From Candidatus Bathyarchaeota archaeon (GTDB lineage Archaea; Thermoproteota; Bathyarchaeia; Bathyarchaeales; Bathyarchaeaceae): DNA of 40,717 bases. The notes beneath the pieces were generated by a model that saw only the letters and a program-made list of their open reading frames with translations, was not told where the DNA came from and did no database searches. A program made the position numbers and the translations under genes. The DNA lies in contig JAUWDY010000012.1 in the NCBI GenBank assembly GCA_030608565.1, positions 1 through 40,717 of the forward strand. Reading direction: 5' to 3'. How positions within the stretch are numbered: position 1 is the stretch's first letter; each line of letters opens with the position of its first letter. Shown here piece by piece: positions 1 to 40,717 of this stretch.

Positions 1-158
1 GGTTCAAAAAAATTATAGGGGGGGCTATAGGGGGTTCTAAAAAGAGAGAGATACACAAATAACGTGGCAAAACGGTTAACCCCAAAACTTCCAGCGCCCA
101 ACAAAACAACATCCAACAAAGAAACTCAAGAGAAAGGTAAACGTATATCATGAATTAT

Positions 159-166
159 CTATAAAC
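159..166 (+). promoter_or_regulatory. Putative archaeal TATA box
   Basis: The AT-rich element CTATAAAC lies about 35 bases before the ATG at 199. This spacing fits an archaeal TATA box followed by a short leader. No clear BRE was identified. It is judged by eye only. Confidence 0.35.
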
Positions 167-198
167 CTTAAGACAACTAGGAATATGGTTTAAGCAAA

Positions 199-885
199 AT
201 GACCGTCGAGAGAAATCTTCTCCGCTCTATTTTGAAGCTAACAAAAAGAGGCCCAATTGAAAAGACCCTAATCAGCAGAGACGCTCAAATCCCCGTTCAA
301 ATTGCTGATGATATGCTGAAAGACTTTTCCAAGGCAGGATTTGTCCAGTTGAGAGGCAAGGTAATTGAAGCTTCGTTGAACCAACGCGTAAAGATCGCTA
401 TTCACGCCGTAAGGTTGGGCGCAGACTTTGAAAGCGTGTGCAACTTTCTTGAATGGAACGAGTTTGAAAAAATCGCGGCTACAACATTCGAATTCAACTA
501 TTTCAACGTCATAAAAGGTCTCCGTTTTAAAGGGGCTGGAAGAAGATGGGAAGTCGACGTTCTTGGCTGTAGAGAACCCATCATCGTCAGCGCGGACTGC
601 AAACACTGGCATCAAGGCTGGACAAGATCGGCCATAACGAAAACAATTGACGCCCAGGTGAAGAGAACTCAAGCCTTAGCAAACGCAGTTCCCACGCTAC
701 GCGAGAAAATAGGATTAGCTGACTGGAAAGAAGCAACACTGATTCCAATGGTCTTATCACTTTTTCCTGCTCTTCTCAAATTCTACAGAAACACGCCAGT
801 GGTTCCAATTTTGCAACTTCAAGACTTCCTAAACGAACTGCCAGCACACATAGATTCGATGACACACTTTTTCGCTCATCTTTAA
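199..885 (+). CDS. Winged-helix plus PD-(D/E)XK nuclease-fold protein
   Basis: This 228-residue protein probably binds and may cut nucleic acid. Residues 1-65 read as a helix-turn-helix or winged-helix domain. Residues about 85-140 carry the marks of a restriction-endonuclease fold: a glutamate-bearing helix (WNEFEKIA), then WEVDVLG with the first acidic residue, then SADCKHW, in which DCK is the (D/E)xK half of the active site. The known Mrr-like family has this motif order, but the target and biological role cannot be read from sequence. It stands alone, with no methyltransferase or helicase beside it, so it is not an obvious restriction system. The ATG at 199 has a weak Shine-Dalgarno and a TATA-like element about 35 bases upstream. 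It could instead be a repair or recombination nuclease. Confidence 0.7.
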   Translation: MTVERNLLRSILKLTKRGPIEKTLISRDAQIPVQIADDMLKDFSKAGFVQLRGKVIEASLNQRVKIAIHAVRLGADFESVCNFLEWNEFEKIAATTFEFNYFNVIKGLRFKGAGRRWEVDVLGCREPIIVSADCKHWHQGWTRSAITKTIDAQVKRTQALANAVPTLREKIGLADWKEATLIPMVLSLFPALLKFYRNTPVVPILQLQDFLNELPAHIDSMTHFFAHL

Positions 886-1153
886 AGAAAAATGAACCTT
901 TTATATACCCAGAAAAAGTGTTAGATAAAACTTGGTTTTTTATTGACAAAAATGGCTTTAAAAATAGTTTGCTTAAACGTATTTTAGAATAATTTCTTTA
1001 AAAAATTTCGCAATAGCAAATGAACTGATCCAGAAAAACGTCGAAATATAAATATTACTGTTTCTTTGAACAGAAGAATTTTGGTTCTGTTATGCAAAAA
1101 TGTATAGATATCGAACGAGTTTATAAAGGCGTAGTATTGATATTCACAAATGG

Positions 1154-1432
1154 TCATCCAATGACTTCAATAGCAGTTCCGAGAGCTTGACCTGGCACGC
1201 CCTTCTTGAAACGTGCTCTCACTAAACCTTTTTTTCCATGCAAAGCCACGATTTTTCCTCGAAGCTTACGTTCTCCAACAGGCCACGCCACCTTTCGGCC
1301 TACAAGTCTTGCTGCTTCACCGAACGACTTGATAACAGAAAACTGGAGGATACATTCCTTAGGGCGCTGAGTCCTTGGGCCAGTCCTATAACCTACGATA
1401 ACGCCTTGAATAACTTCAGACATACTTTTCAC
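1154..1432 (-). CDS. rpl35ae: Ribosomal protein eL35 family (L35Ae)
   Basis: This 92-residue protein is a component of the archaeal large ribosomal subunit. The C-terminal run RGKIVALHGKKGLVRARF and the following KGVPGQALGT are characteristic of the L35Ae family, and its small size and basic charge fit. Two starts are possible: GTG at 1432 (giving an MKS extension) or ATG at 1423 (MSEVIQG). The second matches the usual family length better. The gene is 3' of a tyrosine recombinase on the same strand with a 106-base gap, so the two are probably separate transcription units. A core ribosomal gene here shows that the region is chromosomal, not part of a free element. Confidence 0.88.
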   Translation of the reverse strand: MKSMSEVIQGVIVGYRTGPRTQRPKECILQFSVIKSFGEAARLVGRKVAWPVGERKLRGKIVALHGKKGLVRARFKKGVPGQALGTAIEVIG

Positions 1433-1538
1433 TTCACAAATCTATACAGAACTTTCTTCAGCAATGTCCTATTTATTTGCTTCACTTCCACACAAGATAA
1501 GTTATTGAAAGCTGGGAAGTCTTTTATTTTTCAGCATC

Positions 1539-2132
1539 CTACATTAGTTCCCTGGCCAACCTTTCCCTTTGTTTACGTATGTGCCTACGACTATAACCAA
1601 TGTAAGGATCCACTGTTTTAGAAGCCTTCCAACCGAACCAAGCCATCATCTCAGGAATGGTTGTCTCAGGGTCTTCCAGGAATCTGGTTGCTCGGTTCAA
1701 CCGGAAAAAGTGAGGGTAATGTTTAGGCATCACTCGTTTGACTATGCGCCATGCGGTAGGTCCTGAAATGTTCCACACTCTACGCGTAGGGTTAACTAAC
1801 GTTCGCCTTGTTTTATTCACCTTTTTTCTAACCAGGTCAACATAAGGATAATCAACCAGGACCTCTAAAGGTTCCCTTTCTCCACCTTTCTTAGGGGTGG
1901 CATCAACAATTAACAAACCGTCTTTAATAGTGAAGTCTTCCTTCACTCTCTCTAAGGTTTCAGCCCTACGGACACCGAACCAGTATAAGAAGGCCAGAAA
2001 GGATTTGTCTCTTAAAGGCTTGACAAACTTCCCGTTCTCCATTATAGAACTGAACGTTTGAAAATCTATCGGTGTTGTTTGTTTGCCATATTTGTAATGA
2101 TGTTTGTGAGGGTTGCCTTTTCTCTTAGCCAT
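1539..2132 (-). CDS. Archaeal tyrosine recombinase (catalytic domain)
   Basis: This 197-residue protein is a tyrosine recombinase reduced to little more than a catalytic domain; the N-terminal core-binding domain of full-length integrases is absent or very short. The visible catalytic set is the first arginine in GVRRAETLE, the beta-strand lysine in TPKKGGE, HFFRLNRATRF as the HxxR-like box, and the tyrosine in VDPYIGYSRRH. Such enzymes catalyse strand exchange at short att sites. A broken, inverted copy of its C-terminal half lies just upstream on the other strand (2242-2499), so the two face away from each other. Whether it is active is unknown; the main catalytic residues are present. The ATG at 2132 follows an AT-rich region with no strong Shine-Dalgarno. 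Confidence 0.78.
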   Translation of the reverse strand: MAKRKGNPHKHHYKYGKQTTPIDFQTFSSIMENGKFVKPLRDKSFLAFLYWFGVRRAETLERVKEDFTIKDGLLIVDATPKKGGEREPLEVLVDYPYVDLVRKKVNKTRRTLVNPTRRVWNISGPTAWRIVKRVMPKHYPHFFRLNRATRFLEDPETTIPEMMAWFGWKASKTVDPYIGYSRRHIRKQRERLARELM

Positions 2133-2241
2133 GTTTAAAGCCTTCTACCAGAAAAATTTCTTTGAAATAGAACATACATTTTATTTCATTTCAACATTAA
2201 TATAAGTTTTCCCCAATATAATAGTAGAATTTCTATGTTGT

Positions 2242-2499
2242 AGAAAGACCGTCAGGGTCTGGAATTTTTCGCCTCGCACAGTCATCAACATCGTGAAACG
2301 CGCCATGTGAGATTGTTACTATCCTCATTTCTTCCGACTAAACCGAGCGACAAGGTTCCTAGAAGACTCAACAACGACGATACGGGAGATGAAGGCCTGG
2401 TTCGGTTAGAAAGCAGCGAAGACGGTGGATCCTTACACTGGATACAGCAGAAGGCACATTCATAAACAAAGGGAGAGACTTGAAATGCAATCAGGATAG
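2242..2499 (+). pseudogene. Inverted, decayed copy of the recombinase C-terminus
   Basis: Reading the plus strand in frame from 2242 gives a peptide matching the neighbouring minus-strand recombinase over about 85 residues. It includes VWN, IVKRAM, PHFFRLNRATRFLED, KAWFG and KTVDPYTGYSRRH. Two in-frame stops (TGA at 2308-2310 and TAG in place of the Trp codon after WFG) show that it is dead. The stretch around the HxxR and tyrosine boxes is still nearly identical to the live gene, so duplication or re-insertion was fairly recent, or the two come from closely related elements. The N-terminal half is missing. The remnant ends at a TAG at 2497-2499. Confidence 0.85.
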
Positions 2500-2823
2500 T
2501 TTTGGACGCAAAAGTGGAGAAACTCGTTGATGCTTTTGTATCCGGATACATGATCCTTGCTTTCAAAAAAAGATCTGGTTAACATTGGTGAACATTATAA
2601 ACCGATGTATTATGTGATTCACCAATATCACCAAAGCTTACAAACAATGCTTCACAAACAGAACAAAACACCCTGTTTTGCCTACCGTAAACAACATAGA
2701 AACGTTCTCACTAATCAAAAAACCTGAAAATAAGCTTCTTCTAGTACACCTGTGCCATCACACCTGAGCTAAAAATAAAGCAACATCACCAACAAAAGGA
2801 TACAAAAGCATCAACAGATCTAG

Positions 2824-2934
2824 TTACTTTTCTTTCCTCAGCCATTTTGTAATAGACTTGGCGGTTATTTTTCTTTCACGCTCGGCATGTTTAGAATTTT
2901 TCCTCAGCTGATGGACTCTGCTGTTTGCATGCAT
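2824..2934 (-). CDS. Possible 36-residue basic peptide or gene fragment
   Basis: A short minus-strand frame begins with ATG inside the TGCATGCATGCA palindrome and ends at TAA at 2824-2826. The peptide is lysine- and arginine-rich, with SKHAERERKITAKSITKW in the centre, and reads like natural protein rather than chance translation. No family is recognised. It may be a small gene or the tail of a lost larger one. There is no strong ribosome-binding site. Confidence 0.27.
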   Translation of the reverse strand: MHANSRVHQLRKNSKHAERERKITAKSITKWLRKEK

Positions 2935-2937
2935 GCA
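2926..2937. repeat. TGCATGCA palindrome, site 1 (12-base form)
   Basis: TGCATGCATGCA is a perfect self-complementary 12-mer. It is the first of eleven sites in the window sharing the core TGCATGCA, and lies in the gap before the YjbQ gene. Confidence 0.8.
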
Positions 2938-3033
2938 CGATCCGTTCTCCTCGGAATTCTAGCAATCATTAATCATTACCCACAAGATTTTTTATTCCTA
3001 GAATTGCAAGTCTTTCACTAAGAGGAAAACAAA

Positions 3034-3438
3034 ATGAGAATCGTTAACGAAAGCCTTACGTTCTCCACCAAGGGCGAAATCGACTTTATTGATCTTACTG
3101 ACAGAGTCCAAGAAGTCGTGAAAAGCGCAGGCATCAAGAACGGTCTAGCCCACGTGTTTGCCCCTCACGCCACAGGCATAATAGTCCTAACAGAACATGA
3201 ACCAAGTCTACTCAACGACATCAGAAACTTTCTCGAAAAACTGATTCCTAAACGCGGTCCTTATCAACATCCATCCAACGCTCATTCGCATCTACGATCG
3301 ATGCTTTTCCCTCCAGACAGGACGTTGCCTATAGTTGACGGACGAGTTGTTTTGGGTACATGGCAGTCTCTGCTTTTCATTGAAACTGACGTTTATCCAA
3401 GAAGAAGAACAGTGGTTGTGCAGGTAATTGGTGAATAG
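3034..3438 (+). CDS. YjbQ / UPF0047 family protein
   Basis: This 134-residue protein belongs to the YjbQ (UPF0047) family, whose members are small homo-oligomeric beta proteins. Some bacterial members complement thiamin-phosphate synthase defects, but the physiological role is unsettled. Typical marks are FAPHATGIIVLTEHEP, the NAHSHLRSMLFPP segment with conserved histidines, and the closing GTWQSLLFIETD followed by PRRRTVVVQVIG. The length matches the family. The ATG at 3034 is preceded by aagaggaaaac, a good ribosome-binding site. No thiamin gene is nearby. Confidence 0.9.
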   Translation: MRIVNESLTFSTKGEIDFIDLTDRVQEVVKSAGIKNGLAHVFAPHATGIIVLTEHEPSLLNDIRNFLEKLIPKRGPYQHPSNAHSHLRSMLFPPDRTLPIVDGRVVLGTWQSLLFIETDVYPRRRTVVVQVIGE

Positions 3439-3929
3439 ACAGCTGGCTAAGAGTCTGCTGATAAAAGCGCAATACCACCTGAAAGAATAGATTCAGGCAT
3501 GAGTATTGGCAACCGCAATGTTACCGGCTTGTCTAGGGCCAGACGAGTAGCCAATTGCATTTGTGGAGTCTATTTGCCATAGGAACATGGATACGTTTGT
3601 ACTTCGGTTCAGTTGTCATGGTCTTAAAAGGTGTAGTGCGCTTGGTTAATTGCAAAAGAGCATTTTTTCATTGCGTTGAATGAGATTTTTGCGTCCTCTA
3701 TTTAAAGAGTGAAAAATTCGGTTGAATTCGACTTATGTAAACACTCCAAAAGTAGATTAGTAGCCTGCTTTTTAGGAGTTCATTGCAAAGCGTCGATTGA
3801 TAACATGCTATTGATAGTTAGAAAAATCTAGAAACTTTGGTTCTTCTTCACCTTATATAAACTTCGATAATTTTCGGATGCACACAATGACACAAACGTA
3901 GCTTCAGAATAGCACCTACATGCACCGCT
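3439..3929. other. Intergenic stretch with one repeat copy
   Basis: No coding frame is credible in these 491 bases on either strand. The only distinct element is one copy of a 31-base direct repeat at 3878-3908, matched beyond the next gene at 6021-6051. The downstream ends of a plus-strand and a minus-strand gene face each other here. Confidence 0.5.
3878..3908. repeat. 31-base direct repeat, left copy
   Basis: This copy matches 6021-6051 at 24 of 31 positions without gaps, and the last 13 bases (ACGTAGCTTCAGA) are identical. Both begin ATGCAC. The pair brackets the binding-protein/cyclophilin gene and its upstream region. Confidence 0.6.
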
Positions 3930-5720
3930 CTAATTGACAAGTTCCGCTTTGATTATTCTGACTTCTTCTAGAGGCCTATCATTTTCGTCGGTCTCTACTC
4001 CTGCAATATTGTCAACCACATCCATTCCTTGTATCACTTTCCCAAAAACTGGATGTAATAAGTCCAAGTGGTCATTGTACTTAAGATTAATGAAGAACTG
4101 ACTGCTTCCAGTGTTTGGACCAGAATTCGCCATAGCTATTGTGCCCCTTTCGTTTCTATTATGATCTGTAAATTCATCTGGTATAGTGGGTATTGATGGA
4201 TCTCCATATCCTGTTCCAGTAGGATCTCCCCCCTGAATCATAAAGCCACTGATTACTCTGTGAAAAATAGTGTCATCATAGACCCCTTGTTGGGTCAGGT
4301 TCTTGAAATTTCCTGCTGTAATAGGCATATCATCATACAACTCAATAGTAATATCGCCCATATTCGTGCTGAGCAAAACCCTAGTTACGCTTGGACCATT
4401 TTCCTCAACCGCGGTATGATTGGCTGCATTTTGGTATGCGATTGTGCTGTTGCCGCGCCATTCGTTCATGTACCTTGTCATGTTTTGAGTGTTGGTCCAG
4501 TTGTTGGTTTTGTTGTATATTGCTTCGATTTCGCTTCGGTCTACGTAATGTCCCGCGTATGTGAAGTTGTTCCATGCTAATGTATAATCGTGGCTTGCCT
4601 TGTCTATTTTTTTGATTTCGTTCCACGCTGTCCTGATTAGGTCATGTCGTTCTGTAATCCATGTTTGATAATAATCACCAATGACTTCCTGCAAAGTTTG
4701 GTTATAACCCTCGACATGGGGGAAGTTCAGGTCAAATGGGCCGTACTCTGATGGAAACTCGTTTGCATCTTGACGCATGGGCAAATGATATTTTCCGATT
4801 ATGTTCTGTGCTCGTTCAGTTAGAACGTAGTCTACGAATGCTTTCGCTTCACTTAGATATGTGCCCTTGGCGAATATGGCAATTGGGTCTGGTTGCAGGA
4901 CTGTCTCGTTGAGGTAGGTGAAGTCCACATAGGGAGCGGAGGCTGTCATTATATCATACGCGTAGAAATCTGGAACTACTGCTAAGGGTAGGAAATTTGA
5001 TGTGGTTTGCCATGTGCTGTGTATTTCGTTTATACCGTAGTGTCTGATGAAAGCAGATAGTTTAACCAGATATTCCCATCCATCAGTCCAGTTTTCGCTC
5101 TCAAGAATCAGCATGACAAAGGGTGACATGAGTTCAGACATAACGGGATCGGTCATGGTTATACTTCCTTCGTATTTGTCAAGCGTTAAATCTGCCCAAC
5201 TCTGAGGTTTAGACAAACCTTCGCTGATGAGGTGATCCTCGTTGTACATTACTCCTAAGCCGTACAGACTTGCTGCGTACCAACGGGGAGTGCTTTGGCT
5301 TAAATCAACTAAGGGACAGGAGTAACAGGTTTCGTTTATTTCACCATTGACAAATGGAGTTGCGTTATAGGCAAGTAAAGCGCTGCCTGCCCTTTCGAAG
5401 AGGGCTAGTGGCCCGCCCCACCAGATTTCTGCGTTAGGCTTCCATGGAGCGGTTGTTGCCTTTTCGTACGCGGTTTGCGGGTCAGTTCGTGTCTGCGTAA
5501 CTTCTATGGGGCGCCCGTACCATTCTTTGAAGTCGGCTATTATTTCGTTTATCACCGGGTCTGGTTGATTGTGAAGAATACGGAGTTGTGTGGGATGCGG
5601 TACTACATAGACGTAATAGCTTGCACTTGCCATGCTGACAGTAAAAATTCCGGCTATAACAATGACAACGATAGTGGAAGTGGGCAATTTCAGTGTATGT
5701 AAGCCTCCTTGATAGTGCAA
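3930..5720 (-). CDS. Membrane-anchored solute-binding protein fused to a cyclophilin
   Basis: This 596-residue exported protein joins two domains rarely found together. After a short N-terminus comes a membrane anchor or signal (about residues 14-38). Residues about 40-400 look like an ABC-type extracellular solute-binding protein of the ferric/thiamine type (ILHNQPDPVINEIIADFKEW, AEIWWGGP, WYAASLYGLGVMYNE, PQSWADL). Residues 445-596 are a cyclophilin peptidyl-prolyl isomerase with FHRVISGFMIQGGD, GSSQFFINL and HPVFGKV, so the catalytic Arg, Gln and Phe are present. Many Asn-X-Ser/Thr sites suggest surface glycosylation. No permease or ATPase lies nearby. The start is uncertain: TTG at 5720 opens the frame, but a strong Shine-Dalgarno (minus strand, 5704-5710) lies inside it, pointing to a start near CTG 5693 or TTG 5687. 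Four TTAGAGGTT sites lie upstream. Confidence 0.85.
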   Translation of the reverse strand: MHYQGGLHTLKLPTSTIVVIVIAGIFTVSMASASYYVYVVPHPTQLRILHNQPDPVINEIIADFKEWYGRPIEVTQTRTDPQTAYEKATTAPWKPNAEIWWGGPLALFERAGSALLAYNATPFVNGEINETCYSCPLVDLSQSTPRWYAASLYGLGVMYNEDHLISEGLSKPQSWADLTLDKYEGSITMTDPVMSELMSPFVMLILESENWTDGWEYLVKLSAFIRHYGINEIHSTWQTTSNFLPLAVVPDFYAYDIMTASAPYVDFTYLNETVLQPDPIAIFAKGTYLSEAKAFVDYVLTERAQNIIGKYHLPMRQDANEFPSEYGPFDLNFPHVEGYNQTLQEVIGDYYQTWITERHDLIRTAWNEIKKIDKASHDYTLAWNNFTYAGHYVDRSEIEAIYNKTNNWTNTQNMTRYMNEWRGNSTIAYQNAANHTAVEENGPSVTRVLLSTNMGDITIELYDDMPITAGNFKNLTQQGVYDDTIFHRVISGFMIQGGDPTGTGYGDPSIPTIPDEFTDHNRNERGTIAMANSGPNTGSSQFFINLKYNDHLDLLHPVFGKVIQGMDVVDNIAGVETDENDRPLEEVRIIKAELVN

Positions 5721-5824
5721 CCATACAAAAGAATTACGTTAATAGTTTTCGGTTAAAAGACTAACGAAGAGCCTGAACGCTTCCAACTCAAGCACAGCAC
5801 GTTGTTCTAGACACCGATCATTTC

Positions 5825-5833
5825 ATGCATGCA
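5825..5833. repeat. TGCATGCA palindrome, site 2
   Basis: ATGCATGCA lies upstream of the binding-protein gene, about 20 bases before the first TTAGAGGTT box. A shorter relative (TGCATGC) occurs at 6146-6152. Confidence 0.75.
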
Positions 5834-5851
5834 ACTGAAACAATGTTAAAT

Positions 5852-5973
5852 TTAGAGGTTGCAACATTAAAAAACCTCTAATTAACCTCTAATCTCCTTT
5901 TTTCTGCAGATCCTTCAAATTACAATTAACACAATGTTCAAAACTGTTAACAAATAATGGTTCTTTAGAGGTT
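5852..5973. promoter_or_regulatory. Cluster of four TTAGAGGTT operator-like boxes
   Basis: The 9-mer TTAGAGGTT occurs at 5852-5860 and 5965-5973, and its reverse complement AACCTCTAA at 5873-5881 and 5884-5892. The middle two are direct repeats whose starts are 11 bases apart, about one helical turn, and the first two form an inverted pair. Four exact copies in 122 bases between divergent genes suggest binding sites for a dimeric regulator. The regulator is unknown. Confidence 0.6.
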
Positions 5974-6020
5974 TACTTAGTTGAGATAATGGTGAGTTAA
6001 TGGAGCAACTTCTAGAACCA

Positions 6021-6051
6021 ATGCACGCACGGAATAAGACGTAGCTTCAGA
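6021..6051. repeat. 31-base direct repeat, right copy
   Basis: Partner of 3878-3908; see that entry. The two copies are 2,143 bases apart in the same orientation. Confidence 0.6.
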
Positions 6052-6188
6052 GCAAACGTGTCATTTCTATTTGATCGTCTGATAAATAGCTTTAAATGGT
6101 TTCTCGTTGGAGTCCTCTTTGGCTGTCAGAGGCATTTTTGAATTGTGCATGCCCATTACGGACGCCCCATACATGCAGGGTTGATTAA

Positions 6189-6746
6189 ATGGATTCAAGG
6201 ACATGGGTAGAGCTCCGTAAAATGAGTAAAAGAGATTGGAGAGCCATATCAATTGTGACCATTTCAGTTGGCATAATATCCCTCTATTGTGCTTGTATCA
6301 CATTTTCCTATTCTGAATGGGAACCATCCACGATGGGGAGAGGACACATAAAAAATCCATTTCGTCAATATTCATCTAGTCTACTGATTATCGGAGTTCC
6401 ATTTACAGCTCTAGGATTAGGCTCAGCATACATGCATATGAGGAGTGAAATCATGAAGAGGAGGAAAAAACTGCTAATGATTGCGACGATAATCCTTTTA
6501 GCCATTACAATAATCTGGGCGGTAGCGCTTTACCAGCATATTCTAGCTTATAACAGAATGCTCCAAGTCTACGAAGAGCTTGAATTATATGGTCTACCGA
6601 AACCACTTTTCGAATGGCGAAACGGCCCTATCCTAATGGTATCGGGGTGCATACTAGCTTTTGCGTGGATATTCCTCATTGCCGGGTGGTGGAAGGTGCT
6701 ATCCTCTAAAACTAATCCATGCATGCACCCCAATCCAGAAACATGA
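6189..6746 (+). CDS. Four-pass membrane protein of unknown function
   Basis: This 185-residue protein is not recognised. Four hydrophobic segments are visible, at about residues 18-38, 64-82, 94-114 and 145-168, arranged as two hairpins with a basic loop (RSEIMKRRKKL) between them. The basic loop and the positive-inside rule suggest both ends are cytoplasmic. The ATG at 6189 was chosen as the first in-frame ATG; the later ATG of MSKRDW (residue 12) is an alternative. The palindrome TGCATGCA falls in its last codons (NPCMHPNPET), so the true 3' end may have been altered by that element. A tRNA 3' fragment follows 35 bases after the stop. Confidence 0.55.
   Translation: MDSRTWVELRKMSKRDWRAISIVTISVGIISLYCACITFSYSEWEPSTMGRGHIKNPFRQYSSSLLIIGVPFTALGLGSAYMHMRSEIMKRRKKLLMIATIILLAITIIWAVALYQHILAYNRMLQVYEELELYGLPKPLFEWRNGPILMVSGCILAFAWIFLIAGWWKVLSSKTNPCMHPNPET
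6719..6727. repeat. TGCATGCA palindrome, site 3
   Basis: ATGCATGCA overlaps the last codons of the membrane protein at 6189-6746, the only one of the eleven core sites that falls inside a long reading frame. It lies about 55 bases before the tRNA 3' fragment. Confidence 0.7.
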
Positions 6747-6780
6747 AAATGGGGTTTTGCGGGAGATATCTCCACTTGGT

Positions 6781-6809
6781 GTGGGGTTCAAATCCCACCC
6801 CGCCCGCCA
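6781..6809 (+). pseudogene. Orphan tRNA 3' fragment (T arm, acceptor strand, CCA)
   Basis: The 11-mer GGTTCAAATCC is a perfect tRNA B-box/T-loop. GTGGG and CCCAC flank it as a T stem, with one surplus G before the loop, then CCCGCCC, a discriminator G and an encoded CCA. No matching 5' half (an acceptor strand pairing with CCCGCCC) was found upstream, so this is a 3' piece and not a whole gene. Such fragments are typical of sites where a recombinase used a tRNA 3' end as its attachment site. A recombinase-like tail remnant lies 38 bases further on. Confidence 0.55.
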
Positions 6810-6846
6810 CAGACGCACCCCATACCATAAAGACTATTTCTAGCGG

Positions 6847-6891
6847 TCAATTGCGTTTACGAAAAACTATGACTCCCTCAGGAGTGTTGAA
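6847..6891 (-). pseudogene. Possible recombinase C-terminal tail remnant
   Basis: The minus strand reads FNTPEGVIVFRKRN followed by a stop. Archaeal tyrosine recombinases often end in a GFEYV...FRKRK-like tail (from memory, not searched). A similar tail occurs at 9951-10019. A stop codon lies directly upstream, so only the last 14 residues remain. It is short, and the assignment rests mainly on context next to a tRNA 3' fragment. Confidence 0.3.
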
Positions 6892-7021
6892 TCAAAAAAC
6901 TAACACGGAAACTATTCTTTCCCTGTTGTGACTATGCACACAAGCGCACAAGTCATTGGTTTTATCGGTTAAGCTTTTATTCTCTGCGAATCAAATACTT
7001 CTAAATTTAAAGGGGGTATCA

Positions 7022-7507
7022 ATGGTTATAGGCTCAGAGTTCTTGACTTCTGTGCTACTCTGGTTTGTCCGTGCATTCGTTTCAAGCGCAATATGTTTGT
7101 TTATTGGTTATGTTGGAATAAGGAGTTTGACTCATATAACAACCGAAATTAGTGAGTTCAAAACCATCAAGGGAGATCCGCTGGCAACAAGTCTTTTTAT
7201 AAGTGGTTTTTTCATTTTCGCAGGGCTTGTAGTATATGGGTCGATGGTTAATCCCTTCTTCCTAGGACAATCCGTCGTATTTGGCTCTTACTTCAACGTG
7301 CAACGCCTCTTAGTTGTAGTGTTAAGTTTTTGTGTGAGTCTTTTCTTCGGGTGGTTTTTCTATGTCGTCTTTGCGAAGTTGACGCCTTTTGGGATAGACT
7401 TGGATGATGTAAATAAATCTCCCGTAGCTGTTGGAATCTTCCTATTTGGTTATGAAGTATTTTTGGGCTTGATTGTCTACGCTAGCCTGATGATACCCCT
7501 AGGCTAG
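7022..7507 (+). CDS. DUF350-like membrane protein with internal duplication
   Basis: This protein of about 161 residues has four hydrophobic segments in two similar halves. PLATSLFISGFFIFAGLVVY in the first half aligns with PVAVGIFLFGYEVFLGLIVY in the second, each followed by a Met-Pro or Asn-Pro turn. This internal repeat matches the DUF350 family of small membrane proteins; the function is unknown. The frame opens at 6956, but ATG 7022 is preferred because aaaggggg lies just before it. The gene is 11 bases upstream of a transglutaminase-like gene on the same strand, so they are probably co-transcribed. Confidence 0.6.
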   Translation: MVIGSEFLTSVLLWFVRAFVSSAICLFIGYVGIRSLTHITTEISEFKTIKGDPLATSLFISGFFIFAGLVVYGSMVNPFFLGQSVVFGSYFNVQRLLVVVLSFCVSLFFGWFFYVVFAKLTPFGIDLDDVNKSPVAVGIFLFGYEVFLGLIVYASLMIPLG

Positions 7508-7518
7508 AGAGGAAATGC

Positions 7519-8586
7519 ATGACCCGTCTACCGACCCTAATGATGTTGATCATTCTCCTAGCTGTGTGTTTAGCAAAAGAAACCTACAGCTTTCCAAGTG
7601 GCGAAAATTATCCCCCGACTTTCACATTCAGAAATGGAGCATGGTATGACACTTGGGGATTCAACAGAAATTATTACGGGGAACAGGATGGATACATGCC
7701 CAATATCGCCTATGAAACACTTGGACCCGACAGGGAACTAGCATATGGTCTAGGAGAATGGTTTAAGAGCAACTACGGTAATACGGTGCGAAGGGCTACA
7801 GCGATTCTGAGGTATGTTCAAAGATGGACAAGTTATGGTTATGATTCCGACAACGTATATATGAATGGGGTAGCTCAAGAGGAGTGGGCTTGGAACGCTG
7901 ACGAAATGGCACACATGCTAAACGAAACCACAAACACTATTGCTGTTGGGGACTGTGAAGATCTAGCCTTTTTATGCGCCACAATGTACATGGCAGCAGG
8001 CATCGATGCAGCTATGGTTTTGGCGCCTCAACATGTTGCTTTGCTAATCTGGCTTCCTGAATACTCAAATGCCAACTGTTATTGGGACCTACCAGATGAC
8101 GGGAGAACAGCAGGCTGGATCTGGGTTGAAGCTACTTGTTCACAGAATCCCATAGGCTGGACTCCTCCTGAATTCGCAGGTGGTGACTGGACAGCCTATC
8201 CATTAGGTTTCATCGAGTTCAACGTTCAATACTTGCCACAACTCCCGCAGGCAGAAGACGATGTAGTGGTGACAGCCCGTGTTGTCAGCTCAAGAGCGTC
8301 TGTCAGCACAGTTTCGCTAAACTATTCTATCCAAGATGGACCATACAATGAACTATTGATGGAAGCTGAAGGATCAACATATGAAGCCATCATACCGAAA
8401 CAGCCAGATGGAACTAGATTAGTCTTCTACGTTTCCGCTACTGACAGCGAGGGTCTCATAAGAAAGTCGGAGCGGTTCGAATACACAGTAGGGCAGGAAT
8501 TCAAAATCCCACCTTTCGCTCTTGAGGCCCTTATTCTAATCTTCATTTTTGTATTGTTCATAGCCTTACTGGCTAAAAGAAAGTAG
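7519..8586 (+). CDS. Exported transglutaminase-like protein with C-terminal anchor
   Basis: This 355-residue protein has an N-terminal signal (residues about 4-24) and a C-terminal membrane helix (about 330-350) followed by AKRK, so the body lies outside the cell. The central domain is transglutaminase/cysteine-protease-like: GDCEDLA gives the catalytic Cys, APQHVALLIW the His, and GWIWVEATC an acidic partner region. Residues about 245-325 look like a beta-sandwich (VVSSRASVSTVSLNY, YVSATDSEGLIRKSE). Such proteins may cross-link or cleave surface proteins; the substrate is unknown. It follows the DUF350-like gene by 11 bases, with gaggaaatgc as ribosome-binding site. Confidence 0.8.
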   Translation: MTRLPTLMMLIILLAVCLAKETYSFPSGENYPPTFTFRNGAWYDTWGFNRNYYGEQDGYMPNIAYETLGPDRELAYGLGEWFKSNYGNTVRRATAILRYVQRWTSYGYDSDNVYMNGVAQEEWAWNADEMAHMLNETTNTIAVGDCEDLAFLCATMYMAAGIDAAMVLAPQHVALLIWLPEYSNANCYWDLPDDGRTAGWIWVEATCSQNPIGWTPPEFAGGDWTAYPLGFIEFNVQYLPQLPQAEDDVVVTARVVSSRASVSTVSLNYSIQDGPYNELLMEAEGSTYEAIIPKQPDGTRLVFYVSATDSEGLIRKSERFEYTVGQEFKIPPFALEALILIFIFVLFIALLAKRK

Positions 8587-8717
8587 TGCGTGCTACCTTT
8601 CTTTTGAGGTCATTATGCTTGTTGCGTTCAAAGCTTTGTTGACTAAAGGAAAATAGCGTTTGCGTATTAGAAAAAAGAGGGACAAGATAATCCACGTATA
8701 TGGCATGTCAAGCTAGG

Positions 8718-9311
8718 TTACCCGCCGGTTTTACTGATGAGATCCCACCAAGCGCCGTACATCTCTTCGTAGTCAAATTGGATTCGAGAGTACTCGATTG
8801 TTATCGCATCCATTGGATGTTGACCTTGGTAGGTATTTCCCAATGTTTGGAAAGAGCTGATTAGTACATCGCTGAAAGTCACCCTCAAGAACTCTTCAGA
8901 TAGTTCTCCAATTGAGCGAACTGAAAGCACTACCGTTCCCAGATGTCGCCCTTCTGCACAAGCTAAGAAGAACTTCGGAGAGGCCTTGGGATCCATCTCA
9001 AAGATGAACTGGAAGTCTTCCATCTCAACTTGGCCGGCACCTGCACCTGCATACGTGCTGCCACTTTGGGTCTCCGACCAGCTGAATTCTTCTATTTCGA
9101 TCTGCTTGTCATACGTAATATCTATTGATGATCCTGGAATACTCTCTATCTTAAGAAAGGCTTCGTATGTCTTCACCCCAGCCCCGAACTGGTAATAAGC
9201 CACGTTCTTCGCATCATTTGAAGGGGCAAACTGTATCAGACCGTAGATGGTGGAACCGCCAATGGCGATGCCAACTATTATCAGAGCTGCGTAGGATAGC
9301 AATTTATTCAA
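8718..9311 (-). CDS. Membrane-anchored Hcp-like (type VI tube) protein
   Basis: This 197-residue protein starts with a signal anchor (residues 5-27). From about residue 50 it follows the Hcp family pattern: AFLKIESIPGSS, IEIEEFSWSETQSG, GAGAGQVEMEDFQF, DPKASPKFFLACAEGRH, VVLSVR, then DVLISSFQTLG and IQFDYEE. In bacteria Hcp forms hexameric rings of the type VI secretion tube and has no signal anchor. Here an anchor is present and no other type VI gene is nearby, so a role as a surface ring or scaffold is more likely than secretion. The TTG start at 9311 follows a strong Shine-Dalgarno (aaggagga). TATA-like elements lie at about 9331-9339 and 9358-9366. Confidence 0.75.
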   Translation of the reverse strand: MNKLLSYAALIIVGIAIGGSTIYGLIQFAPSNDAKNVAYYQFGAGVKTYEAFLKIESIPGSSIDITYDKQIEIEEFSWSETQSGSTYAGAGAGQVEMEDFQFIFEMDPKASPKFFLACAEGRHLGTVVLSVRSIGELSEEFLRVTFSDVLISSFQTLGNTYQGQHPMDAITIEYSRIQFDYEEMYGAWWDLISKTGG

Positions 9312-9388
9312 CTTTTCTCCTCCTTAACCCTATATAAAACACATGACGACACATTTCACATAAACCTTCCTATAGGAGCTGGAAGGCT

Positions 9389-9397
9389 ATGCATGCA
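9389..9397. repeat. TGCATGCA palindrome, site 4
   Basis: ATGCATGCA in the gap between the Hcp-like gene and the alkyltransferase gene; a second copy lies 75 bases away. Confidence 0.75.
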
Positions 9398-9463
9398 AAA
9401 TTTTTGTAGCTTTTGGAAGACTAGCAATGTTATGTAGAATGTCAAATCCTACAAATTTAATCC

Positions 9464-9472
9464 ATGCATGCA
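9464..9472. repeat. TGCATGCA palindrome, site 5
   Basis: ATGCATGCA, preceded by CC as at 6717 and 24420. It lies 33 bases beyond the 3' end of the alkyltransferase gene. Confidence 0.75.
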
Positions 9473-9504
9473 GTTAGAATGCGTGTGCCCCTATAACACA
9501 GTGG

Positions 9505-9855
9505 TCAGATCAAAATCTCTTCACTTATTTCTACCCTGTCGTTTTCGATGGGTATTCCCTCTTTCTCTAACAGGGTCCTTCTTGATTTGGCTCCTTTTTT
9601 CTCTCCTCCGAATCCGCCATCAGATTTGACAACACGGTGGCATGGAACTATGGGTGCAAGTGGATTCTTATGTAGGGCATTACCGACAGCCCGGTAAGCA
9701 TGTGGTTTACCAATTTTTTCGGCTATTCCTTTGTATGTGCTAATCTTTCCCTTCGGAATTTTGAATGTAGCAACTAGGACCGCTCTTTCGAATTCCGTCT
9801 TATCCCTTAATAAGTTGATTACATCTTCCTCTCTTTTGATCTCCTCTTTCTTCAT
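9505..9855 (-). CDS. ogt: O6-alkylguanine-DNA alkyltransferase (short form)
   Basis: This protein repairs O6-alkylguanine by moving the alkyl group to its own cysteine. PCHRV holds the acceptor Cys72, preceded by RAVGNALHKNPLAPIV (arginine finger and recognition helix) and followed by GGFGGEKKGAKSRRTLLEKEG. At 116 residues it has only the DNA-binding, active-site domain and lacks the N-terminal RNase-H-like domain of full-length Ogt/MGMT, as in some archaeal forms. The Cys is present, so it is not an alkyltransferase-like protein with a lost nucleophile. It is a single gene with a start at ATG 9855 behind an agaaggga-type site. Confidence 0.9.
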   Translation of the reverse strand: MKKEEIKREEDVINLLRDKTEFERAVLVATFKIPKGKISTYKGIAEKIGKPHAYRAVGNALHKNPLAPIVPCHRVVKSDGGFGGEKKGAKSRRTLLEKEGIPIENDRVEISEEILI

Positions 9856-9950
9856 AAACCATCCCTTCTACAAGACACATCTAAGCCTAGTTTTTAAGTC
9901 TTAGCGCGCGCAGGCATATCATCTGGATTCCCTGAATCGACACCTGAACC

Positions 9951-10019
9951 ATGCTTTGGGTTGAATTTGAGTATGTCGCTGACATCTATAGTAAACCGAT
10001 GTTTCGTAAGAGAAAGTGA
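9951..10019 (+). pseudogene. Recombinase-like C-terminal tail remnant
   Basis: The plus strand reads MLWVEFEYVADIYSKPMF then RKRK and a stop. FEYVADI closely resembles FEYVSDI in the tail of the frameshifted gene at 10494-11143, and the FRKRK ending resembles the common end of archaeal tyrosine recombinases (recalled, not searched). A stop lies just upstream in this frame, with possible related sequence (ESTPE) in another frame, so this is a fragment. It sits in an otherwise empty 317-base gap (9856-10172). Confidence 0.4.
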
Positions 10020-10172
10020 AAAGCAGGAGAATACCGCTAGGAATCGGGGGATTTCGCTTTTTACTCAAACATTGAGATATCAACCGCAAACTCCTCCTTT
10101 TTTTGAACGAAAAAGATTCTGAACATTCATATGAAAGATAATACTATGAGTGTACAATAATCGTGATGCACC

Positions 10173-10466
10173 TTGCCAGAGAAAGGCTCAAAAACAGTCG
10201 GCAGGTCGATTGAGGAAACAAGACGGTATCATACTCGCTACTTAAGAGCCATCAACAGCCCTTTGAGGAGAGAAAATCTTAAGGCTCTGAAGAAAGGTTG
10301 CACAACCATTGAAGATCTCCAATCGAGCACGAGGTTAGACAATGACACTCTGAAATGGCATCTGAGTGTGTTAGATCATGGTTTCTGCATAGAGAAGGAC
10401 GTCAAACAGGGAAAGCTGGTCTACAAGCTCACCCAAGAAGGTAGAGTTATTGATTACTTGGAATAA
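10173..10466 (+). CDS. Small winged-helix transcription regulator
   Basis: This 97-residue protein reads as a single winged-helix DNA-binding domain of the ArsR/PadR-like archaeal type. LRRENLKALKKGCTTIEDLQ gives the first helices, LDNDTLKWHLSVLDHG the recognition helix, and KLVYKLTQEGRVIDYLE the wing and last helix. There is no metal-binding cysteine set and no ligand domain, so the signal it senses is unknown. It starts with TTG at 10173, since no in-frame ATG precedes it. It lies 27 bases upstream of the orphan gene at 10494 and is probably co-transcribed with it. Confidence 0.65.
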   Translation: MPEKGSKTVGRSIEETRRYHTRYLRAINSPLRRENLKALKKGCTTIEDLQSSTRLDNDTLKWHLSVLDHGFCIEKDVKQGKLVYKLTQEGRVIDYLE

Positions 10467-10493
10467 ACTGCGCACGTGTGAGGATGAAATGCG

Positions 10494-10967
10494 ATGAGAT
10501 TTCCAGAAAGAGTCTACACTGCTGAAGAGGTGAAGAAGGCTCTGGAACTCATACGAAAAGGCCATAAGCACAATCTGGAAGTGAACGGAAGCCCAGATTT
10601 CAGGAATAAGATGGAAGAGGCTTTAGAGTTGATAAAGACAGCCGAATACTACGATTTCCTACGAACATACATCAGACAGATCCAGGAAATCGATGGTTTA
10701 AGCCAGCTTCGCGAAGCAGAAGTAGCTATATGGGCGAACAAATACGCGGTTGCCGACCCTATCGAAGCTGCTGGTTTCATTATACAAAAGGTGCAACAGA
10801 TGAAAGATTTCGTTGAAGGAAGACTTTACTATGAAACAGCAGAGGTGCGGGCAGTTAAGAAGCGCATCGAATTCTTGGAAACGTTGAGAGACAGAAGTAA
10901 GGACCAAGCCGTAAAGAAAGAATGTGAAGAAAACTTGAAAAGATGGACTGAACCCACGTTCCCATAG
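10494..10967 (+). CDS. Orphan helical protein, first part of a frameshifted gene
   Basis: This 157-residue, charged, mostly helical protein is not recognised (MRFPERVYTAEEVKKALEL; later AVADPIEAAGFIIQKVQQ). It follows the winged-helix gene and may be co-transcribed with it. Its stop at 10965-10967 looks premature: adding one base in the CCC run near 10953-10955 would join it to the reading frame at 10952-11143 and give a smooth protein (KRWTEPHVPIAVVETAEEA). The original gene was therefore probably about 45-60 residues longer. Confidence 0.55.
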   Translation: MRFPERVYTAEEVKKALELIRKGHKHNLEVNGSPDFRNKMEEALELIKTAEYYDFLRTYIRQIQEIDGLSQLREAEVAIWANKYAVADPIEAAGFIIQKVQQMKDFVEGRLYYETAEVRAVKKRIEFLETLRDRSKDQAVKKECEENLKRWTEPTFP

Positions 10968-11143
10968 CAGTTGTTGAAACAGCTGAAGAAGCTAAAGAAC
11001 TCATTGAGGTTGGCTTTGAATACGTCAGCGACATAGACGGTAAACACCTCTACACTACAGGAAGCAAAAACAATGACTCAAAACTTCGAGGAAAATACTA
11101 CAACTTTTGGGGTTTAGCTTTTCTCTCGAATTGTTTCTCGTAG
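10952..11143 (+). pseudogene. Frameshifted tail of the 10494 gene
   Basis: In the frame beginning ACC at 10952 the DNA reads HVPIAVVETAEEAKELIEVG, then FEYVSDIDGKHLYTTGS, up to a TAG at 11141-11143. FEYVSDIDGK matches the tail style of archaeal recombinases and the fragment at 9951-10019, though it lacks the FRKRK end. The last 46 bases overlap the 3' end of the convergent ligase gene, so the true protein end may be earlier or mutated. Protein-like content without its own start supports a frameshift rather than a separate gene. Confidence 0.5.
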
Positions 11144-12792
11144 ATTTTCCTAACTCTTTTAATGGTGTCCGCTTCTTCTGGGCCTTTATCGTCTCGAATC
11201 CTAGTTACTCTGGCAAACCGCAACGCCATTCCACACCTATACTTAGGACTCTTCTGAATCTCATTGTACGCTACTTCAACCACGATTTGGGGAGTAACTA
11301 CCACTTTTCCACGGGTTTCCCTAACCGCTAACTCTTTCAAATGCTCAGTCATCCGAATGATTTCTTTATCGGTAAGCCCCTTGAACGTCTTACCCACCAT
11401 CAAAAATTCTCCACTCTCAGCGTCTCGCGCCGCCAAGTAATAGTCTGAAAGCCAGCCATGTCTTCTTCCATACCCATATTCCGCGGCAACAATAACCAAA
11501 TCTAATGGCTCTAGTGACTCTTTGATTTTGAACCAATGCTTGCCTCTGACTCCAGGCGTGTATGCGCTGTCCAACCTCTTAGCCATCAACCCCTCGTGAC
11601 CTTCATTTAAGGCTTCTCTCAGAAACCCTTCCGCCTCCAGACGCTTCCTAATGATCAACTGCTTTGTCAACAATATGTCCCCCGCAATTTTTTCCAGCTT
11701 TTTCCTCCGCTCGATGTAAGAATCGTCGGCCAAGCTTTGGCCATTGAGGTATATGAGATCGAAGAGATAGAGTTTCACGGGAATTTGCTTAACCATTTTC
11801 TCTACGTTGTGAACTCTTCGAAACCTTCTCATGAGGTGTTGAAATGGCAGTGGATTACCGTCTTCTCCTATCACTATGACTTCGCCTTCCAAAATGGCTT
11901 TTTGGGCTTTCACTTCCTCCTGAACTAATTGCACCACTTCAGGTAAACTGTCGGTCACATCGGTTAACCTGCGACTGTAGATTCTAACTTCGTTATTTGA
12001 TTTGTGAATTTGGATGCGGGCACCATCCAACTTATATTCAAAAGCTGTCTTTTCGCCGTGTTCTTTTAGGGCTTCATTCACGTTTTCAGCCATTTGGGCT
12101 AGCATAGGCTTGATAGGCCTGAAAATCTGAAACTCTAGTTTTAAGATACCTTCTTTGCCTTTAGCCTTAGCTATAACGGCAACTTCTGCAATGTCACCGG
12201 TCAACATGCTTGCCTTCCGAACAACGTCGTGGGGAATGTTGAAGGCTTTGGAAACGGCGAGTTCCATTAGACCTTCATGAAAACCTGTTCTCATTTCACC
12301 GATCATAATCTTGATTATGTATTTGGCTTCTAGAGGTGTGGTTTGCCCCAGCAAAGTTTCCAGCAGGCGTTCTTTCCGTTCTCTTGAACCGTAGCCTGTC
12401 GTTTCAGCTATGGCTTCTAGGTTTCGTCTCACCTCAAGAATTGTTAACGGCTTTTCAATAAGCATAGTTTGTCTCTGAATTTTGCTTGCTTCAAAAACGG
12501 TTTTTGTTGCTGCTCCTATGTCACCTGTTCTGCTGAAGGCATCTGCGAAGTCTTTCCAGTTCACGTTTGTTAACCGTTTGATTATGTCACTAAGCGTCGC
12601 CCAACTAACCTCAAGCGTCCTTGAATCCCACTTGGGGAATGCTCGACCGAGAAACATGGATGTTGCAGGTTCCACCTCATCTAGGGCTAAGTGTTTTAGA
12701 AAATCTGCTACTAAATTAACCATCAGCGTGCGTTTGGAGGTAGCCTCCAGTTTCTCGCAAAGCTCAGCTAAAGCCTGAAAGTCTGTTCCCAT
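11098..12792 (-). CDS. lig: ATP-dependent DNA ligase
   Basis: This 564-residue enzyme seals nicks in DNA during replication and repair. Residues 1-220 form the archaeal/eukaryal ligase-I-type DNA-binding domain (FLGRAFP, TGYGSRERKERLLETLLG). The adenylation site is EYKLDGARIQIH with Lys254; EGEVI, the region around GLMAKRL, and KIKESLEPLD follow as nucleotidyltransferase motifs. The C-terminal OB domain includes GYGRRHGWLSDYYLAARD and the closing RCGMALRFARVTRIRDDK. The length is normal for archaeal LigI. The start ATG at 12792 is the natural family start. The gene converges with the frameshifted orphan gene. Confidence 0.95.
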   Translation of the reverse strand: MGTDFQALAELCEKLEATSKRTLMVNLVADFLKHLALDEVEPATSMFLGRAFPKWDSRTLEVSWATLSDIIKRLTNVNWKDFADAFSRTGDIGAATKTVFEASKIQRQTMLIEKPLTILEVRRNLEAIAETTGYGSRERKERLLETLLGQTTPLEAKYIIKIMIGEMRTGFHEGLMELAVSKAFNIPHDVVRKASMLTGDIAEVAVIAKAKGKEGILKLEFQIFRPIKPMLAQMAENVNEALKEHGEKTAFEYKLDGARIQIHKSNNEVRIYSRRLTDVTDSLPEVVQLVQEEVKAQKAILEGEVIVIGEDGNPLPFQHLMRRFRRVHNVEKMVKQIPVKLYLFDLIYLNGQSLADDSYIERRKKLEKIAGDILLTKQLIIRKRLEAEGFLREALNEGHEGLMAKRLDSAYTPGVRGKHWFKIKESLEPLDLVIVAAEYGYGRRHGWLSDYYLAARDAESGEFLMVGKTFKGLTDKEIIRMTEHLKELAVRETRGKVVVTPQIVVEVAYNEIQKSPKYRCGMALRFARVTRIRDDKGPEEADTIKRVRKIYEKQFERKAKPQKL

Positions 12793-12847
12793 AACTTTTA
12801 CTTACTCACTTTCACTACGTAAATATATTGCAACTGTTTACCTTTTT

Positions 12848-12857
12848 ATGCATGCAT
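12848..12857. repeat. TGCATGCA palindrome, site 6
   Basis: ATGCATGCAT, a perfect 10-base palindrome, 56 bases upstream of the ligase start codon. An imperfect relative (GCATGCA) lies at 13282-13288. Confidence 0.75.
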
Positions 12858-12983
12858 TTTGGGTTATTGTGTATTGGTCTTGATAAACTGCCTGAGTCTG
12901 TTGGCGAATATTGGGTTAGTCCTGAGGGTTGGAGTGAGAAACATACGCATTCATAACGTTGTTATGAGCGGTGAAAGTTAAGG

Positions 12984-13088
12984 ATGAGCAAAAAACAAGA
13001 GGTTGTAATGATTCCAAAAAAGGTTTTGAGAGAAATTTCGAAACGTCTCGGGCAGGTAGAAAGAAAATTAAGAAAAGCTGACTTCTAG
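12984..13088 (+). CDS. Possible small basic protein (34 residues)
   Basis: ATG at 12984 follows taagg and opens a 34-codon frame ending at TAG 13086-13088. The peptide begins MSKKQEVVMIPKKVLREISK and continues as a basic amphipathic helix (RLGQVERKLRKADF). The pattern 'VVMIPKKVLREI' resembles the N-terminal strand and helix of small archaeal antitoxin-like or DNA-binding proteins. No partner toxin gene is adjacent. Confidence 0.4.
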   Translation: MSKKQEVVMIPKKVLREISKRLGQVERKLRKADF

Positions 13089-13366
13089 AGGCTCTCTCCT
13101 TGCGTGCGAATAGGTTTAGTGGACCATGCAACCAATCATGTTTTGGTCCTCTGCCGCGGTATATAGGTTATTAGGGCACCAACTTGAGAATTTTGGCTAT
13201 CAAGGTTATGACTGGAATGAACGATGATACAATTAGCTGGTTGAGAGTAGCTAATGAGAAAGGCCACCCCCTCAATTGCACGCATGCAATGTTCAAACAC
13301 TTCCGAAAGACTGTTAGTGACATAAATATTTGAAAGTGTATATGTGCTTTTGAGGGGTTATTCATA

Positions 13367-14608
13367 ATGCCTGCAACCAACGATTTTGATGTTTTGGTGA
13401 TTGGCGGTGGCCCAGCGGGTCTCTCTGCTGCGGCTGCATCAGCCAAAGGAGGCTTAAGAGTTGCTGTAATAGAAAAGGATTCAGGCATAGCAGATAAAAT
13501 ACGGACAAGTGGTGCTACATGGTTATCCGAAGTAAAGAAGCTGGGACTGCCACGCAACCTGTACAATCCAATTAGGAGGTATGGCATTTATTCGCCCAGT
13601 AGAGAATACCTTCTTGAGACCCGTAAAGCTGAGGCATGTGTATTAAATGTTAGGAAACTATATCAATACTTGGCGCAAAAAGCTGCTGCACTCGGAGCAG
13701 AAATATTCCTCCAAACTAAAGTCAATCAAGCATCTCTTAAGAAAGACAAAGGCGCGGTAAGAATTTCCGCACACTCTCCTCGGGGTCGTTTGCTCTTTTG
13801 CGGAAAACTTGTGATTGATGCGAGCGGTCACTCCAGTGTCGTAGGCAGAAGTTTGGGTCTGGTAGGTAGATGGGAGCGAATTGGAGTAGGTGTAGAATAT
13901 GAGGCTTACGTGGAAAAAACTGATATTGACACCTGGGCATTAATGGTCGGTCCGACCTATTCTCCTGCGGGATACGCTTGGATTTTTCCTGTGGGAGAAA
14001 ATCGGTTAAGGATTGGTGTAGGGATTGGAAGGCCTGAATCTGATATGAGCCCTTTGAAACAGCTTACACAGCTTATGGAGAAAAAGCCAGGTCCGTTGAA
14101 GAAATTGGGAAGAATTTGCCCAATAGAAGTCCATCATGGAATAGTTCCAACCCAAGGACCGAGGGATACCACAGTGGGAGATCGTGTTTTGCTTGTTGGT
14201 GATTCGGCCGGTCACATAAACCCTCTGTTCTTTGAAGGCATCAGATTTGCCATAAAATTCGGAAAGCTAGCAGGAGAAACTGCAAGGCATGCAATCAACA
14301 GAGAAGATGCACTGAAAACACAGCTTGAAGAATATGAAAAGAATTGGAAAAGGGAAGTCTGGAATGACTTCCAAGTTGGACTGAGTGTGCAGAGTAAATG
14401 GCTCCGGCTATCCGATGAGCAATGGGACCGAGAAATTTCGATCTTGGATTCATTACCAGCAAAAGAAGCTCTTGAATTGTTTAAATGTAGATTTCCAACT
14501 CGGAAACTTTTGAGTCTAGCTGCAAGTCATCCAAAACTCCTACAGAGCCAAAGCTTCGCATCGGTCCTTCAAGCGAAAATGCAAAGAGGCTATTTTCCAA
14601 AAAAATGA
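13367..14608 (+). CDS. Geranylgeranyl-reductase-family FAD oxidoreductase
   Basis: This 413-residue flavoprotein belongs to the family that saturates isoprenoid chains of archaeal lipids or quinones. An N-terminal Rossmann FAD site is clear (VIGGGPAGLSAAAASAKGG, ending in the acidic VIEKD). ASGHSSVVGR gives the middle motif, and GDRVLLVGDSAGHINPLFFE is the second FAD-binding motif of the family; the normal form is GDAAG with a later GxGI, here replaced by FFEGIRFA. The substrate cannot be assigned among related reductases and hydroxylases. A single gene: the ATG at 13367 follows ggggttattcata. Confidence 0.85.
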   Translation: MPATNDFDVLVIGGGPAGLSAAAASAKGGLRVAVIEKDSGIADKIRTSGATWLSEVKKLGLPRNLYNPIRRYGIYSPSREYLLETRKAEACVLNVRKLYQYLAQKAAALGAEIFLQTKVNQASLKKDKGAVRISAHSPRGRLLFCGKLVIDASGHSSVVGRSLGLVGRWERIGVGVEYEAYVEKTDIDTWALMVGPTYSPAGYAWIFPVGENRLRIGVGIGRPESDMSPLKQLTQLMEKKPGPLKKLGRICPIEVHHGIVPTQGPRDTTVGDRVLLVGDSAGHINPLFFEGIRFAIKFGKLAGETARHAINREDALKTQLEEYEKNWKREVWNDFQVGLSVQSKWLRLSDEQWDREISILDSLPAKEALELFKCRFPTRKLLSLAASHPKLLQSQSFASVLQAKMQRGYFPKK

Positions 14609-14656
14609 CGACTGCCTCGCCGACTCATCATGCGCACACATATGCAGTTGAGAGCC

Positions 14657-15769
14657 CTATTCTCTGGCTCTCTCTTTGAAGAGTAGCTCCACCTTTTGCC
14701 TTATGTCTGCTATTTCTTTGGCTAAGGTGATTCGTTCTTTCTTGAGTCTTTCAATTTCTTCTTGTTGTTTCTTGATAATCTTCTCGGTTTCTGAGGGTGT
14801 GGATGTCTCAAGCCTAAGAAAGGGCATAGCCTTCTCAGCATACAGTTTGCGATGGAACTCTGGGTCTTTAGGACGATAGTGCTCGTCGACGCCTTCTCTA
14901 ACTATATGCCCCATCCAAAATTGCACATATTCAAATCCTGCAGGAGTCGCATATTTTCTGAAGAATTTACGTAGGTTATAGAGTCTAATCTCAGCAGGTT
15001 TTCTGTAAACTCGTTTCTTAATTGTCAGTGCATCACATTTCTCAAGTTTACGAGTAATCTTGCTAAAAGTTCTACTAGGACTTTTGGGGGTAAGTTGCTT
15101 ATTTTTACGTTCACGCAAACAGGCAAAAAGATAATCATCAGATCGTATATGTGGTCTCGTTTTCAAATAGAGTCTTAGGAATCTTACGGTTTCAGGTCCT
15201 ACAAAAGTGAAGTAACTTCGGTATTGGCCTTTAGCTATTTCCGGGGGCACATCAATTTTCAATGGAATAACACCCGCTTCAAAATCTTTTTGAATGTGTT
15301 CATAGCGGAGTTTGTTAAGTGTGACTGGTCTTAGTCCACTTTGAGCCATCATGCAAAAATATGCTTTGTCTCTGAGATTAGCGTATGCTAGAATTTGCAC
15401 GATTTCTTCGCGGGTAATATCACGATTGTGGTATACACTTCTTGATCTTCCTACTGGAACATAACCTAACGGCAAGTCTGTGTATTTGAAGAAGCTTTTT
15501 ACTACACCTACATAGCTTCGAATAGTGCCTGGGGCACATCCTTGTTTGCTTAGATATACTATGAAGTTTTGCAGAGTTTGCGCGTATTTTCTTTTAAACT
15601 CGCGGTCGGTGGTATTGTTATAATCATCTTGAATTTGCTGTGGCGTTTTCGCCATAAAGCTGGTAAAAGTTTTCAGTATTGAACGATAAGAGCTTTCAGT
15701 TGCCTTGCTTTTTGAATGGCTATATTGCACGTTCACTATCCATTTATCCACGATATCGAATTTTTCCAT
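14657..15769 (-). CDS. Tyrosine recombinase with C-terminal coiled coil
   Basis: This 370-residue integrase-type recombinase has an N-terminal SAM-like core-binding domain (residues about 5-100) and a catalytic domain (about 115-310). Catalytic residues visible are Arg147 in SGLRPVTL, the second box RLYNLRKFFRKY (a Tyr where the usual His stands), WMGH, and the nucleophile in DEHYRPKD. A charged coiled coil (residues about 325-368, EKIIKKQQEEIERLKKER) ends the protein and may hold it as an oligomer. It is unrelated in detail to the recombinase at 1539-2132. No att site or cargo is evident nearby. It converges with the flavoprotein gene with 48 bases between stops. Confidence 0.85.
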   Translation of the reverse strand: MEKFDIVDKWIVNVQYSHSKSKATESSYRSILKTFTSFMAKTPQQIQDDYNNTTDREFKRKYAQTLQNFIVYLSKQGCAPGTIRSYVGVVKSFFKYTDLPLGYVPVGRSRSVYHNRDITREEIVQILAYANLRDKAYFCMMAQSGLRPVTLNKLRYEHIQKDFEAGVIPLKIDVPPEIAKGQYRSYFTFVGPETVRFLRLYLKTRPHIRSDDYLFACLRERKNKQLTPKSPSRTFSKITRKLEKCDALTIKKRVYRKPAEIRLYNLRKFFRKYATPAGFEYVQFWMGHIVREGVDEHYRPKDPEFHRKLYAEKAMPFLRLETSTPSETEKIIKKQQEEIERLKKERITLAKEIADIRQKVELLFKERARE

Positions 15770-15807
15770 CTTTTGCCATCTACTTTTATGTTAGAAATGG
15801 CATTTGG

Positions 15808-15855
15808 TATATATAAAGGTAGCCTAATATGTTACCAATCTACGTAAAGGTTGCC
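15808..15855 (-). promoter_or_regulatory. Recombinase promoter with flanking AAAGGTWGCC repeats
   Basis: The sequence GTATATATAAAGG at about 15808-15819 reads on the minus strand as a strong TATA box about 45 bases before the recombinase ATG (15769). Overlapping and upstream are direct repeats AAAGGTAGCC (15815-15824) and AAAGGTTGCC (15846-15855), with GTTACC between them. Placed over and next to the TATA box, they could be autoregulatory operators. Confidence 0.45.
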
Positions 15856-15895
15856 AAACAACAAGAAAAATTATTGACTAACATTTTCGGACGAT

Positions 15896-16285
15896 TCACA
15901 TGGTTGAGAGTTTATCCTTTACTCCCTTTATCTTCTTTTTTAGTTTCGCCGCCTTTTTCTTATCTTTTAATGCCTTATAGCAGTCTAACGCGTATTCTAG
16001 TGCGCTTAGTCCGAAGCGGTCGTAGCCTATTTCGAGCGAGATGTCGGCTGCTTTGAGGAAACGTTCAACCGCCGTGTTGAAATCTTTTGTCATAAAACTG
16101 CATTCAGCTGCCTTGAATAACGTGTAGGATGCGTCGAACAGATTGCGAGCCTTTTCGTACAGCTCGGAGGCTTCGAGGAACTTGTCTATTGCCTCCTTGT
16201 GTTTTCCAGTGTCGGCTAAGGCGGTTCCTTCCCTATGAATCTTTATGGGGTCTTTCTTTTCAGTGGTTTCATTGCTACTACTCAT
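15896..16285 (-). CDS. TPR-like helical repeat protein
   Basis: This 129-residue protein consists of paired helices in the style of tetratricopeptide or SNAP-like repeats: ALADTGKHKEAIDKFLEASE, YEKARNLFDASYTLFKAAEC, MTKDFNTAVERFLKAADI and GLSALEYALDCYKALKDKKK. Such proteins mediate protein-protein contacts. The partner is unknown. The N-terminus is charged and probably disordered; the C-terminus is lysine-rich. The gene stands alone with its start ATG at 16285. It could also be classed as an alpha-SNAP-like domain. Confidence 0.7.
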   Translation of the reverse strand: MSSSNETTEKKDPIKIHREGTALADTGKHKEAIDKFLEASELYEKARNLFDASYTLFKAAECSFMTKDFNTAVERFLKAADISLEIGYDRFGLSALEYALDCYKALKDKKKAAKLKKKIKGVKDKLSTM

Positions 16286-16516
16286 GTTTTTCCCTCGCTA
16301 ATTGAGCTATCAATGGTAGTGTTACGGTTTTTAGGTTTTCTGTCTCTGTAGGGGGCAACATAACTAAAAACACCATCTCATGATTGATATCATCATATTT
16401 TTTTGAGGGAGTTGAATATAATCATGTATGCATTAAATATTTGAAAAAAGGTGAGCTGAAGTGCGCCGAAATTGGACTAAGAGAGCTGACTGAATGACTT
16501 GCATTCGTGCTTAATG

Positions 16517-17776
16517 TTACATTGAGATAGTTTCATGTCTCTCCGGAACGTACACTTCAGTTATTCCCGAAATTTTTTCGGAAAGAAGTTCCGCTTGCTC
16601 TAATTCTCCGTGAACAAGAAAGGTTCTCTTAGGCTCCAACGCTTCTACTAGTTGAATGAGTTCTCCTTGATCAGCATGGCCCGAAAGTTCAATTTGTTTA
16701 ACTTCTGCTTGGACAGGAATCTTGTTCCCGTTTTTGATGAGTTCCCTTTTTTCTTTGGCAATTCTTAGTGGGCTTTCTGGGGGAAGATAACCTGAATTTA
16801 TGACAACGGAGTTGTCTTCGTCTGCTGCCCATTCAGTTAACAAGCGGAGACTTGCACCTGCGTGACCGAAACCTGAGGTGCAGATGACTATAGCGGGCTC
16901 CCGGATCTGACCAGTTCGGTGAAGGTGCTTCACATGTCGGTAGTTGAAAGGTTGCTTTTGTTGTTGGATCTCTCGAGTAAAGAACTGTTTGTAATTGTTG
17001 AAGTATCCTGTGATTTTGTGTGCTAGCGGGGATATTGTGTAGACATTGTAGTTCGGTAGGATCCCGTCCTCCATAGCCTGATCGATTCTTTTAGCCATCT
17101 CTTGACTTCGGTGGAAGGCGAATGCAGGGATCAAAACGTTTCCTTTTCTCTCAATTGTGCGGAGAATTTGTTTGAAAAGCTGGTCGACTAATTTGTTTCT
17201 CGGCAGTCGAACTTTTCCGCCATAAGTTGATTCGATAATCAGTGCATCAGGTTTTTGTGGGAGCTTCTCTGGTTTGCTTCCTTCCAAAATTTCAGTGTCG
17301 TGAAGACAAAAATCCCCCGTATACAAAATTTCTTTGCCCTCAACATGGATGCTGGTCATTTTCGCCCCGGCAACATGCCCTGCTGGATACAATTGGATTG
17401 ACATTCCAAGCAGGGCAACAGAATCTCGGATCCACCAAGATTTTTTGATATTGTCTGCATCCTGGTTGTTATAGGGGAAGTGGTTTCCATTCATGTTCTG
17501 AATTTTTATCATGTCGCGTAGGAGATCGGTAGTGACATCACGGGTTATCCTAGATCCAATTATCACTGGATTCCCTCGAGAGAGGCTTAAGAGATTTCCG
17601 GAGTGATCTAAATGAGCATGACTGATGATTACTGCATCAAAATCCTTCGGAAACTGATCGGAAACTTTTTCTCCGACCTTGATGCCGTAGTCTAATGCAA
17701 CCTTCCCATAGTCAGTTTCGACTGCGATGCAGGAGCCACCTACTTCTCGGACTCCTCCAAGGAAATGAATTCTCAT
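16517..17776 (-). CDS. beta-CASP metallo-beta-lactamase ribonuclease
   Basis: This 419-residue enzyme has the metallo-beta-lactamase fold with the beta-CASP insert, the architecture of archaeal RNase J/CPSF73-type RNA-processing nucleases. Seen: MRIHFLGGVREVGGSC at the start, the zinc motif HAHLDHSG (residues 53-60), GHVAGAKM, ILYTGDF (metal-binding Asp), the beta-CASP SGFGHAGASL region and SGHADQGELIQLVEAL, ending with VHGE. It lacks an N-terminal KH domain, so it is not the aCPSF1 form. The frame opens at 17854, but ATG 17776 fits the family and follows a strong Shine-Dalgarno (aaaggaggt). Confidence 0.88.
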   Translation of the reverse strand: MRIHFLGGVREVGGSCIAVETDYGKVALDYGIKVGEKVSDQFPKDFDAVIISHAHLDHSGNLLSLSRGNPVIIGSRITRDVTTDLLRDMIKIQNMNGNHFPYNNQDADNIKKSWWIRDSVALLGMSIQLYPAGHVAGAKMTSIHVEGKEILYTGDFCLHDTEILEGSKPEKLPQKPDALIIESTYGGKVRLPRNKLVDQLFKQILRTIERKGNVLIPAFAFHRSQEMAKRIDQAMEDGILPNYNVYTISPLAHKITGYFNNYKQFFTREIQQQKQPFNYRHVKHLHRTGQIREPAIVICTSGFGHAGASLRLLTEWAADEDNSVVINSGYLPPESPLRIAKEKRELIKNGNKIPVQAEVKQIELSGHADQGELIQLVEALEPKRTFLVHGELEQAELLSEKISGITEVYVPERHETISM

Positions 17777-18077
17777 ACATGTACCTCCTTTGTTCTTTAA
17801 AACGTTAATTCTTCTTGAAAATCGGATGAAATGCTCCGACTTAAAGATGGCCACACTAAGAAACTGTGCTAGACCAAACGTTCTACTGAAGCATCACAAT
17901 AAGAGGCGATATATTAAGTTATTGATTAGTTGTGTATACATGGACTCAGCTGTTTTCACGGTTTGCCGACTTGCATGCATTAATCCGTTACCCTTAATTT
18001 TTGTTAAAATGCCCCGATAGGTATCCAAAAGTCTCAAATTCCTTTCCTAACCAGATAGAAGTTGGGTCGGAGACCAT
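17777..18077. other. Divergent gap with one palindrome
   Basis: This 301-base gap between the nuclease and the acetyltransferase genes has no credible coding frame. It holds TGCATGCAT at 17972-17980 and AT-rich stretches that could serve as promoters. Confidence 0.5.
17972..17980. repeat. TGCATGCA palindrome, site 7
   Basis: TGCATGCAT in the divergent gap, about 100 bases upstream of the acetyltransferase start. Confidence 0.75.
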
Positions 18078-18533
18078 TTGCCTATTACCGTACGGCGAGC
18101 AACAACCAAGGATTTGGAAACGCTTTTTAAAATTGAAAGAGAATGCTTCACTTTAGAGGCATTCACAAAACAGCACCTAGCCTTTCTTCTAGAAAACCCA
18201 TATAACATCAGGTTAGCCGCGTGGAAGAACAACGAGATTGCAGGCTTCATCATCGGCTTGATTCAGAATTTTAATGAAACAAGAATTGGTCGTGTATACA
18301 CGTTGGATGTTGCAGTTAAACATAGAAGAAAAGGGATAGGGCTGAAACTTCTTAACGAACTTGAACAAGTGTTCATCAAAAAAGGTGTTGAAAACTGTTA
18401 TCTTGAGGCCCGTACAGACAACGTGGCAGCACGGGAACTTTACCGCAAATATGGATACACGGAGGTTAAACAGTTGAAAGATTATTATTTCAAAGGGATC
18501 CATGGAGTTTTACTGGTGAAGAAGCTGCTTTAG
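18078..18533 (+). CDS. rimI: GNAT N-acetyltransferase (RimI/Naa10-like)
   Basis: This 151-residue enzyme transfers acetyl from acetyl-CoA to the amino terminus of proteins, by analogy with archaeal RimI/Ard1 enzymes. The GNAT motifs are complete: VYTLDVAVKHRRKGIGLKLL holds the R/Q-x-x-G-x-G/A CoA loop, and LEARTDNVAARELYRKYGY the acceptor-side motif. The start is TTG at 18078, with ggag 7 bases before it. Acetylation of proteins N-terminally is common in archaea; the exact substrates cannot be read from sequence. Confidence 0.85.
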   Translation: MPITVRRATTKDLETLFKIERECFTLEAFTKQHLAFLLENPYNIRLAAWKNNEIAGFIIGLIQNFNETRIGRVYTLDVAVKHRRKGIGLKLLNELEQVFIKKGVENCYLEARTDNVAARELYRKYGYTEVKQLKDYYFKGIHGVLLVKKLL

Positions 18534-18573
18534 AACAGAGCGTTGTTCTTTTTCATTAATCGTAGGTAGCCCA

Positions 18574-18798
18574 TTAAGGCAGAGATCGGAATGCTGGAAG
18601 CTTTCGTAAAGCCATTAGCAATGGTACTCCAACTAGGAGAGCTATAGCAACGACTAGAGTATCTTCCATGTAAGAGACGACGGCTCCTTCTACAAAAACT
18701 CCGTATACACTTTCAGGGGACCAGCCGAAAAAGTTGTACAGTCCAACTGGAACGAGCAAAAACACGCGAGTAAGGGAATCCATGAAATTTTTCCTCAT
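18574..18798 (-). CDS. Small membrane protein, about 69-74 residues
   Basis: This short protein has two hydrophobic segments (RVFLLVPVGLYNFFGW and TLVVAIALLVGVPLLMAL) joined by an acidic loop, and a basic end. No family is recognised. Two starts are possible: ATG 18798 or ATG 18783; the second has gagg nine bases upstream and gives 69 residues. It lies divergent from the ECF-like gene at 18832 with a very short shared promoter region. Confidence 0.45.
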   Translation of the reverse strand: MRKNFMDSLTRVFLLVPVGLYNFFGWSPESVYGVFVEGAVVSYMEDTLVVAIALLVGVPLLMALRKLPAFRSLP

Positions 18799-18831
18799 CG
18801 AAATTCTGTTCTAAAAAGTTTTATTCACTGC

Positions 18832-19623
18832 TTGAGAAGTATTCTGAGATCAGTGATTGCAAGTATAAAGGGAAGTACCATGCATTTATTTATGGAAAAG
18901 TTTAAGAAATCATCTTTTGTTTCATTAATCTCAGTTTTCGCAGCCTTTAACGTGATTTGTGACTCATTGATGAGCTTGCCTTTGCCATTTTCGGGAGTTT
19001 GGTACAGTTGGATTTTTATAGCTACGCCTATCAGCGGAATATTATTGGGTCCATACGCTGGCTTTCTCTCTAGTTTCATTGGAGTAATGGTCGGTCATTC
19101 TATGGTTTTCCGAGGGTCAGAGGAATTTCTTTTTACTTTTGGTGCGCCGATTGGGGCGATGATTTCAGCTCTTCTCTTCAGCGGTAGATGGAGAGAAGTT
19201 TTAGTTTACTATTTAGTTTTGCTTGGAGCCTTTTTTGTTACACCAGTTGCATGGCAGCTTCCGTTGTGGGGTATGTGGGATGTCTTTTTTGCCTTTGGCT
19301 GTCTTCTTACAGTTATTGTTGCGATGCAGAAATGGAAAAATATATGGAACACTAGAGCTAGTACCAATCTTCTCTACATCCTTGCGTTATGCGCCTTTAT
19401 TGGACTAGAAGCTGACGTTTTGTTTCGCATATTCATTTTCGTACCTTGCCAAACTTACCAATCAATTTATGGTTTCAACGTGTTGGACCTGCAATATATT
19501 TGGGGTATGGGCGCCATTGAAACGCCAATAAAAGCAGCATTGTCCACGCTAATAACTACTATCATGGGTCCACCAATAATCATGGCTGTCAAAAAAATGG
19601 GTTTGACGCTTGTTAAAGATTAG
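18832..19623 (+). CDS. ECF-transporter S-component-like membrane protein
   Basis: This 263-residue protein has about six membrane segments with short loops. ISGILLGPYAGFLSSFIGVMVG and the preceding N-terminal helix resemble the substrate-binding S components of energy-coupling-factor (ECF) vitamin transporters, including the glycine-rich second and third helices. The substrate is unknown and no ECF ATPase or EcfT gene is in the window, which is normal for group II systems. Possible starts are ATG 18832, or ATG 18880 (MHLFMEKFKKSS), which looks more natural. Its 3' end overlaps the convergent ATP-grasp gene by 11 bases. Confidence 0.6.
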   Translation: MRSILRSVIASIKGSTMHLFMEKFKKSSFVSLISVFAAFNVICDSLMSLPLPFSGVWYSWIFIATPISGILLGPYAGFLSSFIGVMVGHSMVFRGSEEFLFTFGAPIGAMISALLFSGRWREVLVYYLVLLGAFFVTPVAWQLPLWGMWDVFFAFGCLLTVIVAMQKWKNIWNTRASTNLLYILALCAFIGLEADVLFRIFIFVPCQTYQSIYGFNVLDLQYIWGMGAIETPIKAALSTLITTIMGPPIIMAVKKMGLTLVKD

Positions 19624-20839
19624 AAACAGGAGAAAGCGTTCTATAGATTACCTTAGATATTTTTTTAGTCTTTTGTAACGAATCATCTCGACTACTCTTT
19701 TCAGTCATGATGGAACATAGAGGCTCCCCCTTCTCAATCATGGTTTTTGGAAATGGAATGTCTCTTACTTCTTTAAAAATTGTTAAATCAGGCACTATCA
19801 CTCGTTTAGGAGCAAACAAAATCAATCGAGTGCTAAAGATAAAATCTTTCTTTTGCACCGTTGGGAGGGACCCATGTATACATGCGCTGATATGTGCTTT
19901 CACCAAGTTTATTTTAAGTACTCGTTCAACACACTCTAGAGTTCCTTGGAATCGAGGGTTTATCTCTATTACATACGGTACATTTTCCTTAGAAATTACT
20001 AAATCAATGCCGTTAGAGCCTATAAGACCGAAATGTAAAGCAATTTTCTTAGTAATATGTTCACACTTTTCTGAAATTAAGTTGGCAGAATGAAACGGGA
20101 CAACATTCCCACAGTATCCAAATGGCTCACTTTGAAATGTATAAGGCACTCCTATCAACTGTTCGTTTATCGTCAAAATCTTAACAACGTTATGAGAAGC
20201 AAGAAAAGATATGCTGGCATGGGCTCCAATAACATGTTTTTGAATCAAAATGTTATCGTCAAACACTAAAACTTCTTGAAATTCTCGTTTCAGTTCTTGC
20301 GGGCTCTTGGCAATTCTAATGCCCATTCCTCCGAAACCTCTTGAAGGTTTTATCACTACCGGATATTCAATTTCTGCAGCTATCTTTTTTGCCTCTTTAA
20401 CATCTGTGACCTTTGCTGTTTCAGGATGCGGAATTCCTAAACGTTTAAGTTCTTCAAAAAATTTCGGTTTTTCACGGATGTTTTTAATAGTTTGAGGTGA
20501 GTTTCCCAAAATTGGAACTAAATCGTTTAATTCGCAGAGAATGTCAAAGTAATCATCTAATCCTGAGGAAAGCAAAATGGCGTCCATCTCGTTTTCTTGC
20601 AGTAAAGACTTTGTCAATCGGAGGAAAGCTTCAGGCTTGAAGTTTAATTCGAAATGTCCGCAACTTTTTGCAGGTTTTTGTTGTATTACGGATTTATATT
20701 TGATGCATATACGTTGTAAATCGAGGTCGCCAAAATAATCTGCTGCATAAACCTGGTAGCCTGCTCTTTTCGCCGAGCTAGCTAGGGAAACTAGGTCAAT
20801 TCCCATTGCTAAAAGACTACGAACCTCTGAGTTAAACAT
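19613..20839 (-). CDS. ATP-grasp carboxylate-amine ligase-like protein
   Basis: This 408-residue protein belongs to the ATP-grasp superfamily, which joins a carboxylate to an amine or thiol through an acyl-phosphate. The N-terminal Rossmann-like part (residues 5-110) carries LLSSGLDDYFDIL. The ATP-grasp core shows YPVVIKPSRGFGGMGIRI (ATP-binding loop), ILIQKHVIGAHASISFLA and NVPYVIEINPRFQGTLEC, the metal-binding glutamate and asparagine. It resembles the archaeal group of predicted carboligases (COG2232-like, from memory). The substrate is unknown. The start ATG at 20839 lies a few bases after a ggaagg-type site. Confidence 0.75.
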   Translation of the reverse strand: MFNSEVRSLLAMGIDLVSLASSAKRAGYQVYAADYFGDLDLQRICIKYKSVIQQKPAKSCGHFELNFKPEAFLRLTKSLLQENEMDAILLSSGLDDYFDILCELNDLVPILGNSPQTIKNIREKPKFFEELKRLGIPHPETAKVTDVKEAKKIAAEIEYPVVIKPSRGFGGMGIRIAKSPQELKREFQEVLVFDDNILIQKHVIGAHASISFLASHNVVKILTINEQLIGVPYTFQSEPFGYCGNVVPFHSANLISEKCEHITKKIALHFGLIGSNGIDLVISKENVPYVIEINPRFQGTLECVERVLKINLVKAHISACIHGSLPTVQKKDFIFSTRLILFAPKRVIVPDLTIFKEVRDIPFPKTMIEKGEPLCSIMTEKSSRDDSLQKTKKISKVIYRTLSPVSNL

Positions 20840-20968
20840 AGTTACCTTCCTTACGAATTAACAGTTTCTTTAATAAATAAATGAAAGCTATGTATCACCG
20901 AAAACATTGTAAAGTCTATACTTCTGACCTAGCAAAAACTGCAGTGAAGCTTATTTTTGTGCTTTTTC

Positions 20969-21652
20969 TCATAAGGAACTGTTTGTTCTATGAACCCTTT
21001 TTTTAGTTTTTTCGCTGTTCAGGCCGAATATCGCTTCAACTATATGGTTTATGATGAAACGCTTATCGACAAGCTCTCCATCTGCGTTGTTTAAACCTCG
21101 GCAGCAAGAAATAATTTTTATGATAATAAAGTTGGGCGAAGGCGTCTCAACTTCAAAAGGGTAAAGTCTGCACAAAATCGGTCTTACGTCATAGATTGCA
21201 CATTCATAAGAGCGCTTTTCATGGTTGAACTTGAGAAAAATGCATGAGCCATCTTTCTTGTTTCTCAGACAGCCGTACGGAGTAATTATGCTTTCATATT
21301 TCCCACTTTGCACAGGCCCAAGAAAACTTTCTGTCTTGTAGCCCGCTTGTTTAATTCGCTCAATGTCTCCTTTGGTAAGGTTTGGTCCGCCTAACTTGCA
21401 GCAAAAGGTGGCGCATCGTTTACATTTGAATCGAAGATTTTTTTGGTAGACCGTTATATTCGTAATCTGCCTAGTTACTGGGTTTAGAATGATTTTGGCA
21501 ACGTTTTCGCCTAACTTCAAGCATGAACGCCCTACGGTTGCACTTTGGCTATTAATGTTCAAGTTGTTTTTAAGCTTCATAGTGCTTGGTTTAGTCTTTC
21601 TAATTCTCTTAGTACATTGAAACATACGAAGTTTCTGAAAACTTTTTTCCAT
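20969..21652 (-). CDS. YkgJ-type cysteine-cluster protein
   Basis: This protein of up to 227 residues holds the YkgJ (UPF0153) cysteine pattern: FKCKRCATFCCKLGG, then DGSCIFL, a further Cys in YECAIYDVRPILCRLYPF, and SCCRGL. These cysteines are thought to bind zinc or an iron-sulfur cluster. Residues 1-70 are basic and unlike the family, so the start may be further in; ATG of MKLKNN (about residue 25) is an alternative. It is divergent from the AMP phosphorylase gene. The function of the family is unknown. Confidence 0.8.
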   Translation of the reverse strand: MEKSFQKLRMFQCTKRIRKTKPSTMKLKNNLNINSQSATVGRSCLKLGENVAKIILNPVTRQITNITVYQKNLRFKCKRCATFCCKLGGPNLTKGDIERIKQAGYKTESFLGPVQSGKYESIITPYGCLRNKKDGSCIFLKFNHEKRSYECAIYDVRPILCRLYPFEVETPSPNFIIIKIISCCRGLNNADGELVDKRFIINHIVEAIFGLNSEKTKKRVHRTNSSL

Positions 21653-21715
21653 AACTCTTTTAAGAACGAAACATCGAGATATGAACCCGTTTTGACGTTT
21701 CAGGAGATTTAAACG

Positions 21716-23254
21716 CTGATTAAACTCAAAGCAAGACTAATCAGTATTCCAGTGGGTAAACGCTTAGTTCTGTTGCATGAAGAAGACGCGAAAAGAAGCG
21801 GCATACTCTCTCACAACCGAGTGAAAATCAATTACAGAAAGCAAACTGCCACGGCGTTCACGGAGACTACAACTACATACCTTCAACTAGGCGAGATCGG
21901 CATCACTAAAGAACTGCAAAAGGAACTCAAGGTCAAGGACGGTAGCCTCGTCTCTGTGACATCCGCAAAGACACCTGAATCCATCAAATACATTCACAAA
22001 AAGATGAGAGGCCAGACCCTCGCAAAAGATGAAATCCATAACATAATCAACGACATCGCCAACCATAAACTAAGTGAAATAGAAATCACCGAGTTTCTCA
22101 TGGCAGAAGAGTTTCACGGCTTAAACATGGACGAAATCGAATACCTAACAAAAGCCATGGTGGACACCGGAACCACCATTGACTTCGGTCGCCCATGCTA
22201 CGACAAACACAGCGTGGGCGGAGTGCCTGGCAACAAAGTAACCCTTCTGATAGTTCCAATAGTGGCAGCTGCAGGCTTGCTGATCCCAAAGACTAGTAGC
22301 CGCGCGGTCACTAGTTCTTCGGGCACTGTTGATACCATGGAAGTGCTTGCCGATGTGGAGTTTAGTGCGAGTGAACTGAAAGAAATAGCGTTGAAGACAG
22401 GGGGTGCCATTGCTTGGGGCGGCAAATTGGGTATCGCTCCAGCAGACGACATCCTAATTCGAGTTGAGTATCCCCTCAGCATTGACCCCACAGGACAGAT
22501 GCTCGCCAGCATCATGGCTAAGAAACTTGCAGTTGGAGCTGACTGCGTGGTAATCGACATTCCGGTGGGGCAAGGGGCAAAGGTTGAAAAGATAGAGGAC
22601 GCTCGAAAGCTCGCTCAAAGTTTTGTGGAACTGGGTAACCGCTTCAATGTGCAGGTTCAATGTGGAATAACGTATGGTGGGCAACCGGTAGGACATACGG
22701 TGGGACCAGCATTGGAGGCTCGTGAGGCTCTCTTAGCATTACAAGGAAAAGGACCAGCAAGCTTAATTGAAAAATCAACCGCGTTGGCGGGTATGCTCAT
22801 TGAAATGGGAGGCGTTGCGTCACCGAATGAAGGAAAAAAGATGGCCAGAGAAATTCTTTCTTCAGGGAAGGCGCTAGAGAAAATGAAAGAAATCATTGAA
22901 ATGCAAGGGGGAGACCCCAAAATTGAACCTGAGAAAATTCCAATCGGAGAGCACAGCATCGCTTTGAGAGCTCCCTGCGATGGTTTCGTAACGAACGTAG
23001 ATAACGCGGCAATAACCGCTATCACCCGTGCTTCGGGGGCTCCAATCGAAAAGGGAGCTGGTGTTGCCTTACGTTGGAAGAGAGGGTATAAAGTGAAAAA
23101 AAGTGATGTACTGCTTGAAATCTATGCTGAACAAGAATCTAAGCTCGCTGAAGCGTACAACGTGGCGTTAAGGACAAAACCGGTTACAGTCGAAGGAATG
23201 TTGTTATATAGGATTCCAGAACAGCTTGGAAAAGTCGTGTACAATCAGAGTTAG
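21716..23254 (+). CDS. deoA: AMP phosphorylase (archaeal DeoA-like)
   Basis: This enzyme splits AMP with phosphate to adenine and ribose-1,5-bisphosphate, the first step of the archaeal nucleoside-monophosphate pathway to 3-phosphoglycerate through ribose-1,5-bisphosphate isomerase and form III RuBisCO. Visible motifs: KHSVGGVPGNKVTLL (phosphate loop), TSSSGTVDTMEVLADV, GGAIAWGGKLGIAPADD, and the swivelling C-terminal domain (IEKGAGVALRWKRGYKV). The frame from GTG 21752 is too short: codons before it read LIKLKARLISIP, the conserved family N-terminus, so the start is probably CTG 21716 (or ATT 21719), nine bases after caggag. Length is then 512 residues. The isomerase and RuBisCO genes are not in this window. 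Confidence 0.9.
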   Translation: MIKLKARLISIPVGKRLVLLHEEDAKRSGILSHNRVKINYRKQTATAFTETTTTYLQLGEIGITKELQKELKVKDGSLVSVTSAKTPESIKYIHKKMRGQTLAKDEIHNIINDIANHKLSEIEITEFLMAEEFHGLNMDEIEYLTKAMVDTGTTIDFGRPCYDKHSVGGVPGNKVTLLIVPIVAAAGLLIPKTSSRAVTSSSGTVDTMEVLADVEFSASELKEIALKTGGAIAWGGKLGIAPADDILIRVEYPLSIDPTGQMLASIMAKKLAVGADCVVIDIPVGQGAKVEKIEDARKLAQSFVELGNRFNVQVQCGITYGGQPVGHTVGPALEAREALLALQGKGPASLIEKSTALAGMLIEMGGVASPNEGKKMAREILSSGKALEKMKEIIEMQGGDPKIEPEKIPIGEHSIALRAPCDGFVTNVDNAAITAITRASGAPIEKGAGVALRWKRGYKVKKSDVLLEIYAEQESKLAEAYNVALRTKPVTVEGMLLYRIPEQLGKVVYNQS

Positions 23255-23265
23255 AAGCGTGTATG

Positions 23266-23725
23266 TTAAGATGTTGCTTTGATGCGTTTATCCGCTTCTT
23301 TGATCCATCTACGAGCTACTTTTTGTGAGACCCCGGTCTTTGCTGATAACACTTTGGCTGAGGTCTTAGCCAAATCTTCAACCGTGCCGATCTTCAATCT
23401 CTTCAACTGTTCTGCCCTTTTAGGTCCGATTCCTTTTACCATTGTAAGTTTGAGGGGGTGATTCAACGATTGGCGTAGGGATTAGTGAAGTTGCAGGTAT
23501 AGGTTGGGATGTTAATGGAGTTGGCACGGCTTTACCCGGTCTCATCATATAGCCTAGCCCAACGAAGGTTAAGCCCAAAATCACTAAGACTGATGGTATG
23601 ATTACCCTCATTTCTGGAGGGACCAGATCGCTTTGAATAAAGAAAAAAGCTGATAAGATGAGGCATACCAGTGCGATACAGTATAAAGCGTAATCTGACC
23701 TCATGTATTTTCCTCTTGTAGCCAC
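23266..23725 (-). pseudogene. Membrane-anchored HhH protein with a one-base frameshift
   Basis: Two overlapping frames form one protein. The upstream part (about 23704 down to 23443) has two membrane helices (LYCIALVCLILSAFFFI and IIPSVLVILGLTFVGLG) and a proline-rich linker (PTPLTSQPIPATSLIPTP). The downstream part is a helix-hairpin-helix domain (MVKGIGPKRAEQLKRLKIG, then VEDLAKTSAKVL and GVSQKVARRWIKEA), which usually binds DNA. Removing one C from the CCCCC run near 23451-23455 joins them as VESPLKLTMVKGIGP. The start is most likely ATG 23704, behind gagg. The split may be a real mutation or a sequence error. The likely role is a membrane-tethered DNA-binding or scaffold protein. Confidence 0.75.
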
Positions 23726-23858
23726 TTTTCATTGAAAGGAGTTTAAATAACTTTTCCAAGTCTTTGATGACTGGCAACTTATCTTTTAATTCTATCAGCA
23801 TACGATAAGGTAAATAAGATAAACAATTGAAACTCTGTTCAAGAGGGTTGAGGAAAAG

Positions 23859-24413
23859 TTGACTGCTCAAATGCTGTGCAAAGTTGAACGTAAGATGGTT
23901 GAGCTAAAGGCAAGAATTAACGCTCTTGATTCTATTAGAAGAAAAGTAATAGGTTTAAGGGCTCATCATATTGGAACGTTTCGGCAGATTGACGTTTACT
24001 TTGAGGTCCCGAAGGGAAGATTAAAGCTTCGAGAAGTGAAAGGCAAAAACGCGGCAGAACTAATTTATTATGAAAGAGAAAATGTTGCCAAGCCAAAAAG
24101 AAGCAACGTTTTCATTCTCGAAGTTCAGAAACCAGCAGTTTTTAAAAGCTTGCTTGAAAAAGTTTTGAAAACTGTGGTGACTGTAGAAAAATTGAGGGAG
24201 ATCTATCGATACCAAGAAACAGAGATACATCTAGATACCGTTGAGAAACTTGGAGTTTTCGTTGAATTTGAAAGAGGGACGCCCGATGATCTACAAGCAA
24301 TCAGAAAAAATCAGCAGACTTTAGAAGAGTTGATGAAAAAGCTCGGAATAAAACCTGAAAACCTTGAAAAACTGTCGTATAGCGATCTTATTCAGAAATG
24401 TAACCAGAGATAG
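23859..24413 (+). CDS. CYTH-domain protein (class IV cyclase/triphosphatase-like)
   Basis: This protein of about 184 residues is a CYTH (CyaB/thiamin-triphosphatase) tunnel-fold phosphohydrolase. The fold is seen in VELKARINALDSIRRKV, RQIDVYFEVPKGRLKLREV (with the conserved Lys and Arg), LIYYERENVAKPKRS, TVEKLREIYRYQETEIHLD and LGVFVEFER. The usual N-terminal ExExK is reduced to VELK, so one metal-binding Glu is missing or shifted. Archaeal members probably hydrolyse a nucleoside or inorganic triphosphate; cyclase activity is unproven. The start is TTG 23859 behind gagg, but ATG 23871 or 23892 (MVELKARI) gives the family start. A 19-base hairpin follows the stop. Confidence 0.8.
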   Translation: MTAQMLCKVERKMVELKARINALDSIRRKVIGLRAHHIGTFRQIDVYFEVPKGRLKLREVKGKNAAELIYYERENVAKPKRSNVFILEVQKPAVFKSLLEKVLKTVVTVEKLREIYRYQETEIHLDTVEKLGVFVEFERGTPDDLQAIRKNQQTLEELMKKLGIKPENLEKLSYSDLIQKCNQR

Positions 24414-24417
24414 GTTT

Positions 24418-24436
24418 AACCATGCATGCAATGGTT
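24418..24436. repeat. TGCATGCA palindrome, site 8, inside a larger hairpin
   Basis: AACCAT and ATGGTT are perfect inverted arms around GCATGCA, five bases after the stop codon of the CYTH gene. It is the only core site in the window enclosed by a longer stem. It could act as a terminator-like or binding structure, and abuts a transporter pseudogene. Confidence 0.7.
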
Positions 24437-24655
24437 GAAGGAAGACAGATGGTTTTCATCTTAGATTTTGCACCAAAAGAACTGCGGGGAATTGCCTTGG
24501 GAGCTTTTCACACGATCATTGGGTTGGCAACTCTGCCATCATGCATAATCGTAGACGCGTTTTGGTGATATGTCAAACCCATTGCAACCCTTCTCTACGT
24601 TCAGTCTTAGGACTTCTGTGGCAATGTTGCTGGTATTAGGGAAGGAAAGGTAAAG
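24431..24655 (+). pseudogene. Major-facilitator transporter remnant
   Basis: Read from ATG 24431, the plus strand gives MVEGRQMVFILDFAPKELRG followed by IALGAFHTIIGLATLPS and AFW, then a TGA at 24566-24568, further protein-like sequence (YVKPIATLLY) and a TAG. PKELRGIALGAFHTIIGLA is a typical cytoplasmic-loop and helix motif of the major facilitator superfamily (often RGTALGxxxxxxGLAxLP in relatives). Only about 75 codons of a 380-plus-residue transporter remain, with stops, so this is a dead fragment. The frame begins right at the TGCATGCA hairpin, suggesting that the breakpoint lies there. Confidence 0.7.
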
Positions 24656-24686
24656 TCAGCACTGAAGTGTAGATGTACTTCATTTA

Positions 24687-25229
24687 TCATTTTAATTCTG
24701 GTATGGAAGCTATTTCTTCTTTCTTGCCAATTTCCATTGGTGGCTGCTCTACTTTTTGCGAAAGAAAGTTTATCGCTTCAAGCATACTTTTTGCTAGCGC
24801 TAGAAGATTGACCGATATCAGAATCGCCAGAAATGCTGTAAGATTAGCCATAATGTTTACCATAATCCCCTCTTGGGACATGCTTAGAGTTAAAATGCCT
24901 CCTTCCAAAGCATAAATGAAGTATAATATCAGAATTATCGCTTTTGCGATGCTAAATGCGTGTTGAAAAATCGTTCCAGATGAAAGTTGGATTGCAACGG
25001 CGAAACAGATCATTATTGCTGCAAAAACGTAAACGAGATTCTCGTACTTGGAGAAGAATGAACCAAACTCGGAAGGAAGATTTTCGGTGGGAATCATTAA
25101 GAACATAAGCGTTGGCAATATATAGTAGAGAAAAAAGGTGATGGCGCCCATTATAGCTGCCTTAAAAACTCTTGGCATAACCCTCTCTACAAACGTTTTC
25201 TCGTCCCTTTTTTCAGCCACTGGAATCAC
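24687..25229 (-). CDS. Membrane protein, last gene of a three-gene cluster
   Basis: This 180-residue protein shows about four membrane helices (residues 25-45, 65-85, 90-110, 125-148) and a charged C-terminus. The fourth helix and the helix following (LLALAKSMLEAINFLSQ) point to an amphipathic coupling segment. No family is recognised. Its start overlaps the end of the gene upstream (25213) by 17 bases, so translation is probably coupled and the proteins may form one complex. Confidence 0.6.
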   Translation of the reverse strand: MIPVAEKRDEKTFVERVMPRVFKAAIMGAITFFLYYILPTLMFLMIPTENLPSEFGSFFSKYENLVYVFAAIMICFAVAIQLSSGTIFQHAFSIAKAIILILYFIYALEGGILTLSMSQEGIMVNIMANLTAFLAILISVNLLALAKSMLEAINFLSQKVEQPPMEIGKKEEIASIPELK

Positions 25230-26013
25230 CCCACTTTATCTCTTTCTCAAAGCCAAAAATTGAGGTCTCAAAAAAGAAGTGAATTCGACCTCTTTCCTCC
25301 AGCATCAAAGGATCTACAGGCAATTCTAGCGGGCCTTCATAGCTTGCACCCGATTTTACGTCTAAAGTTATCGTTCCAGAATCTACAAGCTCGTTCTCAT
25401 AGTTGTAGATATCAAAATGTATGTTGCCGCTTACATCAAAGTATGGTGAATCGTTATTAAAGCTTAAAGGAATAACTATTTTCCGATTAGTATAATCAAA
25501 AGAAATTTCTCCTATGGAAAAGTTGTTGAGAGGTGCCCCCCATGGCATCGTTGTATTTATTGATATCTGGAAAGGGAAGATATGTGCAAATTTTAATCCT
25601 GCAAAGATTTCTATGCTGAAATTGCCGCTGTTAAAGAATAGATAAGTTAGATTTCTAGATACAATGTTATCTAGACTAATGGATATGTTATGCGTCTCCT
25701 CAACATTGTTTCCATGGGGTATCAATGGCACAAAAGTTGTAGCTGCTGATATCAATGTTCTATTGTAGTCTGCGATGCAGGTTGTTATGTTCAAGTCTGA
25801 TATGTCGTAGAAACCAGTGTTATTGAAAGCGAAAGGCAGAGACATCGTTGCAGTTCCATTAGAAAAAGAGACAGCAGGCTCTCCAAATGGGTTACCACCC
25901 ATGTTTGCCTGAATTACGTATATGGCTGAATACAAACATGTAATCATAAAGACAGCTATCACAATCCAAAAAATCTTCGTCGCCCAGCCCAACGCCCTTA
26001 TGGCTTGCCTCAT
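25213..26013 (-). CDS. Membrane-anchored exterior beta protein
   Basis: This 266-residue protein has one N-terminal membrane helix (residues about 14-35) and a long outer region of beta strands with many Asn-X-Ser/Thr sites. Two similar segments, PFAFNNTGFYDISDLNITT and PLSFNNDSPYFDVSGNIHFD, suggest a repeated LEA-like or Ig-like fold, of the kind found in archaeal surface proteins. No catalytic motif is seen. It lies in the middle of the membrane-protein cluster and overlaps the next gene by 17 bases. Its role is unknown. Confidence 0.6.
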   Translation of the reverse strand: MRQAIRALGWATKIFWIVIAVFMITCLYSAIYVIQANMGGNPFGEPAVSFSNGTATMSLPFAFNNTGFYDISDLNITTCIADYNRTLISAATTFVPLIPHGNNVEETHNISISLDNIVSRNLTYLFFNSGNFSIEIFAGLKFAHIFPFQISINTTMPWGAPLNNFSIGEISFDYTNRKIVIPLSFNNDSPYFDVSGNIHFDIYNYENELVDSGTITLDVKSGASYEGPLELPVDPLMLEERGRIHFFFETSIFGFEKEIKWGDSSG

Positions 26014-26093
26014 CTACTTTTTCTTCCTGCACCATCGCTTGAAATGTCTGAAGAAGCTTGACTCCACATTTAGGACGAAGTCTTGTTTAGCCT

Positions 26094-26366
26094 CTAGCTT
26101 TCTTTCTGTTTGAGTTGCGTGCGAAACTGGATTCCTCTCACTGTCAGTATGGAACCGATCCAGCCCATTATGCCGAGGTACATGACTCGAATACATGTTT
26201 CAATCAATGGAGCTAAGACTTCACCAAAAGCTTCCTCAAGACCACTTGGCGATGGAATCTCTAGTGCGCCTACGAGAAACAGGTAAGCGTTAAAGAACGT
26301 GAACACCAATAGACCTACGCCCACGAATAGAACTACATACGCCAAGATTTCACTCTTACTTATCAT
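26094..26366 (-). CDS. Small membrane protein, first gene of the cluster
   Basis: This 90-residue protein has two membrane helices (residues about 7-32 and 60-80) and a basic tail. It lies 80 bases upstream of the beta-protein gene on the same strand, so it is likely in the same unit (26366 down to 24687). The likely product is a subunit of an envelope complex. No family is recognised. Confidence 0.55.
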   Translation of the reverse strand: MISKSEILAYVVLFVGVGLLVFTFFNAYLFLVGALEIPSPSGLEEAFGEVLAPLIETCIRVMYLGIMGWIGSILTVRGIQFRTQLKQKES

Positions 26367-26460
26367 TCAACAAAACCCCATTCTACAACTGTTTGCACCA
26401 AACTTGTATAAAAAGGAAATGGAGGAAAACTATGAATTTAGCGTAAAAATTCAGAATCGT

Positions 26461-26676
26461 TTATCCTGTAAAATCCAGTTCAAGTGTTTTTACGTTTTTC
26501 TTCCTTTTCAAGGCTCGAATAAGGATGGAGGCTTCCTGAGCGGTTTTCGCAGATGCAACCTTTTTCGTTTTATCTAAAATAAGTCGAGTTTCACAATAGG
26601 AACATTGCCTCGTTTTTTGATCGGTTTTGGCCAGCAGAAGTTGGCCGCATTTATAGCAAACGATCACTACGTACAT
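26461..26676 (-). CDS. Zinc-ribbon protein (DUF1922-like)
   Basis: This 71-residue protein starts with VIVCYKCGQLLLAK and continues with RQCSYCETRL, a four-cysteine zinc ribbon, then a basic helical tail (KTAQEASILIRALKRKK). The pattern resembles the archaeal DUF1922 family. The first few residues (MYV) may be extra, and the start could be the ATG at 26676. Its function is unknown; zinc ribbons of this size often bind nucleic acid or a protein partner. Confidence 0.7.
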   Translation of the reverse strand: MYVVIVCYKCGQLLLAKTDQKTRQCSYCETRLILDKTKKVASAKTAQEASILIRALKRKKNVKTLELDFTG

Positions 26677-26810
26677 TCAGTAGGTGCTCCTGTTAGGCGA
26701 AGAGCAAACATACGCAAAAAGTCTTTCTGTAAGTTTTAAATTGCAGGTGATAGTATTATGATTACGTTTAATCATAAAACTGCTGTTAGCTGTTAGAGGA
26801 TGTAAAATGA

Positions 26811-27149
26811 ATGGGTAAGACTCCTATCGCCAATCTTGCAATCAAATTTTTTAGACAAAATGGTTATAAGATGGAGAAAGATGCTATTTTGGAAGGTTTT
26901 TCCGGGCTTTCGCGTAGGTTTGACTTTGTTATTCGAAAAGGCAAAGAAAAGCACGTAATTTTAATTAAAGAGTGGAATCGAACGGTTGGCGTCAACATGG
27001 TCATAAACATGGATAAAGCATCAGCAGACGTAGGTTTCTCTAATCCGATAATGATATCTGAAAAATTCAGTGGACATGCGAAGGCGTACGCCAACCGTCG
27101 AGGCATAACATTGCTCACAAGACGTGCAATTATGCGTAGGCTTGGATAA
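26811..27149 (+). CDS. Restriction-endonuclease-fold protein, probably inactive
   Basis: This 112-residue protein has the archaeal PD-(D/E)XK fold. RRFDFVIRKGKEKHVILIKEW matches the RFDxVxxxGxxxxxVExKxW core of relatives, followed by GFSNPIMISEKFSGHAKAYA and GITLLTRRAIMRRLG. The position usually held by the catalytic Glu of the ExK motif is Leu here (ILIK), while the Lys remains, so nuclease activity is doubtful. Family members are short and stand alone. It converges with the AK6-like gene with two bases between stops. Confidence 0.6.
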   Translation: MGKTPIANLAIKFFRQNGYKMEKDAILEGFSGLSRRFDFVIRKGKEKHVILIKEWNRTVGVNMVINMDKASADVGFSNPIMISEKFSGHAKAYANRRGITLLTRRAIMRRLG

Positions 27150-27151
27150 AC

Positions 27152-27745
27152 TTAAAAAGGGTTTAAGAAATCGTGCAATCGATTTTCTCTATCCAGTTTT
27201 CCCAACCAGTCTACTATCCCAACTGTGCATTTCTTTTTTCCTTCTAAAACCAAAATCGCCTCGCCCACAACTTCTTTGATTTCTTTGCCCGTAACATCTA
27301 TTTCGCACACCTTGCTATGACCGCAGGCAGACATGGCTTCCCATAGACAAATATCCAATATTTCGGCGGCAAGATTTTCCTGAAGTTTCTTTTCTCTAAA
27401 ACCACGTTCTTCCATCTCCTTCTTTAGCTCATCTGGACTCCGCCTAAGAACAAAAACGAGGTTGATATCTTTCGTTGGTATAACATCAACCGCGTAGTGA
27501 CCGTCGACTATAATGTCCCGTTTGGACGCCTCTATGATTCTTTGCACACGCTTCGAAACCTTATCTACATCTGCGATCAACGTTTCTCTTTTTTCATCTG
27601 CGCCACTAATCAGTTTTTCTCGTTTAACAAGTCCAGCTAGATCAATGTGTGTTGCATTTAGCTTGGAGGCCAAAAGAGACGCGATAGTGGTTTTCCCTAC
27701 CGCTGGCGTGCCTGTGACCAAAATAATTCGCTTGATCCTCTTCAC
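27152..27745 (-). CDS. AK6/Fap7-type adenylate kinase-like protein
   Basis: This 197-residue protein has the AK6/Fap7 layout: a P-loop GTPAVGKTT (residues 11-19), the NMP-binding region HIDLAGLVKREKLISGADEK, IIVDGHYAV, and a second arm around FVLRRSPDELKKEMEERGF. AK6-type proteins act in maturation of the small ribosomal subunit and in adenine nucleotide balance. The C-terminal ~35 residues (KCTVGIVDWLGKLDREN) are longer than in most members. It is divergent from the TauE-like gene at 27843 with a 97-base gap. Confidence 0.85.
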   Translation of the reverse strand: MKRIKRIILVTGTPAVGKTTIASLLASKLNATHIDLAGLVKREKLISGADEKRETLIADVDKVSKRVQRIIEASKRDIIVDGHYAVDVIPTKDINLVFVLRRSPDELKKEMEERGFREKKLQENLAAEILDICLWEAMSACGHSKVCEIDVTGKEIKEVVGEAILVLEGKKKCTVGIVDWLGKLDRENRLHDFLNPF

Positions 27746-27842
27746 TTTCCTCTTTTGCTATTGCTTTTCAAGGGATAATCCTAACGCTTATGAACTAAAA
27801 GAACATTTTGGGTATTCTCTGATTGGTACTCTAACAATACGT

Positions 27843-28657
27843 ATGGAGAGATTTCGTTTGGATGTTATTCTGCTACCTCTCATAGCGTTTTTTGTTGGAA
27901 TAATCGCTGCAATGATTGGCATTGGCGGTGGCGCTTTCATTGTGCCCGTCTTATGCCTAATTTTCGATCTTGAACCACCTGTTGCCTTTGGAACGAGTCT
28001 TGCAACAATCATCTTCACCTCATTGTCGTCGACAATAAATTATTCCAGACAGAAGAAAATCGATTACAGTTCGGCCTTGTTTTGGCTATCGCAACTATTC
28101 CTGGAGCATTCGTAGGAGCATATTTGACCACTGTTATAGAATCAAGACTGTTAGGATTAATTTTCGGGTTTTTCCTCGTTTTTGTTGCTTTGAACATGAC
28201 AACCAAATTCGGTTTCTGCAAATTCGGATTTCCCAGAATAAGCGACAGTTGGCATCGTAAGATTGTGGACTCAGATGGCAAGATTTTTGAATACGACATA
28301 AACATTGGCTTGGGCCTAGCGTTGAGTTTCTTCGGAGGGTTTTCGTCAGGTCTGTTAGGGATTGGTGGCGGATCAGTTATGGTTCCAATAATGTGCCTCG
28401 TCATGAACATGCCAATGCATGTTGCGGTTGCAACTTCGATGTTTATTATGATCTTCACTTCAATTTCTGGGGTTGCGACGCATATTTCATTTGGCAACGT
28501 CCTTTTTGAGTATGTTGTACTTCTTTCTATAGGGGTAATTTTTGGAGCTCAACTGGGAGCCTACTTTTCTAAGAGAATCTCTGCAAAGAACCTTAGAAGA
28601 ATTTTCGGTGTTGTTTTACTCCTTGTCAGTGTAAGAATGATTTTGAAATACATCTAG
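27843..28657 (+). pseudogene. TauE/SafE membrane exporter broken by a one-base frameshift
   Basis: The full frame would encode about 270 residues of an eight-helix sulfite/organosulfonate-type exporter (TauE/SafE). The N-terminal half (to 28072) has AAMIGIGGGAFIVPVLCLIF and NYSRQKKIDYS; the C-terminal half has LAIATIPGAFVGAYLT and GLLGIGGGSVMVPIMCLVMN, the second copy of the GIGGG repeat. The two halves are in different frames. One extra base (probably T) in AGTTCGG at about 28069-28073 joins them as DYSFGLVLAIATIPG. A true mutation would make the protein inactive; a sequence error would restore it. The ATG at 27843 gives MERFRLDV. Confidence 0.8.
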
Positions 28658-28750
28658 CTATCCCTATTTTAGATAAGGATGCCTGCAGTGAGGTTTAGAT
28701 TAGGTTCATTCAAGAAACTGAAAATCCAGAAAATTTTGAAAATCTTACCC

Positions 28751-29191
28751 TTACTTCTTCTTGAAAAACAGCCAATTTTTCTTTCCTTTGAACCTCACCA
28801 AACAGTAAACACCTTTTAGCTTGTGACCTTTTATTTCGAAAACCAACTTGTTCTCCTTTCTACTTTTCAAAACGTATTGTCCCTTGTCCCAGATTTCCAC
28901 GGTACCCGCGCCATACTGTCCCTCTGGGATCTTCCCTTCAAAATCCGCATAGCCAACGGGGTGGTCTTCCACTTGAACTGCCAGTCTTTTTACGCCACTT
29001 TCCGTGGGGGGTGTTTTGGGAACAGCCCAACTCTTTAAAACTCCGTCCATTTCTAACCTTAAATCATAATGCAGATGCGTGGCTTGGTGTTTCTGAATCA
29101 CGTAAATGTTTCCACGATCAGTTTTTTCGTTACCCTTAGGTTCCCTTGTTTTTTCAAAATCTCTTTTTTTCCAATACTCTTCAAGCTTCAT
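28751..29191 (-). CDS. Stand-alone LigD-type 3'-phosphoesterase
   Basis: This 146-residue enzyme is the phosphoesterase domain seen in bacterial LigD and in archaeal stand-alone form. It removes 3' blocks or ribonucleotides at DNA ends before ligation. Conserved residues are visible in YVIQKHQATHLHYDLRLE (the metal-site His and Asp), SWAVPKTP, VEDHPVGYADFEG and PEGQYGAGTVEIWDKG. The length is right for the archaeal family. The partner ligase may be the LigI gene at 11.1-12.8 kb. No Ku or polymerase domain is in the window. ATG at 29191 follows a ggaggaaaaac site. Confidence 0.9.
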   Translation of the reverse strand: MKLEEYWKKRDFEKTREPKGNEKTDRGNIYVIQKHQATHLHYDLRLEMDGVLKSWAVPKTPPTESGVKRLAVQVEDHPVGYADFEGKIPEGQYGAGTVEIWDKGQYVLKSRKENKLVFEIKGHKLKGVYCLVRFKGKKNWLFFKKK

Positions 29192-29390
29192 GTTTTTCCT
29201 CCAAAATCATAATAAAGAAACTTGGAATATATTTAGAATTCCGCTTGGTTCACAATACATTGTTACGGATTTTTCAAGAGTAATTCTTAAACATCGCAAC
29301 GTGTCGAAGCACATGTCGGAACAATTATATCACGGCATATGGAAATATCGTTTTACCTATTGAACATGAATTCATGCGGAGATAGAATTG

Positions 29391-31340
29391 ATGTGTGCAA
29401 AACTAAGTAGAAAATTTCCAATTCAGTCCCTCCTCTCCGCTCGTTTATTGCTTTCCCCTCGGCTGGTTGAAGGCAGAATCTATTTCCTGAGCGACATGAG
29501 CGGAGTAATAAGCCTGTACTCGATGGACAAGCAAGGCAGCATACCTCAACCTCTCTTGCCGGGAGGTCTCGCTTTACAGAATCCCCATCTAATGCTGGGG
29601 TACAACTATTTCGTTCTGCCAAAACTTCAAAAAGTTCTCGTAATGATAGACGAGAATGGAAACGAAAACTACCAGCCCTGTTTTGTCCCTTTGGAAGGCG
29701 GTATACCTCAGCCAATATTTGGCGATGCGTACAAGAACGAACAACTGGGCTGCATCGACTGCGATGTCAACAAAAACGTTGCCTACTTCTATAGAGACGA
29801 TCGAAAACATCCCGAAACCGAGTGTCTCAAGGTTGACCTCCAAACTCTGCAGGTTACTTCTCTAGGTAAAAGTATCTATGGGAACTATTTGAATGGTTTC
29901 AACCCGGACCATTCAATTGTTATTCTTGCAGATTCATACACTGCGGCGGATGTTGTACTATATTTGTGGAGAACTGGTTCGAAGAAACGAGAACTGTTTT
30001 ATGGGATTCCTCTTAGCAAGAGAAAAGGTCGAAAAGTTAAGCCGTCAGGAATCGGTAGATGCAATTTTACTCAGGATGAGAAAGGTCTTCTATTCAGATC
30101 AAACATCTTCCGTGACGAAGGAAGTTTGAGCTATCTTCCGCTTGAAAAACCCGAAAACGTTGTTGAGGTGCCAGTATCTGGAATTCAGCACCAAGGGAAG
30201 GGAGCGCTTGTGGGTATCAAAAACATCCACGGCGACAGTTTCCTATTAGGGTACAACATTGATGGATGTTCATGGCTGTATGAAGGACGATTTCACCAAA
30301 AAGACTCTTCAATGCGTTTCGACATCGACCGCACCCTCTGTGGTGTTCCTCCCTTGTCCAAAGGTGTTCTTCAAAGTGTAGAGTTTGAAGTAGATACGAA
30401 TGCTGTTCAGCCACGCATCGAATACATATTGTCGTTCACCAAGGCTAACAGTCCAGCTCAACTATACCTCTACCCAGCAGAGCCCGTCCAAGAAAGCCCC
30501 ACAGCTCTTTCCAGAGAACGTGTCTTGGGAATTGATCAAAAGTTTCTCTCTGAAGGAGAAGACGCAAGCTATACAAGTTTCGACGGGCTTGGGATTTCAG
30601 CGCGACTCTACTTGCCGTCCGAGCATTTAGGGTTTGAAGGCCCTCGACCATTTGTTCTATACGTCCATGGGGGGCCTCAAAGTCAAGAACGACCAGATTT
30701 CACGTGGTTCTCGATGCCTTTAATTCAGTTTCTGACACTAAACGGGTTCGCGGTGTTCGTCCCAAATGTTAGGGGCAGTACTGGTTATGGTTTGAGCTAT
30801 ATGAAGCTCGTTGACCATGATTGGGGAGGCAACGATGTGCGTGATCATCTTGAAGGATTGAAAATGCTTGAGAAAGATCCACGCGTTGATTCGTCGAGGT
30901 GCGCAGTGGTTGGTCGCTCTTATGGGGGTTATATGACCTTGACACTTGTTTCTCGGCATCCCCATTTGTGGAAGGCTGCTTGCGACATGTTTGGCCCGTA
31001 TGACCTGTCGTCCTTCATTAACCGCTTGCCAGAATCTTGGAAAACCTACTTCTATCTGGCTGTGGGGCATCCGGAGAAAGACCGTGATTTCCTGGTTGAA
31101 CGTTCGCCCAAGACTTACATGAAAAACATCCGTTGTCCAATGCTGATCATCCAAGGAAGGAATGATCCACGGGTTATCGAAGAAGAGTCCAGAGATGTGG
31201 TCAAAGACCTTCAAGCTAGAGGCGTTGACGTCGAGTTCCTAGTGTTCAAGGATGAAGGACACGATGTAATCAAGTTCAAGAATAAAGTGTTGTGTTATAC
31301 AAAGATTGTTGATTTCTTTAAGAAACACCTTAACCCCTAA
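29391..31340 (+). CDS. S9-family serine peptidase (acylaminoacyl-peptidase-like)
   Basis: This protein of about 649 residues is a prolyl-oligopeptidase-family enzyme. The first ~380 residues are repeats of a beta-propeller (LVEGRIYFLSDMSGVISLYS, VLYLWRTGSKKRELFYG), which guards access to the active site. The alpha/beta hydrolase domain shows PFVLYVHGGPQSQE (oxyanion region), VGRSYGGYMTL (Ser about residue 510), IIQGRNDPRVIEEES (Asp about 592) and DEGHDVIKF (His about 624). It should cleave short peptides or acyl-amino acids. No signal peptide is seen, so it is cytoplasmic. Starts: TTG 29388 or ATG 29391, both behind ggag. Confidence 0.92.
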   Translation: MCAKLSRKFPIQSLLSARLLLSPRLVEGRIYFLSDMSGVISLYSMDKQGSIPQPLLPGGLALQNPHLMLGYNYFVLPKLQKVLVMIDENGNENYQPCFVPLEGGIPQPIFGDAYKNEQLGCIDCDVNKNVAYFYRDDRKHPETECLKVDLQTLQVTSLGKSIYGNYLNGFNPDHSIVILADSYTAADVVLYLWRTGSKKRELFYGIPLSKRKGRKVKPSGIGRCNFTQDEKGLLFRSNIFRDEGSLSYLPLEKPENVVEVPVSGIQHQGKGALVGIKNIHGDSFLLGYNIDGCSWLYEGRFHQKDSSMRFDIDRTLCGVPPLSKGVLQSVEFEVDTNAVQPRIEYILSFTKANSPAQLYLYPAEPVQESPTALSRERVLGIDQKFLSEGEDASYTSFDGLGISARLYLPSEHLGFEGPRPFVLYVHGGPQSQERPDFTWFSMPLIQFLTLNGFAVFVPNVRGSTGYGLSYMKLVDHDWGGNDVRDHLEGLKMLEKDPRVDSSRCAVVGRSYGGYMTLTLVSRHPHLWKAACDMFGPYDLSSFINRLPESWKTYFYLAVGHPEKDRDFLVERSPKTYMKNIRCPMLIIQGRNDPRVIEEESRDVVKDLQARGVDVEFLVFKDEGHDVIKFKNKVLCYTKIVDFFKKHLNP

Positions 31341-31373
31341 GGGTGCCTTTCTCGTTCTTCTTAGGCCTAATCG

Positions 31374-32924
31374 TCACCGTTGGTATCCATATAACTTCGA
31401 ATATTTTTCGTTGAGATAATCAAGATAGTGTTTGACGTTTATTTCTTCACCAGCGATCTTCTTAATTAGATCCGCAGCACTGTAAAGCTTCCCATATTGA
31501 TGGACGTTCTCGATTAACCACTGTTTGACGTTGTGAAAGTTGCCCTTCGCGATTTGAACGTTCCAGTCGGGAATGTCTTTCTCTAACGCCGCGAGAATCT
31601 GTCCACTGTAGATGTTGCCCAACGCGTAGCTCGGGAAATAGCCGAAGTATCCTTCAGCCCAATGTGTGTCCTGCATCACACCTTCAGAGTCGTTTTCGAT
31701 GTTCACGTCGAGGTACTTCTTGTACTTTTGGTTCCAGATTCTGGGAAGATCTGCTACTGTGATTTTCCCGGTGATCAACTCACGCTCGATCTCGAACCGA
31801 ATGATAATGTGGAGGCCGTAGGTAACCTCGTCTGCCTCAATGCGAATCTTAGAAGGCTTAACTTGGTTGATGGCATGTACAAACGTGTCTAAATCAACAT
31901 CAGAAAAGATGTCACCTGTGAGTTTCTTCAGCTTCGGGAGGTAATGGGTCCAGAATTCGCGGGACCGCCCTACGAAGTTTTCTATGAACCGTGACTGAGA
32001 TTCGTGGAATCCATAAGAGCAACCGTCCCCAATTAGTTGGTACATCCATTCTGGGTTTATATTCTGGTCGTAAGTGGCATGTCCTCCTTCATGCAATGTC
32101 GAAAACAGAGAGGATGTAAAGTTGTTTTCGTAGTAGTGCGTTGTGATTCTCACGTCGTCGTAATAGCCGGTAGTAAATGGATGTTCAGTTTCATCGATCC
32201 TGCCTCCGGCTTCTTTTGACTCCACATCGTACTCGATAAATCTGGCAAGCGAGTTGGCAATCTCACGTTGGATGTCTACGGGAACCTTACGTTTGAGGAT
32301 AGATGTGTCTGGTTGCTTTGGCGTGGTTTCACACTTCTTTATTATCGAAACTAAGCCTTTTTTCAGCTCGTCGAAAATCCTTGTAATCATCTCAGCGGTC
32401 ATGTGTGGCTCAAAAATGTCAATAAGAGCATCATAGGGCGTTGCGGTGCCCTTCACTTTCATTAGTATTTCAGCGGCTTCCTTTTTCAGATCAACGAGTT
32501 TTTCAAGTTCTGGCTTGAACATGAAGAAATCCTTGGCAGCCTTCGCCTTCTTCCATGCATCGACTGTGATGACCCGTTGCCTTGCGGTTTCAACTACAAG
32601 TTCCTCGGGTAGCTTGGTCATTTCGTCATATTTTTTCTTGATTAGATACACATTTCTCTTCTGTAACTCATTAAGAGCGTCATAGTCTGAGTGCCCCTTG
32701 ATCTTTTCCAGCAGGGTTCCGATCTCGGGGTCAGTAGTCGTTTTGTGTTCAATCTGTTTTAGAAACGCCAGCTGTTGACTTCGCAGATTGATTCCTTTCG
32801 GAGGCATCTTTGTCTCCATATCCCAAAGAATGATGCTTACAATCGATTCAAGAACCATTATTTTTTTGCCTTTTTCCATCAACCTGTCGTAATTAGAACC
32901 CAATGTGTTTGTTGCTTCTATCAT
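31374..32924 (-). CDS. M32 metallocarboxypeptidase (Taq type)
   Basis: This enzyme of about 516 residues removes C-terminal amino acids. The zinc motif HEGGHATYDQN and the conserved ESQSRFIENFVGRS and IRIEADEVTYGLHIIIRFEIE segments are those of the M32 family; HPRF-type residues are also kept. The frame opens at 32957, but ATG 32924 (MIEATNTLGSNY) is preferred: it fits the usual N-terminus, and a TATA element (32961-32968) would start transcription downstream of the longer start. It converges with the S9 peptidase gene; together they may finish off peptides. Confidence 0.92.
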   Translation of the reverse strand: MIEATNTLGSNYDRLMEKGKKIMVLESIVSIILWDMETKMPPKGINLRSQQLAFLKQIEHKTTTDPEIGTLLEKIKGHSDYDALNELQKRNVYLIKKKYDEMTKLPEELVVETARQRVITVDAWKKAKAAKDFFMFKPELEKLVDLKKEAAEILMKVKGTATPYDALIDIFEPHMTAEMITRIFDELKKGLVSIIKKCETTPKQPDTSILKRKVPVDIQREIANSLARFIEYDVESKEAGGRIDETEHPFTTGYYDDVRITTHYYENNFTSSLFSTLHEGGHATYDQNINPEWMYQLIGDGCSYGFHESQSRFIENFVGRSREFWTHYLPKLKKLTGDIFSDVDLDTFVHAINQVKPSKIRIEADEVTYGLHIIIRFEIERELITGKITVADLPRIWNQKYKKYLDVNIENDSEGVMQDTHWAEGYFGYFPSYALGNIYSGQILAALEKDIPDWNVQIAKGNFHNVKQWLIENVHQYGKLYSAADLIKKIAGEEINVKHYLDYLNEKYSKLYGYQR

Positions 32925-32960
32925 CACGATCACGGGAAGACCATTAATATTGCTCAACGG

Positions 32961-32968
32961 TATATATG
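32961..32968 (-). promoter_or_regulatory. TATA box of the M32 carboxypeptidase
   Basis: The sequence GTATATATGA reads on the minus strand as a TATA box. It lies 37-44 bases before ATG 32924, so transcription would begin close to that codon and after the ATG at 32957. This supports the shorter start. Confidence 0.45.
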
Positions 32969-33005
32969 ACTTATGTGCACTTCGAGTAGTTAGCGTTTGA
33001 CTTTA

Positions 33006-33113
33006 GCTTATATTCACGTCGTTTTTGGAAACGATATTACGACGTGCATAAGCCGGCACATTAAAATTGAGCGATATTTTCGCTCACGGTCTATTCAAAT
33101 GCACAAGAACCGT
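33006..33113. ncRNA. Candidate structured RNA (three stem-loops)
   Basis: Three stems in series: GCTTAT (33006-33011) with ATAAGC (33048-33053) enclosing CACGTCGT (33015-33022) with ACGACGTG (33039-33046); GAGCGA (33069-33074) with TCGCTC (33080-33085); and ACGGT (33086-33090) with ACCGT (33109-33113). All arms pair perfectly. They lie in the non-coding gap between the carboxypeptidase and a small membrane protein. No known RNA family is recognised and the direction of transcription is unknown. Confidence 0.3.
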
Positions 33114-33152
33114 AATATAGAAAATAGAGAAGGTAAGCTTGTTCTTTTGCCA

Positions 33153-33386
33153 CTACTTTCTATCTTTCTCTTCTTTCAGGCAATTTACGACTGCTCGAAA
33201 AATGGTGTATGGCTCAACTTTTTCTACTTTTTTTTTCTCTTTTCCTTTGCTGACGTAATAAAGTGGAGGACTTGATTTCTTGACTGTTCGAATCCAGAGA
33301 GCACCCCAAGCAACAATTAAGATTAATGTGGAAAAAAAGACAAATAGAAGCAAATCAGCGGCCTTAATGGCGAGGTCCTCAAACAA
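33153..33386 (-). CDS. Small single-pass membrane protein
   Basis: This 77-residue protein has one long hydrophobic segment (LLLFVFFSTLILIVAWGALW) followed by a basic and acidic tail of lysine-glutamate runs, as in many archaeal membrane anchors. It is not recognised. The start codon is TTG at 33386, and no strong ribosome-binding site is seen, so the gene is uncertain. It might serve as an accessory subunit. Confidence 0.4.
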   Translation of the reverse strand: MFEDLAIKAADLLLFVFFSTLILIVAWGALWIRTVKKSSPPLYYVSKGKEKKKVEKVEPYTIFRAVVNCLKEEKDRK

Positions 33387-33425
33387 TATAGTTCACAATA
33401 GAAAAATCGTTGAGATTCATTAAAA

Positions 33426-33550
33426 GTCATGTTTCGAAAAAAGAACATGACGAAAAATAAGATATTTTGAAGAAGGATATAGCGATCTTACAGTAACTAA
33501 AAATGTTAGCTAAAAATTCTTGACGTTATCATGATATAACACTGTAAGAT
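33426..33550. other. Two strong inverted repeats downstream of tRNA-Glu
   Basis: GTCATGTT (33426-33433) pairs with AACATGAC (33444-33451). ATCTTACAGT (33485-33494) pairs with ACTGTAAGAT (33541-33550), enclosing a 46-base loop with its own small stem GTTAT/ATAAC. All are exact. They sit in the gap between the small membrane protein and the 3' end of tRNA-Glu and may be termination, processing or RNA structures. Confidence 0.35.
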
Positions 33551-33630
33551 ACTGGTCTCTTATTCTTGCTTTGCGTCGTAGAATGTGGGTTCGCAGCTTT
33601 CAGCTATGAACCTTTTTTTTGCAATGATGG

Positions 33631-33740
33631 TGCTCCGGCCGGGATTTGAACCCGGGTCGGCGGCTTTCTTCCATAATCAAACGTCGAGAGGCCGTCATAC
33701 ATGGTTCATTTCATGTTTAACCTGACTATACTACCGGAGC
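33631..33740 (-). tRNA. tRNA-Glu (CUC anticodon), probably with two introns
   Basis: The acceptor arms GCTCCGG and CCGGAGC pair fully, and the T arm CCGGG-TTCAAAT-CCCGG and discriminator A are canonical; CCA is not encoded. The anticodon loop CTCTCGA gives anticodon CUC (33686-33688). The gene is 110 bases, about 35 too long. A 16-base insert lies between the D arm and the anticodon arm (33697-33712), and about 19 bases after the anticodon at 37/38 (33666-33684); removing both gives a normal 75-base tRNA. Such positions fit archaeal bulge-helix-bulge introns. The first insert overlaps a perfect hairpin (ACATG/CATGT). The exact splice points are inferred; A27-C43 would be a mismatch in the anticodon stem. 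Confidence 0.85.
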
Positions 33741-33770
33741 AACAGAAGATTGGATTCCTATGAGAGATAA

Positions 33771-33968
33771 ATATCTTTTTATATGCGTTGAATTGTGGAA
33801 ACCAATCTCTCTGAAATAGTGATCTATCTCTTCCTGCCTTGCCGGGATTACCTTGTTACGTGTACGATAAATGCGAGGGTGGAAACCAAAAGATTTTAAG
33901 GTTTGATATGTGTCCTCAAGCATTTTCGAGTCAAAAATCTTTAACTCAATTCAGGTTCTTTTCTTGCC
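33771..33968 (-). pseudogene. LAGLIDADG homing-endonuclease-like remnant
   Basis: The minus strand reads GKKRT, a TGA (33951-33953), then IELKIFDSKMLEDTYQTLKS followed by FGFHPRIYRTR, ARQEEID and YFREIGFHNSTHIKRY. The last part strongly resembles the C-terminal region of LAGLIDADG homing endonucleases (YFxEIGxxNxxHxxRY, from memory). The piece has no N-terminal LAGLIDADG motif and one in-frame stop. It ends about 30 bases before tRNA-Glu, which has intron-like inserts, suggesting that an endonuclease gene once lived at this tRNA. Confidence 0.5.
33776..33785 (-). promoter_or_regulatory. TATA box of tRNA-Glu
   Basis: CATATAAAAAG reads on the minus strand 36-45 bases before the tRNA 5' end, the usual place for an archaeal tRNA promoter. 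The bases are the same ones that encode HIKR in the endonuclease remnant, so the promoter may have been taken from that fragment or overlaps it. Confidence 0.5.
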
Positions 33969-34118
33969 TCTTGCAACTCGATAAACAGAATCTTCCGAAT
34001 CCATCATTCCGCACAAACCCGAAGAAATCTGGAATTTTCCTTAACCCATTTAGGAAAACCAATGTATAATAAGTGCAAGAAATATCTTCTTTATCGGAAA
34101 AGAATGCTTGGAGTAAAT

Positions 34119-35489
34119 ATGAGACCTCTTGTCTGCTTTCTTCTCTTATTTTTGCTGAGTAACGTGAGCTATTCAATAGATCCGGTTGTCATTGAGTTCC
34201 TTTATTACGAGCCTCAATGTCCAACATGCCCTGGGCTGCAAGAACTATACGAGATTTATGTGAATAATAGCCAATTAGTAGATGATATTGAGAAGGATTA
34301 CGGGTCAAAAGTCTCGGTAAAGCGAATACAATTTTACTCTGAGGAGGGACTGGAGAAAGCTGAGCAGTATGGTATCGGGATAAAGGATTGTAACACTATT
34401 GTCATAAACTGCGAAAAAGTGATTTTGGGATATAATGCCAACGAAACCTATGTTAGAGAAATCATTGACTCGTATTTGCACGGGTCAGTTCATGACATCG
34501 CCATAGTTAAGGTTGCGCTGTCTCGCACTGTCGTTGAGATTGGGGAAAAAGTGAACATAACTGTTACCGTCAAGAATGTTGGAATAGAAACTGAAAGCTT
34601 CAATGTCAATACTTACTGCAACGAATCCCTAATTGGAACACAGATAATTACAGATTTAACGCCGGATCATGAGTTTTCACTGATTTTTGTTTGCGACACA
34701 ACGAACCAAACCTACGGAAAATATGTTATAAAAACTGAAGCAGAACCGGTTATGAACGAGATCAACTTAGAGAACAACTACATTTACGACGCAATTGAAG
34801 TTACAGGTAGCTACTTCGTCAGTTTCATAGCCACACTCGTGCTTGCTTTCTCGTTTGGCTTTTTTGAGACTTTTTCTCCATGCCTAATTATACTGCTGTC
34901 CTTTCTATTGAGTTATACCATAGGTAACACACGACACTTCAAAGGAAGTTTTTTGAAGGTCATGATTTTTGGGGCTGGCTTCATATCCGCAACCTTGCTT
35001 CTTGCAGTGGCCTTTGGATTGGTTTTTCTCTCTACACCAGTGCTTCAATACTCTTCTACATGGCTCATATGCGTTTTTGCTGTAGTTTTTGGGCTTCACC
35101 TGGTAGGTGTTCTTAAAATCCCTTCCAAAAAAATACCTTTTCAGTCGAAACCCCTAGTCAAAAAGTTAGCCAAGAAATATGTTATTACGCACGCCGGGAT
35201 TTTTCTTCTTGGTTTCGTCTTTTACTTTCTTGATCCTTGCATCGCGCCTATCTTCATTTCTATGATGCCTTTACTGCTCCCTGAGACGCTCGCCTTCACT
35301 CTCTTCGTGTTTTGCCTAGGCGCAATTATCCCCTTTGTTGGCATTGGAATCTTTGCGGGTTCAGTTTCGAAACTCGCCAGAAGCACATATAGACACCGAT
35401 CCAAGATTAGGGCAATCAGTGGTTTAGTTCTGATAAACTATGCCCTGTACCTCATTATTTTTCAACTGATTCCTAAGCTAATCTCATGA
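34119..35489 (+). CDS. Thioredoxin-like, CARDB and DsbD/CcdA fusion protein
   Basis: This 456-residue membrane protein joins three parts. A signal peptide (about 18 residues) precedes a thioredoxin-like domain with a PQCPTCPG redox pair. Residues about 130-235 look like a CARDB-type adhesion/Ig-like domain (VEIGEKVNITVTVKNVGIE). The rest is a six-helix DsbD/CcdA electron-transfer module, with cysteines in SPCLIILLSFLLSY (helix 1) and DPCIAPIFISMMP (helix 4). It should carry reducing power from the cytoplasm through the membrane to an outer thioredoxin. The frame opens at 34062, but ATG 34119 (MRPLVCFLLL) follows ggagtaaat and fits. The CARDB insert is unusual. Confidence 0.88.
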   Translation: MRPLVCFLLLFLLSNVSYSIDPVVIEFLYYEPQCPTCPGLQELYEIYVNNSQLVDDIEKDYGSKVSVKRIQFYSEEGLEKAEQYGIGIKDCNTIVINCEKVILGYNANETYVREIIDSYLHGSVHDIAIVKVALSRTVVEIGEKVNITVTVKNVGIETESFNVNTYCNESLIGTQIITDLTPDHEFSLIFVCDTTNQTYGKYVIKTEAEPVMNEINLENNYIYDAIEVTGSYFVSFIATLVLAFSFGFFETFSPCLIILLSFLLSYTIGNTRHFKGSFLKVMIFGAGFISATLLLAVAFGLVFLSTPVLQYSSTWLICVFAVVFGLHLVGVLKIPSKKIPFQSKPLVKKLAKKYVITHAGIFLLGFVFYFLDPCIAPIFISMMPLLLPETLAFTLFVFCLGAIIPFVGIGIFAGSVSKLARSTYRHRSKIRAISGLVLINYALYLIIFQLIPKLIS

Positions 35490-35654
35490 GTCAATCCATT
35501 TCTAAGTTTCAATCGACTTTTGTGACTTGTCAAAGAAACTCTAATCAAACTCTAAATGGCCTACTGGATTGCCATGACTAGAGAAAATGAATTTGCCCTT
35601 AAGACTATTGACACCAAGTAGGTTTGTTGAAGCAAAAAAGGGAATGTAAGGAGA

Positions 35655-37304
35655 TTAGTATTCTTCGCCTCCGGGTGGACCTCCAGGTGGGCCTCCTGGC
35701 ATCGCTCCCTTAGGTTTTGTCGATGCGATCACGTCGTCAATCCTTAAAATCATCGATGCTACCGCAGTTGCTGATTTTACTGCTTGCTCTTTCACTCGCA
35801 GGGGTTCGATTACGCCGCATTCGCGCATGTCCATGATTTTACCCGTGAAGACGTTGACTCCCATCAGGTGTCCCCTTGGTTTTTGGTGGGCCGACCTCAA
35901 TCCCATAAGTATGTCAATGGCCTCAAGGCCAGCGTTTTCAGCTAATGTTTTTGGCACTATCTCAATGGCGTCGGCGAACGCTTCTATGGCAAGTTGCTCT
36001 CGGCCCCCAATCTTTGTTGCGTATGGACGAATCACTTTCGCTATCTCCGATTCAATCGCCCCTCCGCCAGCAACAACTTTGTTGTGTTCAACCACGTCTG
36101 CAACCACGGACAAGGCATCGTGCATGGCTCTCTCTGCCTCGTCAACCATTCTTTCAAGGCCGGCGCGGATCAAAATGGCAACTGATCGTGGATGCCTACA
36201 TTTCTCAATGAAGATCATCTTGTCGTCACCAACTTTGCGTTCTTCTACTAGTCCAGCTTTTCCAAGGTCGTTAGGCTTCAAGTCATCCAAGTTCGTGATT
36301 ACTTTTCCTTCGGTGGCTCTAGCCAGTTTCTCCATATCGGACTGTTTGACTCTTCTGGTGGTTAAAATTCCATTCTTCGCTAGGAAGTGTTGGGCTACGT
36401 CGTCGATGCCTTTCTGGCACAGCAGCACTCTGGCGCCTGAAGCTTTGATTTTTTCAACCATTTCCTTGAGCATGTGAGTTTCTTTATCTAGAAACGCTTT
36501 CATCTGCGTAGGGTCTCGTATCCTAATCTCAGCGTTGAACTCAGTCTTCTCAACTTCCAGTGGACAGTCGAGCAAAGCTATTTTTGCGTTTTCGATTCTT
36601 TTTGGCATCCCTGGGTGTACAACCTCTTTGTCGATTATTATACCGCTGATAAGCTTTGTGTCGTGAAGGCTTTTTCCCGCCTTCTTTATGATCTGAATGT
36701 TGTCGATGTCTGCTACTTTTCTATCGCCTCTCTGATCAGTAATTTGTGTTACAGCGTCAATAGCAATTTCTGCAAAATGATCTCGTGCAACACCTACTGC
36801 TTTGCTCGCCATAGATGTCAGTGCAACCTTCTTCAAGATTTCACGATCTTTGAGATCAGCGGTTATTCCTACTTTGCTGAGTGCCTCTATCGCTTTTCGA
36901 ACAGCCTTCCTGTACCCGCTTACAATGACTGTTGGGTGGATGTTTTGATTCAGTAGTTCTTCAGCTTTTCGTAAGAGTTCTCCAGCAAATATGACCGCGG
37001 TTGTTGTTCCGTCACCTACTTCATCGTCCTGTGTCTTCGCAACTTCAACCATCATTTTTGCAGCTGGGTGTTCAACGTCGATTTCATCTAGGATTGCCGC
37101 TCCGTCGTTTGTTATGGTGATATCACCTAGACTGTCGATCAACATCTTGTCCATACCGCGGGGACCCAGTGTTGTCCTTAAAACTTCAGCGACAACTTGA
37201 GCAGCCATGAAATTGTTTCTTCGAGCTTCTCTACCACGTGAACGGGAGGTTCCTTCTTTCAAGATTATAACCGGTTGTCCCGCTTGTGTAGTTAAGTAGG
37301 CCAT
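35655..37304 (-). CDS. ths: Thermosome subunit (group II chaperonin)
   Basis: This 549-residue chaperonin folds proteins inside a double ring with a built-in lid. Diagnostic segments: [42 protein letters not shown] (ATP site), [15 protein letters not shown] and the flexible C-terminal [13 protein letters not shown] tail. The length is typical. ATG 37304 is the natural start ([18 protein letters not shown]). An AT-rich promoter region (37320-37370) lies just upstream. A single subunit gene is in the window; the organism may have others. Confidence 0.97.
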
Positions 37305-37429
37305 ACAAACTCCTCCATTAACAAATATTTAATCTAACTACACCAATTTCCTCTCGGATATAAACCTTTTTCACTAATTAGTGAGTCGTGACTTGAAATT
37401 CTGAAATAAAGGGAAGGTGAAGATGCGAT

Positions 37430-37651
37430 TTATTTGCCCATAATTTTCTTTACAGCTATCTCGATGTCTTTTGCCTGAACCGTTTTTCTTCTAGCATGCT
37501 CGGCGTAGTCTTTGGCTTCTGAAGCAATTTTGATGCCGATATCTTCAAGCGCCTTTGCTAATTCCTTTGCCGCTGACTCACTTACTCTTTCTGCCCCTGC
37601 TTTCTTGCATATCCTATGCATTGGGGCTACAGATAACTCGGAGTTTTTCAT
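37430..37651 (-). CDS. Archaeal histone
   Basis: This 73-residue protein is a standard histone-fold monomer that wraps DNA as dimers or longer chains. SVAPMHRICKKAGAERVSES gives helix 1, AAKELAKALEDIGIKIASEAKDYAEHA helix 2 (with the usual charged surface), and RRKTVQAKDIEIAVKKIMGK loop 2 and helix 3. The frame opens at 37732, but ATG 37651 (MKNSELSV) gives normal family length and has ggag eight bases upstream. The gene stands alone beside the thermosome. Confidence 0.93.
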   Translation of the reverse strand: MKNSELSVAPMHRICKKAGAERVSESAAKELAKALEDIGIKIASEAKDYAEHARRKTVQAKDIEIAVKKIMGK

Positions 37652-37805
37652 ATAACCGTCTCCATAGCTTCTTTTTTTGTTTAAGTCACCATTTAACCTT
37701 TTCGGAGACTGTAAGCGTCGGCACGTGCTCAATGTTAAAAATCAACCCTTTTTAGTCCATCTTATTCTCAGTTATACCTGCATTTGTGAAAAAGGGCATA
37801 AACGA

Positions 37806-37857
37806 GATTCACCTTTGAAATAGCATTAAAGGTAATTGAATCGCATTTCATAAATGC
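37806..37857. other. Hairpin cluster upstream of eS17
   Basis: GATTC (37806-37810) and ACCTTT (37811-37816) pair with AAAGGT (37828-37833) and GAATC (37838-37842), with AATT bulged; GCATTT (37843-37848) pairs with AAATGC (37852-37857) around a three-base loop. These stems end about 75 bases before the eS17 start. They could form a leader structure; no family is recognised. Confidence 0.3.
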
Positions 37858-37930
37858 TGTCAAGACGCAAGTAATAAAAGGCACGGGAAATGCAACAGTA
37901 ATGGCGAGATAGATAAGACATGGTTTAGGG

Positions 37931-38170
37931 ATGGAGGCAAGTGCGTACTTGGGTAAAGTTCGAACAGAAAAGGTGAAAAAAGTAGCTAGAGAACTGGTGA
38001 GGCAACACCCAAACAAGTTCACTGCAGATTTCAAGAACAACCAAGAACTGGTCAAATCTCTTACCATAATTTCTACAGCAAGGTTAAGAAATAGAATAGC
38101 AGGTTATATTACCCGATTATTGGCCAGTGTGGAAGCTGACCGGATTTCTGAAACGGAAGAAACAGAATAA
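37931..38170 (+). CDS. rps17e: Ribosomal protein eS17
   Basis: This 79-residue basic protein belongs to the S17e family of the small subunit. Matching features are GKVRTEKVKKVARELV, HPNKFTADFKNNQELV and STARLRNRIAGYITRLL, all conserved in archaeal and eukaryotic eS17. The first six residues (MEASAY) are longer than usual; TTG of LGKVRT may be the true start. It is followed 55 bases later by the HEPN-like/ubiquitin-fold gene pair on the same strand. Confidence 0.92.
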   Translation: MEASAYLGKVRTEKVKKVARELVRQHPNKFTADFKNNQELVKSLTIISTARLRNRIAGYITRLLASVEADRISETEETE

Positions 38171-38228
38171 CAGCTTTAATTTGTGGATTGCTTAACCCGC
38201 GTTTACATCGGGAGATGAGTGAACGTTG

Positions 38229-38597
38229 ATGGTAGATGAATATAGGAAAGGATGGGCCTTACGCTATCTAAGGGAAGCGAAGGCAGAGTTAATTGCGGCT
38301 CAAAAGACGCCGTACATGGCTCCAAGCTTGATTTTGGAAGCCGTAAGAAAGGCTCAGGTGGCCATATACTATAGTCTAGGTGATCCAGCGTTTGTTGAGA
38401 CAATCGTCCGTCAAACTATAGGCAAGAAAAAAGTTGTTGAAGACCCGGTTTTAAGGTGCCTTGTTGAAATTGAGCGGACGGTTCAGCGGGTTGTACAGTC
38501 TCCAGAGCCAAATCATGAGAAGGCTATTGAACGAGCAGATGGCCTTATCCAAATTGCATCGGACATCGTGGAGCTTTTGACAGGTGAGACAGCATAG
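38229..38597 (+). CDS. HEPN-like helical protein, first of a gene pair
   Basis: This 122-residue, all-helical protein resembles a HEPN-type four-helix bundle (YRKGWALRYLREAKAELIAA, then APSLILEAVRKAQVAIYYSL). The RxxxH active motif of HEPN ribonucleases is not seen, so it is probably not a toxin. Its stop (TAG) shares one base with the GTG start of the downstream ubiquitin-fold gene, so the two are translationally coupled and probably work together. Starts: TTG 38226 or ATG 38229. Confidence 0.55.
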   Translation: MVDEYRKGWALRYLREAKAELIAAQKTPYMAPSLILEAVRKAQVAIYYSLGDPAFVETIVRQTIGKKKVVEDPVLRCLVEIERTVQRVVQSPEPNHEKAIERADGLIQIASDIVELLTGETA

Positions 38598-38884
38598 TGA
38601 ACGTGAAGGTGAAGCTTTTAGGGGTTTTTCGGGGGCTTTCTGGAAAAAGCCGGCTTTCAATAGAACTGGGTGAACCAACGGTTATGAGGAAGCTTGTTGA
38701 AAAACTTGCTGAATCTCTTTCACCAAAATTTAAGCAAGCATTAGTTGACCCGGAACTTGATGACCCAAGGCCGAACACGCTTATTCTTGTGAATGGAAGG
38801 GAGATCAGTGTTCTTCATGGTCTTGAAACTGAAATTTGTGATGGCGACGAGGTGGTTCTGATCCCAGTTTCACACCGCGGATAA
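38597..38884 (+). CDS. MoaD/ubiquitin-fold protein
   Basis: This 95-residue protein has the MoaD/ThiS beta-grasp fold, used in archaea as sulfur carrier for molybdopterin or tRNA thiolation and as ubiquitin-like modifier (SAMP). The opening VKVKLLGVFRGLSG and the end DGDEVVLIPVSHRG fit. MoaD proteins normally end in Gly-Gly; here only a single final Gly is present (HRG), which may still be adenylated. The start is GTG 38597, overlapping the previous stop by one base. No E1 or molybdopterin gene is in the window. Confidence 0.75.
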   Translation: MNVKVKLLGVFRGLSGKSRLSIELGEPTVMRKLVEKLAESLSPKFKQALVDPELDDPRPNTLILVNGREISVLHGLETEICDGDEVVLIPVSHRG

Positions 38885-39118
38885 GTCGAATAGCATTTTG
38901 TTAGATTAAAAGTGGATGTTGCCTACTCAAATCAAGTGGGGGTATCCTCTGCGATTTTACCTCTCTTTGACGAAAGTAATTTTGAATAGATTTTTTGTGC
39001 GGCTGCTTGGCAAACGGGCATGTCGGACACGCATATATCATTTTTCGCAATATTTATTGACTAGAAGTATTCCCTATAAGAAGATTTCATAGTTTAGTTC
39101 TATTTAGAGGACAGAGGT

Positions 39119-39319
39119 ATGACGAAAAGCGTTTGCACGTTTATAGGAAATCCGGCTGCCATTTTCCAAACAATTATGGATGTGACGCTTCCTCTATCTA
39201 TAGGACCTATTGAAATAACGTTTCTACTTTTGTCTCTTATAGCGATCTTCTTCGGAGTCGTTTATTCAATACGCCTGCGCATGTGTATCAGTTACTTGGT
39301 GGGTCAGGGAATTGGATAA
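39119..39319 (+). CDS. Possible small membrane protein
   Basis: ATG 39119 follows gaggaca and opens a 66-codon frame with one strong membrane helix (IEITFLLLSLIAIFFGVVYSI). The segment after the helix becomes unlike protein (RMCISYLVGQGIG), while another frame continues well at 39312-39404 (below). A frameshift between about 39270 and 39315 is possible. No family is recognised. Confidence 0.4.
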   Translation: MTKSVCTFIGNPAAIFQTIMDVTLPLSIGPIEITFLLLSLIAIFFGVVYSIRLRMCISYLVGQGIG

Positions 39320-39404
39320 GGGAACCTTTGAGCTCTACAGACAATTAAGGGAGCATGGTTACTCCCACAAGGTAATTCATCATATTCTGAAAATCTATAA
39401 ATAG
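39312..39404 (+). CDS. Possible 30-residue frame, perhaps tail of the 39119 gene
   Basis: TTG 39312 opens LDKGTFELYRQLREHGYSHK followed by VIHHILKIYK and TAG. The peptide reads like a real helical domain. It lies in a different frame from the membrane-helix frame at 39119 and may be the displaced end of that protein, or a small gene. No ribosome-binding site is clear. Confidence 0.3.
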   Translation: MDKGTFELYRQLREHGYSHKVIHHILKIYK

Positions 39405-39547
39405 TGCAACATTTTTCACTAGATAAAACATTATGAAAGTAAGTGTATATTCCCTATTCTAACGTTTTCCAGCCACGTGGTGACAACCACCCCAGCATTT
39501 CCCCCTTTTTTCCTGAAGATACATCCACGAATTAATGTTTGTTTGTA

Positions 39548-39559
39548 GCATGCATGCAT
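39548..39559. repeat. TGCATGCA palindrome, site 9
   Basis: GCATGCATGCAT in the gene-poor stretch; the first core site after a 15 kb gap without any. Confidence 0.75.
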
Positions 39560-39777
39560 CTTTGGAGCCTCTACTCTTGTTAGGACAAAAGAGAGAATTA
39601 AACGTAGGAGCACTGAGAATTCCTCATAGCACGACTTCCTAGTCTTGAATGCATCATCCAGAAGCTTCTTTCTCAAATCTCTAGTTTCTGCATGTTTCTG
39701 AAGGTTCAGCGTTCATGTTCTATCAGATTTGGAACCCCTTGCCTCTAAGCCTTGTATATGCTATCTAGAATATATTA

Positions 39778-39803
39778 GTTTAACTTTAATGTTAAAGCTA
39801 AAC
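39778..39803. repeat. 12-base inverted repeat with two-base loop
   Basis: GTTTAACTTTAA (39778-39789) pairs with TTAAAGCTAAAC (39792-39803) with one mismatch. It lies 25 bases before a second, perfect inverted repeat. Confidence 0.5.
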
Positions 39804-39827
39804 GTATATTCTCCGCGTGGCCCTGCT

Positions 39828-39851
39828 TTGTCAAAACAATAGTTTTGACAA
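39828..39851. repeat. Perfect 10-base inverted repeat
   Basis: TTGTCAAAAC (39828-39837) and GTTTTGACAA (39842-39851) are exact complements around AATA. It could be an operator or an RNA stem-loop; the following sequence is not T-rich enough for an obvious terminator. Confidence 0.5.
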
Positions 39852-40006
39852 TTGAGTTATGATAAACTAGGCTATTTTGAGTACTCTATTTGTGTTAGAA
39901 ATCGTGAGACAAAAAAAAGAGGAAGAGTTGGGAGTTGGCTTGTTTACTTCTCAATCGCCTTTTCAAACAGTAGGTAATGCTTGACTTCCCCAACCGTTCC
40001 AGCAAG

Positions 40007-40016
40007 ATGCATGCAT
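40007..40016. repeat. TGCATGCA palindrome, site 10
   Basis: ATGCATGCAT, 66 bases before site 11. Confidence 0.75.
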
Positions 40017-40072
40017 GTCAGAGTTGTACGTTAATTTGTGTCAAAACGTCCACGATCTATGTTAAACGCGAT

Positions 40073-40082
40073 ATGCATGCAT
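40073..40082. repeat. TGCATGCA palindrome, site 11
   Basis: ATGCATGCAT, 20 bases beyond the 3' end of the TBP gene. Confidence 0.75.
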
Positions 40083-40101
40083 GGAGAGAATTCAACTACG
40101 T

Positions 40102-40659
40102 CTAGTAGTATATCAGCTGTTTATCTTCAAGTCTCTGATGGAGTATGTTGACTGCTTGATAAACATCTTCTTCGTGCTTAGCTCCTGTACATACCAGTTT
40201 TCCGCTTGCGAATAGAAGTATCACGACTTTCGGTTCGGCCATTCGGTAGATTAGACCAGGGAATTGTTCAGGCTCGTACATGGTTTTCCCCAGTGAATAA
40301 GTTACCTTTTCAAGTTCAATATTTCCTCTTAGGCCTGCTGAAGCGACGATGTTCTGTATCTTTATCTTCGGCTTGCCAATGATTAGTATTCCGCCTTCCT
40401 TCAGTTCTTTGACGACTTTCATTACTGCCCTTCTCGCCATTTTTTCCGACTTGGCTCCTGTGCAAACCATTTTCCCTGAATTAAATATCAGAGTGGCTGT
40501 TTTCGGCTTTTTCAAACGAAAAACGAGTCCTGGGAACTGTTCTGGACGATATTCAGCTCCAGAAAAACTTTTCACGACATCGTTCAAGTCAATTCTTTGA
40601 TCCAATGATGCGGATGCAACCACGTTTTCGATCATGATTGAAGCTTTAACCTCTGGCAC
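40102..40659 (-). CDS. tbp: TATA-box-binding protein
   Basis: This 185-residue protein is the general transcription factor TBP. Its two direct repeats form the DNA saddle: IMIENVVASASLDQRIDL with PEQFPGLVFRLKKPKTATLI, and IKIQNIVASAGLRGNIEL with PEQFPGLIYRMAEPKVVILL, each ending in GKxVCTGAK. Phenylalanines that kink the DNA are present in both PEQFPG segments. The length and lack of a long acidic tail are typical of TACK archaea. ATG 40659 is preceded by gaggtgctc. It is the last gene in the window. Confidence 0.97.
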   Translation of the reverse strand: MPEVKASIMIENVVASASLDQRIDLNDVVKSFSGAEYRPEQFPGLVFRLKKPKTATLIFNSGKMVCTGAKSEKMARRAVMKVVKELKEGGILIIGKPKIKIQNIVASAGLRGNIELEKVTYSLGKTMYEPEQFPGLIYRMAEPKVVILLFASGKLVCTGAKHEEDVYQAVNILHQRLEDKQLIYY

Positions 40660-40717
40660 TTGAGCACCTCTTTATAAGGACATCCGATATCAGTAGGAGC
40701 TATTCATAAAGGCTTGG

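What the first reader, a model, noticed from the sequence alone, without database searches (positions are those of the whole stretch)
2926..40082. TGCATGCA palindrome scattered outside genes at eleven places
The self-complementary core TGCATGCA occurs at 2926, 5826, 6720, 9390, 9465, 12849, 17972, 24423, 39551, 40008 and 40074, often extended to 10-12 bases. Ten sites are outside genes and one is at the 3' end of a gene, although genes fill most of the window. At about 40% GC my rough hand estimate is under one chance copy in 40 kb. Shorter relatives occur at 6146 and 13282. None lie between 24.4 and 39.5 kb, and several sit next to recombinase, tRNA or transporter remnants. It could be a binding site of an architectural or regulatory protein, a site used by mobile elements, or a methylation or replication signal.
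Basis: partly seen in the sequence, partly recalled or inferred. Interest (0 to 1): 0.72.

Follow-up and report, generated by a model that had tools for sequence, protein, structure and literature searches.

The report
Palindromic linkers joining shuffled genome pieces
In this lineage of uncultured archaea (Bathyarchaeia), the short self-complementary sequence TGCATGCA is not a protein-binding site but a 'glue mark' found at the joints where genes and gene fragments have been cut, moved and rejoined, which points to an undescribed way of stitching DNA ends together.

Summary
TGCATGCA occurs at 11 places in the window (0.68 matches expected) and 332 times in the genome, against 5 for its reversed control. 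It is purely intergenic: in 440 kb, 87 copies against about 2 expected, and 8 in genes against 5 to 6 expected. Shared tracts diverge as fast as their flanks, density is equal in promoter-less convergent gaps, and flanks carry no consensus.

Compared with a 93-98% identical relative, homology breaks at 18 of 24 informative tracts (random intergenic positions: 6.5%). Tracts bound shuffled segments. Examples are a 3.6-kb window block absent from the relative, where one TGCATGCA remains; identical single-gene cassettes at two or three loci; and an 86-bp piece of an intact gene captured between two tracts. At 19 of 45 linker-marked ends the other copy has no linker, so it is added at joints. GCGCGCGC behaves alike. 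Abundance is confined to two families in 398 genomes of the phylum.

My best explanation is scars of a Ku-independent end joining that adds self-complementary (GCAT)n/(GC)n tails. The junction role is well supported. The enzyme is inferred; site-specific cassette recombination is the main rival.

The parts
2926..2937 (.). linker tract TGCATGCATGCA (12 bp)
   Evidence: alignment to G003 (94%) stops at 2912, 14 bp before it
5824..5833 (.). linker tract CATGCATGCA, left boundary of the block absent from G003
   Evidence: homology to G003 C31 ends exactly at 5833
5834..9462 (.). 3.6-kb block (Yip1-like, transglutaminase-like and Hcp-like genes) present here, absent from G003, where one CATGCATGCA joins the two flanks (G003 C31:160197-160206)
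6718..6727 (.). linker tract CATGCATGCA inside the block, encoding part of the C-terminus of ORF 6189-6746
9389..9397 (.). linker tract ATGCATGCA
9398..9462 (.). 65-bp unit between two linkers; a 95% identical copy lies at G003 C31:36059-36121
9463..9472 (.). linker tract CATGCATGCA, right boundary of the block absent from G003
   Evidence: homology to G003 restarts exactly at 9463
12824..15840 (.). 3.0-kb insertion relative to G003 (geranylgeranyl-reductase-like gene and tyrosine recombinase) with 8-bp target duplication TACGTAAA
12848..12857 (.). linker tract ATGCATGCAT, 24 bp inside the left end of that insertion
17972..17980 (.). linker tract TGCATGCAT; G003 has TGCATGTATGTATG plus about 40 bp of other sequence here
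24421..24430 (.). linker tract CATGCATGCA, 7 bp after the stop of the CYTH-domain gene
39548..39559 (.). linker tract GCATGCATGCAT
40007..40017 (.). linker tract ATGCATGCATG downstream of the TATA-binding-protein gene
40018..40072 (.). 55-bp unit between two linkers
40073..40083 (.). linker tract ATGCATGCATG, 18 bp downstream of the TATA-binding-protein gene

Best explanation
The tracts are DNA joints. SHOWN: in this Bathyarchaeia genome and its relative G003, TGCATGCA tracts (8-15 bp) sit at the boundaries of segments that occupy different places in the two genomes. The segments are genes, gene cassettes and 50-300-bp fragments, including a piece of an intact gene. The tract is often absent from the other copy of the same end, so it is added when ends are joined. 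It then drifts like neutral sequence. INFERRED: free DNA ends receive a short self-complementary 3' tail of (GCAT)n or (GC)n. Because such tails pair with themselves, any two tailed ends can anneal, be filled in and be ligated. This would be a Ku-independent end joining that leaves a fixed-sequence scar, and a scar can be cut and re-used, so units with linker ends move again. The most plausible enzyme is the replicative primase PriSL or a relative, which in Saccharolobus has terminal-transfer activity, anneals strands by as little as two G-C pairs and repairs breaks without Ku (PMC12019639). The purely intergenic distribution follows from selection: joints inside genes are lost.
For: Intergenic-only enrichment, replicated in G003, G012 and G009. 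18 of 24 informative intergenic tracts are homology breaks against 281 of 4300 control positions, Fisher p = 7e-17; other palindromes give 5 of 85. Units bounded by linkers at both ends, in different contexts: HAD gene 792 bp at G003 C10 and C12, 99% identical and inverted; 298-bp zinc-ribbon-like gene at three G003 loci with its stop codon abutting the linker; 100-bp, 102-bp and 208-bp units. 86-bp piece of an intact 413-codon gene between two linkers. At 45 linker-marked ends the other copy has a linker in 14, a relic in 12 and none in 19. No flank consensus, no inverted-repeat arms and no abutting duplication around 237 tracts, which argues against transposon ends and against recombinase arms. 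(GC)n and mixed (GCAT/GC) tracts behave alike. Ku is absent from every linker-bearing relative and present in 7 linker-free ones.
Against: A fixed filler sequence is unusual: known non-templated additions are heterogeneous. Repeated mobility of the same units with the same ends looks like site-specific recombination. The Ku contrast is confounded by ancestry (four of the seven Ku genomes are in f1, three of them one genus). Many Ku-less families have no linkers, so loss of Ku is not sufficient. No enzyme was identified, and PriSL was not tested for here. In Saccharolobus, PriSL repair leaves mostly 1-2-bp changes (PMC12019639). Larger inserts carry 8-17-bp target duplications at outer ends without linkers, a second process not explained by tailing alone. 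All genomes are metagenome assemblies.
Confidence: 0.5

Rival explanations
1. Site-specific cassette recombination. TGCATGCA/GCGCGC is the recognition and crossover site of a recombinase or endonuclease-ligase system, and genes between two sites are excised and reinserted, much as integron cassettes are.
For: The same units move repeatedly with identical linker ends. The window block 5834-9462 has one CATGCATGCA at each end and G003 has exactly one at the empty site. Tyrosine recombinases are numerous (18 in this genome), two of them in the window.
Against: No arms or any sequence beyond the tract are conserved. 19 of 45 linker ends have no site in the other copy, and a gene-internal fragment was captured. 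Tract length and composition vary. Recombinase number does not track linker number (rho 0.23, p 0.25).
Confidence: 0.25
2. Telomerase-like or retroelement-encoded templated addition: a reverse transcriptase copies an RNA template into (TGCA)n at broken ends, as telomerase does at breaks in mammals.
For: The repeat unit is fixed across genera. Mammalian interstitial telomeric repeats are a close behavioural precedent (PMC2246262).
Against: (GC)n and mixed tracts also serve as linkers. No reverse transcriptase was sought. Prokaryotes are not known to have telomerase (own knowledge).
Confidence: 0.08
3. Binding site of an architectural or regulatory protein.
For: Palindromic, intergenic and highly iterated.
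Against: Divergence inside shared tracts is 6.5% against 5.0% in flanks. Equal density in convergent and divergent gaps, 12 per 15.1 kb and 22 per 27.6 kb. 75% of informative sites are rearrangement joints.
Confidence: 0.04
4. Terminal repeats or insertion target of a transposon or MITE family.
For: A few sites adjoin a shared stem-loop-like sequence (7 of 475 flanks). Large inserts carry target duplications.
Against: 401 of 475 flanks are unrelated to each other. No flank consensus and no abutting duplication. The moved content is host genes.
Confidence: 0.06
5. Assembly or library artefact: chimeric contigs joined by a linker.
For: All genomes are metagenome assemblies and the sequence is a short palindrome at joints.
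Against: Joints avoid genes 43-fold. Joints are shared by two genomes with normal divergence across them. Single-contig genomes carry them too (G001, G009, G011). Closely related lineages consistently lack them.
Confidence: 0.03
6. Short tandem repeat slippage of a TGCA unit.
For: Tracts have period 4 and variable length.
Against: Tract length peaks at 10 bp and stops at 14-15 instead of falling from 8. Only this unit shows it among tetranucleotides. It does not explain the breaks.
Confidence: 0.02

Closest known systems
Interstitial telomeric sequences inserted at double-strand breaks in mammals (PMC2246262)
   Same: A short fixed tandem repeat is added at a break during repair and is recognised by comparing filled and empty orthologous loci.
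   Different: Here it is an archaeon, the unit is self-complementary TGCA or GC, the tracts join shuffled segments, and no telomerase is known.
Primase-promoted microhomology end joining of Saccharolobus, pp-MMEJ (PMC12019639)
   Same: Ku-independent; terminal transfer; annealing by two to four G-C pairs would favour GC-bearing self-complementary tails.
   Different: Reported repair leaves mainly 1-2-bp changes and no fixed 8-15-bp linker; PriSL was not tested in this lineage.
Integron gene cassettes and archaeal integrons (PMC9668308)
   Same: Single-gene units bounded by recombination sites, in arrays, shuffled between loci.
   Different: No attC-like structure or flank consensus, no IntI match in the window, units scattered over the whole genome and including non-coding fragments.
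Highly iterated palindrome HIP1 of cyanobacteria (PMC4390886, abstract read)
   Same: Highly iterated 8-bp palindrome.
   Different: HIP1 is linked there to methyltransferases; this one is not enriched in genes and lies at rearrangement joints.
REP/BIME elements (PMC3733652, abstract read)
   Same: Intergenic palindromes in high copy number.
   Different: REPs are 20-40 bp with a tagged end; here 8-15 bp with no tag.

Membership tests
Ku-independent end joining (pp-MMEJ type) | No Ku in the genomes that show it | tested here: met
   no PF02735 in any of the 25 genomes with the 12-mer
Ku-independent end joining (pp-MMEJ type) | Joints between unrelated ends with added nucleotides | tested here: met
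   19 of 45 ends have no linker in the other copy
Ku-independent end joining (pp-MMEJ type) | Dependence on PriSL activity | not testable with these tools
   needs biochemistry; presence of the gene was not searched either
Integron / CALIN | attC sites: structured sites tens of bases long with conserved core | tested here: not met
   at most 0.023 bits per position outside the tract, no inverted-repeat arms
Integron / CALIN | Integron integrase IntI | tested here: inconclusive
   window recombinases match XerA far below cut-off and no IntI-specific model; the other recombinases of the genome were not examined
Transposon / MITE ends | Shared terminal sequence and fixed target duplication at the site | tested here: not met
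   flanks unrelated, 3 of 237 abutting repeats of 3 bp or more against about 6 expected
Regulatory or architectural binding site | Conservation above flanks or promoter bias | tested here: not met
HIP1-like iterated palindrome | Matching orphan DNA methyltransferase | not tested
   no methyltransferase search was made
Telomerase-type addition (ITS) | Reverse transcriptase with RNA template of the repeat | not tested
Microsatellite | Length distribution falling from the shortest tract; other units affected too | tested here: not met
   peak at 10 bp, only the TGCA unit

The most novel reading that the evidence does not exclude
A dedicated genome-assembly system. An enzyme of this lineage puts self-complementary (GCAT)n/(GC)n connectors on the ends of any DNA piece, and the connectors serve as universal sticky ends that are cut and rejoined again, so the chromosome is a shuffled array of autonomous gene cassettes.
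Probability: 0.3. Interest if true: 0.95.

Novelty: categorically new. Interest (0 to 1): 0.85.

Why it matters
Most archaea lack Ku, and how they join broken ends is a long-standing open question; a 2025 paper states that no Ku-independent end-joining pathway had been reported in archaea before it (PMC12019639). A fixed, searchable scar would let past joining events in these genomes be read off the sequence. It would show gene-sized pieces being copied and reshuffled between genomes about 95% identical, and give a direct assay for the enzyme. If the linkers are re-used, they are also natural universal connectors for DNA pieces.

Tried and rejected
Flank clustering for a hidden long element: only 74 of 475 flanks cluster, mostly as orthologues or copies of one unit. 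Alternating purine-pyrimidine (Z-DNA) reading: most other alternating runs are heterogeneous, so the signal is specific to GCAT and GC repeats. Tyrosine recombinase number as the cause: not correlated. Named relatives carrying the ligase locus (BA2, B26-2 and others): no TGCATGCA in 124 kb of loci. Literature: no paper on TGCATGCA in archaea in the held library. Untemplated-polymerase products (PMC13061963) do not mention TGCA or GCGC repeats in the text, so that analogy is weak.
Full report
WHAT WAS CLAIMED AND WHAT IS THERE. The eleven TGCATGCA places are real, with 0.68 expected in shuffles. The window is a contig of a 1.76-Mb Bathyarchaeia genome (G000), as judged from the ligase search, whose hits are all Bathyarchaeota. 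Genome-wide there are 332 copies, against 5 of the reversed control. The 12-mer occurs 42 times against 0.

INTERGENIC ONLY. I called genes with a simple coding model over the window plus twenty 20-kb stretches (440 kb). Intergenic DNA holds 87 copies against 1.4 (order 1) to 6.0 (order 3) expected. Coding DNA holds 8 against 4.4-5.9 expected. The same holds in G003 (180 against 5.1), G012 (11 against 0.85) and G009 (10 against 0.63). Density per kb is equal in divergent, convergent and tandem gaps, so it is not a promoter element. The maximal period-4 tract peaks at 10 bp and ends at 14-15 bp.

THE KEY RESULT. Two unrelated 20-kb stretches compared with the relative G003 gave alignments that stopped at the tracts. 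Done systematically, 24 informative intergenic tracts divide into 18 where homology breaks and 6 where it runs through. Random intergenic positions divide 281 to 4019, and seven other 6-mer palindromes 5 to 80. GCATGC (6 of 11) and GCGCGC (5 of 10) also break often. The Fisher p of 7e-17 overstates independence, since some tracts are neighbours and control positions are 7 bp apart, but the contrast of 75% with 6.5% does not depend on that.

WHAT MOVES. In the window, the 3.6-kb block 5834-9462 is missing from G003, whose two flanks meet at a single CATGCATGCA. Elsewhere a HAD-hydrolase gene lies between TGCATGCATGCA tracts at two G003 loci in opposite orientation (792 bp, 99% identical), and its third copy has no tracts. 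A 298-bp gene for a small zinc-ribbon-like protein sits at three G003 loci with its stop codon touching the linker. Fragments of 65-208 bp recur as whole units. An 86-bp piece of an intact 413-codon beta-helix-type gene lies between two tracts 142 bp away from that gene. The genes carried are ordinary host genes such as chaperonin, phosphofructokinase, proteasome subunit and transporters (named from the translations by eye, not by a family search).

ADDED OR RECOGNISED? Of 45 linker-marked alignment ends, the other copy has a linker in 14, a 6-mer relic in 12 and neither in 19 (chance of a relic within 8 bp is 8%). So linkers are often new at a joint and sometimes re-used. Around 237 tracts there is no sequence consensus, no inverted repeat and no abutting direct repeat. 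Joints shared by both genomes diverge at 6.5% inside the tract and 5.0% outside (based on 155 tract positions); several are visibly decaying. This fits a neutral scar and not a maintained binding site.

A SECOND LAYER. Thirteen gaps in one genome against contiguous sequence in the other were listed. The kilobase-sized insertions of 1.1-14.6 kb mostly carry duplicated target sequence of 8-17 bp at outer ends that bear no linker, with linkers inside. One is in the window: 12824-15840, duplication TACGTAAA, carrying a tyrosine recombinase. The simple tailing model does not explain these duplications.

DISTRIBUTION. In 398 genomes across the phylum the 12-mer is abundant only in families f1 and f6; the highest count elsewhere is 6. 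Ku (PF02735) was found in 7 of 61 relatives, all with zero copies. Within f1, 19 of 23 genomes without a Ku match have copies and 0 of 4 Ku-bearing ones (p 0.004). This is suggestive but confounded by ancestry. GCGCGCGC is likewise intergenic-enriched, and dominates in the f6 genome sampled (9 against 0.18). TGCGCGCA counts alone are less clean.

MECHANISM. I prefer Ku-independent end joining with self-complementary tails. Saccharolobus PriSL offers a precedent for the activities needed: terminal transfer and annealing over two G-C pairs (PMC12019639). Mammalian interstitial telomeric repeats offer one for a fixed repeat as a repair scar (PMC2246262). The main rival is a site-specific cassette system, because the same units move with the same ends. 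Both could be true in sequence: scars created by joining and later re-cut.

NOVELTY. Nothing in the library describes TGCATGCA in archaea. Archaeal integrons (PMC9668308) share the cassette idea but not the site. I rate it categorically new as a phenomenon in prokaryotes, while the enzyme and even the class of mechanism remain inferred.

Noticed in passing
window 12824-15840; also own C31:50334-51472, C42:84808-85863 and G003 C10, C12: Kilobase insertions relative to the close relative with target duplications of unusually variable length (8-17 bp), carrying host genes and sometimes a tyrosine recombinase.
   Followed up: partly
L012:73-201, L016:5089-5576, L030:11174-11322 and G003 copies: A separate dispersed repeat of about 130 bp (CTTTTCCCATCTATTCCTATCGTGGGATAAACC ... 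TTATAGGGGGGTCTA), the likely source of the enriched 8-mers CCCCCCTA and TAGACCCC; not bounded by linkers.
   Followed up: no
window about 6750; right ends of inserts at own C31:51472 and C42:67720: The motif GCGGG(A/G)GA(T/C)ATCTCCAC recurs at insertion ends and near linkers; may be part of another mobile element.
   Followed up: no
window 5834-5890; L020:12105; G003 L046, L052, L064: Some linkers are followed by a stem-loop-like sequence (TTTTTAGTGGTTgcaACATTaaaAACCACTAA ... CTCCTTTTTT) shared by seven loci.
   Followed up: partly
window 8718-9311: A strong Hcp (type VI secretion, PF05638, 7.6e-28) match in an archaeon, on the block that is absent from the relative.
   Followed up: no
relatives G013, G015, G021, G022, G048, G054, G060: Ku genes (over the Pfam cut-off) in several Bathyarchaeia, although Ku is considered very rare in archaea.
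   Followed up: partly
G009, G059, G012 and G003 intergenic DNA: GCGCGCGC is as strongly intergenic-enriched as TGCATGCA, and mixed tracts such as TGCATGCGCGCGCGCAC occur.
   Followed up: partly

Follow-up and report, generated by a model that had tools for sequence, protein, structure and literature searches.

At positions 33631-33740 of a 40,717-nucleotide stretch of archaeal DNA (hereafter the window, meaning the whole stretch that was analysed), an original prediction placed a tRNA-Glu gene interrupted by two inserts, which raises the question of whether this locus encodes a functional tRNA and, if so, where exactly the inserts lie and how they could be removed. We are highly confident that the locus encodes a functional tRNA-Glu(CTC) in a Bathyarchaeon, and that its two introns are removed by enzymatic splicing. 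The Rfam tRNA model RF00005 covers 33631-33740 on the minus strand (40.4 bits, E 2.8e-7), and the excess length, predicted at about 35 bases, proves to be exactly 35 (16 + 19). Including its encoded 3' CCA, the gene runs 33740→33628 on the minus strand; from 33740 to 33631 it reads GCTCCGGTAGTATAGTCAGGTTAA-ACATGAAATGAACCAT-GTATGACGGCCTCTCG-ACGTTTGATTATGGAAGAA-AGCCGCCGACCCGGGTTCAAATCCCGGCCGGAGCA, followed by the CCA. The identity of the gene is established by the spliced form: when both inserts are deleted, a 75-nt tRNA remains that ARAGORN calls tRNA-Glu(ctc). When the 16-nt insert is kept ARAGORN calls no tRNA at all, and when the 19-nt insert alone is kept it finds a tRNA whose anticodon is misread as Arg(TCT). 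The features of the locus are as follows.

33628..33740, minus strand: tRNA-Glu(CTC) gene including the CCA (33630-33628); from Rfam RF00005, with the CCA read from the sequence, and ARAGORN on the spliced form
33717..33740, minus strand: exon 1, nucleotides 1-21 (tRNA numbering), GCTCCGGTAGTATAGTCAGGTTAA; from alignment with uninterrupted relatives
33701..33716, minus strand: intron 1, 16 nt, position 21/22, ACATGAAATGAACCAT; missing in the orthologue of a congener (G001), and placed by the bulge–helix–bulge (BHB) pairing and the Rfam D-loop placement
33685..33700, minus strand: exon 2, nucleotides 22-37, GTATGACGGCCTCTCG, with anticodon CTC; from relatives, ARAGORN and the Rfam alignment
33666..33684, minus strand: intron 2, 19 nt, canonical position 37/38, ACGTTTGATTATGGAAGAA; from intron-free relatives and BHB pairing
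33631..33665, minus strand: exon 3, nucleotides 38-73, with the 3' side of the anticodon arm, the variable loop, the T arm, the acceptor 3' strand and A73; from relatives and the Rfam alignment
33762..33782, minus strand: TATA-like, AT-rich stretch atataaaaagatatttatc, lying some 25-40 bases upstream of the first tRNA nucleotide; read from the sequence

The TATA-like stretch is the probable promoter of the gene. Over the 40-kb window, neither ARAGORN nor an Rfam scan with default filters returned a tRNA, and the gene was recovered with Rfam by a restricted scan and by a genome search; general tRNA finders can thus overlook intron-bearing genes of this kind. The Rfam score is also lower than that of most other tRNAs of the genome, which is the sole point in favour of a decaying tRNA-Glu(CTC) pseudogene with random inserts. 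Such decay is extremely improbable, as the acceptor and T arms form all their pairs, the CCA is encoded, a pattern search of the genome found no second tRNA-Glu(CTC), and several genera carry these same inserts with BHB pairs that covary.

Position of the 16-nt insert

The shorter insert had been predicted at 25/26, between the D arm and the anticodon arm, but the comparison with relatives moves it to 21/22 (33716 to 33701), between A21 and G22 at the boundary of the D loop and the D stem (GGTTAA^ACATGAAATGAACCAT^GTATGACGG). Uninterrupted relatives read AA-GTAT-NNCGGCC at this site, with GTAT as nucleotides 22-25. A pattern search across 257 genomes of the class found the D-arm sequence without the insert in 90 and the insert-bearing pattern, which matches both tRNA-Glu isoacceptors, in 18. 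The tRNA-Glu(CTC) gene of the congener G001, orthologous in that it adjoins the same M32 peptidase, has the 37/38 intron only, and G016 and others carry tRNA-Glu homologues without any insert. Deleting ACATGAAATGAACCAT gives back the uninterrupted sequence of the relatives exactly, and none of the other 16-nt cuts does so, as judged by inspection; hence we place the insert at 21/22. In the Rfam tRNA alignment the insert falls within the D loop, and the D stem is GUAU:GUAU.

A cut at 25/26 would make GAAATGAACCATGTAT the noncanonical intron, and ACAT would then form the 3' side of the D stem. This removes an equal length, and the product, 78 nt with CCA, is still called tRNA-Glu by ARAGORN; however, it leaves an A12-C23 mismatch, it relies on a D-stem strand found in no uninterrupted relative (GTAT stands there instead), and it breaks the BHB rule set out below, whose predicted cuts are AA^A and AT^G. 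With the relatives' sequences and the Rfam placement in the D loop both contradicting it, we dismissed position 25/26 as very unlikely. Spliced RNA under the 21/22 model would read GGTTAAGTATGACGGCCTCTCGAGCCGCC, and this model is incompatible with RNA that reads TTAAACATGACGG or retains ACATGAAATGAACCAT; a spliced cDNA reading TTAAGTATGACGG would be incompatible with the 25/26 cut. The position of the 19-base insert at 37/38 stands as predicted, since intron-free relatives and BHB pairing agree on it. The locus therefore does combine a canonical with a noncanonical intron, the latter at another position than first proposed.

Bulge–helix–bulge pairing and the predicted fold

A check for BHB structure at each boundary had been proposed with the prediction, and such pairing is found at both. 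We used a rule in which exon GGYY is paired to a four-base stretch that ends two before the 3' cut, while the first three bases past the 5' bulge pair with those preceding the central helix. At 21/22 the central helix GGTT/AACC forms all four pairs, flanked by the bulges AA^A and AT^G and the inner helix CAT/ATG; all seven pairs form in the window's gene, which 0.07% of shuffles achieve. Across both tRNA-Glu isoacceptors, 18 related D-arm inserts form 119 of 126 BHB pairs, versus 52 ± 5.5 for shuffled sequences. Compensatory changes occur in the inner helix (CAT/ATG, CTT/AAG, CAC/GTG) and in the central helix (T·G to C-G). The cuts predicted from this pairing fall at the same junction as the one deduced from relatives. 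At 37/38 the central helix CTCT/GAAG forms three of four pairs, with one C-A mismatch, and the inner helix CGT/ATG all three; in the congener G001 the mismatched position is properly paired and the central helix is complete (4/4).

The 21/22 insert thus has a 4-bp central helix and 3-nt bulges with the predicted cut between the second and third bulge residues, in a tRNA that is otherwise complete and that exact removal restores to normal. What it lacks is the mark of the strict hBHBh' subtype, a well-paired outer helix adjoining the 3' bulge; only the D stem could serve as one, with a large internal loop in between, which makes the motif one of relaxed type. Motifs of this type count as archaeal tRNA introns (PMC6379350), so that the departure is from the strict subtype only. 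An outer helix GTCA/TGAC was considered for this site and dropped, because the TTC genes and G004 do not preserve it.

The main caveat is that folding the unspliced RNA does not give the BHB as the predicted minimum-energy structure. That structure is a hairpin pairing ACAUG/CAUGU together with GUUA/UGAC, for which nearest-neighbour folding gives −7.7 kcal/mol locally versus −1.5 for the BHB, and −36.3 versus −18.2 kcal/mol over the full-length precursor. The prediction that the 16-base insert has a hairpin of its own therefore holds for the minimum-energy fold, but the hairpin, unlike the BHB pairing, is not conserved. Only certain closer CTC copies share it, and it is absent from others that keep the BHB pairing; it is likewise absent from two more distant homologues, G099 and G138, and from the TTC genes, all of which retain the BHB pairing. 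Since the hairpin is missing where the BHB pairing persists, we infer that the BHB is the structure under selection. The stability of the hairpin is what would favour an insert that is never spliced and persists as an extended D arm in the mature tRNA. Its absence from these homologues speaks against such retention, as do the nucleotides that it consumes from the D and anticodon stems, the parting of the two D-stem strands that retention would entail, and the splicing of Sulfolobus tokodaii tRNA-Glu at the same site; taken together, these leave retention with almost no likelihood.

Splicing enzymes and a proposed pathway

The genome has genes for two EndA paralogues, alpha (G000:C12) and beta (G000:C28), and for an RtcB ligase. 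The nearest match of EndA alpha is the alpha chain of Aeropyrum pernix (3p1z), to which its region GFYGKPIGIPKPKNMDF aligns gap-free, and it retains the catalytic Tyr, His and Lys; EndA beta is without the catalytic His. We take the GFYGKPIGIPKPKNMDF region to be the site of the Crenarchaea-specific loop, following our reading of published work on lysine 44. The two paralogues are consistent with a splicing endonuclease of (αβ)2 type that carries this loop and would be suited to relaxed motifs, with a subunit assembly that is putative. An (αβ)2 pattern has been tied to relaxed motifs and noncanonical introns (PMC6379350, PMC12397907). As a separate observation, in the stretch G000:C12:66406-66861 the EndA alpha gene adjoins a tRNA gene, which lies at 66406-66479 on the minus strand and has the anticodon arm ATGGCCTGCAGAGCCAT.

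Cleavage, ligation and aminoacylation of the precursor, as they may be read from these genes and motifs, could take the following course. The 3' part of intron 1, AACC, would pair with the conserved exon GGTT (18-20a) to form the central helix of the relaxed BHB, and an (αβ)2-type EndA would then cut within both three-base bulges (AA^A and AT^G). The second intron would be excised likewise at 37/38, and an RtcB-type ligase would join the exons, giving a normal tRNA of 75 nt followed by the encoded CCA. Excision of intron 1 would be needed because it parts the D-stem strands and sequesters G18 and G19.

Introns across the lineage and in known systems

Two introns in one tRNA gene had been thought unusual for this lineage, yet noncanonical tRNA introns are common in it. 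The sister gene tRNA-Glu(TTC) of the same genome (L061, G000:C27:17173-17596, minus strand) also has two, of 30 nt at 10/11 and 21 nt at 21/22, and its spliced form is recognised as tRNA-Glu(ttc); in the close relatives G003, G001, G016, G005 and G007 this gene has a third, at 37/38. Many tRNA genes carry introns: a tRNA-Gln of the window's genome has one at 10/11, and several further tRNA genes are clearly over length. The 10/11 introns show a central helix of CGGT with GCCG, ACCG or GCCA and are cut at 10/11; a GGTA/TGCC helix was dropped for these introns, as two surplus bases were left over.

Both tRNA-Gln genes (L081, G000:C31 near 11999; L085, C35 near 1804) have apparent introns near 10/11, and inserts near the acceptor/D junction and within the D arm also appear to be present in a tRNA-Ser and a tRNA-Lys (L082, C26 near 6085; L084, C3 near 47730). 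For all four genes the Rfam match is confined to inner parts, and default tools may truncate such genes.

On the family's DNA-ligase tree the CTC 21/22 intron is patchy: G000 and G003 have it and their sister G001 is without it, while G005, G007 and G011 have it and G014, which groups with them, is without it. This distribution implies repeated gain or loss. Tentatively, and with somewhat less than even confidence, we suggest that the 21/22 introns of the two Bathyarchaeia tRNA-Glu isoacceptors share an origin, were copied between the genes by transposition or gene conversion and were then lost repeatedly; if true, this would document the spread of an intron between paralogous tRNA genes outside Thermoproteales. 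The clean presence/absence pair within one genus is useful for studies of intron gain and loss.

The gene is not of a new type; it is a new example, from Bathyarchaeia, of splicing already shown experimentally in Sulfolobus. Both tRNA-Glu genes of S. tokodaii, UUC and CUC, carry D-arm introns that were confirmed by cDNA, with the cuts fixed in vitro with recombinant EndA; in tRNA-Glu(UUC) the borders fall at about nucleotides 22-26, with CAAGT in the spliced cDNA (PMC4307357). The isoacceptors, the D-arm location and the BHB-like structure are the same here, and the UUC border falls at the same boundary of D loop and D stem, a likeness by site. Unlike the S. tokodaii genes, the window's gene adds a 37/38 intron and belongs to Bathyarchaeia, to which it extends the well-documented D-arm splicing of tRNA-Glu. 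A literature search on Bathyarchaeia or Bathyarchaeota together with tRNA introns, partial in its coverage, found no direct report.

Thermoproteales such as Pyrobaculum and Thermofilum have multiple-intron tRNA genes (PMC3218864, PMC4090602, PMC4033280, PMC8450103). They share with the window's gene several BHB introns per tRNA gene (two or three in their case), the mixture of canonical and noncanonical sites and an EndA of (αβ)2 type; they differ in lineage and in the naming of positions, those of PMC4090602 (20/21, 22/23, 25/26 and others) neighbouring 21/22. Caldiarchaeum subterraneum has tRNA introns in the D, V and T arms, including a multi-intron tRNA-Glu (PMC3293823). It resembles the present case as a multi-intron tRNA-Glu outside the classical Crenarchaeota with noncanonical sites that include the D arm, a likeness drawn at the level of arms, and it belongs to another lineage. 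In further cases (L090, L093 and L095, from class family f15 and named records), a tRNA-Glu(CTC) carries a short D-arm intron and a T-loop insert; the D-arm intron has a CGGT/GCCG central helix and lies one base upstream, at 20/21, apparently with an independent origin.
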